From: Terebella lapidaria
Lineage: Eukaryota; Annelida; Polychaeta; Terebellida; Terebellidae
Length of the DNA: 64,000 bases
Reading direction: 5' to 3'
Assembly (NCBI GenBank): GCA_949152475.1
Contig: OX424561.1
Span: 7,936,001-8,000,000 of the forward strand
The notes beneath the pieces were generated by a model. The model ran no database searches and had not been told where the DNA came from. It worked only from the letters and a program-made list of their open reading frames with translations. Shown here piece after piece: positions 1 through 64,000 of this stretch (the stretch's first letter is position 1; the number at the start of each line of letters is the position of its first letter). Both the position numbers and the translations under genes were made by a program.

Positions 1-202
1 ATATGCAGCACCATATCGACTATTACTTTAATAATAAGAAGTAAATATCCAAGACTATTACTCTGCATGATTTCATCCTATTAATGAAAACTGCGTACCA
101 AATTTTAGATGCATTATGAAATGATGGGCATTACTATGAAAGAAAATCAATTCCTATATAATCCTTTGTTTATCAATCTCAATATAATTGAATGAAACTT
201 AC

Positions 203-1954
203 TTATAATCAAGGTAGTAACATTTCAGCTGTGCCATGTAACGCTCAAATGCTTCAATATCCTTCTTAGCTATTGCCCACTGAGCTCCAACTTCCAGGAT
301 ATCACCTATAAACATAACAAAAAGAAGTAACAACATGCCAAGATCAGATATTGCTGTCATGCACACAGTCACTGATCGTTGTAAATTCTGTTGATCTATC
401 TGGGCACAATCCACATACATATTCATTTGAATAACAAAACTCACGAGCAAGAAGGAGCTCTTGCTTGGATGCAGTTGCTTCTCGAGTTGGTAGAAATGCT
501 AAGGTTGTCAGCGCGATCTGCAAAAATGATATTACAATAATTACATGTCAGCAATGCATTCATGATAGAAAGTTACATAATCGTTGATAACGATACTTCA
601 TCAACTGTATGTTGTATAGACAAAACAATATTGTCTTTTCTGAGGGCCAAAGGCCCGAAGACGATATGCTTCCTGTGTCAGAATTCTGCTGAATTTCCAA
701 CAAAAAGTCAGAACTTCGAGTCTGCTCTAACTGTATTAAAACACATTTGTGTCGGATCTAACTGTATTAAAACACTGTTGTTACGAAACGATGGGGTGTC
801 GAAACAGTAGGGTGTCGGAATATAGGGTAGACCCCGTTTGTCTTTATGCTGTAATCATGGGGACATTTTACTGCAAATAATGTCTTGTCAGTTACCTGCT
901 GTGCTGAATCTTCTGTCTCTTTGGTCAATGAATTTTGCTATTAATCAGCTGATCTATATTTAGTCACAAGTTTTATTACCAAAAATTGTGAATTGAATGA
1001 ATGATATGATGTTACAAAATGAAATGTTCCAATGAATTTACCTATCCATTGCCGGAGTGTTAACAGATACCATGCTTTCAAAACACCAGTTTTCAAAGTG
1101 TGATGAAGCTATTTCGAATTTCTCTCAATGAAAGTAATATTTTTTTATCGTTTCCTTCAGTGATTTTCTTAGCTTTGGCAGTGATTACCTTATTAGTCCT
1201 AATAGTGGCATGCGCCCCAATAGTAGAGCAACCCCCGTCTTTCCCCAAGAATGTTCAAGTTTTGTATTACCTTTTGATTCACTCAATATCTTTTTAATAA
1301 AATTTTGGAGTGTTCCAATCCACATATATATGTTATTTGAATCATAATAAAGGGGATTGAAGGCTATAGGTCTATTATTAAATGATTTTCTTAAATTTAA
1401 CCTCAAGTTTGACCCCATTTCTGTGCGCGCTGCTGCGAGAGGTCTTGGTTTGGCTCGTCGTGCTACTATTAGGACCAATACGGTACAGATGGTTCCTCAG
1501 TGCTGCTGAGACGGCTGTGAGGAGAATTTCAATGGAATGAAAACGTTTCATTGACATTGTGTAGAAAAGACTTTCTACTGAAACAATACCATTGTCATTG
1601 GTTATTGTTTTGATATGTTTTATCATTCTGTGTGTTTACTGATAATTCACTTTTAACTGGTGTTTTGGTAACATGATGAATTGTTGAAATCCCAAGATTA
1701 TTCGATGTCACATAGAGTAGCAGTTGGACAAAGCTTCTATTATCGCTCATAAACACAATGATTCAGCAGAGATATACAACGCCAAATTTTAGTCTTATTC
1801 GCTCGTAATAAGCGTTTTTCAAGCAGGGTTTACAAACTCTCACCTTCAATTTTCCTAAGAGTTCCCCACATTTGTCCAAGTTGGCTGGTTTCTTGTTCCA
1901 TTCTTGAATTAAATTTTGGTAAGTAGCAACCACATCTTTCAACTGGGAAGCCAT
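203..1954 (-). CDS. PSMD8: PSMD8 / Rpn12, 26S proteasome lid subunit (5' three exons, partial)
   Basis: Structural subunit of the lid of the 19S regulatory particle, which recognises and deubiquitinates proteasome substrates. Exons read on the minus strand: 1954-1844 (starts [15 protein letters not shown], 37 codons), 517-445 ([16 protein letters not shown]...) and 305-203 ([15 protein letters not shown]... [16 protein letters not shown]). Each is bounded by GT/AG sites and the phases are compatible. The stretch [11 protein letters not shown] and the preceding LEVGAQW are hallmarks of the Rpn12 helical repeat region; the C-terminal PCI domain lies beyond the left edge. The ATG at 1954 gives a start equivalent to the short form of the vertebrate protein. 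Intron 1 (518-1843) carries a miniature transposon. No defect is seen in the visible part. Confidence 0.94.
1186..1485. mobile_element. Miniature inverted-repeat element, TA-flanked, copy 1
   Basis: About 300 bp in PSMD8 intron 1. It begins TACCTTATTAGTCCTAATAG and ends CTACTATTAGGACCAATACG followed by GTA, so the two ends are imperfect inverted repeats. A second, shorter member with the same ends and internal words (AATGTTC, GTTCCAATCCACA, GTTATTTGAAT) is at 25051-25267. TA at both edges suggests a Tc1/mariner-type non-autonomous element. No transposase frame is present. Confidence 0.7.
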
Positions 1955-2005
1955 TGCTCTGGTTTTATAAAAGCCGGAGAGGATAGAAACTCGTGCACGG
2001 TCTTT

Positions 2006-2080
2006 CCCAGAGCCGTCCCAGACATAGATATCCCATAATAATGTATTATGGGATATCTATGGTCCCAGAGCCGTCCCAGA
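2006..2080. repeat. Perfect hairpin between 17-bp direct repeats, upstream of PSMD8
   Basis: A 17-bp arm (2024-2040) is followed by a 3-nt loop (ATG) and its exact reverse complement (2044-2060). The palindrome lies between two identical 17-bp copies of CCCAGAGCCGTCCCAGA (2006-2022 and 2064-2080). It is about 50-125 bp upstream of the PSMD8 ATG, so it may be in the promoter or 5' UTR. The arrangement looks like a small palindromic insertion with a target duplication. Confidence 0.75.
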
Positions 2081-2412
2081 GCTACTAGACGGCTCTGGTC
2101 TTTCCCATGCATTGCATCATCTCCAATGCGGCAGTGGTCAATGACATTCACACTAAAGTTCTATGTCTTGTGATCTGAACATGCCAGTTAGACAGCAAAC
2201 TGCGAACTCACAACTCAATCTCAACAGACTTCAGCTGTTCATTATATTCAATCAGTTTCAGGAATTTGGTACCGAGATATTAAAAAAATCACCATAAATT
2301 TGAAACTGATAAATTAATATAAATGGCATCCCCTATTATGTGCTACGAATAAGCTAAGTAAAGTAAAGTTAACATTTATTAAGCGCTCCTTTATAGAACG
2401 TAGTTCTTAGCC

Positions 2413-2957
2413 AGGGGTGGCACCAGGGAATTTTTTACACAGGGGCTAGGATCCCCGACAGAGGGGCTAAAGAAGTTTATTGTGAGAGTTTGGTAGGTTG
2501 TGTACCCGCGATTACACCATCAGATTTCAGCCAAACCAACGTCGTCAGCGCGGGAGTGCTAGTGAAGATAATTCATTCCAGAATTATACCTCAGGCTTCG
2601 GCTCTCTGGATACACTGTATTTATTTATATATTTCCACGATTAAGTCTTTTGGACAAGAAAATAGCTCGGCTCAAGTTGGCTGAGATGGAAGATGTAGCA
2701 AACTTTGTTTATATCTGCTAAATATATTGACAAAAACGAAATGTTGTATACGGTTTATTCAGCGTCGCTACCCAACAAACATGCTGTGGAAACTGGACAT
2801 TTTGTGTCAAACTACTAGTAAACAGTTAGGAAGAATCACATGCTCAACGAACGCGGACGGTGACATTAATATACAAATATGTTGACCTCCCCGTACTATT
2901 TTACCAGTTTCCCCGACGAGGGGGCTAAACTTCCCCGACGGCTTTGATGCCACCCCT
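2413..2957. mobile_element. Short inverted-repeat element (~545 bp), hAT-like in layout
   Basis: The ends are AGGGGTGGCA and TGCCACCCCT, an exact 10-bp inverted repeat. Just inside, CCCCGAC and GGGGCTAAA words recur near both ends. The flanks GTTCTTAGCC (left) and GTTCTAAGCA (right) resemble a decayed target-site duplication of about 9 bp. No long reading frame is present, so it is non-autonomous; the family is uncertain. Confidence 0.5.
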
Positions 2958-3040
2958 GTTCTAAGCAAGGGCGCTGTGCACTTTACCCCAATCTAGAATG
3001 ACTACACAGTTGCCACAATCCGGCGCTACACTATAGTTTC

Positions 3041-3196
3041 CTATTGAATGACAAGTACCCTGGGTAGAGATAGATAATAAGTGGTGCACACCTTGTACAG
3101 GATGTTAGCGAAATAACCCAGTGGTCCAGTCTGAGTCTCGAACCCATGACCTTTGCGTAACGAGACCACCGCCTTATCCACTGAGCTACCCACTCC
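3041..3196 (-). mobile_element. tRNA-derived SINE head
   Basis: Read on the minus strand the element starts GGAGTGGGTAGCTCAGTGG. TAGCTCAGTGG fits the RNA polymerase III A-box consensus, and GGGTTCGAGACTC about 40 nt later resembles a B box. The tRNA-like part is followed by a non-tRNA body that runs to about 3041. It is not a functional tRNA gene because no clean acceptor stem closes it. Confidence 0.6.
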
Positions 3197-4533
3197 ACTT
3201 TTAAGTCTTGAGAACAAACTTAGAGTTTCCACTGTTAAGTCTTGAGAACAAACTTAGGGTTTGACATGTCCGCGCTTATTCATGATTATGTCTACCAAAT
3301 AAGCTACTATAAGCACAGTATATGCATCATAATGGCTAAGTTTGTATTTTTACGTTACCGTACCTATGGTCCGATAAACTATTGGCATGGTGTTGCTTTT
3401 GTCAACATTTTTACCTTTAAAGATACCTAACAATAATCAAGATTCCTAACAATATTTAAAGAGGGAGGTATTTCATTATTTTTTTTTTTATTATTTTCGA
3501 GTTTCCTCCAAAATGGCAGCCCTTTTCGACAAAAACGCCCAATTTTGGACTTTGGTGGCCATTTTATCGAAATGTGTCAGAAAACCTTTCTGTTTAATTG
3601 ATGCATAAGACTCCTCATATGGATCATTGTGAAGTGAAGTAGTAGCAGACTTGTAATGTTTATTTGCGTCTCACCCATTACAAAAGTAATGGCCACCATA
3701 TAAGAGCTATGAGAGACCATAAAAAGTACATAATACAAAGCAATCTAGTTCAGTAGATAGTACAATATAGAGATAACACATTGGTGATTAATAAATAATT
3801 GTAAGATCAGTCCATGTGAGTTTTGTTGCTCTTGAATCATCGGTCCGCAGGATGTGGCCACTTCGATTTTTGGACTTGACGGCGAAGACAAATTTGGGTG
3901 TCTGAAATCAAGTTACTATCAGTTTCGAGCCATTTCCACCCCACTACACCACCATTGAAAAATTTCATCCACTTTTTTTCTTAATAAGAGCTGTATGGAG
4001 TAAAGTCCCAGAGCATATGGACGCGACGTGAAACCATATATTGCGGTTTCAATGGTGCCCTAGAAATTGACCTTCGATGACATTGAAAGGTCAAAACGGT
4101 ACTTTCTGTTGACAAAAATTACCATTCAAGTCTTTGATTGCTTAAAAACTAACTCAAGTCAAAATTAGTTTCAATTTATCATGTTTTGTATGATAGAAAA
4201 TGCAAAAGCTAATGTGCTGACATTTACAGGACCTTTAGCCGTTTATTTTTTAACCTTTCTCAAGATATTACCATTTTTGGTCATGTTTTTACAATATTTG
4301 TACTGGAAATGTGAAGCTCATTGAATATTTGTGATGTCACATGAGTAAGTTGCTTTAATTAGCTACATTCAGAGCCTTTTTCTGAATGATCTGTGCATAG
4401 TATCGATATATAATACCACAACGAACTGCTACAACCCCCAACCTCCGCAAAACTGCCTGCGGAGGACTGTCTATGTAAGGATCCTGGAGGAGGCGACCTG
4501 GCCCGAAATTTCTACTAAAACTGTCATTTCTAA
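3197..4533. other. Intergenic repeat-derived sequence, no gene seen
   Basis: No supported reading frame. About 3462-3573 contains words (AAATGGCAGCC, TTTTCGAC, GGCCATTTT) that recur inverted at about 8940-9050 in FAM98 intron 1 and loosely at 48140-48480. These look like members of one dispersed, decayed repeat family. Confidence 0.5.
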
Positions 4534-4537
4534 TTAA

Positions 4538-6636
4538 AGTTGGAATCAATTTTAAAATCAGCCAAATTTAGCGTTCTTGTTTGTCAAGCAAACTTGAAAC
4601 TACATCTCGAGAGAGTCAGGAATATATAGAAAATATGCACAGTTCGACAACAGATACTCAGAAAATTGCCGTTAATCGAGCATGAAAACAGTGGATAGAT
4701 AATGATCGGCCTGCCTACATTGCCGGTTGCCACAGTATCTACACAAATACCAATGACGTCACGAGACTGTGTGTAGAAATCGCTCGCAAGGCGGGCCGCT
4801 TTGACGAAAAAAATGATTTGAATCTTGATTTGGCAACTCAATTTAGGCACGTAATACACATTTTCAGACCCAAATTTGTACGATATCTCATTCTATAGAC
4901 AAAATAAAGCTACAGCAGAATGAATAAATTTTTGTCAATTCTAAAAGTGATTATAGCTTTAATGTTGTGTAAACTATAATAATCCGTGAGATTTACTCTA
5001 TCATCGGTAAAAAAAGCATCCTGACTTTAGTCAGACATCAGCATTGTACAAGTACATTTCTCCGGTAAAATTTACCCTTGGGCTATTTTTTGTTGCATAG
5101 CTTAAATAATATAGGTGGATTTCATCTACAAAAATCCGGGTAAAACAGTTTTAAATTAGGGTATTAAAGTGATTCCATATTATGCCAAACCGTGTTTATC
5201 CAAACCAGGTTCGGGTCATACAGCTCGCCTGAGAGGGATAGCATATCACGTAAATTGTGCCACACCTGTCTTTTACTCATATATAGTGACTGATATGATT
5301 TTGAAAGTTATTGGTGTGTAAGATATGGTACCTTCAGGAGCGGGTATTGGATTTTGGTGGGGGGACGCAAAACCCTTGATCGATATATCGGCGAGCGAAG
5401 CGAGCCCCTGTCGGTCCGGGGTATGGGGCCCGCTCAAGGGTCCCAGATGCTGAAGGTTAATGCATCCCCAATGGTGTGTAGTGGGGCTCTCCTTGGTCTA
5501 ATTTCCATGGCCTTGGAATGCCTGATCTGGAGCGGATCCAGGGCTCTGAAAGAGGGCCAAGATGTGAAATGTCGTGAAGTGAGGTGGTGAAGGCCGAGGG
5601 TCTGGGGCCCGCTAGCTCAATGGATATGCATTTCCAGTGGTGTGTTTTAGAGGTTTTCCTTTGGTCCATTCCATTCCCCTAAAGAGTTTTTGCATGGCTG
5701 ATTCGGGGCAGATCTAGGATTTTGAGGCAAGGCCCAGTTTTGAAATGTCGCTAAGCCAGCTGACGCAAGCCCCTGTCTGCCGGGGGTCAGTTCGCTAGTG
5801 CTGTGTCAGTTGTACAGGCTAGAGGCCTGTCGATGTAGGTACCTGGGTTTGGTACCGGCCCGGCTCCTTCCATTGGCACCTAGTGGTTGGTACTGGCCCG
5901 GCTCCTTCTCTTGGCACCTGGTGTAGCTGGTTCCTGAGTTCTTACCGGCTCGGCTCCTTCTCTCGGCATCTGGTGGTTGGTACCATCCCGGCTCCTTCTC
6001 GATGTAGGTACCTGGGTTTGGTACCGGCCCTGCTCCTTCTCTTGGCACTTGGTGGTTGGTACCAAGGCCGATAGACCTTAAATACTACACGTGCGGACCT
6101 CCTAGCGGGAGTGCCGATGTTATGCAATTATGGATGGAACCCCCAAACGTTATATCTCAGGAACCAAACATGGTATCAACATGCAGCCAATTGCTATCGG
6201 AAGAGCACCTTAAAGCTATAATCACTTTTAGAATTGACAAAAATTTATTCATTCTGCTGTAGCTTTATTTTGTCTATAGAATGAGATATCGTACAAATTT
6301 GGGTCTGAAAATGTGTATTACGTGCCTAAATTGAGTGGCCAAATCAAGATTCAAATCATTTTTTTCGTCAAAGCGGCCCGCCTTGCGAGCGATTTCTACA
6401 CACAGTCTCGTGACGTCATTGGTATTTGTGCAGATACTGTGGCAACCGGCAATGTAGGCAGGCCGATCATTATATCTATCCACTGTTTTCATGCTCGATT
6501 AACGGCAATTTTCTGAGTATCTGTTGTCGAACTGTGCATATTTTCTATATATTCCTGACTCTCTCGAGATGTAGTTTCAAGTTTGCTTGACAAACAAGAA
6601 CGCTAAATTTGGCTGATTTTAAAATTGATTCCAACT
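4538..6636. mobile_element. Fold-back transposon with ~425-bp inverted arms and TTAA target sites
   Basis: The left arm (4538 to about 4964) and right arm (about 6210-6636) are near-perfect reverse complements, beginning AGTTGGAATC and ending GATTCCAACT. TTAA flanks both ends (4534-4537 and 6637-6640), the target duplication typical of piggyBac- and Kolobok-type elements. The central 1.25 kb shows no transposase; it holds a GC-rich minisatellite (5826-6066). Small frames in the arms are not conserved genes. Confidence 0.8.
5826..6066. repeat. GC-rich minisatellite inside the fold-back element
   Basis: Five degenerate units share GGTACCGGCCCGGCTCCTTC and TTGGCACCTGGTGGTTGG, with spacing of about 39-55 bp. 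The array is open in several frames on both strands, which follows from its composition and is not evidence of coding. Confidence 0.65.
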
Positions 6637-6640
6637 TTAA

Positions 6641-7437
6641 GTTACAATCATTGACCCGGTAGATTCACCCGGTGCCCGGTGCAACCACCCGACTGTTTGA
6701 CAGCTCGGCCCAAAGACAACTCGGCCAGGGGCGAGTCATCCCCGAAAAGACATCTTGGCCAATCGCAATGCACCACTCGGCCCTGGCTGATGAGACAGGT
6801 CAGCTCACCACTCAGACGAGCTCGGATCGCGATGTTAATACTGTTCAATTCCTGAATGAAGCCCATAACGTCAGCAAGCTCAGCGACCTAAGCGACCCCT
6901 GAGCGGTGTCCAAGCCATGAGAACAGTTGTCTGATCAGTGGCACAAACTAGTCTGACTTGTCCTGGTCAAGATGTGCAGCCTGGGCCGAGCTGTCTGGGC
7001 CGAGTTCTCCCTGAGCCGAGTTGTTCAGTCCCCCACCCACCCAGGTAGAAACCGTCTTCTAAAAACCATCAATTTTTTCCAATAACTGACTTTTGTTACA
7101 CCTGGTAGAATATTAGACAGCATGTACACATACATTGTAAAATCATGGTATATGATAATATTAGTGTAGTTTATACCATTATGAGGCGGGGGTCGGAATC
7201 AATTCCCGTTTACACTAGGCTAACAATGAACCCGGTGTTCCGTTCAAACTGAAAATGAGAAAATTTGTTTAGACTTTAAACGTGGTTTTAGAAACCTGGT
7301 TCGAGGTCAATGTGTGTTAAACCACAGATGAGAAATCCGCTTCATGTGAGTAGCCGATCGATTTTCAGCGATCTGCATAAGCTAAAAATCCCGGGTTTCT
7401 ACAATTTCTGAATGTCAGTTCAATCAACACCGGCAAC
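6641..7437. other. Intergenic region upstream of FAM98
   Basis: No gene is supported. The word CTCGGCC and variants recur between 6700 and 7020, giving a spurious short frame. The FAM98 promoter should lie in the right-hand part, but no clear TATA box is visible. Confidence 0.4.
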
Positions 7438-10400
7438 ATGGAAAACGTGGAAAATGATGTGCTAGATTCTTTGGAAGATTTGGGGTGCTTATCGCAATTA
7501 TTTGACACCTTTTCATTGTTTAAGACTTGCACACTTGATAAATATTACGCTAAACTGTTTCGATGAAACGTTGACACGCTTTATTGGCCTTATCGTGAAA
7601 TAGGTCCCGCTTATTTCGTACGTTATGATTATGACAGAAAACATTAAAATGGTGTTACTGTTTTAACTGAATAAGCCTTGTCATAATGTAGCGGGACCTA
7701 TTTCATGAGAATGCCGCTTTATTCAAGTGACACGATGATTAACTTTAGGTTCGATTTTATACCGTACTGACGCGCATAATCATTGGCATTCGCATAGTGT
7801 GATAGAGTCTATAGGTATAGCCATATACAGGTGCCAGACCTATTACAGTGGTGTCCTATTACAGTGGATTGAATTTCACAGTCATTTTTCTCACACATCA
7901 ACAAAAACAATGAATAATTTATCAGAGGAACATGAAATCTTGATATTATTGAAGTCAATTTATTTCCAGACTTAAAATTCATGTGAGAAAAATGACTGTG
8001 AAATTCAATCCACTGTAATAGGACACCAATGTAATAGGTCTGGCACCTGTAAGTGTATAGATCTGAGTGGTCTAAGTCTGGTCTTATATCCGAATGGCCA
8101 TATAGATATGAAAAAGTATTTTATCTCAGTAAACTGTGCCATTCGGCGGTTCGGTGTGGGAATATGCTCTTTGCACCCAGAACTATATATTCCCAATTCC
8201 AATTTCGAATAATTTGATTGCCCTGTTAGCTCTGTTCGTAAGTGGGCTAATGGCCATCCTTACCCTAAGATCTGAGCCAGCAAGAGATGTTAATATAACC
8301 TAATGCTTGTTCATCAATTGTTGGAAAATAAAGTAAAAAAAAATTCCAATTGGATTTATGTAAAAATTAGCCCAAAGGCTAAGATAGGTTACCGGACAAA
8401 CCTTGAGATTTACCAATCAAGATTATTAGTGTGAACATTATGACCTTGAAATTTACCAATCAAGGTCATCCATGTGAACTTCAATGTCAACATTACATGT
8501 AGGTGTGTGGCATTTGATTTTCTATATGTTCATAATACAAAGATATAAGTGGGCGCAAGCATTTAGGCCGCACCGGCCAATTTACACATTCGGAGTCAGA
8601 TATTTGGCACTCAAGATCATCTGAGGTCAAGTTCAAGGTCATCATTAGTGCATATAGGTCTTCCTATATGTCATAGTGCAAACATAGCTCTATCTGCAAG
8701 CATTTCATCTATAGAGGCAAATCTGGGCATTTTATTGACCCAAAAATGGCTGTTTTGACCTTTCAAGGTCATCGAAGGTCAAATTCAAGGTCACCACACA
8801 AGACGCCCCGTCAAAAATTCAAAATGGCCGCCACACGCAGACTGGCGATTCAAGAGCAACCAAACTCATTCACATCACAGAGGTACATAGGGGAATCTTT
8901 TGAAACAAAAATCTCAAACCTGTTTGAACAGTTTTTCAGAAAATGGCCGTCAAAGTCAGAAATTGGTAATTTTTCGTCGAAAACGGCTGCCATTTTGAAA
9001 AAATTTGCGAAAATGCAAAAACTATAAAATACCTCCTCGAAATATTTTGTGGAAAGTTTCAGAAAAATTTGCCCATACACTTTAAAGATAAAATTGTTTA
9101 CACCGGCCGGACGAACGGCTAGACGACGGACGCAACGTGACGCAACGTGACGGAAGGAGTAGTCCTACCACAGTGACGAATTCCCAGTAAAGTTCATCCT
9201 CAGATCGAGGGCGAAAGGGGTGGGGGTTGGTGCTACAATGTCATTATCAAATGATGAGAGTGAAGTGGCCTTATGTAATCTGATTTAGATCTACCGGTAC
9301 ATTCAAATATACAGGGTGATCTTATATCTGAATGTAGATATAAAAAAATGTGTTATTTTGCATGTGAAATGTGTTGTCCATCACTCCTTGAGCATATTGT
9401 GATGTCAGTTTGACACTTCATCAGTTCACTGGTGTTATTGTCCCAAGTGTATGTTGTATTCTAGGTATGAGGGCCCAGTACTGGAAGATGGGGTCTTACA
9501 GAAAGTGCTCAATGAAGGCGTAGAATCATTGGAATTTTCTCGCCTTATAAATTGGGTTACTCAAGAAATTGCTAGCTTCACTGGCATCGAGGAACAAGTT
9601 AATGTGATCCAAGGTTAGTTTTCAATTTCACACTTTAACAGTTCCCAGTTGCGTGTGTATTCATATCACCATCAGTGTGCCCTTTCCCTAAGTGTACTAT
9701 TCTAAAATGAACAAAATGAGTATTAATTCTCTTGTGAACATGTGTTTTTGTTCTTCGAACTAGGACCTGAAGACTCGGAAACGTTCCTGATGGAATTGAG
9801 TGGATTTCTACGAGAACTAGGTGCAGTATATTGAACAGTACATGTAATGAAACCGGTAATTAAAATCTTTGAATGGTAATTATACAACATTCATTATCAG
9901 TGATTGGTATCATGAAAATTAATGACTATATGAACTGAAGATGTTCCGCGTGTGACCACTCGCCAGGATGCCCATACCCAAAGCTTGTGGAAGGTCCAAT
10001 CTCCCAGCGGCTGAAGACTCGTGAGAGCAGACTCTGTCTGCTGGACTACCTGTTGACCGAACTGCAAGCTCTCCGCATGACTGCAGTCAACAAACCCACT
10101 CTCGTCGACAAATCTATGGAAGTCGATGCAACAGTGAGTGTTGATTCAAAGATTTATTTTGTTGATTGTGTTCCTGATGATAATAAATAAATCTTTGAAT
10201 TTAATTTTTGTGGCATTACCAGAATGTTCACTTTAATATGGCATTCTCGTATTTCACTGTTTGAACAATGAATGCACGCGATGAATATAACTACAGGCAG
10301 AAAGTGAGACAGCACGATACTTGAAGCAGATGTTGATAGCACTGAGTTTTCCCAAACCCCCGGAAGGGATCACAGCTTTCCAGCTTTTCAGCAAAGTGGA

Positions 10401-12665
10401 GAGCAAGGTTAATGAAGTTTTTGTTCACATTTAATCTATTGTATACAGAATCAGTATACTTTACTCGAGCTTTTTTCTTCAGATATATACCATGTTATAA
10501 TTGTTCTACATTCAGTTTGATCATGGAATATGGTAACATTAACCGTTAATTCATGTATGTAGGTGTTTGTGAGCAGATCGTTAAAACATGTGCCTTGTGA
10601 CTGTGTGTGTAGATCAAGGAGTTGATGAGTGGCGTGGAGGCAGCTCACATGTCACGACCGCTGCTCAAGGCTCGGCTGTCTGACAAGCAGTGGGAGAGTG
10701 TCGACTACATCAACCAGGCTCTGACGCAGGAGTACGAGTGTCGACGGGAGATGATCCTTAAACGTCTCGACGTCACCATACAGTCTTTCAAGTGGTCCGA
10801 CCGCGTCAAGGTAACATTTCTCATGTTGATTGTAAGTGTTCAGTAACTGAAATAACAGTTGTTAATCAATAGGATTCTTGGGGAGACCATGTTCAGTGCA
10901 TTATTCAATATGTTTAGTAGGTAGGTATTATATTTTTGATACCTGAAAATAGTAATTCTGAAAAAAAAAAAGCTATCCTGAAACTTTCTCCAGGTGTTGT
11001 TCAGGATTTTGTCATGGGATAAATTGTGAGAACAATTTGTTTCAATTGGCACATGTGTCTTGCAGAAGCAAGATGACAAAGTGGTGGCTGTATATCAGCC
11101 CATCAGAAGGAGCCTGTTCAACAAAGTTCAAACAGATATTGCTTCTTTATTGGCTGCCAGAGAAGGTAAGAAACATGTGAAGGAAATAGTTGACAACCGC
11201 CTTTACCTGCGAGAAATATATTGAATATAATTGAATGGACATAACTCATATTGTTGATCTCATTTGTATCTTTCTTTTCAGACTTGTTACGTATTGAAAA
11301 GACCAGCAGTGGCAAATCGAGGGAAAAGACAAAAACACCACTCAACAGAGTCTTGATCGGAAAGGTTGGTATTTAAGGCCATGCTTTATATATATACATA
11401 TATATGTGTCGCTTAAACTGTTGATCTGACCTACATGCTATGTGTGTGTATATTTTTTGGAACCTATGACACCTGTAAAAAGTATTGTCAATCAAAGGGA
11501 GCAGAGCTAAGTAAAGTTTCCAAAGTGACAAGACTGTTATATGTGAAAAAAGTCAGTTTTGAAAGCCTTCTCCCCTTTGATTTAAGGTACCAGACAGAGG
11601 TGGTCGGGCCTATGAGCACGAGATACCTCCTCCTGAAATGCCATCGTTTATGCAGAGACAGCAACCTCAACAACAGAGGCAGGGTGGTATGTATTCAATG
11701 GTGTTGAAATGTGAGGAAAAAATAACTACGGTATATGTTGGCATAACCTTCCAATTAACATGATTAATGATAATCATCTGGCAGATGATGTATCAAGTAG
11801 ATATTATTGTACTTACACCACCATGCCCAGAGTGTTTGTCCATTTCTCCTTGTACAGATTCCTACAATTTTCTCTGTTTCTATCCTGTCCTGTTTACCAA
11901 ACTTGCATGATAGATTAGTAGTTGCAATGGAAAAGCTTTTTCACTAGATATTGATTCTTTTGACTCACTCTGATATTGATTATATTTATTCTGGCTCTGA
12001 TTGGAAACTGACTGAAAATGTTTTTTTGTTGTATTGTTAGGTTGGTCAGGTGGTAACCGTGGTAACAAAGGAAATTTTGGTTATTGGAAACAGAATAAGA
12101 GGGGTCGACGTTACTGATTGTTCTCAGTGATGTAGCATTTCAGGTATGCAAAAAACTGATGTGAAAGAGCTTTTCCACCTTGATGAAACATGCTTAAAAA
12201 TTCAGCAATTTTTTGATAAAATCTATGAATTATGCAGGTGGTCGTGGTGGTCGAGACGACCGCGGTGGGCGTAGCGATGGTGGACGCAGAGGTGGGCGGG
12301 ACCGAGGTGGAGACTGGGGCTCCAATCAGGGCGGCGGTGGTGGTGGGTGGAGCCAAAACAACCAACAATATGGTCAACAGCAAACACACAGCAACCAGCA
12401 AGCCACTGCCTTCTTTGGAGGCTCACAAGGTGGAGGATATCATCAAGGGGGCGGAGCCTATCAGCAAGGAGGCGGAGCCTATCAGCAAGGAGGAGGAGCC
12501 TATCAGCAAGGGGGTGGAGCCTATCAACAAGGGGGTGGAGCCTATCAACAGGGAGGCTATCAACAAGGTTACCAGGGTGGCCAAGGGGGAGGTGGTTACC
12601 AGGGGGGAGGGGGCAGAGGCAGGGGTGGGAGGGGAGGTAGAGGAGGCCGTGGAAGGGGTAGGTAA
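7438..12665 (+). CDS. FAM98: FAM98-family protein, tRNA-ligase complex component with RGG tail
   Basis: FAM98 proteins associate with RTCB, DDX1 and RTRAF in the tRNA-splicing ligase complex. Exons: 7438-7484, 9465-9613, 9764-9820, 9967-10133, 10297-10407, 10613-10810, 11066-11165, 11282-11364, 11587-11686, 12238-12665. All have GT/AG borders and the sum is 1440 nt, i.e. 479 residues plus stop. Diagnostic stretches are MENVENDVLDSLEDLG then YEGPVLEDG at the N-terminus, LRELGCPYPKL, YINQALTQEYECRREM, LKRLDVTIQSFKWSDR, and VPDRGGRAYEHEIPPPEMP before the Gly-rich tail. The tail (about residues 338-479) has RGG clusters, a likely arginine-methylation and RNA-binding region, and a 21-bp coding minisatellite. 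Length agrees with vertebrate FAM98A/B. Intron 1 (about 2 kb) is full of repeats. I cannot tell which vertebrate paralogue it corresponds to. Confidence 0.93.
7596..7705. repeat. Small inverted repeat in FAM98 intron 1
   Basis: TGAAATAGGTCCCGCT (7596-7611) is the exact reverse complement of 7690-7705, and similarity (ATTATGACA) extends inward. It may be a very short miniature element. Confidence 0.5.
7828..8049. mobile_element. Miniature inverted-repeat element, TA-flanked, in FAM98 intron 1
   Basis: About 222 bp with arms of about 68 bp that are near-perfect reverse complements, starting CAGGTGCCAGACCTATTAC and ending in its complement. TA at 7826-7827 and 8050-8051 fits a Tc1/mariner-type target duplication. 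There is no coding capacity. Confidence 0.75.
8380..9170. repeat. Dispersed repeat in FAM98 intron 1
   Basis: Contains repeated CAAGGTCA/AGGTCAAGG words and AAATGGCCGCC-type words, ending in a CCGGCCGGACGAACGG / GACGGACGCAACGTGACG stretch. The 8940-9050 part is the inverted counterpart of 3462-3573. No gene is supported. Confidence 0.45.
12041..12143 (+). other. Candidate alternative (stop-containing) exon of FAM98
   Basis: It is preceded by a good acceptor (TTGTATTGTTAG) and followed by a good donor (CAG|GTATGC). Joined to the exon ending at 11686 it reads in frame GWSGGNRGNKGNFGYWKQN and reaches a TGA at 12115-12117. It is 103 nt long, not a multiple of three. Inclusion would give a 362-residue protein lacking the RGG tail, or a decay-targeted transcript; skipping it gives the 479-residue form. 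Confidence 0.6.
12450..12554 (+). repeat. Coding minisatellite, 5 x 21 bp
   Basis: Five 21-bp units (GGCGGAGCCTATCAGCAAGG plus one base, and variants) encode tandem GGAYQQG heptads in the FAM98 tail. The in-frame unit length lets copy number vary without a frameshift. Confidence 0.85.
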
Positions 12666-13173
12666 CTTCTGTAGTCGGGTCACAAAATTTGAACATTGTG
12701 TTATTGAGTTAAATGGCTATTTTGTTGAACTAACTTGAACACAATTCAACACAATCTGGCTTGTATGTTCAAGATTTTGAACATTGTGTTGAGTTAAATG
12801 GCTATTCTGTTGAACTAACTTCCAGCTGTTTTATGTTGCAGGACTTGTTGGTGTTAATGATCAGCTGATAATTATTTGCTTTGTCTCTGTTTAACATGGA
12901 AGAAATTGTGTGTTGATGAACAATATAAAATGACATATTCCATATAAAATTCACACAGATTATTTGCATGTTCCTAGTCTATATATTTGTGTTATCAACC
13001 AGTTATGACTAGAAAGATATTTTTTTTAGTTTTATGGGCCAAGATGGTGCTTGTTTTACCACTGAATACTGGACTGCCTCCCTTCGAAGGTCACACCCCC
13101 AAGTTTGTTGAGTTATATTTTCTTGACTAATGTACATATGTAACTATGTAAACTATGTACAATGTTAACTCTC

Positions 13174-13179
13174 AATAAA
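13174..13179 (+). terminator. Poly(A) signal of FAM98
   Basis: AATAAA about 510 nt after the FAM98 stop, followed by a GT-rich stretch (CTTGTTTGTGATGG). It is the first canonical signal in the 3' UTR. Confidence 0.75.
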
Positions 13180-13364
13180 GCTTGTTTGTGATGGATTTCT
13201 ATGAGTATCTCTTATGCTTACATTTGTTCGATCAGTATAATTAATTTTTCCGAGTGGTATTCAGGATCTTCTCTCTATGAAACCCAAAATATTGTAAGCA
13301 GTCCATACATTTTGGTTTTTAACATGCGTACAAAAACTGTACAATTGAAAATTTATGGAGGGCA

Positions 13365-13406
13365 TTTATTTTCAGAATTTGTCTGTCTGCATTTGCTGAA
13401 TTTATT
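13365..13406 (-). terminator. Candidate poly(A) signals of CDC16
   Basis: TTTATT on the plus strand at 13365-13370 and 13401-13406 gives two AATAAA signals on the minus strand, about 300-340 nt after the CDC16 stop. They lie about 0.2 kb from the opposing FAM98 signal. Confidence 0.6.
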
Positions 13407-13702
13407 CACAAGCTTGTTACAATGGTATATATAACAACATTTATGGCACAATCATTTCACATGACTAATTCCAAACTGATACATTTCTTTTAACGTCGCC
13501 AATAGGCTTGGAAACCAGATCGATTTTAACACGATCAAAGAACAACTGCTATCGGTAAGCATAATATAAGTTGGTAGGTGTGAACATCAGTTAAAGACCA
13601 TCCTATGGGTAATCTGAGGTAAAGTTGCTGACGTTGCACTGTCAAGCACAGCATGCAGGAGGATTTTTCACAGTTGTAGAGTTTTTGAGAAGGAAGCTGT
13701 TG

Positions 13703-16700
13703 TCAAGTGTCGTCAGCGTCGGTATCTATGGCCATGCTGCTGTCTCCCATGGTAACGTCCATCTCCATACTGGGGCTGTCTTCTGGCGGTGACAGTTTGT
13801 TGACCATTGGCGTTGACATTGACACGGATAGGTCTGGTGCCGACAACTCGGTATCCGTGACGGATATCTCATTGTCTGATGAGGGGGATGTTATCAACTT
13901 GGCATCCGTCGTGAATATAGGTAGCGGGTCCGGGAGACCTACCGTACAGTATATCGAAATCATCAAAGAAAGCACAGTGTGATTACCATCAGAATAATAT
14001 TGCACAAAATTTTCGGAGATTCTAAGAGCGAATGTGGTAAACAAGAACACAGGATCGCTTGATCAATCATTCCTGCAGGCAATTACAGAGTACACTACAC
14101 ATGTATATGCCTACTTACCGTCACACGGCGAGACTTCGTTCATCATCTGCTCTAGACTGTAGTACAACATGGTCTTGGAGAATGTGTCGTCACGTCGGAG
14201 CCCTAGGGCCTGGTGAGATAGGTACCAAAGTAGACCTAGTGTGTGTCCAATCATCTTTTCCCATATGTAACTTGGCAGTCAAAGAGGGAAGATTCAGCAG
14301 GATAATAACGAACCCCTCCCCCCCCCCCCCCCCATATACAAAACTGGTGCGACACGTCATGACTCATGAGCAATAGGAAGTTTTAACTTGTTTAAAACCA
14401 GTATTTATTACATACCTACCTCTATAATAAACTCTTTGGGTAATCTTACCTTGGCATTCAAAGAAGAGGAGAGAGAAATGAATGTCACAAGAATTTTCTC
14501 AAAATTCCTGACATCCATCTCGAACTCGAAATTGAAGGAAATTACTCTCACACATCTCAGATTCCCCGCGGTGTAGATGTGACGTCACACCGGTCATATG
14601 ATTGACCTTAACCGCCATTAATTTGCCCACCTGGTTAAGGCAGGGGAGGCGGGAGGGAGAATAATCGTGTTTATTATAGAGGTAGGTATGTAATAAATAC
14701 TGGTTTTAAACAAGTTAAAACTTCCTATTTATTGCCATACCACTACCTCTATAATAAACTCTTTGGGTTATATCAGAATAACCAAAGGAGGTGGGTTTAA
14801 CCCTCTCCCGGGAATTTCATCACCGATGTGTGAGAGTAGGAAATATCCATTGAAAGTAGTAAATATTGTGTTTTACTTTTAAATTATAATTTTAAGTCGA
14901 AAATACATATTTACAGGATATTTACAACTATACCATAATACACGCCTGAATTACCTTCAGATGCATGGAGACGAGCAGGGGCTCTGCAGAGGTGACTTTC
15001 CTCTTGCAGAAGAACAAAAATTTCCCTCGCCAAAGAAGAGGAGCAACTCCCCTGGGAGTCGACCTCAGGTGCATCTGTACAGAGGCGTGCTGATCTATTT
15101 ACAGGTATCTACAGCTGGACTACACGCTCCGCCGCCACCAGTCGTCCAAGCTGGAGGCCGGAGTCATCCTCCCAAGCTAACTCCCTGAGATAGAAAGAAG
15201 TGAATGTGTTATGAGATTTCCAGGTACAGGCAGACATGACATCATTCAGAGACACTTTATTTGTAAAGGCAAGTGAAGCCGCGAGAGCCCTCACATCATG
15301 CGCTTTGACTCTGAAACCTGTGGATTTTTTCGCCTGTGACTTTTCATAGCAAAATCTAACACACTTCTTGATCCAAGATGAGATCGTAGCAGGACGGATA
15401 TCATTTGGAAAATCCTTAAGATAGGACACGAAAAGCAAACGCTTGCCGAGATGCAGCTCACGCGTACGATTAACGTAGATGCGGAGGGCTCGCACGGGAC
15501 AAAGCTTCGCGTCTTCCTCCAGGCCCGGCCCCAGAGAAGGAGTCAGGGCGGGAATGGAAAAGCTCAATAATGGCGTACCTGCTAATTGAGTTTTGGCCAG
15601 AAAGGAGGGAATGACTCCGAGGAGAACCGAGGAGCCATCCGACTTCCACTTAACTTTGGAAAAGGACAGAGCGTGAAGCTCACTCCGTCGCTTCCCGGAA
15701 GCCAGAGCCAAAAGGAAGACCGTCTTAAACGTCAGCAACTTTAGTGAGGCCCGCTCAAGGGGTTCGAACGGATCTTTTCTTAAGACGTTGAGAACAAGCG
15801 ATAGATCCCACTCAGGAACCGGGTTCCTAGCTTTCGGTCTTTCGATCTCGAAACTATTAATCAACGCAGTCAAACCTTGATCATGACCAAAATCGATCCC
15901 AAGTTTGGGTTTTAGAGTCTTCGCGATAGCCGTACGGTAACCCGCGATCGTGGATGGAGCTCGCCCTTCATTGAACTTTTCGAGAAGAAATTCGGAAATT
16001 AGGGGAGCATCGACTCTGAAAGGACTAACCTTCCGGCGACGACACCAAGCACAGAAGGAAGTCCACTTCGATTGGTAGACTGCCAAAGAAGATTTTCGAT
16101 TTGATCGGGCGATCCTAGCGGACACCTCCCTTGAAAATCCCTTCTTTCGGAAACATCGCTCGACAATATCCAGGCATGAAGCTTCAGACTTGCGGGAGCC
16201 TGATGAAACATGCTGGAGCGAGGTTGTTTGAGGAGGTCCCACCGATCCGGAAGCTGACGAGGGAAGTCTACTATCAACTCCAGAAGGTCCGGGAACCACG
16301 ACCTCTGCGGTAGACACGGAGCAATCAGCAGGAGGCGACACTGGTGAGTCCGAAACTTGGCGATCACCTTGTCCAACAACACCGCTGGGGGGTAAGCATA
16401 CGCGTACATGCCCTCCCAGGACGTCGACATCGCATCCACTGACATGGCCGTGGGATCGGGAATGGGAGACACAAACGAAGGAAGTTTGTGGTTCCACCGG
16501 GTCGCAAACAAATCGACCATCGGCGTGCCCCATAGGCCGCAGAGAGATTGGAATACCCTGGGGGCAAGACTCCACTCCATGGCCTGGACCTGGCCCCTCC
16601 GGGAGAGGCGGTCCGCCCAAACATTCATATGACCAGGGATATGCCTCGCGAAAAGCGAAATACCCCGGTCGTGACACCAGAGCAGGAGGTCGATAGCGGC

Positions 16701-19700
16701 CTGGCACAGCGACTGGGACTTCGTACCGCCCTGCTTGTTGATGTAAGCGACAACGGTGGAGTTGTCGGTGGCCACCAACACAGCCTGATTGAGGAAATGT
16801 GTTTCCCAATGCCTGAGAGCCAAGAACACGGCCTCCAGTTCCAACAGGTTTATGTGCCATTCCTGCTGAGACGAAGACCAGGTGCCCGAGACCTCGCTGT
16901 CGTCCCAGTGAGCGCCCCAGCCGTCCATACTGGCATCCGTAAATACGTGCCTGGATGGAAGCGGCCGGCGGAATGACGACCCTCGGAGCAGATTGACGGG
17001 ATCCAGCCACCATTGCAGATGGGAAACGACTTCCGGAGAGACCTGCACGAGCTGGGATCTGTCTCCCGTGACCTGGGACCATTGAGAGTGTAGATGCCGC
17101 TGAATAGGCCGCATGTGCAGGCGGCCCAACGGAACTAACTTTTCCGTGGACGCCAGCATCCCGAGAAGGGACTGCCAGCGTCTGGCCGTCTGTGGAATGC
17201 GACGAAGGAAGCCTTCTGACAGCACGGATAATTTTGACTGACGATCCAGCGTCGGCAACACAGTCTCTGAGGTAGTCTGATAACGATACCCCAAGAAGAC
17301 GAAGTCTCGACGCGGTGACAAGTCGGACTTTTTTTGGTTGATTTTGAACCCCATCCGTGAGCATAGATTTACCACAAACTGTGCTTGGACGATCAGCGTT
17401 TCGCGACAATGGTGCCGGATTAGCCAATCGTCGAGATATTGGTGGATAAAAATCCCCCGCTTGTGGGCGAGAATCTGGACTTCCCGAGCCACCATGGTGA
17501 AAATCCACGGCGCTGTCGATAATCCGAACGGGAGCGCCCGAAACTGCCATACGCGGCCGAGATAGAGAAATCTCAGGTATTTGCGAACTGCAGGTTTCAT
17601 TGGAATATGGAAATAGGCATCTTTGAGATCGATCGTTACCACCCACGAATCGCGAGGCATGACTGAACGAACTTGCTCCGGCGTTTCCATGGAAAACGTC
17701 GGCACGATTAAGAACTTGTTCAACGGAGAAAGATCTATCACTGGTCTCCAACCCCCCGACGCTTTGGGAACCACAAACAACACGCTGTAGAACCCGGGAG
17801 TGTCCCCGGGAGCAGGTTCTATCGCTTGTTTCTCGATCATCGCCGTTATCTCCTCGTGGAGAACACGGCGGCGTTCTGGATCGTTTGGAAGAGTGAAACC
17901 CCTTGGGACGGGCGATAACGGTGGCAATTTCTCGAATTTCAGGCCGAATCCTCGACGGAGCGTCGAGACGACCCAGGGGCAAGCCCCGAGCCGCTCCCAC
18001 TCTTTCCAAAACAGAATTAAACGAGCTCCTACGGGCTCGTCTGAGGAAGGAATATCGACCGAAACGAGCTGACCATGCAGCTCTTCTCGACACTCGAGCA
18101 AAGGATCCGGCCCGGAATCCGAAGCTATACGTACCCGGTTTCTTTTCCCCTGCGGGCTTGGGAGCCTCGCCACGGCCACGGCCTCGACCTCGACCGCGAT
18201 CTCCTCGGGTGCTGCCGGCAGGGGCCCCACGAAAGGGCAGACCAGAGGCCCTGCCTCGGGCCCTGCCGCGGCCACGACCTGGCTGCTGCTGCGGCTGGGC
18301 TTGCTGTGTAGGGGGCTGAGGTTTCTTGAAAGCTGACACCATCTGCTGAGTGAGCCGTTCCAAAGACTTGGACTGGCTCAGGAGGGCGTTGGAGGTGGAA
18401 GACTTCGCAGCCTTTTCGTCCGCCTCCTTCTTCACCTCACGCAGGTCCGCTGAACGGTCCGGTAAGAGCAGGGAGGTGGGAGTCCCGGAGGTGGGGATGA
18501 CCGGGTGCAGGACCCTCATGTCCGACATCAACTGGTCGGGAACCTCGAACCTCAGGGAGGACAGGAACGCGTCACGACGCCAGAGCTCAGACACCCAGAG
18601 TGCGTGGGAGTCTAGAGCAACCTTATCACCAACGCCCTTGCCGATCGAGGTCACCAGGGACGCGCAACTGAGAAGGGCCTCCGCGAGTTCATCCCGATCC
18701 AAATCCGGATTGTTCAGTACTTGGTCGTGGCACTGTAAAATGGCTCTCTTGGTGGCCATGGAAAGCCAATCCATGGCAGAGTCTGTGGCCAGACCAACCC
18801 GCACGGTATGCTGGAATTCGGCTAGCGCTCCCCAAGGAATGTCCACCGACTTGGGTTCCTTAAAGAAGGAAAAGTGGGGGTGGTGCCTCCTCAAGGTGGT
18901 CGGCCTGTCGTCCAGCTCCGACGAGGTGTAATAATCTGTAACAGACGGACGGGAAGGAAAGGCGCCTATCGCGGTCTTGTTCGTCCTGACCGTCTCCTCG
19001 ATTCGCTCCTGCATGGAGCCACGGACTCCAGCCGAGAGGGGAAAACGTAGGGCGTCCTTCGACGGCCGTGGATGCTCCATCTCCGACGATATCATAGATC
19101 TCGCGACCTTCTTGACTGGCGGCGGAGCATGTTCTTCGGGCCACAAACCCGGGAGGACCCTCTTCACGAAGTCCAGCTTCTCTCCCCAAGACAAGGGGTC
19201 ATCGGACTCGGACTGAGCGAGCTCCTGGTCGGACTCGGCCTTACGCTTCAGGGGCAGCGTAAGACCCGAAGGACCAGGCAACGGCTGAGCCGGTGGAGAA
19301 GATTCCCCATCCGAGGGCGGGTCTTCCCTGGGAAGAGACGGAGAAGGAGGAGGAGGTGGCGGCTGTTGTGGCGGAGGGAACCTCGCCAGGAACTGTTGCC
19401 ACTGTCCCAACATCTCGGCCCGAAAAGCCTCCAGTTCGCCCCTGAGGCGCTGCTCGGGCGGAACAGTAGGAGAAGTCCCCTGGACTGGAGAGTCGTGCGG
19501 CTCCGGCGGACCAGTGGACCCCTGGGCTACCTGGGCGAACGACATCATGCCCTGGCTCGAGGCAAAAGAGCAGACGGGAAGGGAAGAGAGAGGGGAGTCG
19601 TCCTGAATATCCTCGGCAATCTGAAAAATATGAACAGAATTATTACCGGAACAAACGGGTGAGCCTGGAAACAACGGGGTCCCAGAAACCCGTGGGTTTG

Positions 19701-22700
19701 GACAGCTCAAAACCATTGGCTCCCGGTCCCTACCGGCCACGGCTAAAGGGGCCACGGCCTGGGGTCCAGTTACCGGCGGGAACTCGGGAACCGGCGGCCG
19801 AAACACTGGCGTAACGGACCCGGACCGAAATCCGCCCTGGCTCTTGGGTTGAATCCCAGCCCCGGGGGCCGGAGCCCGACCCGGAGGGGGAAACAACACT
19901 CTCTGTCCAGAGGGATCCCGGGCGCAGGGAACCGTCGTGAGCCCGACGGAACCGGCAGACCCCGAAACCACACTCGGACACTGAAACCCAGGTCGTTCAG
20001 CCAGAGAAGCATGAGAACGAGGGGCCAGTAGAGAGGGAGCCAAAAGTGAGCCACACAAACCCGTAGGTTGTGGGGAAGTTAGGGTGCCGAGAGCCGAACG
20101 CGCGGCTCCCGGGACCCGTACCTGGCTGAAAGAAAATGACAATGATAAATCAAAACTTACAGCACAAACAGCATTGGTTAACTGCAAATCTAAACGCCGC
20201 TTGCGTTCCTCAGACGCCTTGGGACGCGGCCTGGCGCTATCAGAATCTGACGGGGAAGGGGGAGTAGGGCAACCAGCAAACCTGCGGGCCTGAATCTCCC
20301 GTAAGCCTTGAAGACAGAGTTTCCACTCGTCGATGGACCAATCCGCGCATAACTCACAGGTGGCTGAAGGACGGCAATAAACAGTGTCCCTACACTGCCA
20401 GCAGGCGTTATGAGCCTCCCACTTAGGAAGGTAGTGTTTGCAAACGATGCACTTCATATCTGAAACATATCAAACATCGAAGTACAAACGGGCGATAATG
20501 GGGGAAGGAAAGGGGCCTGGGGAGGCTTTACCATTTCCTCCCAAAAAATCGCAAATCACTAACTCTAAGCTAGTCTAACAACGAAAGAACGATCTACTGA
20601 AGAAAAAGCTGTGCAAAGAACAGCCTAAAGACGATCGTAGACGTGAAGAAATTCGACTTTGAATGCCGAAAGCAAGACTTGCTGCACATCCAACAATGGA
20701 GGAGCAAATTAATGGCGGTTAAGGTCAATCATATGACCGGTGTGACGTCACATCTACACCGCGGGGAATCTGAGATGTGTGAGAGTAATTTCCTTCAATT
20801 TCGAGTTCGAGATGGATGTCAGGAATTTTGAGAAAATTCTTGTGACATTCATTTCTCTCTCCTCTTCTTTGAATGCCAAGGTAAGATTACCCAAAGAGTT
20901 TATTATAGAGGTAGTGGTATGGCAATAAATATGTTACTCACTCCAAATGATATGCAATTGGTGACAAGTGAATTATTAGTTGGGCAGCACAGATACTGAA
21001 ACTACTTTTGAGGATACTGAGTCATTGTCTCACCTTGTGGAAGTAGTGCACGGCTTGCTCGTAGTTGGCCTTGAGGGCGTGTACATAGCCTACTGCTGAC
21101 AGTGTCGCTGGGTTCTGTGGTTGTAGCACCAACGCCCGTCTGTGGTAACTCAGAGCCTCTTCATACTTCCTGCGGAACGATACTAAGTGTCAGTCCACGG
21201 GTAGAGTTTCAAGTCAGTTGGTGGAACATACCACTAATGTGGTTCTATGAATGCAACCTTAATCACAAAGAGCCAAACTGGTGTACAAAATTATGTTTCA
21301 AGGGCTTCCAGAGAAATTACAACAAATATATTTTGTGTATCAGGGTTGTGAATGTAATAATTTACCAAAATTTCATATTTATAACTTTCTGCAAATAAAG
21401 TCTTGTTCAGCTCAGGCTGTGTGAGGTTATTACCGTATGTTGCGTACCTGAGTTTACGGCAGACGTGGCCGAGGTTATTGAGGAGCGGCTCCCACTTATC
21501 GACCATGACCTCGTGACTGGCACTCTCCACCTTGTGCCGAGCATCCAGCAGGTATCCCTCCGCCTGTGCATAGCTGCTCGCCAACGAGGGGATAATTAAA
21601 AACTCGGCAATTACTTTCACTGAATAGTTTGTGTTGGTATTTTTTTGGGTAAAATTTTCAATGTAAATTTTGACCTCTCTTTTCAACTTGAGAGAAGTGT
21701 CAATCAAAAAATTCACAACGTTATTCTCAAACTGTTGTAGAAGAAAAAGAAAGTGATCATACTCCTGATTTTTGAAGGAGACAACCCCCATCTCATGAAG
21801 AACGAACGGATCCTCTGGAGCTACAGACAGCGCTTGTGTGAAGAACCTCTCTGCCAGCTTGGCGTTGTTAGTCAATCCATACTCCAGACCAATATACAAC
21901 ACAGGCAGGTGACATCTGTTGTAGCAACAGGTATTTTTTGACACATCTTCCTCAAAGCAAAATTCTTATTAATCAGTGGCAATTCATTTGTATTCAAGGA
22001 GGTCATTTAACATGTACATTTACTATAATCAGAAATGCTATAATGATATCTTCAAGTCTGAGTATATACCCTCTCATTAGCTGCGAAGCTGTGAAGTACG
22101 CAGCCATTGCCTGATCATGCTCATTTTCCACAGCAAATGAGTGTCCAAATGCAAGCCATGCTGGACCAAACACTCGGTCCACTGTTGTAGCTTTGCTAGA
22201 AAATGTGAAAAATCCAAACAAAAATATTAATGGCTGATTGACAGACACCATTACAGTCAAATGGAACTCTTGCATTTCAATCAGTATTAACCGGAGACAT
22301 TTCAATATATTTTTGAATGAGCATAGCATCGATAGCAATAATACACACCTGAGATATCTTCGGGCTGGATCGTTCTTGCCAACAAGCAGATAGTAGCAGC
22401 CAGTCGCAAACCAGGACACCGCTTTGTTGGGATACATGTCCACGAGCTTGTGAGCCAGGGCGAAGAGTTCTGTGGAATAAATGGAACTCCTCCTGCTAAG
22501 AACTATCTCATTACATGGCAAACTGATTAAAGTTGTAAATTCATAACAGTTGTGTGAAAATGTTTTTCCAACACTAAAATCAATATAGATAGGTCTCGCA
22601 ACATCAGTGGATTTCGAAGGCATGGGGTGATGAGTTGAAACATGTCTCAACTCATTCAAGGGAGGATCTACAACTCACCATTGCTCTTGCGAAGTTCAAC

Positions 22701-25410
22701 CAAGACAGCAACATACAGTGGCAAGCATTGTACATTGTACGGATCGTTCTTCAGTACCCTGGAAAACATCATAAGTATCACACACTCTTTAACCTTTTCC
22801 ATAATTATCAACATGAATATATTGAGAATGGATACTTGTCACATTGTACATCTGAAAATTTCAGGTGGCGACTGTTTTTTTCTGCTGACATTGAACATGA
22901 AAATTTACTTTGGTTGAAATAGAAATGCTGAATAATGAGGAAGACAAGACAGTTACTGACTTGGCTGATATCCGGTATGCTTCCCGGAATTCACAGTTAT
23001 AGTAATGTCTCTCTGCCAGGCTGACTATGATATCTCTGTTTGAGTCGAGAGGTTTCAAGTCCTCTGGTATTTCAATGCCTCCAGGTTTACTGTACTGAAT
23101 AAACACATTGAGAAATATTATCAGCATGTGAAATCTTGCACTGGTAGTTGAGAATCAACAGAAAGGTTGGTCAAGTTTCATTACACACCATTTAGCACTG
23201 GGAGATATGAAACTGCTCAATACTTTTTTTTTTTACCTTTTTCAATTTGTTTTCATAAAGAAATTGCACTAGTGAGGTCTCTTCCTTTGAACACTGTTTC
23301 CGAAATGGCAGAGAGTCGAGTAATTCTTTCTCTGGAAGTAAAGACATCCTTTATTCATTGTGACAAAATTTTATCAAGGCCTGGGATGTGAGGCTATTCG
23401 CAAAATGAATTTAGAATACATAATACACATCACCATTTCAAAATGAATTTTGTAGGCCTACTGGTATGTGAGCTTTCTCACCTTCGCCCGCAGTCATCAT
23501 GTGATGGTTAACGAGACTGTCGAAAGCTTCGTAGCAGAAAACATCATCCCTCAAAGCCTCTCGAAAACATTCTGCCGCAAGACTCCGGTTCTCCATAGCC
23601 TCGTAAACTTTGCCTCTCAGAAGGTTGATGGAACTTTCAATCTGAGTGACAAACATGTGCATTAGTCTCAAGATTGAAAGTTTGTATCTGTGGCTCTTAA
23701 ACAAACAACAACAATTACATGTACGTGTGAACATGACAAAATTTATTACAGACACACATTTTTATGTGGCAAGCCTAGTATGGGATCGTCTTCCGGTGCT
23801 TGTAAAACTGATGCTCTGCCACCACTCTCTGCCTGATCCAAAATCTCCATGGCTTCGGCGAATTCCTTGCACTCAAACTGTCAAAGAGTTTTACCACAGT
23901 GACATACTTCATGAGACCTGACAAAAATCATGGAACAAGACAGAATATTACTCCATATGGTACTTTGTTTTTTTATTTACTCACATGACATCTTGCAGCC
24001 AAATATTTTCCTGCAATGTGTTTCTGAAAATAAATGCTTGAAAAATCAATTGACTATTTAATGAACATGTCAACATTTTGTATGTACCAAGTGTGTTAGC
24101 ATGGTTAGTGTACGTGCAGTTCTTGAAACAAATCTTTACACAATGTTGCAAATCAATTCCTTAACAATATTGAAATACTCACATTCTATACAGTAGCCAA
24201 TTGTTAGTTTTAAGATTAACTGTAAGTTTTAATATTTAGCTGGAGTTCACCTTTTCTAGCTTGTGAGACTTGATGAGATGTGCGGCTCTGTGGTACTGCC
24301 CCGTCAGATACAGAGTCTGACCGTACCAGAACACATCCAACGGCTCTCCTGCAACCATGGAAACAACCAAATCACAATAACAAGTCTACAATAGAGAATG
24401 TTGTGTACATGACACTCGGAAAATATTCAGTGGCAAGTACTTACCTTTTGTGAGGGACATAATTTTGTCTGCCCAGTACAAAGCTGTGTCATAATGATGC
24501 TGCAACAGAATTACCGAAACAATTTACAAAGATATAAATACTGTAAACCCAGAAATATTAGCATCCATTAAGTTTAACGATTTTACCAGATTGGACATAT
24601 TAGCTGCCATTTAATTTAGCGGGTGGATGACAGAAACAGAAAAGAAAACCCATATTTTATCACTAAGCGTCCATAAATATTAACGAATTTTTTTTACGCC
24701 AAATGGCAGTTCATTTCAACAAGAAGGGAACTATATGCAAAGAAGATGAGCCTAGTGTTGCGTCCGTTGGGCTCGTGTTCATCCTGTACAATCGACTTCT
24801 CCAGTGGTAACTAGCAGTCCATTCACCTCATGATGTCGTATTTACCATGTTCACCACTGGACAACTCGGCCCACAATTTCCACGCCACGCGACCAAAATG
24901 GCAGCCCTTAAACCAGTTTTGCATGCTGACATCCATGAGGCAAATTACAGATTTTAGATGTATTACCATGACAATACTGAACATTATTGTAGACTGTCTG
25001 ATATAAAATAATGAATGGTGATAATAGATTGAAAGTTATGGTTAGTTTAATACCGTATTGGTGGCATGTGCCCTAATAGTAGAGTGCCCCCTCTTTTCCC
25101 CCAAAACGTTCGATTTTTGTAAGTTTGAGGTTCACTTCATATCTTTCTAATAAGATCTTGGAATGTTCCAATCCACACATTTCTGTTATTTGAATAAATG
25201 GGATTGAAAGCTGTAAGTATTGACCTCAATTTTGGCTGGGCGTGCTACTATTAGGACCAATACGGTAGATGACTGATTTTTCTGTATTGTTGCCCGCCAT
25301 AGATACACGAGTTAATTCTTGATCAGTAGGCCTTGATTCTTGATTAGTAGGCCTTGATTCCTGATTATACATACCTGTTCAAATGACAACATATCTTTGA
25401 CAAAAGTCAT
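13703..25410 (-). CDS. CDC16: CDC16 / APC6, TPR subunit of the anaphase-promoting complex
   Basis: APC6 is a scaffold TPR subunit of the APC/C ubiquitin ligase that drives mitotic exit. Sixteen exons read on the minus strand: 25410-25375, 24499-24445, 24348-24251, 24023-23985, 23877-23758, 23641-23482, 23331-23237, 23094-22961, 22758-22679, 22469-22349, 22195-22070, 21915-21763, 21573-21448, 21169-21034, 14209-14119, 13938-13703. They sum to 1806 nt, 601 residues plus stop, near the family length. Clear family blocks include HHYDTALYWADKI, FWYGQTLYLTGQYHRAAH, YLAARCH, SLAERHYYNC, SWFATGCYYLLVG, FGPAWLAFGHSFAVENEHDQ, LYIGLEYGLTNNAKLAERFF, DKWEPLLNNLGHVCRKL and ALGLRRDDTF. The tail is acidic and Ser/Asp-rich. 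Exon 5's donor (AAT|GTGTGT) is weak, and the first exon's start (MTFVKDMLSFEQ) is the least certain part. The 6.8 kb intron between exons 14 and 15 holds a DIRS element. Confidence 0.95.
14376..14626. repeat. DIRS terminal inverted repeat, left
   Basis: From about 14399 to 14626 it is a near-identical reverse complement of 20703-20931 (shared CTATAATAAACTCTTTGGG, GACGTCACACCGGTCATATG, CCGCCATTAATTTGC). The outermost about 25 bp (GGAAGTTTTAACTTG...) is specific to this end and is repeated in complement inside the internal region. Confidence 0.9.
14670..14768. repeat. DIRS internal complementary region
   Basis: The left half is the complement of the left terminus (through TTAAAACTTCC, ending at 14725); the right half (TATTTATTGCCATACC...) is the complement of the right terminus. 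In this class the region is thought to align the two ends so that a circular intermediate can form. The junction at 14725/14726 also fixes the element's outer ends. Confidence 0.85.
15109..16230 (-). CDS. DIRS tyrosine recombinase (3' part of the long ORF1 frame)
   Basis: Integrates the circular DNA intermediate. The frame is continuous with ORF1 and carries an N-terminal core-binding-like region (SNRKSSLAVYQSKWTSFCAW) and the catalytic set: Arg in ASGKRRSELHAL (about 15680-15710), His-x-x-Arg in KAHDVRALAAS (about 15281-15310), then CTWKSHNTFTSFY supplying the distal His and the Tyr nucleophile. It ends at 15109. The true N-terminus is unknown; it may be reached by splicing, because the intervening part of the frame overlaps RT/RNase H in another frame. 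Confidence 0.88.
   Translation of the reverse strand, partial: QTTSLQHVSSGSRKSEASCLDIVERCFRKKGFSREVSARIARSNRKSSLAVYQSKWTSFCAWCRRRKVSPFRVDAPLISEFLLEKFNEGRAPSTIAGYRTAIAKTLKPKLGIDFGHDQGLTALINSFEIERPKARNPVPEWDLSLVLNVLRKDPFEPLERASLKLLTFKTVFLLALASGKRRSELHALSFSKVKWKSDGSSVLLGVIPSFLAKTQLAGTPLLSFSIPALTPSLGPGLEEDAKLCPVRALRIYVNRTRELHLGKRLLFVSYLKDFPNDIRPATISSWIKKCVRFCYEKSQAKKSTGFRVKAHDVRALAASLAFTNKVSLNDVMSACTWKSHNTFTSFYLRELAWEDDSGLQLGRLVAAERVVQL
15999..18275 (-). CDS. DIRS reverse transcriptase / RNase H
   Basis: A 758-codon open frame offset by one base from ORF1. RT motifs in order: GFYSVLFVVPKASGGWRPVI, IDLKDAYFHIPM, RALPFGLSTAPWIF and the catalytic YLDD (about 17432-17443). An RNase H domain follows with FTDASMDGWGAHW, LLELEAVFLAL, ATDNSTVVAYIN and HIPGHMNVWADRLSR. 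The left-most part before about residue 110 is low complexity. No ATG starts the frame at its upstream limit (the first codon is GTG), so expression probably needs splicing, frameshifting or an internal start. Its 3' part overlaps the recombinase frame. All catalytic acidic residues expected for RT and RNase H appear present. Confidence 0.92.
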   Translation of the reverse strand: MAAAGPEAGPLVCPFVGPLPAAPEEIAVEVEAVAVARLPSPQGKRNRVRIASDSGPDPLLECREELHGQLVSVDIPSSDEPVGARLILFWKEWERLGACPWVVSTLRRGFGLKFEKLPPLSPVPRGFTLPNDPERRRVLHEEITAMIEKQAIEPAPGDTPGFYSVLFVVPKASGGWRPVIDLSPLNKFLIVPTFSMETPEQVRSVMPRDSWVVTIDLKDAYFHIPMKPAVRKYLRFLYLGRVWQFRALPFGLSTAPWIFTMVAREVQILAHKRGIFIHQYLDDWLIRHHCRETLIVQAQFVVNLCSRMGFKINQKKSDLSPRRDFVFLGYRYQTTSETVLPTLDRQSKLSVLSEGFLRRIPQTARRWQSLLGMLASTEKLVPLGRLHMRPIQRHLHSQWSQVTGDRSQLVQVSPEVVSHLQWWLDPVNLLRGSSFRRPLPSRHVFTDASMDGWGAHWDDSEVSGTWSSSQQEWHINLLELEAVFLALRHWETHFLNQAVLVATDNSTVVAYINKQGGTKSQSLCQAAIDLLLWCHDRGISLFARHIPGHMNVWADRLSRRGQVQAMEWSLAPRVFQSLCGLWGTPMVDLFATRWNHKLPSFVSPIPDPTAMSVDAMSTSWEGMYAYAYPPAVLLDKVIAKFRTHQCRLLLIAPCLPQRSWFPDLLELIVDFPRQLPDRWDLLKQPRSSMFHQAPASLKLHAWILSSDVSERRDFQGRCPLGSPDQIENLLWQSTNRSGLPSVLGVVAGRLVLSESMLP
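18276..20457 (-). CDS. DIRS ORF1: gag-like protein with N-terminal zinc-binding region
   Basis: The frame opens with an ATG at 20457. The first about 55 residues contain CxxC/H clusters (CIVCKHYLPKWEAH, CWQC, CELC), a feature of DIRS ORF1 N-termini. A Pro/Ser-rich region and a basic Arg/Gly-rich segment (GRGRGRARGR) follow near 18200. The same frame stays open for 1782 codons through the reverse-transcriptase region to the recombinase stop at 15109, but between about 18270 and 16230 its translation looks like the off-frame of the RT. The right limit given here is therefore approximate. A putative 540-nt intron (20160-19621) with GTAAGT and TATTTTTCAG borders lies inside and would be removed in frame. 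Confidence 0.75.
20703..20931. repeat. DIRS terminal inverted repeat, right
   Basis: Reverse complement of the left repeat, ending GGTATGGCAATAAATA. It lies 5' of the coding region on the minus strand, so it should contain the element's promoter. Confidence 0.88.
25051..25267. mobile_element. Miniature inverted-repeat element, TA-flanked, copy 2
   Basis: In CDC16 intron 1. It starts TACCGTATTGG and ends CCAATACGGTA, and shares internal sequence with 1186-1485 (GGCATG..CCC, AATAGTAGAG, TGTTCCAATCCACA, CTACTATTAGGACC). It is about 80 bp shorter than that copy. Confidence 0.75.
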
Positions 25411-27011
25411 CAGCACCAGTAGAATCCATTTTAATCTCCAGCGGAGGTCAACATCTAATTAATGTAACCAGAAACCCATAAGAGAAATGTAACTAATTCC
25501 CTGTGCACATCTAAGGGATATCGCCATACCTTTTTTCACGATGAATGGCAGCGAAATTTTTGCTGCCACATCCTCAGAAAGATCCTCTAAATGTCGACAC
25601 AGTTTTAATCGTTCATGTCTTCACTTTGTTGCCTCATTTCTTCCAGTACGTGGCATTTACAGACTTGGAAATAAAAAAAAAGTACACAAATACTGGAAAT
25701 AAACAATGGGAAGTGTGATATTTCAGCGGCGACCGCTGTGTCTGTTGACAGTTTGGAAGTATTTGTCTGACCACATGATTGGATTAGCCAATCAGGGACA
25801 GGGCGCATAAACTACAAAAAGGCACAAGTCAAATGCTTCACTGAAATCCATTTGTACATTAATTGGTTTGTATGTGTTTATTTGTCAAGATTACTGATCG
25901 CACTGCATCAGGATTATCGGAGTGCAACTTAATTGGGCTCTGCCTGGAGATAGGTTTACACCTAATCGAAGGCACTCCACTCGTGAAAGTCCTCAAGTCG
26001 AAAACACGATGAACACAAAACCCAATGGAACGCAGCATACTAGTAGGATCCAAGTGGGCGATAATGGGGCAGGTTTTATATTTTATTACATTCAACACAC
26101 ATTATATGCCATATTAACACAATATATTCGCCGGGACGATAAATGGGTAAAGAAAAACGGTACCCTGTCTATATATGACTTAACAAGACACCGCATCTTG
26201 TGAATATGATGATCATTCATATTTTCAGCAGTTTCGTCGCCCGCCATGACTGCACTCGACTGTGGATTTCGTTCTTGCTTCAAATTAACGCTCCACACCA
26301 TAGAGCTCCACGCTCCACACACACCAGCACGAAATTACGGAGCATCTGAGAGGACATGGAAGAAATATTTTCAGCACATTGTTATTGCGTTCCCTCGCAA
26401 TATTATCGCATTCCCTCGTATTCAGTGTCCAACGCGAATCAGTGAAAGTGGTAGGGCGCTTCTCCAAGACCACAGAAGGCCCCACCTGCCTCCTGTGCAG
26501 GCTTCCCTAGACCCAGGAATAATTCCTCCTCGAGTGCCCCAAGCAGCAAGGACAGAGTGGCTCCCGAACAAACGATCAGAAGCAGCTGATCTCCAACATC
26601 CGACCCCTCACACCTCCACGAACAACTACCAGCAGCACTAAAAATCTCCTCCAGAAACTTCTGCTATGCCCTTCATATTGAGTATCCAGTTTGTTTTTTG
26701 TTTTTTCTAGTTTGATGTCTGAGCGTGTCAGTTGACTTTTGTCTGTGAACTTAAAACAGGATCCAAGGATTTTAAAGGATTTCAGATGATTTTATTGTTG
26801 AATTTCAACTTGAATCAGCAAACACTGCAGGGATTGAACCTGTCTTCAGTTTCTGAGATAGCAAGGAGATGACATGCTGTCATAGCTTAGAATACAACGC
26901 CTCGATCATGGGATTGTCAGTACGAACCTGTCGGGACCTATCTGTGTGGGACTGTAAGCAGTTGGACCACAGGAGAATTCAAGCTTGAGGCTCGTGAGTA
27001 GGGAACATATT
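25411..27011. other. Intergenic region between CDC16 and the homeobox array
   Basis: Should include the CDC16 promoter and 5' UTR next to 25411. An open plus-strand stretch at 26246-26641 (131 codons) is Pro/His-rich, matches nothing I recognise and has no supporting splice structure. I do not call it a gene. Confidence 0.4.
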
Positions 27012-27206
27012 TCAAGAGTTTCTCGACTCTGAGCCGAATGTCATGGTGCTCAGAGATTTGTTGGTGTTCCTGAATGCGGCGAAGAGTCGGCATGCTGGAG
27101 CACGAGCGGAGAAATGACTGTCCATATTTGCAGCAAAAGGTTTAGGATTTGTGTCAAATTCCCAAGGTCTGAAGAATGGACAGGATATTCGGTTTGCTGT
27201 TGCCAT
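27012..27206 (-). pseudogene. Array copy 0: truncated N-terminal fragment
   Basis: Keeps MATANRISCPFFRPWEFDTN through SARAPA, then departs into unrelated sequence and stops at 27012. There is no homeodomain. The upstream side retains the normal long-type spacer (27290-28200). It is more diverged than other copies (P6R, Y17F, K20N), as expected at an array edge. Confidence 0.85.
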
Positions 27207-27290
27207 GTTGCTGCTGAATATGTTCACAATTCTGGAGTGAAGGAATGTTTTTTCAAGGAAGTATGCTTGGCATATAACTGATGGAAACTG

Positions 27291-28209
27291 ATATGCATTT
27301 CATTTATACACCAATTGACAGTGACATGAGCTGTTCTCAGTGTCATACATTTATATTGATGAACTTCATCCAGTCAATTGACAAGTAAGTGAATCGAATG
27401 ATGATAAGTGCAATTACAGAGTGTCAATGTCAGTTCTTTGAGTTTCAAATCAAGACTTTTGCTCTCAAAGAGAGTACTTTGAAGTTTGATTGATCTCTGA
27501 TGAAAGGCAGTTAATGGGATCAAAAGAAGAAATCAAAGATTAGCAAATATTAGATGAAAGGTGATCTACATAATCAAAGTGAATAATGTTCCCTATTGCT
27601 TTGAAAATAAACAACACAACTTTGCAGGATCAACGTGAATGACAAGTCAGATGACTTGATTTTCCTGCATAATACTTATGCTGAGAGCCATTAACATTAG
27701 TTTTGCCATTTGTCAATGGCACTTTAGCATGTAAATGTAATATTGACACCTGCTCACATAGGTGTATAGGATGTTCAGATTGAACAAGAAAGAGAAAGTT
27801 ATACACATTTTGCATTCAGTGTTAATGATGTTTCCAAGCACACAAATAACGACATTGCAATTTCACCAAGACGCTCACCAATTGTAAGAAATAATGATTA
27901 TGAATAATGAAAACTGTACTATAACTAGTATATACGAAGTAGTTGATGGATATTTTGTATTGTCAGATTTATATAGGGCATTGTTATTTGATGAGTGCAT
28001 GTCAATGTCATGTAAAGAATCTATAATGTATGTTTCAAGATTTTGCTATCATTGAAATCATTTTTTTATGCCAACCGCAAATCTAAGATATAAATTGTTT
28101 GGAATAAAACAAAACTCGACCAACCATTTACAGCCAAAAAACTATAGCAGGGTCATCAGTTGCAGACAGTGTGTGAAATAAGTATGTTTCAGTTGTGCAT
28201 TCAATGTAA
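27291..28209. other. Representative long-type spacer of the array
   Basis: The sequence between the promoter of one unit and the 3' end of the next. It recurs in all long units and contains an open 61-codon minus-strand stretch (27630-27815 and equivalents, MQNVYNFLFLVQSEHP...). I treat that as non-coding because it sits outside the TATA-to-poly(A) interval and changes reflect drift of the whole spacer. Confidence 0.5.
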
Positions 28210-28330
28210 TGGGCAAACAGCTGAAGTGCAACAATGCAACAAAAGGAAGAGGAACTAGATTTTGTGTATTTTATTTGAACATGAGCAAAATTGTTATAAC
28301 ATTAGTAACAATCATGAAAATAACAGGTCA

Positions 28331-28903
28331 CTACACTGGTGATAATGCTGGTGTTGGCACTAGAAATGGAGACAATTGTCTTAAGAAGTTCAATGCCCAA
28401 GCTGGATGAAGTGGTTGTTGGTTGATCTTGGATGGAGTAGAAGAATACGGATGGTGCCTGTGTAATGAACGAGGGGAGAAACGATGCTCTTTCTGTATCC
28501 TCTGTAGACGCTTTGGATGTATTGTTCCATTAAGTGTCAGAGTGTTGTTGGAACGAACACGTTTGTTTGCCATCCATTTCTTGACCTGACTGACTGTAAT
28601 GCCTCCGTGTTTGACAATATTTTGGACTGCAGCATCACTGGGATAAGGATGGTCAAAATTGTCCTTGTACCACATCTCCATCATTTCGACAGCTTTGGGG
28701 TTTAGGTATCGCTTAGTTGTTGCTTTCGTTGATGGAGACAATTTGGTCATATTGTCTGAGTCATATCCACTGTCTTGAGAATTGTTTGATGCTGGAGCAC
28801 GAGCGGAGAAATGACTGTCCATATTTGCAGCAAAAATTTTAGCTTTTGTGTCATATTCCCAAGGTCTGAAGAATGGACAGGATATTGGGTTTGCTGTTGC
28901 CAT
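28331..28903 (-). CDS. TALE homeobox gene, array copy 1 (L type, reference copy)
   Basis: Predicted DNA-binding transcription factor, 190 residues, single exon. I start at ATG 28903 because its context (AACATGGC) is strong and it lies about 97 nt after a TATA box; an upstream in-frame ATG at 29047 precedes the TATA box. Residues 11-18 are FFRPWEYD, containing FRPW. The homeodomain is about residues 60-122: PYP loop insertion at 86-88 and recognition helix GITVSQVKKWMANKRVR, with W110, N113 and R115 equivalent to homeodomain positions 48, 51 and 53. Position 49 is Met instead of Phe. A basic, His/Pro-rich tail ends LRQLSPFLVPTPALSPV. AATAAA is at 28275-28270, about 56 nt past the stop. Helix 3 resembles PBX, but the whole domain best matches what I recall of spiralian TALE (SPILE) proteins. 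Confidence 0.9.
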   Translation of the reverse strand: MATANPISCPFFRPWEYDTKAKIFAANMDSHFSARAPASNNSQDSGYDSDNMTKLSPSTKATTKRYLNPKAVEMMEMWYKDNFDHPYPSDAAVQNIVKHGGITVSQVKKWMANKRVRSNNTLTLNGTIHPKRLQRIQKEHRFSPRSLHRHHPYSSTPSKINQQPLHPAWALNFLRQLSPFLVPTPALSPV

Positions 28904-28993
28904 GTTGCTGCTGAATATATTCACAATTCTGGAGTGAAGGAATGTTTTTTCAAGGAAGTATGCTGGGCATATAACTGATGGAAACTGATATGC

Positions 28994-29020
28994 ATTCCAT
29001 TTATATACCAATTGACAGTG
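28994..29020 (-). promoter_or_regulatory. TATA/CCAAT promoter of copy 1
   Basis: On the minus strand GTCAATTGGTATATAAATGG: an inverted CCAAT (ATTGG) directly before TATATAAA. The expected transcription start is about 28970-28975, giving a 5' UTR of about 70 nt before ATG 28903. Confidence 0.75.
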
Positions 29021-30009
29021 ACATGAGCAGTTCTCAGTGTCATACATTTATATTGATGAACTTCATCCAGTCAATTGACAAGTGAGTGAATCGAATGATG
29101 ACAAGTGCAATTACAGAGTGTCAATGTCAGTTGTTCTTTGAGTTTCAAATCAAGACTTTTGCTCTCAAAGAGAGTACTTTGAAGTTTGATTGATCTCTGA
29201 TGAAAGGCAGTTAATGGGATCAAAAGAAGAAATCAAAGGTGATCTACATAATCAAAGTGAATAATGTTCCCTATTGCTTTGAAAATAAACAACACAACTT
29301 TGCAGGATCAACGTGAATGACAAGTCAGATGACTTGATTTGCCTGCATAATACTTATGCTGAGAGCCATTAACATTAGTTTTGTCGTTTGTCAATGGCAC
29401 TTTAGCATGTAAATGTAATATTGACACCTGCTCACATAGGTGTATAGGATGTTCAGATTGAACAAGAAAGAGAAAGTTATACACATTTTGCATTCAGTGT
29501 TAATGATGTTTCCAAGCACACAAATAACGACATTGCAATTTCACCAAGACGCTCACCAATTGTAAGAAATAATGATTATGAATAATGAAAACTGTACTAT
29601 AACTAGTATATACGAAGTAGTTGATGGATATTTTGTATTGTCAGATTTATATAGGGCATTGTTATTTGATGAGTGCATGTCAAAGTCATGTAAAGAATCT
29701 ATAATGTATGTTTCAAGATTTTGCTATCATTGAAATCATTTTTTTTATGCCAACCGCAAATCTAAGATATAAATTGTTTGGATTAAAACAAAACTCGACC
29801 GACCATTTACAGCCAAAAAACTATAGCAGGGTCATCAGTTGCAGACAGTGTGTGAAATAAGTATGTTTCAGTTGTGCATTCAATGTAATGGGCAAACAGC
29901 TGAACTACAACAATACAACAAAAAGAAGTTTAACTAGTTTTTGTGTATTTTATTTGAACATGAGCAAAATTGTTATAACATTAGTAACAATCATGAAAAT
30001 AACAGGTCA

Positions 30010-30582
30010 CTACACTGGTGATAATGCTGGTGTTGGCACTAGAAATGGAGACAATTGTCTTAAGAAGTTCAATGCCCAAGCTGGATGAAGTGGTTGTTGG
30101 TTGATCTTGGATGGAGTAGAAGAATACGGATGGTGCCTGTGTAATGAACGAGGGGAGAAACGATGCTCTTTCTGTATCCTCTGTAGACGCTTTGGATGTA
30201 TTGTTCCATTAAGTGTCAGAGTGTTGTTGGAACGAACACGTTTGTTTGCCATCCATTTCTTTACCTGACTGACTGTAATCCCTCCATGTTTGACAATATT
30301 TTGGACTGCAGCATCACTGGGATAAGGATGGTCAAAATTGTCCATGTACCACATCTCCATCATTTCGACAGCTTTGGGGTTTAGGTATCGCTTAGTTGTT
30401 GCTTTCGTTGATGGAGACAATTTGGTCATATTGTCGGAGTCATATCCACTGTCTTGAGAATTGTTTGATGCTGGAGCACGAGCGGAGAAATGACTGTCCA
30501 TATTTGCAGCAAAAATTTTAGCTTTTGTGTCATATTCCCAAGGTCTGAAGAATGGACAGGATATTGGGTTTGCTGTTGCCAT
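30010..30582 (-). CDS. TALE homeobox gene, array copy 2 (L type)
   Basis: 190 residues; identical to copy 1 apart from K80M before the PYP loop (WYMDNFD) and a few silent changes. Same C-terminus (LRQLSPF...). The plus-strand sequence just past the stop carries the AAAAGAAGTTTAACTAG variant of the 3' UTR, also seen in copies 10, 13, 14, 16, 17 and 19. It has a complete long-type promoter. Confidence 0.9.
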   Translation of the reverse strand: MATANPISCPFFRPWEYDTKAKIFAANMDSHFSARAPASNNSQDSGYDSDNMTKLSPSTKATTKRYLNPKAVEMMEMWYMDNFDHPYPSDAAVQNIVKHGGITVSQVKKWMANKRVRSNNTLTLNGTIHPKRLQRIQKEHRFSPRSLHRHHPYSSTPSKINQQPLHPAWALNFLRQLSPFLVPTPALSPV

Positions 30583-30678
30583 GTTGCTGCTGAATATATT
30601 CACAATTCTGGAGTGAAGGAATGTTTTTTCAAGGAAGTATGCTTGGCATATAACTGATGGAAACTGATATGCATTCCA

Positions 30679-30700
30679 TTTATATACCAATTGACAGTGA
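30679..30700 (-). promoter_or_regulatory. TATA/CCAAT promoter of copy 2
   Basis: Same ATTGGTATATAAA arrangement, about 97 nt before ATG 30582. Confidence 0.72.
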
Positions 30701-31684
30701 CATGAGCAGTTCTCAGTGTCATACATTTATATTGATGAACTTCATCCAGTCAATTGACAAGTGAGTGAATCGAATGATGACAAGTGCAATTACAGAGTGT
30801 CAATGTCAGTTGTTCTTTGAGTTTCAAATCAATACTTTTGCTCTCAAAGAGAGTACTTTGAAGTTTGATTGATCTGTGTTGAAAGGCAGTTAATGGGATC
30901 AAAAGAAGAAATCAAAGGTGATCTACATAATCAAAGTGAATAATGTTCCCTATTGCTTTGAAAATAAACACAACTTTGCAGGATCAACGTGAATGACAAG
31001 TCAGATGACTTGATTTGCCTGCATAATACTTATGCTGAGAGCCATTAACATTAGTTTTGTTGTTTGTCAATGGCACTTTACCATGTAAATGTAATATTGA
31101 CACCTGCTCACATAGGTGTATAGGATGTTCAGATTGAACAAGAAAGAGAAAGTTATACACATTTTGCATTCAGTGTTAATGATGTTTCCGAGCACACAAA
31201 TAACGACATTGCAATTTCACCAAGACGCTCACCAATTGTAAGAAATAATGATTATGAATAATGAAAACTGTACTATAACTAGTATATACCAAGTAGTTGA
31301 TGGATATTTTGTATTGTCAGATTTATATAGGGCATTGTTATTTGATGAGTGCATGTCAATGTCATGTAAAGAATCTATAATGTATGTTTCAAGATTTTGC
31401 TATCATTTAAATCATTTTTTTATGCCAACCGCAAATCTAAGATATAAATTGTTTGGAATAAAACAAAACTCGACCAACCATTTACAGCCAAAAAACTATA
31501 GCAGGGTCATCAGTTGCAGACAGTGTGTGAAATAAGTATGTTTCAGTTGTGCATTCAATGTAATGGGCAAACAGCTGAAGTGCAACAATGCAACAAAAGG
31601 AAGAGGAACTAGATTTTGTGTATTTTATTTGAACATGAGCAAAATTGTTATAACATTAGTAACAATCATGAAAATAACAGGTCA

Positions 31685-32257
31685 CTACACTGGTGATAAT
31701 GCTGGTGTTGGCACTAGAAATGGAGACAATTGTCTTAAGAAGTTCAATGCCCAAGTTGGATGAAGTGGTTGTTGGTTGATCTTGGATGGAGTAGAAGAAT
31801 ATGGATGGTGCCTGTGTAATGAACGAGGGGAGAAACGATGCTCTTTCTGTATCCTCTGTAGACGCTTTGGATGTATTGTTCCATTAAGTGTCAGAGTGTT
31901 GCTGGAACGAACACGTTTGTTTGCCATCCATTTCTTGACCTGACTGACTGTAATGCCTCCGTGTTTGACAATATTTTGGACTGCAGCATCACTGGGATAA
32001 GGATGGTCAAAATTGTCCTTGTACCACATCTCCATCATTTCGACAGCTTTGGGGTTTAGGTATCGCTTAGTTGTTGCTTTCGTTGATGGAGACAATTTGG
32101 TCATATTGTCTGAGTCATATCCACTGTCTTGAGAATTGTTTGATGCTGGAGCACGAGCGGAGAAATGACTGTCCATATTTGCAGCAAAAATTTTAGCTTT
32201 TGTGTCATATTCCCAAGGTCTGAAGAATGGACAGGATATTGGGTTTGCTGTTGCCAT
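31685..32257 (-). CDS. TALE homeobox gene, array copy 3 (L type)
   Basis: 190 residues. Carries K80, plus N119S immediately after the recognition helix (VRSSNT) and A169T near the tail (HPTWALNF). Otherwise like copy 1 over the whole 1.68 kb unit, so copies 1 and 3 are probably recent duplicates or have been converted. Confidence 0.9.
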   Translation of the reverse strand: MATANPISCPFFRPWEYDTKAKIFAANMDSHFSARAPASNNSQDSGYDSDNMTKLSPSTKATTKRYLNPKAVEMMEMWYKDNFDHPYPSDAAVQNIVKHGGITVSQVKKWMANKRVRSSNTLTLNGTIHPKRLQRIQKEHRFSPRSLHRHHPYSSTPSKINQQPLHPTWALNFLRQLSPFLVPTPALSPV

Positions 32258-32353
32258 GTTGCTGCTGAATATATTCACAATTCTGGAGTGAAGGAATGTT
32301 TTTTCAAGGAAGTATGCTGGGCATATAACTGATGGAAACTGATATGCATTCCA

Positions 32354-32375
32354 TTTATATACCAATTGACAGTGA
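32354..32375 (-). promoter_or_regulatory. TATA/CCAAT promoter of copy 3
   Basis: Same motif pair, about 97 nt before ATG 32257. Confidence 0.72.
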
Positions 32376-33362
32376 CATGAGCAGTTCTCAGTGTCATACA
32401 TTTATATTGATGAACTTCATCCAGTCAATTGACAAGTGAGTGAATCGAATGATGACAAGTGCAATTACAGAGTGTCAATGTCAGTTGTTCTTTGAGTTTC
32501 AAATCAAGACTTTTGCTCTCAAAGAGAGTACTTTGAAGTTTGATTGATCTCTGATGAAAGGCAGTTAATGGGATCAAAAGAAGAAATCAAAGGTGATCTA
32601 CATAATCAAAGTGAATAATGTTCCCTATTGCTTTGAAAATAAACAACACAACTTTGCAGGATCAACGTGAATGACAAGTCAGATGACTTGATTTGCCTGC
32701 ATAATACTTATGCTGAGAGCCATTAACATTAGTTTTGTCGTTTGTCAATGGCACTTTAGCATGTAAATGTAATATTGACACCTGCTCACATAGGTGTATA
32801 GGATGTTCAGATTGAACAAGAAAGAGAAAGTTATACACATTTTGCATTCAGTGTTAATGATGTTTCCAAGCACACAAATAACGACATTGCAATTTCACCA
32901 AGACGCTCACCAATTGTAAGAAATAATGATTATGAATAATGAAAACTGTACTATAACTAGTATATACCAAGTAGTTGATGGATATTTTGTATTGTCAGAT
33001 TTATATAGGGCATTGTTATTTGATGAGTGCATGTCAATGTCATGTAAAGAATCTATAATGTATGTTTCAAGATTTTGCTATCATTGAAATCATTTTTTTA
33101 TGCCAACCGCAAATCTAAGATATAAATTGTTTGGAATAAAACAAAACTCGACCAACCATTTACAGCCAAAAAACTATAGCAGGGTCATCAGTTGCAGACA
33201 GTGTGTGAAATAAGTATGTTTCAGTTGTGCATTCAATGTAATGGGCAAACAGCTGAAGTTCAACAATGCAACAAAAGGAAGAGGAACTAGATTTTGTGTA
33301 TTTTATTTGAACATGAGCAAAATTGTTATAACATTAGTAACAATCATGAAAATAACAGGTCA

Positions 33363-33935
33363 CTACACTGGTGATAATGCTGGTGTTGGCACTAGAAATG
33401 GAGACAATTGTCTTAAGAAGTTCAATGCCCAAGCTGGATGAAGTGGTTGTTGGTTGATCTTGGATGGAGTAGAAGAATACGGATGGTGCCTGTGTAATGA
33501 ACGAGGGGAGAAACGATGCTCTTTCTGTATCCTCTGTAGACGCTTTGGATGTATTGTTCCATTAAGTGTCAGAGTGTTGTTGGAACGAACACGTTTGTTT
33601 GCCATCCATTTCTTGACCTGACTGACTGTAATGCCTCCGTGTTTGACAATATTTTGGACTGCAGCATCACTGGGATAAGGATGGTCAAAATTGTCCATGT
33701 GCCACATCTCCATCATTTCGACAGCTTTGGGGTTTAGGTATCGCTTAGTTGTTGCTTTCGTTGATGGAGACAATTTGGTCATATTGTCGGAGTCATATCC
33801 ACTGTCTTGAGAATTGTTTGATGCTGGAGCACGAGCGGAGAAATGACTGTCCATATTTCCAGCAAAAATTTTAGCTTTTGTGTCATATTCCCAAGGTCTG
33901 AAGAATGGACAGGATATTGGGTTTGCTGTTGCCAT
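33363..33935 (-). CDS. TALE homeobox gene, array copy 4 (L type)
   Basis: 190 residues. Two changes stand out: A27G (KIFAGNMDS) in the linker and Y79H (EMWHMDN) at homeodomain position 20, an aromatic core position in helix 1. The second could weaken folding. Promoter and 3' end are as in copy 1. Confidence 0.88.
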   Translation of the reverse strand: MATANPISCPFFRPWEYDTKAKIFAGNMDSHFSARAPASNNSQDSGYDSDNMTKLSPSTKATTKRYLNPKAVEMMEMWHMDNFDHPYPSDAAVQNIVKHGGITVSQVKKWMANKRVRSNNTLTLNGTIHPKRLQRIQKEHRFSPRSLHRHHPYSSTPSKINQQPLHPAWALNFLRQLSPFLVPTPALSPV

Positions 33936-34031
33936 GTTGCTGCTGAATATATTCACAATTCTGGAGTGAAGGAATGTTTTTTCAAGGAAGTATGCTGGGC
34001 ATATAACTGATGGAAACTGATATGCATTCCA

Positions 34032-34053
34032 TTTATATACCAATTGACAGTGA
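34032..34053 (-). promoter_or_regulatory. TATA/CCAAT promoter of copy 4
   Basis: Same motif pair, about 97 nt before ATG 33935. Confidence 0.72.
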
Positions 34054-35040
34054 CATGAGCAGTTCTCAGTGTCATACATTTATATTGATGAACTTCATCC
34101 AGTCAATTGACAAGTGAGTGAATCGAATGATGACAAGTGCAATTACAGAGTGTCAATGTCAGTTGTTCTTTGAGTTTCAAATCAAGACTTTTGCTCTCAA
34201 AGAGAGTACTTTGAAGTTTGATTGATCTCTGATGAAAGGCAGTTAATGGGATCAAAAGTAGAAATCAAAGGTGATCTACATAATCAAAGTGAATAATGTT
34301 CCCTATTGCTTTGAAAATAAACAACACAACTTTGCAGGATCAACGTGAATGACAAGTCAGATGACTTGATTTGCCTGCATAATACTTATGCTGAGAGCCA
34401 TTAACACTAGTTTTGTCGTTTGTCAATGGCACTTTACGATGTAAATGTAATATTGACACCTGCTCACATAGGTGTATAGGATGTTCAGATTGAACAAGAA
34501 AGAGAAAGTTATACACATTTTGCATTCAGTGTTAATGATGTTTCCAAGCACACAAATAACGACATTGCAATTTCACCAAGACGCTCACCAATTGTAAGAA
34601 ATAATGATTATGAATAATGAAAACTGTACTATAACTAGTATATACCAAGTAGTTGATGGATATTTTGTATTGTCAGATTTATATAGGGCATTGTTATTTG
34701 ATGAGTGCATGTCAATGTCATGTAAAGAATCTATAATGTATGTTTCAAGATTTTGCTATCATTTAAATCATTTTTTTATGCCAACCGCAAATCTAAGATA
34801 TAAATTGTTTGGAATAAAACAAAACTCGACCAACCATTTACAGCCAAAAAACTATAGCAGGGTCATCAGTTGCAGACAGTGTGTGAAATAAGTATGTTTC
34901 AGTTGTGCATTCAATGTAATGGGCAAACAGCTGAAGTGCAACAATGCAACAAAAGGAAGAGGAACTAGATTTTGTGTATTTTATTTGAACATGAGCAAAA
35001 TTGTTATAACATTAGTAACAATCATGAAAATAACAGGTCA

Positions 35041-35613
35041 CTACACTGGTGATAATGCTGGTGTTGGCACTAGAAATGGAGACAATTGTCTTAAGAAGTT
35101 CAATGCCCAAGCTGGATGAAGTGGTTGTTGGTTGATCTTGGATGGAGTAGAAGAATACGGATGGTGCCTGTGTAATGAACGAGGGGAGAAACGATGCTCT
35201 TTCTGTATCCTCTGTAGACGCTTTGGAAGTATTGTTCCATTAAGTGTCAGAGTGTTGTTGGAACGAACACGTTTGTTTGCCATCCATTTCTTTACCTGAC
35301 TGACTGTAATCCCTCCATGTTTGACAATATTTTGGACTGCAGCATCACTGGGATAAGGATGGTCAAAATTGTCCATGTACCACATCTCCATCATTTCGAC
35401 AGCTTTGGGGTTTAGGTATCGCTTAGTTGTTGCTTTCGTTGATGGAGACAATTTGGTCATATTGTCGGAGTCATATCCACTGTCTTGAGAATTGTTTGAT
35501 GCTGGAGCACGAGCGGAGAAATGACTGTCCATATTTGCAGCAAAAATTTTAGCTTTTGTGTCATATTCCCAAGGTCTGAAGAATGGACAGGATATTGGGT
35601 TTGCTGTTGCCAT
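35041..35613 (-). CDS. TALE homeobox gene, array copy 5 (L type)
   Basis: 190 residues, M80 variant as in copy 2, with H129L just after the homeodomain (NGTILPKRL). It is the last member of the run of five evenly spaced long units; below the array's left part every unit has its own promoter. Confidence 0.9.
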   Translation of the reverse strand: MATANPISCPFFRPWEYDTKAKIFAANMDSHFSARAPASNNSQDSGYDSDNMTKLSPSTKATTKRYLNPKAVEMMEMWYMDNFDHPYPSDAAVQNIVKHGGITVSQVKKWMANKRVRSNNTLTLNGTILPKRLQRIQKEHRFSPRSLHRHHPYSSTPSKINQQPLHPAWALNFLRQLSPFLVPTPALSPV

Positions 35614-35709
35614 GTTGCTGCTGAATATATTCACAATTCTGGAGTGAAGGAATGTTTTTTCAAGGAAGTATGCTTGGCATATAACTGATGGAAACTGATA
35701 TGCATTCCA

Positions 35710-35731
35710 TTTATATACCAATTGACAGTGA
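35710..35731 (-). promoter_or_regulatory. TATA/CCAAT promoter of copy 5
   Basis: Same motif pair, about 97 nt before ATG 35613. Confidence 0.72.
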
Positions 35732-36742
35732 CATGAGCAGTTCTCAGTGTCATACATTTATATTGATGAACTTCATCCAGTCAATTGACAAGTGAGTGAA
35801 TCGAATGATGACAAGTGCAATTACAGAGTGTCAATGTCAGTTGTTCTTTGAGTTTCAAATCAAGACTTTTGCTCTCAAAGAGAGTACTTTGAAGTTTGAT
35901 TGATCTCTGATGAAAGGCAGTTAATGGGATCAAAAGAAGAAATCAAAGATTAGCAAATTTTAGATGAAAGGTGATCTACATAATCAAAGTGAATAATGTT
36001 CCCTATTGCTTTGAAAATAAACAACTCAACTTTGCAGGATCAACGTGAATGACAAGTCAGATGACTTGATTTGCCTGCATAATACTTATGCTGAGAGCCA
36101 TTAACATTAGTTTTGTCGTTTGTCAATGGCACTTTAGCATGTAAATGTAATATTGACACCTGCTCACATAGGTGTATAGGATGTTCAGATTGAACAAGAA
36201 AGAGAAAGTTATACACATTTTGCATTCAGTGTTAATGATGTTTCCAAGCACACAAATAACGACATTGCAATTTCACCAAGACGCTCACCAATTGTAAGAA
36301 ATAATGATTATGAATAATGAAAACTGTACTATCACTAGTATTTACCAAGTAGTTGATGGATATTTTGTATTGTCAGATTTATATAGGGCATTGTTATTTG
36401 ATGAGTGCATGTCAATGTCATGTAAAGAATCTATAATGTATGTTTCAAGATTTTGCTATCATTGAAATCATTTTTTTATGCCAACCGCAAATCTAAGATA
36501 TAAATTGTTTGGATTAAAACAAAACTCGACCAACCATTTACAGCCAAAAAACTATAGCAGGGTCATCAGTTGCAGACAGTGTGTGAAATAAGTATGTTTC
36601 AGTTGTGCATTCAATGTAATGGGCAAACAGCTGAAGTGCAACAATGCAACAAAAGGAAGAGGAACTAGATTTTGTGTATTTTATTTGAACATGAGCAAAA
36701 TTGTTATAACATTAGTAACAATCATGAAAATAACAGGTCACT

Positions 36743-37315
36743 TCACTGGTGATAATGCTGGTGTTGGCAATAGAAATGGAGACAATTGTTGGCTAAGAAG
36801 TTCAATGCCCAAGCTGGATGAAGTGGTTGTTGGTTGATCTTGGATGGAGTAGAAGAATACGGATGGTGCCTGTGTAATGAACGAGGGGAGAAACGATGCT
36901 CTTTCTGTATCCTCTGTAGACGCTTTGGATGTATTGTTCCATTAAATGTCAGAGGGTTGTTGGAACGAACACGTTTGTTTGCCATCCATTTCTTGACCTG
37001 ACTGACTGTAATCCCTCCGTGTTTGACAATATTTTGGACTGCAGCATCACTGGGATAAGGATGGTCAAAATTGTCCATGTATCACATCTCCCTCATTTCG
37101 ACAGCTTTGGGGTTTAGGCATCGCTTAGTTGTTGCTTTCGTTGATGGAGACAATTTGGTCATATTGTCGGAGTCATATCCACTGTCTTGAGAATTGTTTG
37201 ATGCTGGAGCTCGAGCGGAGAAATGACTGTCCATATTTGTAGCAAAAGTTTCAGCTTTTGTGTCATATTCCCAAGGTCTGAAGAATGGACAGGATATTGG
37301 GTTTGTTGTTGCCAT
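36743..37315 (-). pseudogene. Array copy 6 (S type), nonsense in homeodomain helix 1
   Basis: A TGA at 37081-37079 replaces the conserved Trp codon of the MEMW motif (W78), cutting the protein before the PYP loop. Other changes: AETFATN, KRCLNP, EMREM and RSNNPLTF. The tail frame also differs: loss of the usual stop extends LANNCLHF by YCQHQHYHQ. The ATG lies 335 bp behind the stop of copy 7, with no TATAAA box between. Confidence 0.9.
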
Positions 37316-37650
37316 GTTGCTGCTGAATACATTCACAATTCTGGAGTGAAGGAATGTTTTTTCAAGGAAGTATGCTTGGCATATATTGTTTGGATTAAAA
37401 CAAAACTCGACCAACCATTTACAGCCAAAAAACTATAGCAGGGTCATCAGTTGCAGACAGTGTGTGAAATAAGTATGTTTCAGTTGTGCATTCAATGTAA
37501 TGGGCAAACAGCTGAACTGCAACAATACAACAAAAAGAAGTTTAACTAGTTTTTGTGTATTTTATTTGAACATGAGCAAAATTGTTATAACATTAGTAAC
37601 AATCATGAAAATAACAGGTCACTACACTGGTGATAATGCTGGTGTTGGCA

Positions 37651-38196
37651 CTAGAAATGGAGACAATTGTTGGCTAAGAAGTTCAATGCCCAAACTGGAT
37701 GAAGTGGTTGTTGGTTGATCTTGGATGGAGTAGAAGAATACGGATGGTGCCTGTGTAATGAACGAGGGGAGAAACGATGCTCTTTCTGTATCCTCTGTAG
37801 ACGCTTTGGATGTATTGTTCCATTAAATGTCAGAGTGTTGTTGGAACGAACACGTTTGTTTGCCATCCATTTCTTGACCTGACTGACTGTAATCCCTCCA
37901 TGTTTGACAATATTTTGGACTGCAGCATCACTGGGATAAGGATGGTCAAAATTGTCCATGTACGACATCTCCATCATTTCGACAGCTTTGGGGTTTAGGT
38001 ATCGCTTAGTTGTTGCTTTCGTTGATGGAGACAATTTGGTCATATTGTCGGAGTCATATCCACTGTCGTGAGAATTGTTTGATGCTGGAGCACGAGCGGA
38101 GAAATGACTGTCCATATTTGCAGCAAAAGTTTTAGCTTTTGTGTCATATTCCCAAGGTCTGAAGAATGGACAGGTTATTGGGTTTGTTGTTGCCAT
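37651..38196 (-). CDS. TALE homeobox gene, array copy 7 (S type)
   Basis: 181 residues from ATG 38196 (MATTNPITCPFF), ending LANNCLHF. Distinctive features are S7T, Q43H (NNSHDSG) and W78S (MEMSYMDN, homeodomain position 19). Copy 8 shares all of these, so the two 881-bp units are near-identical recent duplicates. A reading frame can be extended upstream to 38295, but only from a TTG codon, so I use the ATG. Promoter region deleted. Confidence 0.85.
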   Translation of the reverse strand: MATTNPITCPFFRPWEYDTKAKTFAANMDSHFSARAPASNNSHDSGYDSDNMTKLSPSTKATTKRYLNPKAVEMMEMSYMDNFDHPYPSDAAVQNIVKHGGITVSQVKKWMANKRVRSNNTLTFNGTIHPKRLQRIQKEHRFSPRSLHRHHPYSSTPSKINQQPLHPVWALNFLANNCLHF

Positions 38197-38531
38197 GTTG
38201 CTGCTGAATACATTTACAATTCTGGTGTGAAGGAATGTTTTTTCAAGGAAGTATGCTTGGCATATATTGTTTGGATTAAAACAAAACTCGACCAACCATT
38301 TACAGCCAAAAAACTATAGCAGGGTCATCAGTTGCAGACAGTGTGTGAAATAAGTATGTTTCAGTTGTGCATTCAATGTAATGGGCAAACAGCTGAAGTG
38401 CAACACTGCAACAAAAGGAAGAGGAGCTAGACTTTGTGTATTTTATTTGAACATGAGCAAAATTGTTATAACATTAGTAACAATCATGAAAATAACAGGT
38501 CACTACACTGGTGATAATGCTGGTGTTGGCA

Positions 38532-39077
38532 CTAGAAATGGAGACAATTGTTGGCTAAGAAGTTCAATGCCCAAGCTGGATGAAGTGGTTGTTGGTTGAT
38601 CTTGGATGGAGTAGAAGAATACGGATGGTGCCTGTGTAATGAAGGAGGGGAGAAACGATGCTCTTTCTGTATCCTCTGTAGACGCTTTGGATGTATTGTT
38701 CCATTAAATGTCAGAGTGTTGTTGGAACGAACACGTTTGTTTGCCATCCATTTCTTGACCTGACTGACTGTAATCCCTCCATGTTTGACAATATTTTGGA
38801 CTGCAGCATCACTGGGATAAGGATGGTCAAAATTGTCCATGTACGACATCTCCATCATTTCGACAGCTTTGGGGTTTAGGTATCGCTTAGTTGTTGCTTT
38901 CGTTGATGGAGACAATTTGGTCATATTGTCGGAGTCATATCCACTGTCGTGAGAATTGTTTGATGCTGGAGCACGAGCGGAGAAATGACTGTCCATATTT
39001 GCAGCAAAAGTTTTAGCTTTTGTGTCATATTCCCAAGGTCTGAAGAATGGACAGGTTATTGGGTTTGTTGTTGCCAT
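38532..39077 (-). CDS. TALE homeobox gene, array copy 8 (S type)
   Basis: 181 residues; as copy 7, including W78S, plus R145P in the tail (RFSPPSLHRH), which it shares with copy 9. It is the middle of a four-copy promoter-less run. The 335-bp interval to the next stop codon contains that gene's AATAAA signal. Confidence 0.85.
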   Translation of the reverse strand: MATTNPITCPFFRPWEYDTKAKTFAANMDSHFSARAPASNNSHDSGYDSDNMTKLSPSTKATTKRYLNPKAVEMMEMSYMDNFDHPYPSDAAVQNIVKHGGITVSQVKKWMANKRVRSNNTLTFNGTIHPKRLQRIQKEHRFSPPSLHRHHPYSSTPSKINQQPLHPAWALNFLANNCLHF

Positions 39078-39412
39078 GTTGCTGCTGAATACATTTACAA
39101 TTCTGGTGTGAAGGAATGTTTTTTCAAGGAAGTATGCTTGGCATATATTGTTTGGATTAAAACAAAACTCGACCAACCATTTACAGCCAAAAAACTATAG
39201 CAGGGTCATCAGTTGCAGACAGTGTGTGAAATAAGTATGTTTCAGTTGTGCATTCAATGTAATGGGCAAACAGCTGAAGTGCAACACTGCAACAAAAGGA
39301 AGAGGAGCTAGACTTTGTGTATTTTATTTGAACATGAGCAAAATTGTTATAACATTAGTAACAATCATGAAAATAACAGGTCACTACACTGGTGATAATG
39401 CTGGTGTTGGCA

Positions 39413-39958
39413 CTAGAAATGGAGACAATTGTTGGCTAAGAAGTTCAATGCCCAAGCTGGATGAAGTGGTTGTTGGTTGATCTTGGATGGAGTAGAAGAA
39501 TACGGATGGTGCCTGTGTAATGAAGGAGGGGAGAAACGATGCTCTTTCTGTATCCTCTGTAGACGCTTTGGATGTATTGTTCCATTAAATGTCAGAGTGT
39601 TGTTGGAACGAACACGTTTGTTTGCCATCCATTTCTTGACCTGACTGACTGTAATCCCTCCGTATTTGACAATATTTTGGACTGCAGCATCACTGGGATA
39701 AGGATGGTTAAAATTGTCCATGTACCACATCTCCATCATTTCGACAGCTTTGGGGTTTAGGTATCGCTTAGTTGTTGCTTTCGTTGATGGAGACAATTTG
39801 GTCATATTGTCGGAGTCATATCCACTGTCTTGAGAATTGTTTGATGCTGGAGCTCGAGCAGAGAAATGACTGTCCATATTTGCAGCAAAAGTTTTAGCTT
39901 TTGTGTCATATTCCCAAGGTCTGAAGAATGGACAGGATATTGGGTTTGTTGTTGCCAT
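39413..39958 (-). CDS. TALE homeobox gene, array copy 9 (S type)
   Basis: 181 residues with normal W78, D84N (NFNHPYP), H99Y (IVKYGGITV) at the start of helix 3, and R145P. It lies 306 bp behind the stop of copy 10, the nearest gene with a full promoter on the 5' side. Confidence 0.87.
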   Translation of the reverse strand: MATTNPISCPFFRPWEYDTKAKTFAANMDSHFSARAPASNNSQDSGYDSDNMTKLSPSTKATTKRYLNPKAVEMMEMWYMDNFNHPYPSDAAVQNIVKYGGITVSQVKKWMANKRVRSNNTLTFNGTIHPKRLQRIQKEHRFSPPSLHRHHPYSSTPSKINQQPLHPAWALNFLANNCLHF

Positions 39959-40264
39959 GTTGCTGCTGAATACATTCACAATTCTGGAGTGAAGGAATGT
40001 TTTTTCAAGGAAGTATGCTTGGCATATATTGTTTGGATTAAAACAAAACTCGACCAACCATTTACAGCCAAAAAACTATAGCAGGGTCATCAGTTGCAGA
40101 CAGTGTGTGAAATAAGTATGTTTCAGTTGTGCATTCAATGTAATGGGCAAACAGCTGAACTGCAACAATACAACAAAAAGAAGTTTAACTAGTTTTTGTG
40201 TATTTTATTTGAACATGAGCAAAATTGTTATAACATTAGTAACAATCATGAAAATAACAGGTCA

Positions 40265-40840
40265 CTACACTGGTGATAATGCTGGTGTTGGCACTAGAAA
40301 TGGAGACAATTGTTGGCTTAAGAAGTTCAATGCCCAAGCTGGATGAAGTGGTTGTTGGTTGATCTTGGATGGAGTAGAAGAATACGGATGGTGCCTGTGT
40401 AATGAACGAGGGGAGAAACGATGCTCTTTCTGTATCCTCTGTAGACGCTTTGGATGTATTGTTCCATTAAATGTCAGAGTGTTGTTGGAACGAACACGTT
40501 TGTTTGCCATCCATTTCTTGACCTGACTGACTGTAATCCCTCCATGTTTGACAATATTTTGGACTGCAGCATCACTGGGATAAGGATGGTCAAAATTGTC
40601 CATGTACCACGTCTCCATCATTTCGACAGCTTTGGGGTTTAGGTATCGCTTTGTTGTTGCTTTCGTTGATGGAGACAATTTGGTCATATTGTCGGAGTCA
40701 TATCCACTGTCTTGAGAATTGTTTGATGCTGGAGCACGAGCGGAGAAATGACTGTCCATATTTGCAGCAAAAGTTTTAGCTTTTGTGTCATATTCCCAAG
40801 GTCTGAAGAATGGGCAGGATATTGGGTTTGCTGTTGCCAT
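40265..40840 (-). CDS. TALE homeobox gene, array copy 10 (L type)
   Basis: 191 residues, MATANP start, M77T (METWYMDN), tail LSQQLSPFLVPTPALSPV. It is the only promoter-bearing gene at the 5' end of the run 10-9-8-7-6. In the 5' UTR a changed stretch (AAGGATTTACGC for AAGGAAGTATGC) puts a stop in the upstream extension seen in other copies, supporting initiation at MATANP. Confidence 0.9.
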   Translation of the reverse strand: MATANPISCPFFRPWEYDTKAKTFAANMDSHFSARAPASNNSQDSGYDSDNMTKLSPSTKATTKRYLNPKAVEMMETWYMDNFDHPYPSDAAVQNIVKHGGITVSQVKKWMANKRVRSNNTLTFNGTIHPKRLQRIQKEHRFSPRSLHRHHPYSSTPSKINQQPLHPAWALNFLSQQLSPFLVPTPALSPV

Positions 40841-40936
40841 GTTGCTGCTGAATATATTCACAATTCTGGAGTGAAGGAATGTTTTTTCAAGGATTTACGC
40901 TTGGCATATAACTGATGGAAACTGATATGCATTCCA

Positions 40937-40958
40937 TTTATATACCAATTGACAGTGA
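40937..40958 (-). promoter_or_regulatory. TATA/CCAAT promoter of copy 10
   Basis: Same motif pair, about 97 nt before ATG 40840; possibly serves the promoter-less copies 9 to 6 as well. Confidence 0.7.
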
Positions 40959-41996
40959 CATGAGCAGTTCTCAGTGTCATACATTTATATTGATGAACTT
41001 CATCCAGTCAATTGACAAGTGAGTGAATCGAATGATGACAAGTGCAATTACAGAGTGTCAATGTCAGTTGTTCTTTGAGTTTCGAATCAAGACTTTTGCT
41101 CTCAAAGAGAGTACTTTGAAGTTTGATTGATCTCTGATGAAAGACATTTAACGGGATCAAAAGAAGAAATAAAAGATTAGCAAATTTTAGATGAAAGGTG
41201 ATCTACATAATCAAAGTGAATAATGTTCCCTATTGCTTTGAAAATAAACAACACAACTTTGCAGGATCAACGTCAATGACAAGTCAGATGACTTGATTTG
41301 CCTGCATAATACTTATGCTGAGAGCCATTAACATTAGTTTTGTCTTTTGTCAATGGCACTTTACCATGTAAATGTAATATTGACACCTGCTCACATAGGT
41401 GTATAGGATGTTCAGATTCAACAAGAAAGAGCAAGTTATACACATTTTGCATTCAGTATTAATGATGTTTCCAAGCACACAAATAACGACATTGCAATTT
41501 CACCAAGACGCTCACCAATTGTAAGAAATAATGATTATGAATAATGAAAACTGTACTATAACTAGTATTTACAAAGTAGTTGATGGATATTTTGTATTGT
41601 CAGATTGATATAGGGCATTGTTATTTGACGAGTGCATGTCAATGTCATGTAAAGAATCTATAATGTATGTTTCAAGATTTTGCTATCATTGAAATCATTT
41701 TTTTATGCCAACCGCAAATCTAAGATATAAATTGTTTGGAATAAAACAAAACTCGACCAACCATTTACAGTCAAAAAACTATAGCAGGGTCATCAGTTGC
41801 AGACAGTGTGTGAGATAAGTATGTTTCAGTTGTACATTCAATGTAATGGGCAAACAGCTGAAGTGCAACAATGCAACAAAAGGAAGAGGAACTAGATTTT
41901 GTGTATTTTATTTGAACATGAGCAAAATTGTTATAACATTAGTAACAATCATGAAAATAACAGGTCACTACACTGGTGATAATGCTGGTGTTGGCA

Positions 41997-42542
41997 CTAG
42001 AAATTGAGACAACTGTTGGCTAAGAAGTTCAATGCCCAAGCTGGATGAAGTGGTTGTGGGTTGATCTTGGATGGAGTAGAAGAATACGGATGGTGCCTGT
42101 GTAATGAACGAGGGGAGAAACGATGCTCTTTCTGTATCCTCTGTAGACGCTTTGGATGTAATTTTCCATTAAATGTCAGAGTGTTGTTGGAACGAACACG
42201 TTTGTTTGCCATCCATTTCTTGACCTGATTTACTGTAATCCCTCCATGTTTGACAATATTTTGGACTGCAGCATCACTGGGATAAGGATGGTCAAAATTG
42301 TCCATGTGCCACATCTCCATCATTTCGACAGCTTTGGGGTTTAGGCATCGCTTAGTTGTTGCTTTCGTTGATGGAGACAATTTGGTCATATTGTCGGAGT
42401 CATATCCACTGTCTTGAGAATTGTTTGATGCTGGAGGTCGAGCAGAGAAATGACTGTCCATATTTGCAGCAAAAGTTTGAGCTTTTGTGTCATATTCCCA
42501 AGGTCTGAAGAATGGACAGGATATTGAGTTTGTTGTTGCCAT
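41997..42542 (-). CDS. TALE homeobox gene, array copy 11 (unique 5' junction)
   Basis: 181 residues, MATTNSISCPFF, and the most diverged intact copy: A36P (SARPPASN), Y66C (KRCLNP), Y79H, S105N inside helix 3 (TVNQVKKW), GKLHPK, and tail LANSCLNF. Its upstream side is cut by a separate deletion: at 42584 the 5' UTR (GGAATGT) joins directly to spacer (ACCTGCTCACATAGG), so it lacks both the TATA box and the S-type junction. May be poorly expressed. Confidence 0.82.
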   Translation of the reverse strand: MATTNSISCPFFRPWEYDTKAQTFAANMDSHFSARPPASNNSQDSGYDSDNMTKLSPSTKATTKRCLNPKAVEMMEMWHMDNFDHPYPSDAAVQNIVKHGGITVNQVKKWMANKRVRSNNTLTFNGKLHPKRLQRIQKEHRFSPRSLHRHHPYSSTPSKINPQPLHPAWALNFLANSCLNF

Positions 42543-43508
42543 GTTGCTGCTGAATACATTCACAATTCTGGAGTGAAGGAATGTACCTGCTCACATAGGT
42601 GTATAGGATGTTCAGATTCAACAAGAAAGAGCAAGTTATACACATTTTGCATTCAGTGTTAATGATGTTTCCAAGCACACAAATAACGACATTGCAATTT
42701 CACCAAGACGCTCACCAATTGTAAGAAATAATGATTATGAATAATGAAAACTGTACTATAACTAGTATTTACAAAGTAGTTGATGGATATTTTGTATTGT
42801 CAGATTGATATAGGGCATTGTTATTTGACGAGTCCATGTCAATGTCATGTGAAGAATCTATAATGTATGTTTCAAGATTTTGCTATCATTGAAATCATTT
42901 TTTTATGCCAACCGCAAATCTAAGATATAAATTGTTTGGAATAAAACAAAACTCGACCAACCATTTACAGTCAAAAAACTATAGCAGGGTCATCAGTTGC
43001 AGACAGTGTGTGAAATAAGTATGTTTCAGTTGTGCATTCAATGTAATGGGCAAACAGCTGAAGTGCAACAATGCAACAAAAGGAAGAGGAACTAGATTTT
43101 GTGTATTTTATTTGAACATGAGCAAAATTGTTATAACATTAGTAACAATCATGAAAATAGCAGGTCACTACACTGGTGATAATGCTGGTGTTGGCACTAG
43201 AAATGGAGACAATTGTTGGCTAAGAAGTTCAATGTCCAAGCTGGATGAAGTGGTTGTGGGTTGATCTTGGATGGAGTAGAAGAATACGGATGGTGCCTGT
43301 GTAATGAACGAGGGGAGAAACGATGCTCTTTCTGTATCCTCTGTAGACGCTTTGGATGTATTTTTCCATTAAATGTCAGAGTGTTGTTGGAACGAACACG
43401 ATTGTTTGCCATCCATTTCTTAACCTGACTGACTGTAATCCCTCCGTGTTTGACAATATTTTGGACTGCAGCATCACTGGGATAAGGATGGTTAAAATTA
43501 TAGATTCA

Positions 43509-44738
43509 ATGGATGAGAAACTTCAACCAATAAACGAATCTATACAGAAAATATCGACTAAAGTAGACAGAGCATTGAATGCAGCAAACGAAGCAGTCGC
43601 TTCAGCAAATAAAGCAGTTGCATCAGCAAACGAAGCCCAGTCTAAGGCTAATAGCGCCATGAAAGTGACAACTGACCTGGCAAATCGTGTGGACCAGCTC
43701 GAAGATGATCTGAAACACAGCCAAGTACAACAGCGTCAACTCTATGAACAGCTTCTGGGTGTAGAATCCTACAGCCGTAGGAACAACCTTGTCTTTGAAG
43801 GCATAAAAGAAGGCAAAGACACCATGCTGCGCCAGGAGATGCTCCAAACGATCACAAACCTGGGAATTGACATTTCTGACAGCAAGCTCGTGGCATGTCA
43901 CAGAATACCGTCAATTTTGGCTGGGGTCCAGAAGAGAACCACCCCCCGACCAGTTATAATTAAGTTCCTCAGATATGAAGATAGAAAAGCAGTCTGGAAC
44001 CTCAGACGTAGTTGCCAACGTGGTGTACGTATCAAGGAGGACTTCCCGACGGTGATAGAGCAACGACGTAGGACCATGTGGCCATATCTGCGAGCTGCCT
44101 ACCAAGGAGACCCAGCGAACCCAAGCGCACCAGTATCAGCATACATGAGGCTCGACAAACTCCACTTAAACAACCAGACGTTCGCTCATGACACTCTGGA
44201 TAAACTGCCAGAATATATCAAAGACCGCGTCTTGAACCCACCCTGTACGAAACAGTCGGCCAGCGTTACAGTCTTCTTTCATAAAGACAGCCCCTTGTCG
44301 AACTTTCACCCTTGTGACTTTGAGGTTGATGGCTGCAGCTTTTCGTGTGTCGAACAATACATATCATACAAGAAGGCAGATATCTTCAACGCCGAGGATA
44401 TTGCCGGAGAAGTGCTCAAAATGGAAGATCCTCTAGAGATGAAACAGCGAGTGAAGCGGCTTCCACGCTACAAAGATGACGTGTGGGAAAGAGAGGCTCC
44501 TAAGATCCTCCTGAAAGGGTTATCGGCCAAATTCACGCAGTGCAGTGCTATGAAACAGGAGCTCCTGGCCACTGACGATTCTACTCTGGGGGAAGCAAGC
44601 CCTAGCGACCTACTTTTTGGTATCGGTATCTCCTTGTACAGTCCAAATGTCTTGGAAGTTGACAAATGGCGAGGAAAGAACTTACAGGGACGAACTCTGA
44701 TGTCGGTCCGCGATGGGTTACGACAAGGCACTCTTTAG
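43509..44738 (+). CDS. Retrotransposon ORF1: coiled coil, nucleic-acid-binding core and NADAR/YbiA-like domain
   Basis: About 409 residues from ATG 43509; an in-frame extension upstream derives from the host homeobox sequence. Residues 1-95 form a heptad-rich coiled coil with an Ala-rich repeat (NAANEAVASANKAVASANEA). Residues about 95-230 resemble the L1-type ORF1 RNA-binding core (LLGVESYSRRNNLVFEGI, CHRIPS, RPVIIKFLRYEDRKAVW). From about residue 252 the sequence matches the NADAR/DUF1768 pattern: FFHKDSPLSNFHPCDFEVDG, CVEQYISYKKADIF, ILLKGLSAKFTQ, TLGEASPSDLLFGIGI, KNLQGRTLMSVRD. NADAR proteins are N-glycosidases related to YbiA and to guanine de-ADP-ribosylation. The usual Trp of the DxxWG motif is Phe here. 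No disabling mutation seen. Confidence 0.85.
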   Translation: MDEKLQPINESIQKISTKVDRALNAANEAVASANKAVASANEAQSKANSAMKVTTDLANRVDQLEDDLKHSQVQQRQLYEQLLGVESYSRRNNLVFEGIKEGKDTMLRQEMLQTITNLGIDISDSKLVACHRIPSILAGVQKRTTPRPVIIKFLRYEDRKAVWNLRRSCQRGVRIKEDFPTVIEQRRRTMWPYLRAAYQGDPANPSAPVSAYMRLDKLHLNNQTFAHDTLDKLPEYIKDRVLNPPCTKQSASVTVFFHKDSPLSNFHPCDFEVDGCSFSCVEQYISYKKADIFNAEDIAGEVLKMEDPLEMKQRVKRLPRYKDDVWEREAPKILLKGLSAKFTQCSAMKQELLATDDSTLGEASPSDLLFGIGISLYSPNVLEVDKWRGKNLQGRTLMSVRDGLRQGTL

Positions 44739-44836
44739 ACCTCTCGGTGGAGACTCCGATGCACATTACAATGCCCACTTCATATCTGTCCTATACATGT
44801 AAAGTGACACTTTGATGCATATGTTATTGTCGCAGG

Positions 44837-45500
44837 TATATATCGACGGGTGAAAGTCAGAAGGTCGTAAACGCCATCTGGGTGATTTTACAGGAGAGGG
44901 TATATTTCGTTTGTGATGATATACGGCCATAACCGAGAACATCTTTTGCACACACCACTTGTGTTAAAGTATAGTGCGGTGAATTAATCTATTCTGAGGG
45001 GGAAAATTGTAGGTATTTTAAAATTATCGAGTGATTTGTCGCTTACGACCTTCTGGCGTTTTCGTTCGAAGTGGCATCTCAATAAATTTGAACTGCCAGA
45101 AGGTCGTAGGCACCACAGTAAAATTAGATTTTTCATTGATTGGAAACACTTTCAAGCATTTATTTATGAATAATTAAGGATGCCATACAACAAAAGTTCA
45201 TTGTATGTACGTTTCGAATCAGTATGTTGCAAATGGTGCTTGCGACCTTCTGACTCGTAGAAAATCTATGGAATCAGCAAAATCGTTAAACGCCAGAAGG
45301 TCGTATCTAGTTTTCACAAGGACAAAACTCGGTTGCCTCTCAAATTACAATAATGACACAAAGCCAGGACACGTACTATGAAATACTCTAAAATAATAAC
45401 CCATCATTCTAAATATGCAACAGTGTTTATATATCTGAATCGATAAAAGGTCGTAAACGCCAGCAGGAATCGCCAGAAGGTCGTAAGTGCCAGAACCAGT
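44837..45500. repeat. Left subterminal repeat cluster
   Basis: AGAAGGTCGTAA-like motifs near 44858, 45041, 45093, 45239, 45291, 45447 and 45471, in mixed orientations, often preceded or followed by CGCC/GGCG. Confidence 0.8.
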
Positions 45501-46079
45501 ACTGTGACTTAGCTCATCACAATGGCGTTATTACTTCATATATATTCAAATTTGGGTGAATTTTGTTTGTGGTATCATTACAGCTTGAATTATCCGACAC
45601 AATGCTTGGCGATTGAGAATTTAGATGTATACTCTGATTTTTTCTAACTCGTTTACAGTGTTTTTCGCTGATATTCTTGCGATGCTAAATGCATCGTTCT
45701 ATAACTTGGCATAGTTCACCTGGGAGTCAAACGGCAATTTTCTATCGAATTTCAGACTTCTATGGAAATTGAAAAAGTTTGAAAAGGCAGTCTACCGCAA
45801 TATTAAATTTAGTCCTGTCAATCAAGTTCTGGGTCCGCATATAATTTTGTGCATTTGTTTGGTTTTGTAGCTGTGTAATCTTTCAATATGTTTAGTTTAA
45901 ATCATATTTATTCAAATATTAAGCATTGACCAGCAGAGCAAGCCCTATTTCAAGATCTCTGCGTGTGCAAATCTACAAGGTGCATAGGCATATCTTCAAA
46001 AAATAAGTCGGCTTTAAAAATTGATACAAAGAAACATATATACATCAGAAATATATACAATACTTACAACGAAAAACAT

Positions 46080-47362
46080 TAAAGTCGGCGCATAATTTAT
46101 TGGCGCGAACATATCTCATGAAATCTTGGAACTTACTGACTTGTATTATATGAAACTCAGGCAACGTTTGAACAAGACTGTGACCAAAGTTGCTGACGTG
46201 AAGTTGAAGCTTGTTATCCACACAGAAAATACTTATTTCAATAAATACGATTTTAAATGGGAGTTTACCATTGTAACAATGAGCGGGAAAGCGGAACGTT
46301 AAAACAGTGGTGAATGCCAATGCAACAGCTCATTAATGCAAAGAAAAATCATTGGTCTGACCAGTGGTGTGCAACGGTCTGAAGAGTAACATGTGATGAC
46401 TTATCCTGTTCAAAAACGGAGAGTGGTCATATTTTGATGTCCCGGAAAGGCGCAGAATCTTGGTTTATATTTGGGTGTGAAACTGCATATCAGGCCGAAC
46501 AGGACAAAAATTATATATTTGATTACAGTACATTGCTATCTCGCTAAACAGACGAACATATTCAGTTTTCATCAATATGAATTGAGCATTTGGGGTGTCT
46601 AATTTTTTTACCAGCTTTGTATCGTGCCCGGCTGTGCTTACGTTGCTCTGGCCTTTGAGTCGAATTAAAATCCTCTGAGCTCAGCTTCTGGTTAAGGGAC
46701 TGTCTCGAAGAAGCTATGGAACATATTTCAGAAAAATGACAAAATGTTTGTGCTTGATTGCGCTGTTGATCACTCAAGCAAAATTTTGTTCCTGATAATA
46801 TATTTTCAACGTACAGCGCATATGCCTATATTCCTTAACAAATGAGCCAAAAAACCCGTAACCTGCAACACATGTATACATGTATAATATGTATGCGCGT
46901 AACATGAAGTTGTCGTTCAAAATCATCGACGAGATCCACATTGATCGGGTCGTCATACATATGGGTGAATCTAGCAGTTCAGATTCGGACTGAAGAATTA
47001 CCGTGGATATTGTGTGATTGTGATTTCTGTAATGTGAAATATATTCAAGCACGAGTAATAGAATCAATTTTTATCATTACATTTTCTTTGAGAAGGCCCC
47101 TATTCAAATCGGCTATTCCATTGATTTGTCTCAATCCCATACAGCATCAAAATGGCAAGCTAGAATTCAAATGTTAAAACCCCATAAGGATATATGTTTT
47201 CCTAGATAGACCGAAGAGAAACGCACACGACAGAAAAACAGCCATTGTTTCACAATGGTCACGGTGCCGTTCTCACTTTATATAAATTTCAAATAATACA
47301 AGTCAGAATGTTCCGAGATATGACGAGATAGGTTCGCGCCAATAAATTATGCGCCGATTTTA
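46080..47362. mobile_element. Inverted-repeat pair nested inside the TIR element
   Basis: 46080-46155 and 47283-47362 are imperfect reverse complements (shared GGCGCATAATTTATTGGCGC and CTGACTTGTATTAT). They may mark a further nested element of about 1.28 kb; no target duplication is evident and no gene is seen between. Confidence 0.55.
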
Positions 47363-47736
47363 GCAAGAAAGATGGTAATAAATAGGACAATAAAACTTAT
47401 CACAATAAGTTAAACAATGTGATTTAAGTTACATAATATAGTCCAACTATAATACATGACACAATTGTAACGCAGAATTATCCATTGTCACGAAATCTCA
47501 GAGAATATCAGGACAGTACGTAACTATGAACACAAAATACGTGTCAATGTGTCTTCTGGATCAAATGTAAGTATCAATCTATTACCACCAATATAGCCAA
47601 ATTTTGATGATTCCAATAACAAACGTGAAATACAACATTTTGCAATAGAAACAAAGCCCGACCAAATACTTTATCAAAAGACACACTGGCGTCATCAGGG
47701 GCATATAGTGTTGTAAATAGTTGTTTCTACTGTACA

Positions 47737-47996
47737 CCTGATGGAATTAGTATACAACTGCCCAACAACCTATGAAAATAATTTAGAAATCCGAAACAAG
47801 CCCCATGGAATAGATATTTGACAAGTACATAAGTACCTGATCACAAGCCAAAAGGCTATTGAGTTGCCTGATGGAATTAGTATACAACTGCCCAACAACC
47901 TATGAAAATAATTTAGAAATCTGAAACAAACCCCATGGAATAGATATATGACAAGTACATAAGTACCTAATCACAAGCCAAAAGGCTACTGAGTTT
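47737..47996. repeat. Tandem duplication, 2 x 130 bp
   Basis: Units 47737-47866 and 47867-47996 begin CCTGATGGAATTAGTATACA and differ at only a handful of positions. Confidence 0.88.
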
Positions 47997-50379
47997 TGAA
48001 AGATAAGTAGTTTAGGTGAAACCGTTCATCTAGGGTATCAAGATCATAGTCTTATATTTTTGAAGGCATCGAAACTCATACAAGTCACAAGGTCAGGGTA
48101 CGTAGGAAGAGCCATATACACAAATTTAAAAAAAAACTTAACAAGTTCTGTCGGAATGGCCTAAAAATTCCAAAATTGCCAATTTCTCGACAAAAATATT
48201 TGCTTTGACCCATCAAAGGTGAAATGTGAGGTCAACAGTGAAATCGTGAAATATAATTTCCTATTTACATGTACCAAAAGCTAAGCTCTATCTTCGAATG
48301 TTTTATTAGTACAGTCTGCATTTTTGCGATAAATGTATGAGGGACAAATGTGGCTAAAATTTCGCAAATTCCAAAAATCCAAGTTTAGTTCCCAAAAGAA
48401 TTTTTTGCTGGAAATGGCTTGAAATATAAACATTTCCTCCCTGACTCGTCGCAAAATGAAAATGGCCGCCCAGCCTACCAGCAATTCAACATATTCAATA
48501 ACAATTATAATAATTAACAACGATGATGGGTCCCATTTTAGGTGCCATTAAAAAAATTGTCATCTGTTCAAGAGCTTCCATATTAAGTCTAATTTTGAAG
48601 TATATGTTAATTTGGCATTGACCGTTTATGTATAATAATATAATTGAAATAATAATATTTCAATGATGATTCCCATTTCAGGCGACATTTAAAAAACTGC
48701 CCTATGTTCAGAGAGCAATACGTATCATAATCAATTATATAACAATGATGGTTATCATTGTAGGCGACATTTAGAAAAAACACTGTCCTGTGTTCCAAGA
48801 GCTTCTAAGGTAAGTGTGAATTTTAAGGTGTCTTGGTTTGGCATTGAAACCTTTTGTAGAAAATTATGGGGAAAATATTCAAAGTAACGGTCAATGGATT
48901 GCTTCTGTACACATCCAATGGGTAAATGCGACCAGCATGATTAATAGTACTAGTTCTGTAAGTGAAGTAAAACTTTTTGGGCACATTGGAGTATCAATTC
49001 AGGTGGTACTATCCATAACCATAATATTATCATCTTGCAATAATTACCAATGCAGAAGGGCTATAGGTGTTATGGGGTTTGGCTGACATTTTAAAGTAAA
49101 TTGTCGTACTTCAAGTACTCAGGGGAGATGTATGATTTGTACTTCAATTTATACTTCGGTATAATACTCCGTTGACACTTGCAACTAGATGTATCAAGGG
49201 AGCACAGGGGTCACGGACCACCACCACCTTGTGGACTGTGCCCTCTCAAATAGAACTTTCAGTAGCCACAACTATTGGTGTAACTATTGGTGTACTGATT
49301 TAACATGAGTTCTCGAATAGAGCTTCAGTGACTAGTGTCAGAAGGGTGCAAGAGACGTGAATAAAACATTTTGTCCCAGTGGCCCTAACCCACTTCCCTT
49401 GTGCAGCTTTTATCCTCCAGCCCCCCCCCCCCCCCCCTTCATATTTCTATATATGACCCTGACTGGGGATATCGGCGTCCTGTTATGAAAAGCTAAAACC
49501 CCACACATTCTATTCTTTAAGATATGGATGTCAAAAATACCCCATGCTGTACCACTGGTCACTTTCGAACTTGCCCCATTCTAGCAAAATCCGCCAAATA
49601 ATGAAGGTTTAAATAGTGTGGAAGTTTGTTGACATTTAATTAGTTTTTTTTACAACCAGGGAAATATGCTACACCCAGAAATACATTATTAAGCTCACTA
49701 TAAATTATTTCAACCAGGAATGAATTATTTTTACCGGGAAAGTTAGAAACGTAGAATTAATTACTGGAGAAAAAGCTGCCAATTGTTTGTTTGCTGATTT
49801 ATGTCATCTATCGATTCAATTTTATTTACTCTCGTAAAATTGCTAATAAATTTTCCGTGTTTTAAGTCATAAATTTCCGTTTCAAATTAATTATTTCCAG
49901 TGTGAATGATGTTTTCCCGGTTTGAATATTTTTTCTCTGTTTCAATAATTTATTCCAGAATTTATGCACTGTTTACGGAACGAAAATTAATTGAAATAAA
50001 GCTGGATGACACAAATAAGCTTCTATTCATTTGGCACCGAAGCATGAAATTTCTTCGGCAGTGGCCTTTATACAGTAGGCATTAACTTGTGAGAAACACA
50101 GCTACTGGTTATACACAATGAAATCAAATACATCGTGTATAACGTTATTCCAAAATGAGTATCATCGCTCAGGTTAAAAATTGTATTGTTCATATTTGAT
50201 GTATTCTCTAAAAACATGTATAGGCGATTCAGTGGTATGAAATCATGCAATTGAAGGATGAACTCAAACTCGTATTCAAGCAGACAAGTTAAAAATTAAA
50301 ACATTAGAGTCAGCAAGCCTACTAACTCATGTATGTGGAAGCATGCGTTTGGCGTTTAAGACGTTCTGACTGAAACCAA
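47997..50379. other. Interior of the TIR element, no gene seen
   Basis: AT-rich, with fragments of the AAATGGCCGCC-type dispersed repeat (48140-48480), a long C tract (about 49420-49437) and repeated TTATTTCCAG / AATTATTT words (49680-49980). No supported coding region. Confidence 0.5.
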
Positions 50380-50667
50380 CATTGTCGCTTACGATCTTCT
50401 GGCATCCACTGTGCACCGTGCTGGATGCAGTTGCGACCTTCTGCCTAAAATCACTGGTGATTACGACCTTTTGCCGATCACGCTTTTCACAGTTTGGCGC
50501 TTACGACCATTTCAAACATATCACTATTTAGGATGTTTAACTGTACCAAAACATGAATGAACACTGCAAATGAGTGGCAAGGCAGAATAGGCATTCATTT
50601 GGCAGGAAAACTCATTTTCGACAAAGATGTCGCTTACGACCTTCTGACTTTCACCCGTCGATATATA
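50380..50667. repeat. Right subterminal repeat cluster
   Basis: The same motif (TTACGACCTTCTGGC and variants) near 50385, 50429, 50463, 50495 and 50634. Confidence 0.78.
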
Positions 50668-51343
50668 GATAGTATTGCAAGCGAGTTTCGATACTTTATT
50701 TTCACAAAAATCATTTTTACTTCGATTATGTGTATACTGGTGTCATATGCATACTTAATAAGGTAAGGCATTGCTATATTGATTTAGAGATTGTTTGATA
50801 TATATATGTATATGCATCGGAGATATTATGTGTATTATGATGAATTCTACATGATAATATAATATATAGTGTACATGTAAGATGATTGATTAATATGCAC
50901 CCAACACGTGCGCCGTAATATACATAAATGCTATATAACTCATTCTTGACAAATGCCCATGTTTTCTATCACCAATTATGATGATGGATTGTCGTACTAT
51001 CTAACAACTCGATCACAAAATGTATGGTGAATGACTGAATGATAAAATGAGCTAAACTTTATATGATAGCCCTGATTCTATCGTGAATGTACAAAGAAAC
51101 AACAATTATATCAACATACCAATTGAGTGGAATTCTTGTGTCATTACTCGTCACATTGAATCATGTCATTTTCATTTGTTTCTTTTATTCTGTTCGTTTA
51201 TGGCTGTATCTACACTGGGACAAATGCCTGTCGGTGCGGTGTGTGTGAACAACATGATACAGGAATTTTGATGCGGCTAACAAAAAATATGTCATGGATG
51301 ATTAAACTTGGGCATGAAATAAATAAAATCTGCGTCTGTACAA

Positions 51344-54300
51344 TTGCATCTTTGCTCATACAATTTGAAGATGGAAAATGATGCACGTGACTCGAGTTCT
51401 GATGAAGATTTCCCAGGTTCATCCGATTGTGTGGAAGATTATCGACTGTCGATCTTGAATATCGATAACCAATACTGTGATCTAAGTGAGATAAATGGGA
51501 ATTTGATGTCTTTCCCTAGCGCAAAATACTGTGCCATCCATATAAATATTCAAAGTCTGCCTTCCAAACATATAGAGTTATGTGATATGATAGCACAATT
51601 GAGAGAAAATGGAGTGGTCGTGCACTTTATCATGCTCTGCGAGACATTCCTGACTGATATAAATGCGAGTATGTTTCCCATCACCGGATATAATTTTGTT
51701 CATGTTAGTAGGTCTGTCCTCAAGAGGGGAGGAGTTGCAATCTATTTACTCAATGAATTCAATTACAGAGTGAGACACGATCTTTCTATTAATATTGAGG
51801 GAGAATTCGAGAGCTTGACTCTAGAAATAGATTCTAAACACGGTAAACCAAACCTCATTATTTCTGAAATATACCGTGTACCAAACACTAACGAACGGAC
51901 TTCAGTCGAACGTTATGACCAGATGGTCACTGCAATATGCAATACTAATAATGACGTATTGGTTGGCACCGACCAAAACTTCGACTATATGAAAGTTAAC
52001 ATGCATCAAAACTCGTCTGATCTGTTGAATGTCTTTTTTCAAGCAGGTGTGCTCCCAACAATAAAGCGACCGACCCGGGTTACGCATACAAGTGCAACAG
52101 TTATTGATAATTTGTACATCAAATGCCATGGATATAAGAATGTGGACTCGCGTATTATATTATCACATATGTCGGACCATTTCCCTATCATAGCTTGCAT
52201 GGGCAAACGGCAAACGCCTACTGATAAAGGCCCCCTGATGTTTACCCACAGGCCTTTCAATCCGGCAAATATCGCTAATTTATCAAACGCTCTGAGCGCT
52301 CAACCTTGGGGAGAAACAATGTTTAACAAAGGGGTGAGTGAAAGTTATAATTATTTTATTACACACTTCAACAGACTTTTAGACAAGAACATCCCCTTCA
52401 AAACAACTTCCATACCATATAATTCCATTATAAGGGAACCATGGATGACACCAGGTCTTATGAAAGCATCTCGAAAACGCGATATATTATATAGAAAATC
52501 TCTTTCGAAGGCGAAAACTAGTAATGTTTATGTAAAATATATTAAATATCGAAATGCCTATGGAACCATTGGACGCAATGCGAAAAAAATATATTACACT
52601 GAACTCTTAGAACAATACCAAACGGATATACGCAAGACGTGGAAAGTTTTGAATACAATAACTGGGAGGGCCCAGGCCAAGCCCACCATACCAGACAGTT
52701 TTGACCTAGACGGCGAGAAGATATCTGATACGACCAAAATTGCTAACGAGTTTTGCACATATTTTAGCAGCATCGGCAAGACATTTGCAGAAGCGATACC
52801 AAAATCGACCAAATCACCTGAGCAGTATATGCGCATGTCCGCCACGAAATCGACAATGTTTCTTTCACCAACATATCCTGACGAAATTTATAAAATTATC
52901 AAATCATTTAAAACTAAAAAAAGCTCAGGTGATGATGGCATCAGTATGCATCTACTCAGGCAATTGGGTGAGTCTTGCTGTGTTCCCATATCTATAATTG
53001 TTAACAAGTCGCTGGAGGAAGGCATAGTCCCCGATGCTATGAAACTAGCAAAGGTTATACCTATTTACAAAGCAAAAGCAAAAGACTCTTTCAACAATTA
53101 TAGACCCATTTCTCTGTTATCTAACATATCAAAAGTAATTGAGAAAGTGGTACACAATAGGCTTTATTCATTTCTGACGAAGTTCGATATATTAAACGAT
53201 CACCAATATGGGTTCAGACCCAAGCGCTCTACAATTGATGCAATCACTGAATTTACCTCGAATGTCCTGCCTTCACTGGACGAAAAGGGCAGGTGCTTAT
53301 CTGTGTTCCTGGACCTCTCCAAGGCGTTTGATACCATAAACCATAACATATTACTGAAGAAACTTGAATATTATGGTATACGAGGGAACGCCTTGGGGTG
53401 GTTCAGGAGTTACCTTGACCAGAGAAGGCAGTATGTCTCTTTCCGAGGAGTCAATTCGAATATACAAAACGTAGAATATGGTGTGCCTCAGGGATCGGTG
53501 CTAGGCCCGCTACTCTTCATATTATATACAAATGATATTCCAGATTCTCTAAGCCACTCTAAAACTGTTTTATTTGCTGACGACACGACTGTATACCTTA
53601 CTGGTGAAAACTTACAGAGTATGTATACATCAATAAACTCCGATCTAACTGTTCTAAATGACTGGTTCATGGCCAATCAACTGTCTGTCAACCCGACAAA
53701 GACAAAATACGTCCTTTTCTCAACACGTGGAAACTATAATACTATCTCACACGAATTATATATTAACAATGAAAAACTAGAAAGGGTCGAATCAACTAAA
53801 TTTTTGGGCGTCATTATAGACCAAAATCTCAATTGGCAGCAACACATAGAACATTGCCGGAAAAAAATATCGAAAGGAATATATGCCATCAACATATCGA
53901 AACACATACTGTCCCAAAACCACTTGAAAATATTATATTTTAGTTTGATACATCCTTATCTACTGTATGGAATTAGACTCTGGGGTAATACCTATCATAA
54001 ATATATTAATAAACTTGAAATTTTGCAAAAAAAGGCTATTCGGGCCATATGCGGGGCTAAATAAAATGACCCTACATCGTCACTTTTCAAAAACTTGAGG
54101 ATAACTAAAATCAGGGACATGTACAAATTAAATACATCTCTCTTTATGTATGACTTTGTCAACATAATGCTACCAAGTCCCTTATTACAAATATTCAGCC
54201 TTCATGGAAGTACACACACCCATGATACTAGGCATAGCACCGATCCCAAACCACCAATTGCGAATACCGATGTCATGAAACGTAGCTACCTATATACGGG

Positions 54301-54400
54301 CCCATCTGATTGGATGAACCTGGACAAAAACATCAAAACTTCGAGATCAAAAACGATTTTTAAGAAAAAAATGATGCGGAATTTTATTTCTAAATACTGA
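51344..54400 (+). pseudogene. Retrotransposon ORF2: APE endonuclease and reverse transcriptase, one nonsense codon
   Basis: The endonuclease spans about residues 60-290 (HINIQSLPSKHIEL, LCETFLTD, GGVAIYLL, SHMSDHFPI). The RT follows: FNNYRPISLLSNISKVIEK, QYGFRPKRSTIDA, VFLDLSKAFDTINH, YGVPQGSVLGPLLFILY and catalytic FADDTTVYLT (near 53571-53600). The frame meets a TAA at 54062-54064 after AICGAK, then continues in the same frame to 54400 with typical family sequence (LFKNLRITKIRDMY...). This is a single nonsense change near the C-terminus, so I call it a recently disabled copy. A plausible start is ATG 51344 or 51371. Confidence 0.9.
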
Positions 54401-54665
54401 ACATTATGACAACATGCTAGGTTATACGTATCGATACCATATATGTGTGTGTTATGATTGCATGTGTCAAATACTGATTTTAAATATCTAATCGAATATG
54501 ATTAAACCCAAAAAAGGCGAAATATTCCAGTGTGGATTCAACCATTTAAGGTGATCACCTCCCCGCTCTGCGAGGTTACAGACACTGTCTTGCTGATCAC
54601 CTGGGATATGTATATATATATGTAATGTAATGTATTCCTTTCTGTTCAGCATATCCCGAATAAAA

Positions 54666-54685
54666 ATATCTATCTATCTATCTAT
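54666..54685. repeat. (ATCT)n tail of the retrotransposon
   Basis: Four to five tetranucleotide units immediately before homeobox copy 12 resumes; marks the 3' insertion border. Confidence 0.85.
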
Positions 54686-55237
54686 ATTGTCCATGTACCA
54701 CATCTCCATCATTTCGACAGCTTTGGGGTTTAGGTATCGCTTAGTTGTTGCTTTCGTTGATGGAGACAATTTGGTCATATTGTCGGAGTCATATCCACTG
54801 TCTTGAGAATTGTTTGATGCTGCAGGTCGAGCGGAGAAATGACTGTCCATATTTGCAGCAAAAGTTTGAGCTTTTGTGTCATATTCCCAAGGTCTGAAGA
54901 ATGGACAGGATATTGGGTTTGTTGTTGCCATGTTGCTGCTGAATACATTCACAATTCTGGAGTGAAGGAATGTTTTTTCAAGGAAGTATGCTTGGCATAT
55001 ATTGTTTGGAATAAAACAAAACTCGACCAACCATTTACAGCCAAAAAACTATAGCAGGGTCATCAGTTGCAGACAGTGTGTGAAATAAGTATGTTTCAGT
55101 TGTGCATTCAATGTAATGGGCAAACAGCTGAAGTGCAACAATACAACAAAAAGAAGTTTAACTAGTTTTTGTGTATTTTATTTGAACATGAGCAAAATTG
55201 TTATAACATTAGTAACAATCATGAAAATAACAGGTCA

Positions 55238-55813
55238 CTACACTGGTGATAATGCTGGTGTTGGCACTAGAAATGGAGACAATTGTTGGCTTAAGAAGTT
55301 CAATGCCCAAGCTGGATGAAGTGGTTGTTGGTTGATCTTGGATGGAGTAGAAGAATACGGATGGTGCCTGTGTAATGAACGAGGGGAGAAACGATGCTCT
55401 TTCTGTATCCTCTGTAGACGCTTTGGATGTATTGTTCCATTAAATGTCAGAGTGTTGTTGGAACGAACACGTTTGTTTGCCATCCATTTCTTGACCTGAC
55501 TGACTGTAATCCCTCCGTGTTTGACAATATTTTGGACTGCAGCATCACTGGGATAAGGATGGTTAAAATTGTCCATGTACCACATCTCCATCATTTCGAC
55601 AGCTTTGGGGTTTAGGTATCGCTTAGTTGTTGCTTTCGTTGATGGAGACAATTTGGTCATATTGTCGGAGTCATATCCACTGTCTTGAGAATTGTTTGAT
55701 GCTGGAGCTCGAGCGGAGAAATGACTGTCCATATTTGCAGCAAAAGTTTGAGCTTTTGTGTCATATTCCCAAGGTCTGAAGAATGGACAGGATATTGGGT
55801 TTGTTGTTGCCAT
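55238..55813 (-). CDS. TALE homeobox gene, array copy 13 (S type)
   Basis: 191 residues; MATTNP start, AQTF in place of AKTF, D84N (NFNHPYP), tail LSQQLSPFLVPTPALSPV. No full promoter; 306 bp behind the stop of copy 14. Combines an S-type N-terminus with the longer tail otherwise frequent in L copies. Confidence 0.88.
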   Translation of the reverse strand: MATTNPISCPFFRPWEYDTKAQTFAANMDSHFSARAPASNNSQDSGYDSDNMTKLSPSTKATTKRYLNPKAVEMMEMWYMDNFNHPYPSDAAVQNIVKHGGITVSQVKKWMANKRVRSNNTLTFNGTIHPKRLQRIQKEHRFSPRSLHRHHPYSSTPSKINQQPLHPAWALNFLSQQLSPFLVPTPALSPV

Positions 55814-56119
55814 GTTGCTGCTGAATACATTCACAATTCTGGAGTGAAGGAATGTTTTTTCAAGGAAGTATGCTTGGCATATATTGTTTGGATTAAAACA
55901 AAACTCGACCAACCATTTACAGCCAAAAAACTATAGCAGGGTCATCAGTTGCAGACAGTGTGTGAAATAAGTATGTTTCAGTTGTGCATTCAATGTAATG
56001 GGCAAACAGCTGAACTGCAACAATACAACAAAAAGAAGTTTAACTAGTTTTTGTGTATTTTATTTGAACATGAGCAAAATTGTTATAACATTAGTAACAA
56101 TCATGAAAATAACAGGTCA

Positions 56120-56695
56120 CTACACTGGTGATAATGCTGGTGTTGGCACTAGAAATGGAGACAATTGTTGGCCTAAGAAGTTCAATGCCCAAGCTGGATG
56201 AAGTGGTTGTGGGTTGATCTTGGATGGAGTAGAAGAATACGGATGGTGCCTGTGTAATGAACGAGGGGAGAAACGATGCTCTTTCTGTATCCTCTGTAGA
56301 CGCTTTGGATGTATTGTTCCATTAAATGTCAGAGTGTTGTTGGAACGAACACGTTTGTTTGCCATCCATTTCTTGACCTGACTGACTGTAATCCCTCCAT
56401 GTTTGACAATATTTTGGACTGCAGCATCACTGGGATAAGGATGGTCAAAATTGTCCATGTACCACGTCTCCATCATTTCGACAGCTTTAGGGTTTAGGTA
56501 TCGCTTTGTTGTTGCTTTCGTTGATGGAGACAATTTGGTCATATTGTCGGAGTCATATCCACTGTCTTGAGAATTGTTTGATGCTGGAGCACGAGCGGAG
56601 AAATGACTGTCCATATTTGCAGCAAAAGTTTTAGCTTTTGTGTCATATTCCCAAGGTCTGAAGAATGGGCAGGATATTGGGTTTGCTGTTGCCAT
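56120..56695 (-). CDS. TALE homeobox gene, array copy 14 (L type)
   Basis: 191 residues; M77T as in copy 10, Q162P (INPQPL) and tail LGQQLSPF. The close resemblance to copy 10, including the changed CGTCTCC codons and spacer variants, suggests a segmental duplication of a larger block (copies 9-11 versus 13-15). Confidence 0.9.
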   Translation of the reverse strand: MATANPISCPFFRPWEYDTKAKTFAANMDSHFSARAPASNNSQDSGYDSDNMTKLSPSTKATTKRYLNPKAVEMMETWYMDNFDHPYPSDAAVQNIVKHGGITVSQVKKWMANKRVRSNNTLTFNGTIHPKRLQRIQKEHRFSPRSLHRHHPYSSTPSKINPQPLHPAWALNFLGQQLSPFLVPTPALSPV

Positions 56696-56789
56696 GTTGC
56701 TGCTGAATATATTCACAATTCTGGAGTGAAGGAATGTTTTTTCAAGGAAGTACGCTTGGCATATAACTGATGGAAACTGATATGCATTC

Positions 56790-56811
56790 CATTTATATAC
56801 CAATTGACAGT
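56790..56811 (-). promoter_or_regulatory. TATA/CCAAT promoter of copy 14
   Basis: Same motif pair, about 97 nt before ATG 56695; nearest promoter for copies 13 and 12. Confidence 0.7.
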
Positions 56812-57851
56812 GACATGAGCAGTTCTCAGTGTCATACATTTATATTGATGAACTTCATCCAGTCAATTGACAAGTGAGTGAATCGAATGATGACAAGTGC
56901 AATTACAGAGTGTCAATGTCAGTTGTTCTTTGAGTTTCGAATCAAGACTTTTGCTCTCAAAGAGAGTATTTTGAAGTTTGATTGATCTCTGATGAAAGAC
57001 AGTTAACGGGATCAAAAGAAGAAATCAAAGATTAGCAAATTTTAGATGAAAGGTGATCTACATAATCAAAGTGAATAATGTTCCCTATTGCTTTGAAAAT
57101 AAACAACACAACTTTGCAGGATCAACGTCAATGACAAGTCAGATGACTTGATTTGCCTGCATAATACTTATGCTGAGAGCCATTAACATTAGTTTTGTTT
57201 TTTGTCAATGGCACTTTACCATGTAAATGTAATTTTGACACCTGCTCACATAGGTGTATAGGATGTTCAGATTCAACAAGAAAGAGCAAGTTATACACAT
57301 TTTGCATTCAGTGTTAATGATGTTTCCAAGCACACAAATAACGACATTGGAATTTCACCAAGACGCTCACCAATTGTAAGAAATAATGATTATGAATAAT
57401 GAAAACTGTACTATAACTAGTATTTACAAAGTAGTTGATGGATATTTTGTATTGTCAGATTGATATAGGGCATTGTTATTTGACGAGTGCATGTCAATGT
57501 CATGTAAAGAATCTATAATGTATGTTTCAAGATTTTGCTATCATTGAAATCATTTTTTTATGCCAACCGCAAATCTAAGATATAAATTGTTTGGAATAAA
57601 ACAAAACTCGACCAACCATTTACAGTCAAAAAACTATAGCAGGGTCATCAGTTGCAGACAGTGTGTGAAATAAGTATGTTTCAGTTGTGCATTCAATGTA
57701 ATGGGCAAACAGCTGAAGTGCAACAATGCAACAAAAGGAAGAGGAACTAGATTTTGTGTATTTTATTTGAACATGAGCAAAATTGTTATAACATTAGTAA
57801 CAATCATGAAAATAGCAGGTCACTACACTGGTGATAATGCTGGTGTTGGCA

Positions 57852-58397
57852 CTAGAAATGGAGACAATTGTTGGCTAAGAAGTTCAATGTCCAAGCTGGA
57901 TGAAGTGGTTGTTGGTTGATCTTGGATGGAGTAGAAGAATACGGATGGTGCCTGTGTAATGAAAGAGGGGAGAAACGATGCTCTTTCTGTATCCTCTGTA
58001 GACGCTTTGGATGTATTGTTCCATTAAATGTCAGAGTGTTGTTGGAACGAACACGTTTGTTTGCCATCCATTTCTTGACCTGACTGACTGTAATCCCTCC
58101 ATGTTTGACAATATTTTGGACTGCAGCATCACTGGGATAAGGATGGTCAAAATTGTCCATGTACCACATCTCCATCATTTCGACAGCTTTGGGGTTTAGG
58201 TATCGCTTAGTTGTTGCTTTCGTTGATGGAGACAATTTGGTCATATTGTCGGAGTCATATCCACTGTCTTGAGAATTGTTTGATGCTGGAGCACGAGCGG
58301 AGAAATGACTGTCCATATTTGCAGCAAAAGTTTTAGCTTTTGTGTCATATTCCCAAGGTCTGAAGAATGGACAGGATATTGGGTTTGCTGTTGCCAT
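57852..58397 (-). CDS. TALE homeobox gene, array copy 15 (L type)
   Basis: 181 residues; MATANP start with the short tail LANNCLHF, R145L (RFSPLSL) and A171T. Shows that tail type and promoter type can be shuffled. Full promoter and about 1.1 kb spacer upstream. Confidence 0.9.
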   Translation of the reverse strand: MATANPISCPFFRPWEYDTKAKTFAANMDSHFSARAPASNNSQDSGYDSDNMTKLSPSTKATTKRYLNPKAVEMMEMWYMDNFDHPYPSDAAVQNIVKHGGITVSQVKKWMANKRVRSNNTLTFNGTIHPKRLQRIQKEHRFSPLSLHRHHPYSSTPSKINQQPLHPAWTLNFLANNCLHF

Positions 58398-58493
58398 GTT
58401 GCTGCTGAATATATTCACAATTCTGGAGTGAAGGAATGTTTTTTCAAGGAAGTATGCTTGGCATATAACTGATGGAAACTGATATGCATTCCA

Positions 58494-58515
58494 TTTATAT
58501 ACCAATTGACAGTGA
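58494..58515 (-). promoter_or_regulatory. TATA/CCAAT promoter of copy 15
   Basis: Same motif pair, about 97 nt before ATG 58397. Confidence 0.72.
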
Positions 58516-59524
58516 CATGAGCAGTTCTCAGTGTCATACATTTATATTGATGAACTTCATCCAGTCAATTGACAAGTGAGTGAATCGAATGATGACAAGT
58601 GCAATTACAGAGTGTCAATGTCAGTTGTTCTTTGAGTTTCAAATCAAGACTTTTGCTCTCAAAGAGAGTACTTTGAAGTTTGATTGATCTCTGATGAAAG
58701 GCAGTTAATGGGATCAAAAGAAGAAATCAAACATTAGCAAATTTTAGATGAAAGGTGATCTACATAATCAAAGTGAATAATGTTCCCTATTGCTTTGAAA
58801 ATAAACAACACAACTTTGCAGGATCAACGTCAATGACAAGTCAGATGACTTGATTTGCCTGCACAATACTTATGCTGAGAGCCATTAACATTAGTTTTGT
58901 CGTTTGTCAATGGCACTTTACCATGTAAATGTAATATTGACACCTGCTCACATAGGTGTATAGGATGTTCAGATTCAACAAGAAAGAGCAAGTTATACAC
59001 ATTTTGCATTCAGTGTTAATGATGTTTCCAAGCACACAAATAACGACATTGCAATTTCACCAAGACGCTCACCAATTGTAAGAAATAATGATTATGAATA
59101 ATGAAAACTGTACTATAACTAGTATTTACAAAGTAGTTGATGGATATTTTGTATTGTCAGATTGATATAGGGCATTGTTATTTGACGAGTGCATGTCAAT
59201 GTCATGTAAAGAATCTATAATGTATGTTTCAAGATTTTGCTATCATTGAAATCATTTTTTTATGCCAACCGCAAATCTAAGATATAAATTGTTTGGAATA
59301 AAACAAAACTCGACCAACCATTTACAGTCAAAAAACTATAGCAGGGTCATCAGTTGCAGACAGTGTGTGAAATAAGTATGTTTCAGTTGTGCATTCAATG
59401 TAATGGGCAAACAGCTGAATTACAACAATACAACAAAAAGAAGTTTAACTAGTTTTTGTGTATTTTATTTGAACATGAGCAAAATTGTTATAACATTAGT
59501 AACAATCATGAAAATAACAGTTCA

Positions 59525-60100
59525 CTACACTGGTGATAATGCTGGTGTTGGCACTAGAAATGGGGACAATTTTTGGCTCAAGAAGTTCAATGCCCAAACT
59601 GGATGAAGTGGTTGTTGGTTGATCTTGGATGGAGTAGAAGAATACGGATGGTGCCTGTGTAATGAACGAGGGGAGAAACGATGCTCTTTCTGTATCCTCT
59701 GTAGACGCTTTGGATGTATTGTTCCATTAAATGTCAGAGTGTTGTTGGAACGAACACGTTTGTTTGCCATCCATTTCTTGACCTGACTGACTGTAATCCC
59801 TTTATGTTTGACAATATTTTGGACTGCAGCATCACTGGGATAAGGATGGTTAAAATTGTCCATGTACCACATCTCCATCATTTCAACAGCTTTGGGGTTT
59901 AGGCATCGCTTAGTTGTTGCTTTCGTTGATGGAGACAATTTGGTCATATTGTCGGAGTCATATCCACTGTCTTGAGAATTGTTTGATGCTGGAGCTCGAG
60001 CGGAGAAATGCCTGTCCATATTTGCAGCAAAAGTTTGAGCTTTTGTGTCATATTCCCAAGGTCTGAAGAATGGACAGGATATTGGGTTTGTTGTTGCCAT
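59525..60100 (-). CDS. TALE homeobox gene, array copy 16 (S type)
   Basis: 191 residues; S30R (NMDRHFS), Y66C, D84N, and G100K at the turn before helix 3 (IVKHKGITV), tail LSQKLSPF. 306 bp behind copy 17's stop. The charge change beside helix 3 is the most radical homeodomain substitution among copies that stay open. Confidence 0.87.
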   Translation of the reverse strand: MATTNPISCPFFRPWEYDTKAQTFAANMDRHFSARAPASNNSQDSGYDSDNMTKLSPSTKATTKRCLNPKAVEMMEMWYMDNFNHPYPSDAAVQNIVKHKGITVSQVKKWMANKRVRSNNTLTFNGTIHPKRLQRIQKEHRFSPRSLHRHHPYSSTPSKINQQPLHPVWALNFLSQKLSPFLVPTPALSPV

Positions 60101-60406
60101 GTTGCTGCTGAATACATTCACAATTCTGGAGTGAAGGAATGTTTTTTCAAGGAAGTATGCTTGGCATATATTGTTTGGATTAAAACAAAACTCGACCAAC
60201 CATTTACAGCCAAAAAACTATAGCAGGGTCATCAGTTGCAGACAGTGTGTGAAATAAGTATGTTTCAGTTGTGCATTCAATGTAATGGGCAAACAGCTGA
60301 ACTGCAACAATACAACAAAAAGAAGTTTAACTAGTTTTTGTGTATTTTATTTGAACATGAGCAAAATTGTTATAACATTAGTAACAATCATGAAAATAAC
60401 AGGTCA

Positions 60407-60982
60407 CTACACTGGTGATAATGCTGGTGTTGGCACTAGAAATGGAGACAATTGTTGGCTTAAGAAGTTCAATGCCCAAGCTGGATGAAGTGGTTGTTGG
60501 TTGATCTTGGATGGAGTAGAAGAATACGGATGGTGCCTGTGTAATGAACGAGGGGAGAAACGATGCTCTTTCTGTATCCTCTGTAGACGCTTTCGATGTA
60601 TTGTTCCATTAAATGTCAGAGTGTTGTTGGAATGAACACGTTTGTTTGCCATCCATTTCTTGACCTGACTGACTGTAATCCCTCCATGTTTGACAATATT
60701 TTGGACTGCAGCATCACTGGGATAAGGATGGTCAAAATTGTCCATGTACCACATCTCCATCATTTCGACAGCTTTGGGGTTTAGGTATCGCTTAGTTGTT
60801 GCTTTCGTTGATGGAGACAATTTGGTCATATTGTCGGAGTCATATCCACTGTCTTGAGAATTGTTTGATGCTGGAGCACGAGCGGAGAAATGACTGTCCA
60901 TATTTGCAGCAAAAATTTTAGCTTTTGTGTCATATTCCCAAGGTCTGAAGAATGGACAGGATATTGGGTTTGCTGTTGCCAT
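60407..60982 (-). CDS. TALE homeobox gene, array copy 17 (L type)
   Basis: 191 residues; R117H in NKRVHSN (homeodomain position 55, usually a basic DNA contact) and P130R (TIHRKRL). Tail LSQQLSPF. Full promoter; heads the pair 17-16. Confidence 0.88.
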   Translation of the reverse strand: MATANPISCPFFRPWEYDTKAKIFAANMDSHFSARAPASNNSQDSGYDSDNMTKLSPSTKATTKRYLNPKAVEMMEMWYMDNFDHPYPSDAAVQNIVKHGGITVSQVKKWMANKRVHSNNTLTFNGTIHRKRLQRIQKEHRFSPRSLHRHHPYSSTPSKINQQPLHPAWALNFLSQQLSPFLVPTPALSPV

Positions 60983-61078
60983 GTTGCTGCTGAATATATT
61001 CACAATTCTGGAGTGAAGGAATGTTTTTTCAAGGAAGTATGCTTGGCATATAACTGATGGAAACTGATATGCATTCCA

Positions 61079-61100
61079 TTTATATACCAATTGACAGTGA
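61079..61100 (-). promoter_or_regulatory. TATA/CCAAT promoter of copy 17
   Basis: Same motif pair, about 97 nt before ATG 60982. Confidence 0.72.
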
Positions 61101-62088
61101 CATGAGCAGTTCTCAGTGTCATACATTTATATTGATGAACTTCATCCAGTCAATTGACAAGTGAGTGAATCGAATGATGACAAGTGCAATTACAGAGTGT
61201 CAATGTCAGTTGTTCTTTGAGTTTCAAATCAAGACTTTTGCTCTCAAAGAGAGTACTTTGAAGTTTGATTGATCTCTGATGAAAGGCAGTTAATGGGATC
61301 AAAAGAAGAAATCAAAGATTAGCAAATTTTAGATGAAAGGTGATCTACATAATCAAAGTGAATAATGTTCCCTATTGCTTTGAAAATAAACAACACAACT
61401 TTGCAGGATCAACGTCAATGACAAGTCAGATGACTTGATTTGCCTGCATAATACTTATGCTGAGAGCCATTAACATTAGTTTTGTTTTTTGTCAATGGCA
61501 CTTTACCATGTAAATGTAATATTGACACCTGCTCACATAGGTGTATAGGATGTTCAGATTCAACAAGAAAGAGAAAGTTATACACATTTTGCATTCAGTG
61601 TTAATGATGTTTCCAAGCACACAAATAACGACATTGCAATTTCACCAAGACGCTCACCAATTGTAAGAAATAATGATTATGAATAATGAAAACTGTACTA
61701 TAACTAGCATTTACCAAGTAGTTGATGGATATTTTGTATTGTCAGATTTATATAGGGCATTGTTATTTGATGAGTGCATGTCAATGTCATGTAAAGAATC
61801 TCTAATGTATGTTTCAATATTTTGCTATCATTGAAATCATTTTTTATGCCAACCGCAAATCTAAGATATAAATTGTTTGGATTAAAACTAAACTCGACCA
61901 ACCATTTGCAGCCAAAAAACTATAGCAGGGTCATCAGTTGCAGACAGTGTGTGAAATAAGTATGTTTCAGTTGTGCATTCAATGTAATGGGCAAACAGCT
62001 GAAGTGCAACAATGCAACAAAGGAAGAGGAACTAGATTTTGTTTATTTTATTTGAACATGAGCAAAATTGTTATAACATTAGTAACAA

Positions 62089-62777
62089 TCATGAAAATAA
62101 CAGGTCACTACACTGGTGATAATGCTGGTGTTGGCAATAGAAATGGAGACAATTGTTGGCTAAGAAGTTCAATGCCCAAGCTGGATGAAGTGGTTGTCGG
62201 TTGATCTTGGATGGAGTAGAAGAATACGGATGGTGCCTGTGTAATGAACGAGGGGAGAAACGATGCTCTTTCTGTATCCTCTGTAGACGCTTTGGATGTA
62301 TTGTTCCATTAAATGTCAGAGTGTTGTTGGAACGAACACGTTTGTTTGCCATCCATTTCTTGACCTGACTGACTGTAATGCCTCCGTGTTTGACAATATT
62401 TTGGACTGCAGCATCACTGGGATAAGGATGGTTAAAATTGTCCATGTACCACATCTCCATCATTTCGACAGCTTTGGGGTTTAGGCATCGCTTAGTTGTT
62501 GCTTTCGTTGATGGAGACAATTTGGTCATATTGTCGGAGTCATATCCACTGTCGAGGGGAGGGGAGAAACGATGCTCTTTCTGTATCCTCTGTAGACGCT
62601 TTGGATGTATTGTTCCATTAAATGTCAGAGTGTTGTTGGAACGAACACGAACGAATTGTTTGATGCTGGAGCTCGAGCGGAGAAATGACTGTCCATATTT
62701 GCAGCAAAAGTTTGAGCTTTTGTGTCATATTCCCAAGGTCTGAAGAATGGACAGGATATTGGGTTTGTTGTTGCCAT
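62089..62777 (-). pseudogene. Array copy 18 (S type), broken by a templated insertion
   Basis: From ATG 62777 the frame reads MATTNPISCPFF... to ASNNS, then runs into about 95 bp (62552-62650) that duplicate the gene's own 3' coding region (compare 62250-62340) and stops. The homeodomain itself (62529-62089) is still open but cannot be reached in frame. The tail has the YCQHQHYHQ extension, as in copy 6. Confidence 0.9.
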
Positions 62778-63084
62778 GTTGCTGCTGAATACATTCATAA
62801 TTCTGGAGTGAAGGAATGTTTTTTTCAAGGAAGTATGCTTGGCATATATTGTTTGGATTAAAACAAAACTCGACCAACCATTTACAGCCAAAAAACTATA
62901 GCAGGGTCATCAGTTGCAGACAGTGTGTGAAATAAGTATGTTTCAGTTGTGCATTCAATGTAATGGGCAAACAGCTGAACTGCAACAATACAACAAAAAG
63001 AAGTTTAACTAGTTTTTGTGTATTTTATTTGAACATGAGCAAAATTGTTATAACATTAGTAACAATCATGAAAATAACAGGTCA

Positions 63085-63669
63085 CTACACTGGTGATAAT
63101 GCTGGTGTTGGCACTAGAAATGGGGACAATTGTTGGCTCAAGAAGTTCAATGCCCAAGCTGGATGAAGTGGTTGTTGGTTGATCTTGGATGGAGTAAAAG
63201 AATACGGATGGTGCCTGTGTAATGAACGAGGGGAGAAACGATGCTCTTTCTGTATCCTCTGTAGACGCTTTGGATGTATTGTTCCATTAAGTGTCAGAGG
63301 GTTGTTGGAACGAACACGTTTGTTTGCCATCCATTTCTTGACCTGACTGACTGTAATCCCTCCATGTTTGACAATATTTTGGACTGCAGCATCACTGGGA
63401 TAAGGATGGTCAAAATTGTCCATGTACCACATCTCCATCATTTCGACAGCTTTGGGGTTTAGGCATCGCTTAGTTGTTGCTTTCGTTGATGGAGACAATT
63501 TGGTCATATTGTCGGAGTCATATCCACTGTCTTGAGAATTGCTTGATGCTGGAGCACGAGCGGAGAAATGACTGTCCATATTTGCAGCAAAAATTTTAGC
63601 TTTTGTGTCATATTCCCAAGGTCTGAAGAATGGACAGGATATTGGGTTTGCTGTTGCTGCTGAATACAT
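63085..63669 (-). CDS. TALE homeobox gene, array copy 19 (array edge, altered start)
   Basis: 194 residues from ATG 63669 (MYSAATANPISCPFF). An 8-bp deletion removed the usual Kozak ATG, but the shift brings an upstream ATG into frame, so FRPW and the homeodomain remain readable. Other changes: N41S, Y66C, RSNNPLTL, S155F (PYSFTPSK). Upstream only a fragment of S-type flank and spacer remains (63738-63807) and no TATA/CCAAT pair is visible, so expression is doubtful. Confidence 0.82.
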   Translation of the reverse strand: MYSAATANPISCPFFRPWEYDTKAKIFAANMDSHFSARAPASSNSQDSGYDSDNMTKLSPSTKATTKRCLNPKAVEMMEMWYMDNFDHPYPSDAAVQNIVKHGGITVSQVKKWMANKRVRSNNPLTLNGTIHPKRLQRIQKEHRFSPRSLHRHHPYSFTPSKINQQPLHPAWALNFLSQQLSPFLVPTPALSPV

Positions 63670-63807
63670 TCACAATTCTGGAGTGAAGGAATGTTTTTTC
63701 AAGGAAGTATGCTTGGCATATATTGTTTGGATTAAAATGCTCACATAGGTGTATAGGATGTTCAGATTCAACAAGAAAGAGAAAGTTATACACATTTTGC
63801 ATTCAGT

Positions 63808-64000
63808 TTTTTTTTCATTTTTCATTTATTTATTTATTATTCTGACATGTGATATACATTTAAACATTCATAATATGTAAAAACAAATCACCCAGCCATT
63901 CTGGCTTATATGTCAGCATACATTAAAATGTGTCAAATGGACGTCAAAGTTATTTGGATTGGTACATAACATCTAGTCTTATTTTCCATGCATCTAGTAG
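63808..64000. other. Right flank of the array, no gene seen
   Basis: T-rich tract followed by AT-rich unique sequence unrelated to the array unit. Confidence 0.5.

Follow-up and report, generated by a model that had tools for sequence, protein, structure and literature searches.

DUX4 is a double homeobox gene of the PRD class, unrelated to the TALE gene described here. It lies in the D4Z4 macrosatellite, which comprises 11 to more than 100 units, and D4Z4 is transcribed from its distal-most unit, with the transcripts requiring the poly(A) signal of a permissive haplotype (PMC8350899, PMC5849414). Among the ETCHbox arrays, which are expressed in the embryo, mouse Obox occupies 66 loci and rabbit LEUTX has 27 copies, 14 of them putatively functional (PMC8208926). 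Within the spiralian TALE genes, Lottia gigantea has tandem SPILE A/C genes with eight nearly identical homeodomains, and seven SPILE A/C genes lie on one scaffold in the chiton Acanthopleura granulata (PMC8524836).

Here we describe an annelid array that shares features with each of these systems. With Lottia and Acanthopleura the likeness lies in apparently spiralian-specific TALE genes that are near-identical, in tandem or on one scaffold, and duplicated within a lineage; the array differs from these sets of seven or eight in having 105 full-length copies, in its annelid host, in its mixture of promoter-bearing and promoterless units, and in the absence of a PADRE-sized region. Like D4Z4, it has a high number of head-to-tail units, each holding a homeobox open reading frame; unlike D4Z4, it carries AATAAA in nearly every unit. 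The ETCHbox arrays are likewise lineage-specific, rich in pseudogenes and subject to gene conversion, and differ in being of the PRD class, in mammals, and in having fewer copies.

Results

Extent and composition of the array

The locus (C7:7,963,092-8,157,770) is a tandem array of 195 kb in which one intronless TALE homeobox gene, non-canonical and of spiralian type, is present in 105 full-length copies and additional fragments, every copy on the minus strand. The window, by which we mean the whole 64-kb stretch analysed (C7:7,936,001-8,000,000 of a 762-Mb genome), covers only the left end of the array, and the full array is about five times longer; its copy number is taken from the assembled sequence. 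Non-array sequence lies to the left and right on the 44-Mb contig, and one open reading frame of the right flank had no match in PDB or Pfam. Intact copies (53 of 105, including three that are one residue longer) are dispersed along the array. Whole blocks of broken copies recur; for example, the reading frame stops at residue 120 in eight copies close to the right end. The 97 copies that retain a start codon encode 68 distinct proteins, private rearrangements and foreign insertions are present inside the array, and the protein P0001, from a 938-bp contig in a public record, differs by one residue from at least five array copies.

A BLAST search of the window with one gene as query recovered 17 full-length copies, one split copy, one rearranged copy and one edge fragment, all on the minus strand, in agreement with the 19 copies and edge fragment in one orientation reported by the first-pass annotation. 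Its count of 16 open homeodomains equals the 17 full copies less the one at 36741-37315; the rearranged copy is also open, which brings the number to 17. The large array that it proposed is real and extends far beyond the window, to C7:8,157,770. The uniformity that it ascribed to the copies did not hold: unit lengths are of two kinds (about 1675-1703 bp and 881 bp), the C terminus exists in three versions, and 11 kb of foreign DNA intervenes. Nor can the expansion be dated as recent, because recombination mixes the copies.

At its left end the array begins with the edge fragment (27092-27206, gene positions 1-115). Intact copies with a TATA/Inr core promoter lie at 28331-28903, 30010-30582, 31685-32257, 40265-40840 and 56120-56695, the last having served as the query. 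Three more copies have the core promoter and are open to the C terminus, each with a substitution at a family-invariant site: Y79H at 33363-33935, H129L at 35041-35613 and P130R at 60407-60982. The copy at 57823-58397 combines a core promoter with a frameshifted C terminus. No core promoter precedes the pseudogene at 36741-37315 (stop at W78, T121P, frameshifted C terminus) or the short-upstream copies, of which those at 37622-38196 and 38503-39077 carry W78S and a frameshifted C terminus, that at 39384-39958 a frameshifted C terminus, and those at 55238-55813 and 59525-60100 an intact reading frame. The copy at 41968-42542 has a rearranged upstream region, Y79H and a frameshifted C terminus, the one at 63085-63657 has an 8-bp deletion across the start codon and T121P, and in the rearranged copy (62108-62777) the homeodomain is open and the N-terminal part displaced. 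An 11,186-bp insertion on the plus strand (43500-54685), which carries a LINE-like element, overlaps by 3 bp (ATT) at its junctions and ends on the right in an ATCT repeat, separates the 3' half (43168-43499) of the split copy from its 5' half (54686-54931). At 63738-63807, also on the minus strand, is the final piece of array unit that the window contains, and the array resumes past the window. The reading frame is intact as far as the C terminus in ten of the 17 full copies, eight of which have the exact core promoter.

A mobile element as the repeat unit was considered and rejected: within the window the unit is confined to the array, and close protein copies were found only at this locus (150 scored of 334 candidates). 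Among the matches listed for literature on NADAR and retrotransposons there were only unrelated papers.

The gene and its position among TALE homeobox genes

The gene encodes 191 residues with a single KN-type homeodomain, which matches PF05920 at 1.3e-12 and has both the PYP three-residue loop extension and the helix 3 GITVSQVKKWMANKR noted at first pass. Among solved structures its best matches are PBX1 and extradenticle. The structure model has helices at 69-81, 90-100 and 104-120 (block mean pLDDT 86-95 for residues 71-110) and is of low confidence outside the homeodomain. The 63-residue N-terminal stretch contains the motifs FRPWE and DSGYDS. The pattern [FVIM]RPWE occurs in 58 of 94 relatives and DSG[YFIL]x[ST] in 32 of 94, against shuffle means (n = 200) of 0 and 0.075; exact FRPW is found in 27 of the 94 only, most others having VRPW, IRPW or MRPW. 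A related motif, FKPY of Znf703, is dispensable (PMC6547707).

In the homeodomain tree the non-canonical sequences, including the window gene, form one side of a branch with 97/90 support, and in the same tree the AU test rejected classical identity with PBC (p = 0.0147), IRX (8.6e-4), MKX (2.4e-8) and TGIF (8.9e-6); MEIS/PKNOX identity was rejected at p = 0.0055 in a separate test. The separation from classical families that the first-pass annotation had proposed to examine by phylogeny is supported, with PBC rejected in this tree only: two further trees left it standing (p = 0.328 and 0.0697). The non-canonical clade contains 83 sequences (99/96, bootstrap not settled). Its eight named organisms are Paralvinella, Mytilus, Potamilus, Pinctada, Dimorphilus, Sinanodonta, Rotaria and Adineta, that is, annelids, molluscs and rotifers; judged on these eight, the clade is confined to Spiralia, the criterion for SPILE genes. 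By its CDC16 the host is nearest to the annelid Paralvinella, and it is taken to be an annelid close to Terebelliformia.

The trees, the WMANKR helix and a motif after the homeodomain support placement of the window gene in the spiralian non-canonical TALE group, a placement made at group level and in no named SPILE subclade, from trees without the published Nipponacmea, Lottia and Crassostrea SPILE sequences. To this extent the SPILE assignment made at first pass is upheld; the markers of some SPILE clades are absent. The PADRE domain that marks SPILE A/C lies N-terminal to the homeodomain and spans about 87-90 residues (PMC5322547, PMC8524836); the window gene has only 63 residues there, a comparison of length alone. 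SPILE-B is marked by two homeodomains (PMC8524836), an architecture also seen in bivalve TALE proteins. The first homeodomains of the two-homeodomain proteins of Mytilus (P0033), Potamilus (P0068) and Pinctada (P0070) group with the window gene as against the sampled classical TALE families; unlike these proteins, the window gene has one homeodomain and the FRPWE/DSGYDS N terminus. The SPILE E clade lacks PADRE and is represented by a single gene in the molluscs examined (PMC8524836); compared by description only, the window gene has no PADRE-sized region but is multi-copy.

Promoter, selection and recombination

One example of the core promoter (58467-58501, minus strand) has TATATAAA at -104 and the Inr TCAGTT at -75 from the ATG at 58397, with 31 bp between the first T of the former and the A of the latter. 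Such a TATA/Inr pair precedes 9 of 19 copies examined in the window, and the exact pair 56 of the 105 full-length copies; the poly(A) signal AATAAA follows 102 of the 105 within 110 nt. The copies without the exact pair are of several kinds: of these 49, 20 have short-unit sequence at the TATA position and six have TATATAAG. These copies decay: 12 of 49 are intact, as against 41 of the 56 with the pair, an overlap equalled in none of 104 circular shifts of the labels. Likewise, all 56 copies with the pair together give a pN/pS of 0.37 and the 49 that lack it one of 0.85, a contrast weaker than its P-values because the copies are related; the ratio is 0.32 over intact copies and 0.69 over all copies of the window alone.

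Recombination occurs between array copies, with all four gametes present at 214 of 741 site pairs among the 17 window copies. Within the window, divergence was unrelated to how far apart two copies lie along the array (r 0.002, P 0.46), and over the 105 copies the relation was weak (r 0.10). The two unit types differ by an 821-bp stretch whose junction shares a few bases; the difference is read here as a probable deletion rather than an insertion, because the promoter lies within this stretch.

A second array, on contig C3, contains at least 50 homeodomains of a different non-canonical TALE gene. TATAAAA stands at -72 upstream of all 17 starts seen and AATAAA after all 20 stops seen, and the C3 array thus repeats the C7 design.

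Discussion

We consider it probable, partly on inferred grounds, that the array is a set of early zygotic genes, amplified and each self-contained, whose copy number increases the dose of a short-lived repressor. In the early embryo, with its short cell cycles, complete units would be transcribed at the same time and each on its own; copy number would translate into protein dose, and dose is proposed as the selected trait. Unequal crossing-over and conversion would maintain a core of some 40 working copies, units without the 821-bp promoter-bearing stretch being passengers. More tentatively, the protein may be a repressor that binds DNA through its TALE homeodomain, might recruit Groucho/TLE through the FRPW motif, and could be removed through a DSGxxS phosphodegron. 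Expression during cleavage is on record for spiralian-specific TALE genes in molluscs and for unclassified TALE genes in the annelid Owenia (PMC8524836, PMC12550047). Against a dose effect stand the 52 full-length copies that are not intact, as expected of a neutral array, and the small number of window copies (5 of 17) that keep the promoter, the full C terminus and all 19 residues invariant in an alignment of 30 relatives.

The broken half of the array and its repeated blocks of broken copies would also suit a neutral macrosatellite, in which a few genes function, unequal crossing-over has spread the remainder, and copy number brings no benefit. We hold this unlikely in view of the low pN/pS of promoter-bearing and of intact copies, the dispersal of intact copies along the array, and the same design in two different TALE genes of one genome. 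That two contigs bear large arrays of different TALE genes, many copies being broken, could also point to genetic conflict, an arms race (meiotic drive or suppression) in which the C7 array would be one party and the C3 array perhaps its opponent; expression of related spiralian TALE genes in the early embryo (PMC8524836) makes this very improbable. Long near-identical repeats are difficult to assemble, and some blocks recur with identical spacings, as if a smaller array had been inflated through mis-assembly or haplotype duplication. There is only a slight chance of this, given the 68 distinct proteins, the private rearrangements and foreign insertions, the non-array flanks on a 44-Mb contig, and the near-identity of P0001.

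An extension of the dose explanation, possible but rather doubtful at present, is that the annelid independently made macrosatellites of two different spiralian TALE genes, in convergence with DUX4/D4Z4: array length, and perhaps array chromatin, would govern at what dose and when blastomeres are specified as the zygotic genome is activated, and copy number would be a heritable developmental variable.

One or a few copies are the rule for homeobox genes that set early cell fates; here 105 full-length copies stand in tandem, about half of them intact, more than the figures cited here for tandem spiralian TALE duplicates (7-8), rabbit LEUTX (27) or mouse Obox (66), and in parallel to human D4Z4/DUX4. 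Each complete unit has a promoter motif and a poly(A) motif of its own. If the copies are switched on in the cleaving embryo, the array would be an extreme case of copy number boosting the dose of a master switch, and the question whether embryos amplify genes for an effective dose in very short cell cycles becomes testable in an annelid.

Extent and composition of the array

A search of the window with the gene copy at 56120-56695 (minus strand) brought up 17 full-length copies; a further copy is interrupted by an insertion, another is rearranged, and a fragment lies at the edge. All have the minus-strand orientation, and their number bears out that of the first-pass annotation. The same annotation had called the array uniform, and this did not hold: it is mixed, with two main spacings between copies (mostly about 1675-1703 or 881-882 bp) and three C-terminal versions of the protein. 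In the 244 kb of DNA read (the window, at C7:7,936,001-8,000,000, and the following 180 kb, of a 761.6-Mb assembly), the array spans positions 7,963,092-8,157,770 of contig C7 and comprises 105 full-length copies, the repeat unit accounting for 166,115 bases; no unit sequence was found in the remainder of these 244 kb. An ATG start is present in 97 of the 105 copies, encoding 68 distinct proteins, and is accompanied by an open homeodomain in 82; the frame stays intact through to the C terminus in 53 copies, of which three carry an additional residue.

A CDC16 gene lies on the same strand, with the array upstream of it and exon matches between about 24.5 and 14.1 kb. Over the same 332 residues, its product shares 81% identity with the CDC16 protein from the annelid Paralvinella palmiformis, a member of Terebelliformia, and no more than 72.7% with the 17 others compared of 120 listed; on this basis the host is probably an annelid close to Terebelliformia. 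A minus-strand retroelement, DIRS-like by eye, lies at 15109-20469 between two CDC16 exon matches and has PF00078 reverse transcriptase and PF17917 RNase H-like matches as well as a 1786-residue open frame. A LINE-like insertion at 43500-54685 carries two frames, 43347-44738 and 51323-54400, separated by about 6.5 kb nearly devoid of long frames. One resembles an L1-type ORF1 by eye and has a NADAR domain match (PF08719, 9.6e-34) in its C-terminal part; the other is an ORF2 with reverse transcriptase.

Gene product and unit anatomy

Complete copies encode 190 or 191 residues in a single frame that opens at an ATG in the context AACATGG and runs unbroken to a stop; longer frames of 238-239 residues extend upstream across the promoter, and their upstream part is probably non-coding. 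In Pfam the product matches the KN homeobox, the general homeodomain match being only sub-threshold, and the AlphaFold2 model has three confidently predicted helices within the homeodomain and a further helix behind it, the rest being of low confidence. Two of the C-terminal versions are in frame and end in LSPV, and the third, with a one-base frameshift, ends in CLHF or CLNF; since these versions are common to different copies, the array encodes proteins with differing tails. The sequences of two relatives, P0002 and P0004, finish with LSPM, so the LSPV form seems to be the ancestral one. At 28331-63657 the in-frame versions differ by the presence or absence of three bases.

Upstream of 9 of the 19 window copies examined, TATATAAA is found at -104 and TCAGTT at -75; both are absent in the other 10. 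TATA and Inr motifs define core promoters, and the spacing of this pair fits a putative TATA-Inr core promoter. AATAAA starts 56 nt past the aligned gene end in 17/17 window copies. In the short unit, 821 bp that include the promoter are missing, and a few bases are shared at the junction. Across the array, the TATA position is occupied by short-unit sequence in 20 of the 105 copies and by TATATAAG in 6, and both kinds are counted below as lacking the exact pair.

Selection and recombination among copies

Of the 53 intact copies, 41 carry the exact promoter pair. For these 41 the pairwise pN/pS comes to 0.32; it is 0.56 for the 12 intact copies without the pair and 0.81 for the 52 copies that are not intact. 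Because picking intact copies lowers pN by construction, the fairer contrast is that over all copies, 0.37 with the pair (n = 56) versus 0.85 without (n = 49). The intact share is 41/56 versus 12/49 (Fisher 7e-7, although the copies are related to each other), and none of 104 circular shifts gave as high an overlap. Within the window, omitting two copies with other upstream regions, pN/pS is 0.36 (9 copies) versus 1.00 (6 copies; permutation P 0.03). Moreover, 214 of 741 site pairs among window copies show four gametes, with a Hudson-Kaplan count of at least 10 events, and divergence within the window bears no relation to distance along the array; together these point to crossing-over and conversion between copies.

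Kinship with other TALE genes

A search of 5.8 billion proteins yielded 44 relatives, and 108 when an alignment of 30 was used; two PBC-domain proteins and one Capitella protein were left out, leaving 105. WMANKR in helix 3 is present in 97 of the 105, and in 82 together with NTL...HP after the homeodomain, both being missing in the three left-out proteins. A tree of 115 rows and 57 columns places the window gene within an 83-row clade (support 99/96, the bootstrap not having settled) that contains none of the eight classical TALE rows; all eight named organisms of this clade are spiralians, its remaining rows being without names. In a 31-row tree with the MKX, IRX, TGIF and PBX loci of the host genome, the corresponding split has support 97/90.

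The first-pass annotation had called the gene a probable member of the SPILE class. Joining the window gene to IRX, MKX or TGIF is rejected by the AU test in the 31-row tree (8.6e-4, 2.4e-8 and 8.9e-6). Its joining to PBC is also rejected in that tree (0.0147) and is not in the 115-row (0.328) and 29-row (0.0697) trees, 57 columns giving little power.

Among the 150 of 334 candidates that were scored, more distant relatives in the host genome lie on C16, C4 and in an array on C3, and the protein search gave no further close copies elsewhere. In the same set, two relatives in opposite orientations at C7:30,901,501-30,906,500 are 51-52% identical to the window gene and carry VRPWE and DSGYDSD motifs, and a smaller cluster at C15:12,118,572-12,133,288 has at least four relatives, 44-48% identical, in a single orientation. 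At C16:9,454,454-9,455,086 two homeodomain matches lie within one 893-residue open frame.

N-terminal motifs were counted in the 94 relatives with at least 30 residues ahead of the homeodomain: [FVIM]RPWE in 58 (shuffle mean 0), exact FRPW in 27 (0.005), DSG[YFIL]x[ST] in 32 (0.075), and RPWE and DSG together in 30. FRPW and DSGYDS are unchanged in all 53 intact copies, and the E following FRPW is altered in three. DSGxxS is a beta-TrCP degron, and from the motifs we predict for the window gene product a Groucho interaction via FRPW and a degron at DSGYDS. According to PMC6547707, Huckebein needs its FRPW to interact with Groucho, and FKPY of Znf703, similar to FRPW, was dispensable.

A second array and the literature setting

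The C3 array lies on the plus strand, from 2,507,805 to at least 2,702,000 (stretches L027, L028, L032 and L033), and consists of 1788-bp units and shorter forms, pieces being 97.5-100% identical when aligned to one unit; the unit is absent at 2,720,001-2,722,000 and 2,750,001-2,752,000. Its frame encodes a KN homeobox (PF05920, 1.2e-10). Over 54 residues the protein shares 50% identity with the window gene; it is 39% identical to Sinanodonta P0100 over 142, a likeness that extends outside the homeodomain. There are at least 50 homeodomain places: 48 among the matches listed (41 + 7) and two more in L028. Only one of those listed falls at 2,516,121-2,578,193, where the array may be discontinuous. 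In 32 kb read, 20 kb of it continuous, 22 homeodomain frames were found (14 in the continuous part), 13 with a start codon in frame, giving seven distinct proteins. In 30 kb, TATAAAA is at -72 in 17/17 starts and AATAAA 44 nt after 20/20 stops.

SPILE genes are described in PMC8524836 as spiralian-specific and acting in limpet quartet specification, with nearly identical homeodomains numbering eight in Lottia and seven in a chiton (see also PMC6118893 and PMC5322547). In Owenia, another annelid, PMC12550047 gives more than 10 unclassified TALE homeoboxes as upregulated at 3 hpf, and other homeobox arrays are described in PMC8208926, PMC8350899 and PMC5849414. No report of a TALE array this large appeared among the papers listed in searches of published, mainly open-access literature. 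The array at C7 is genuine, very large and recombining, and its gene is a non-canonical spiralian TALE gene; C3 of the same genome holds an array of another non-canonical TALE gene. What sets them apart from known arrays is their scale, the architecture of their units and a design repeated within one genome.
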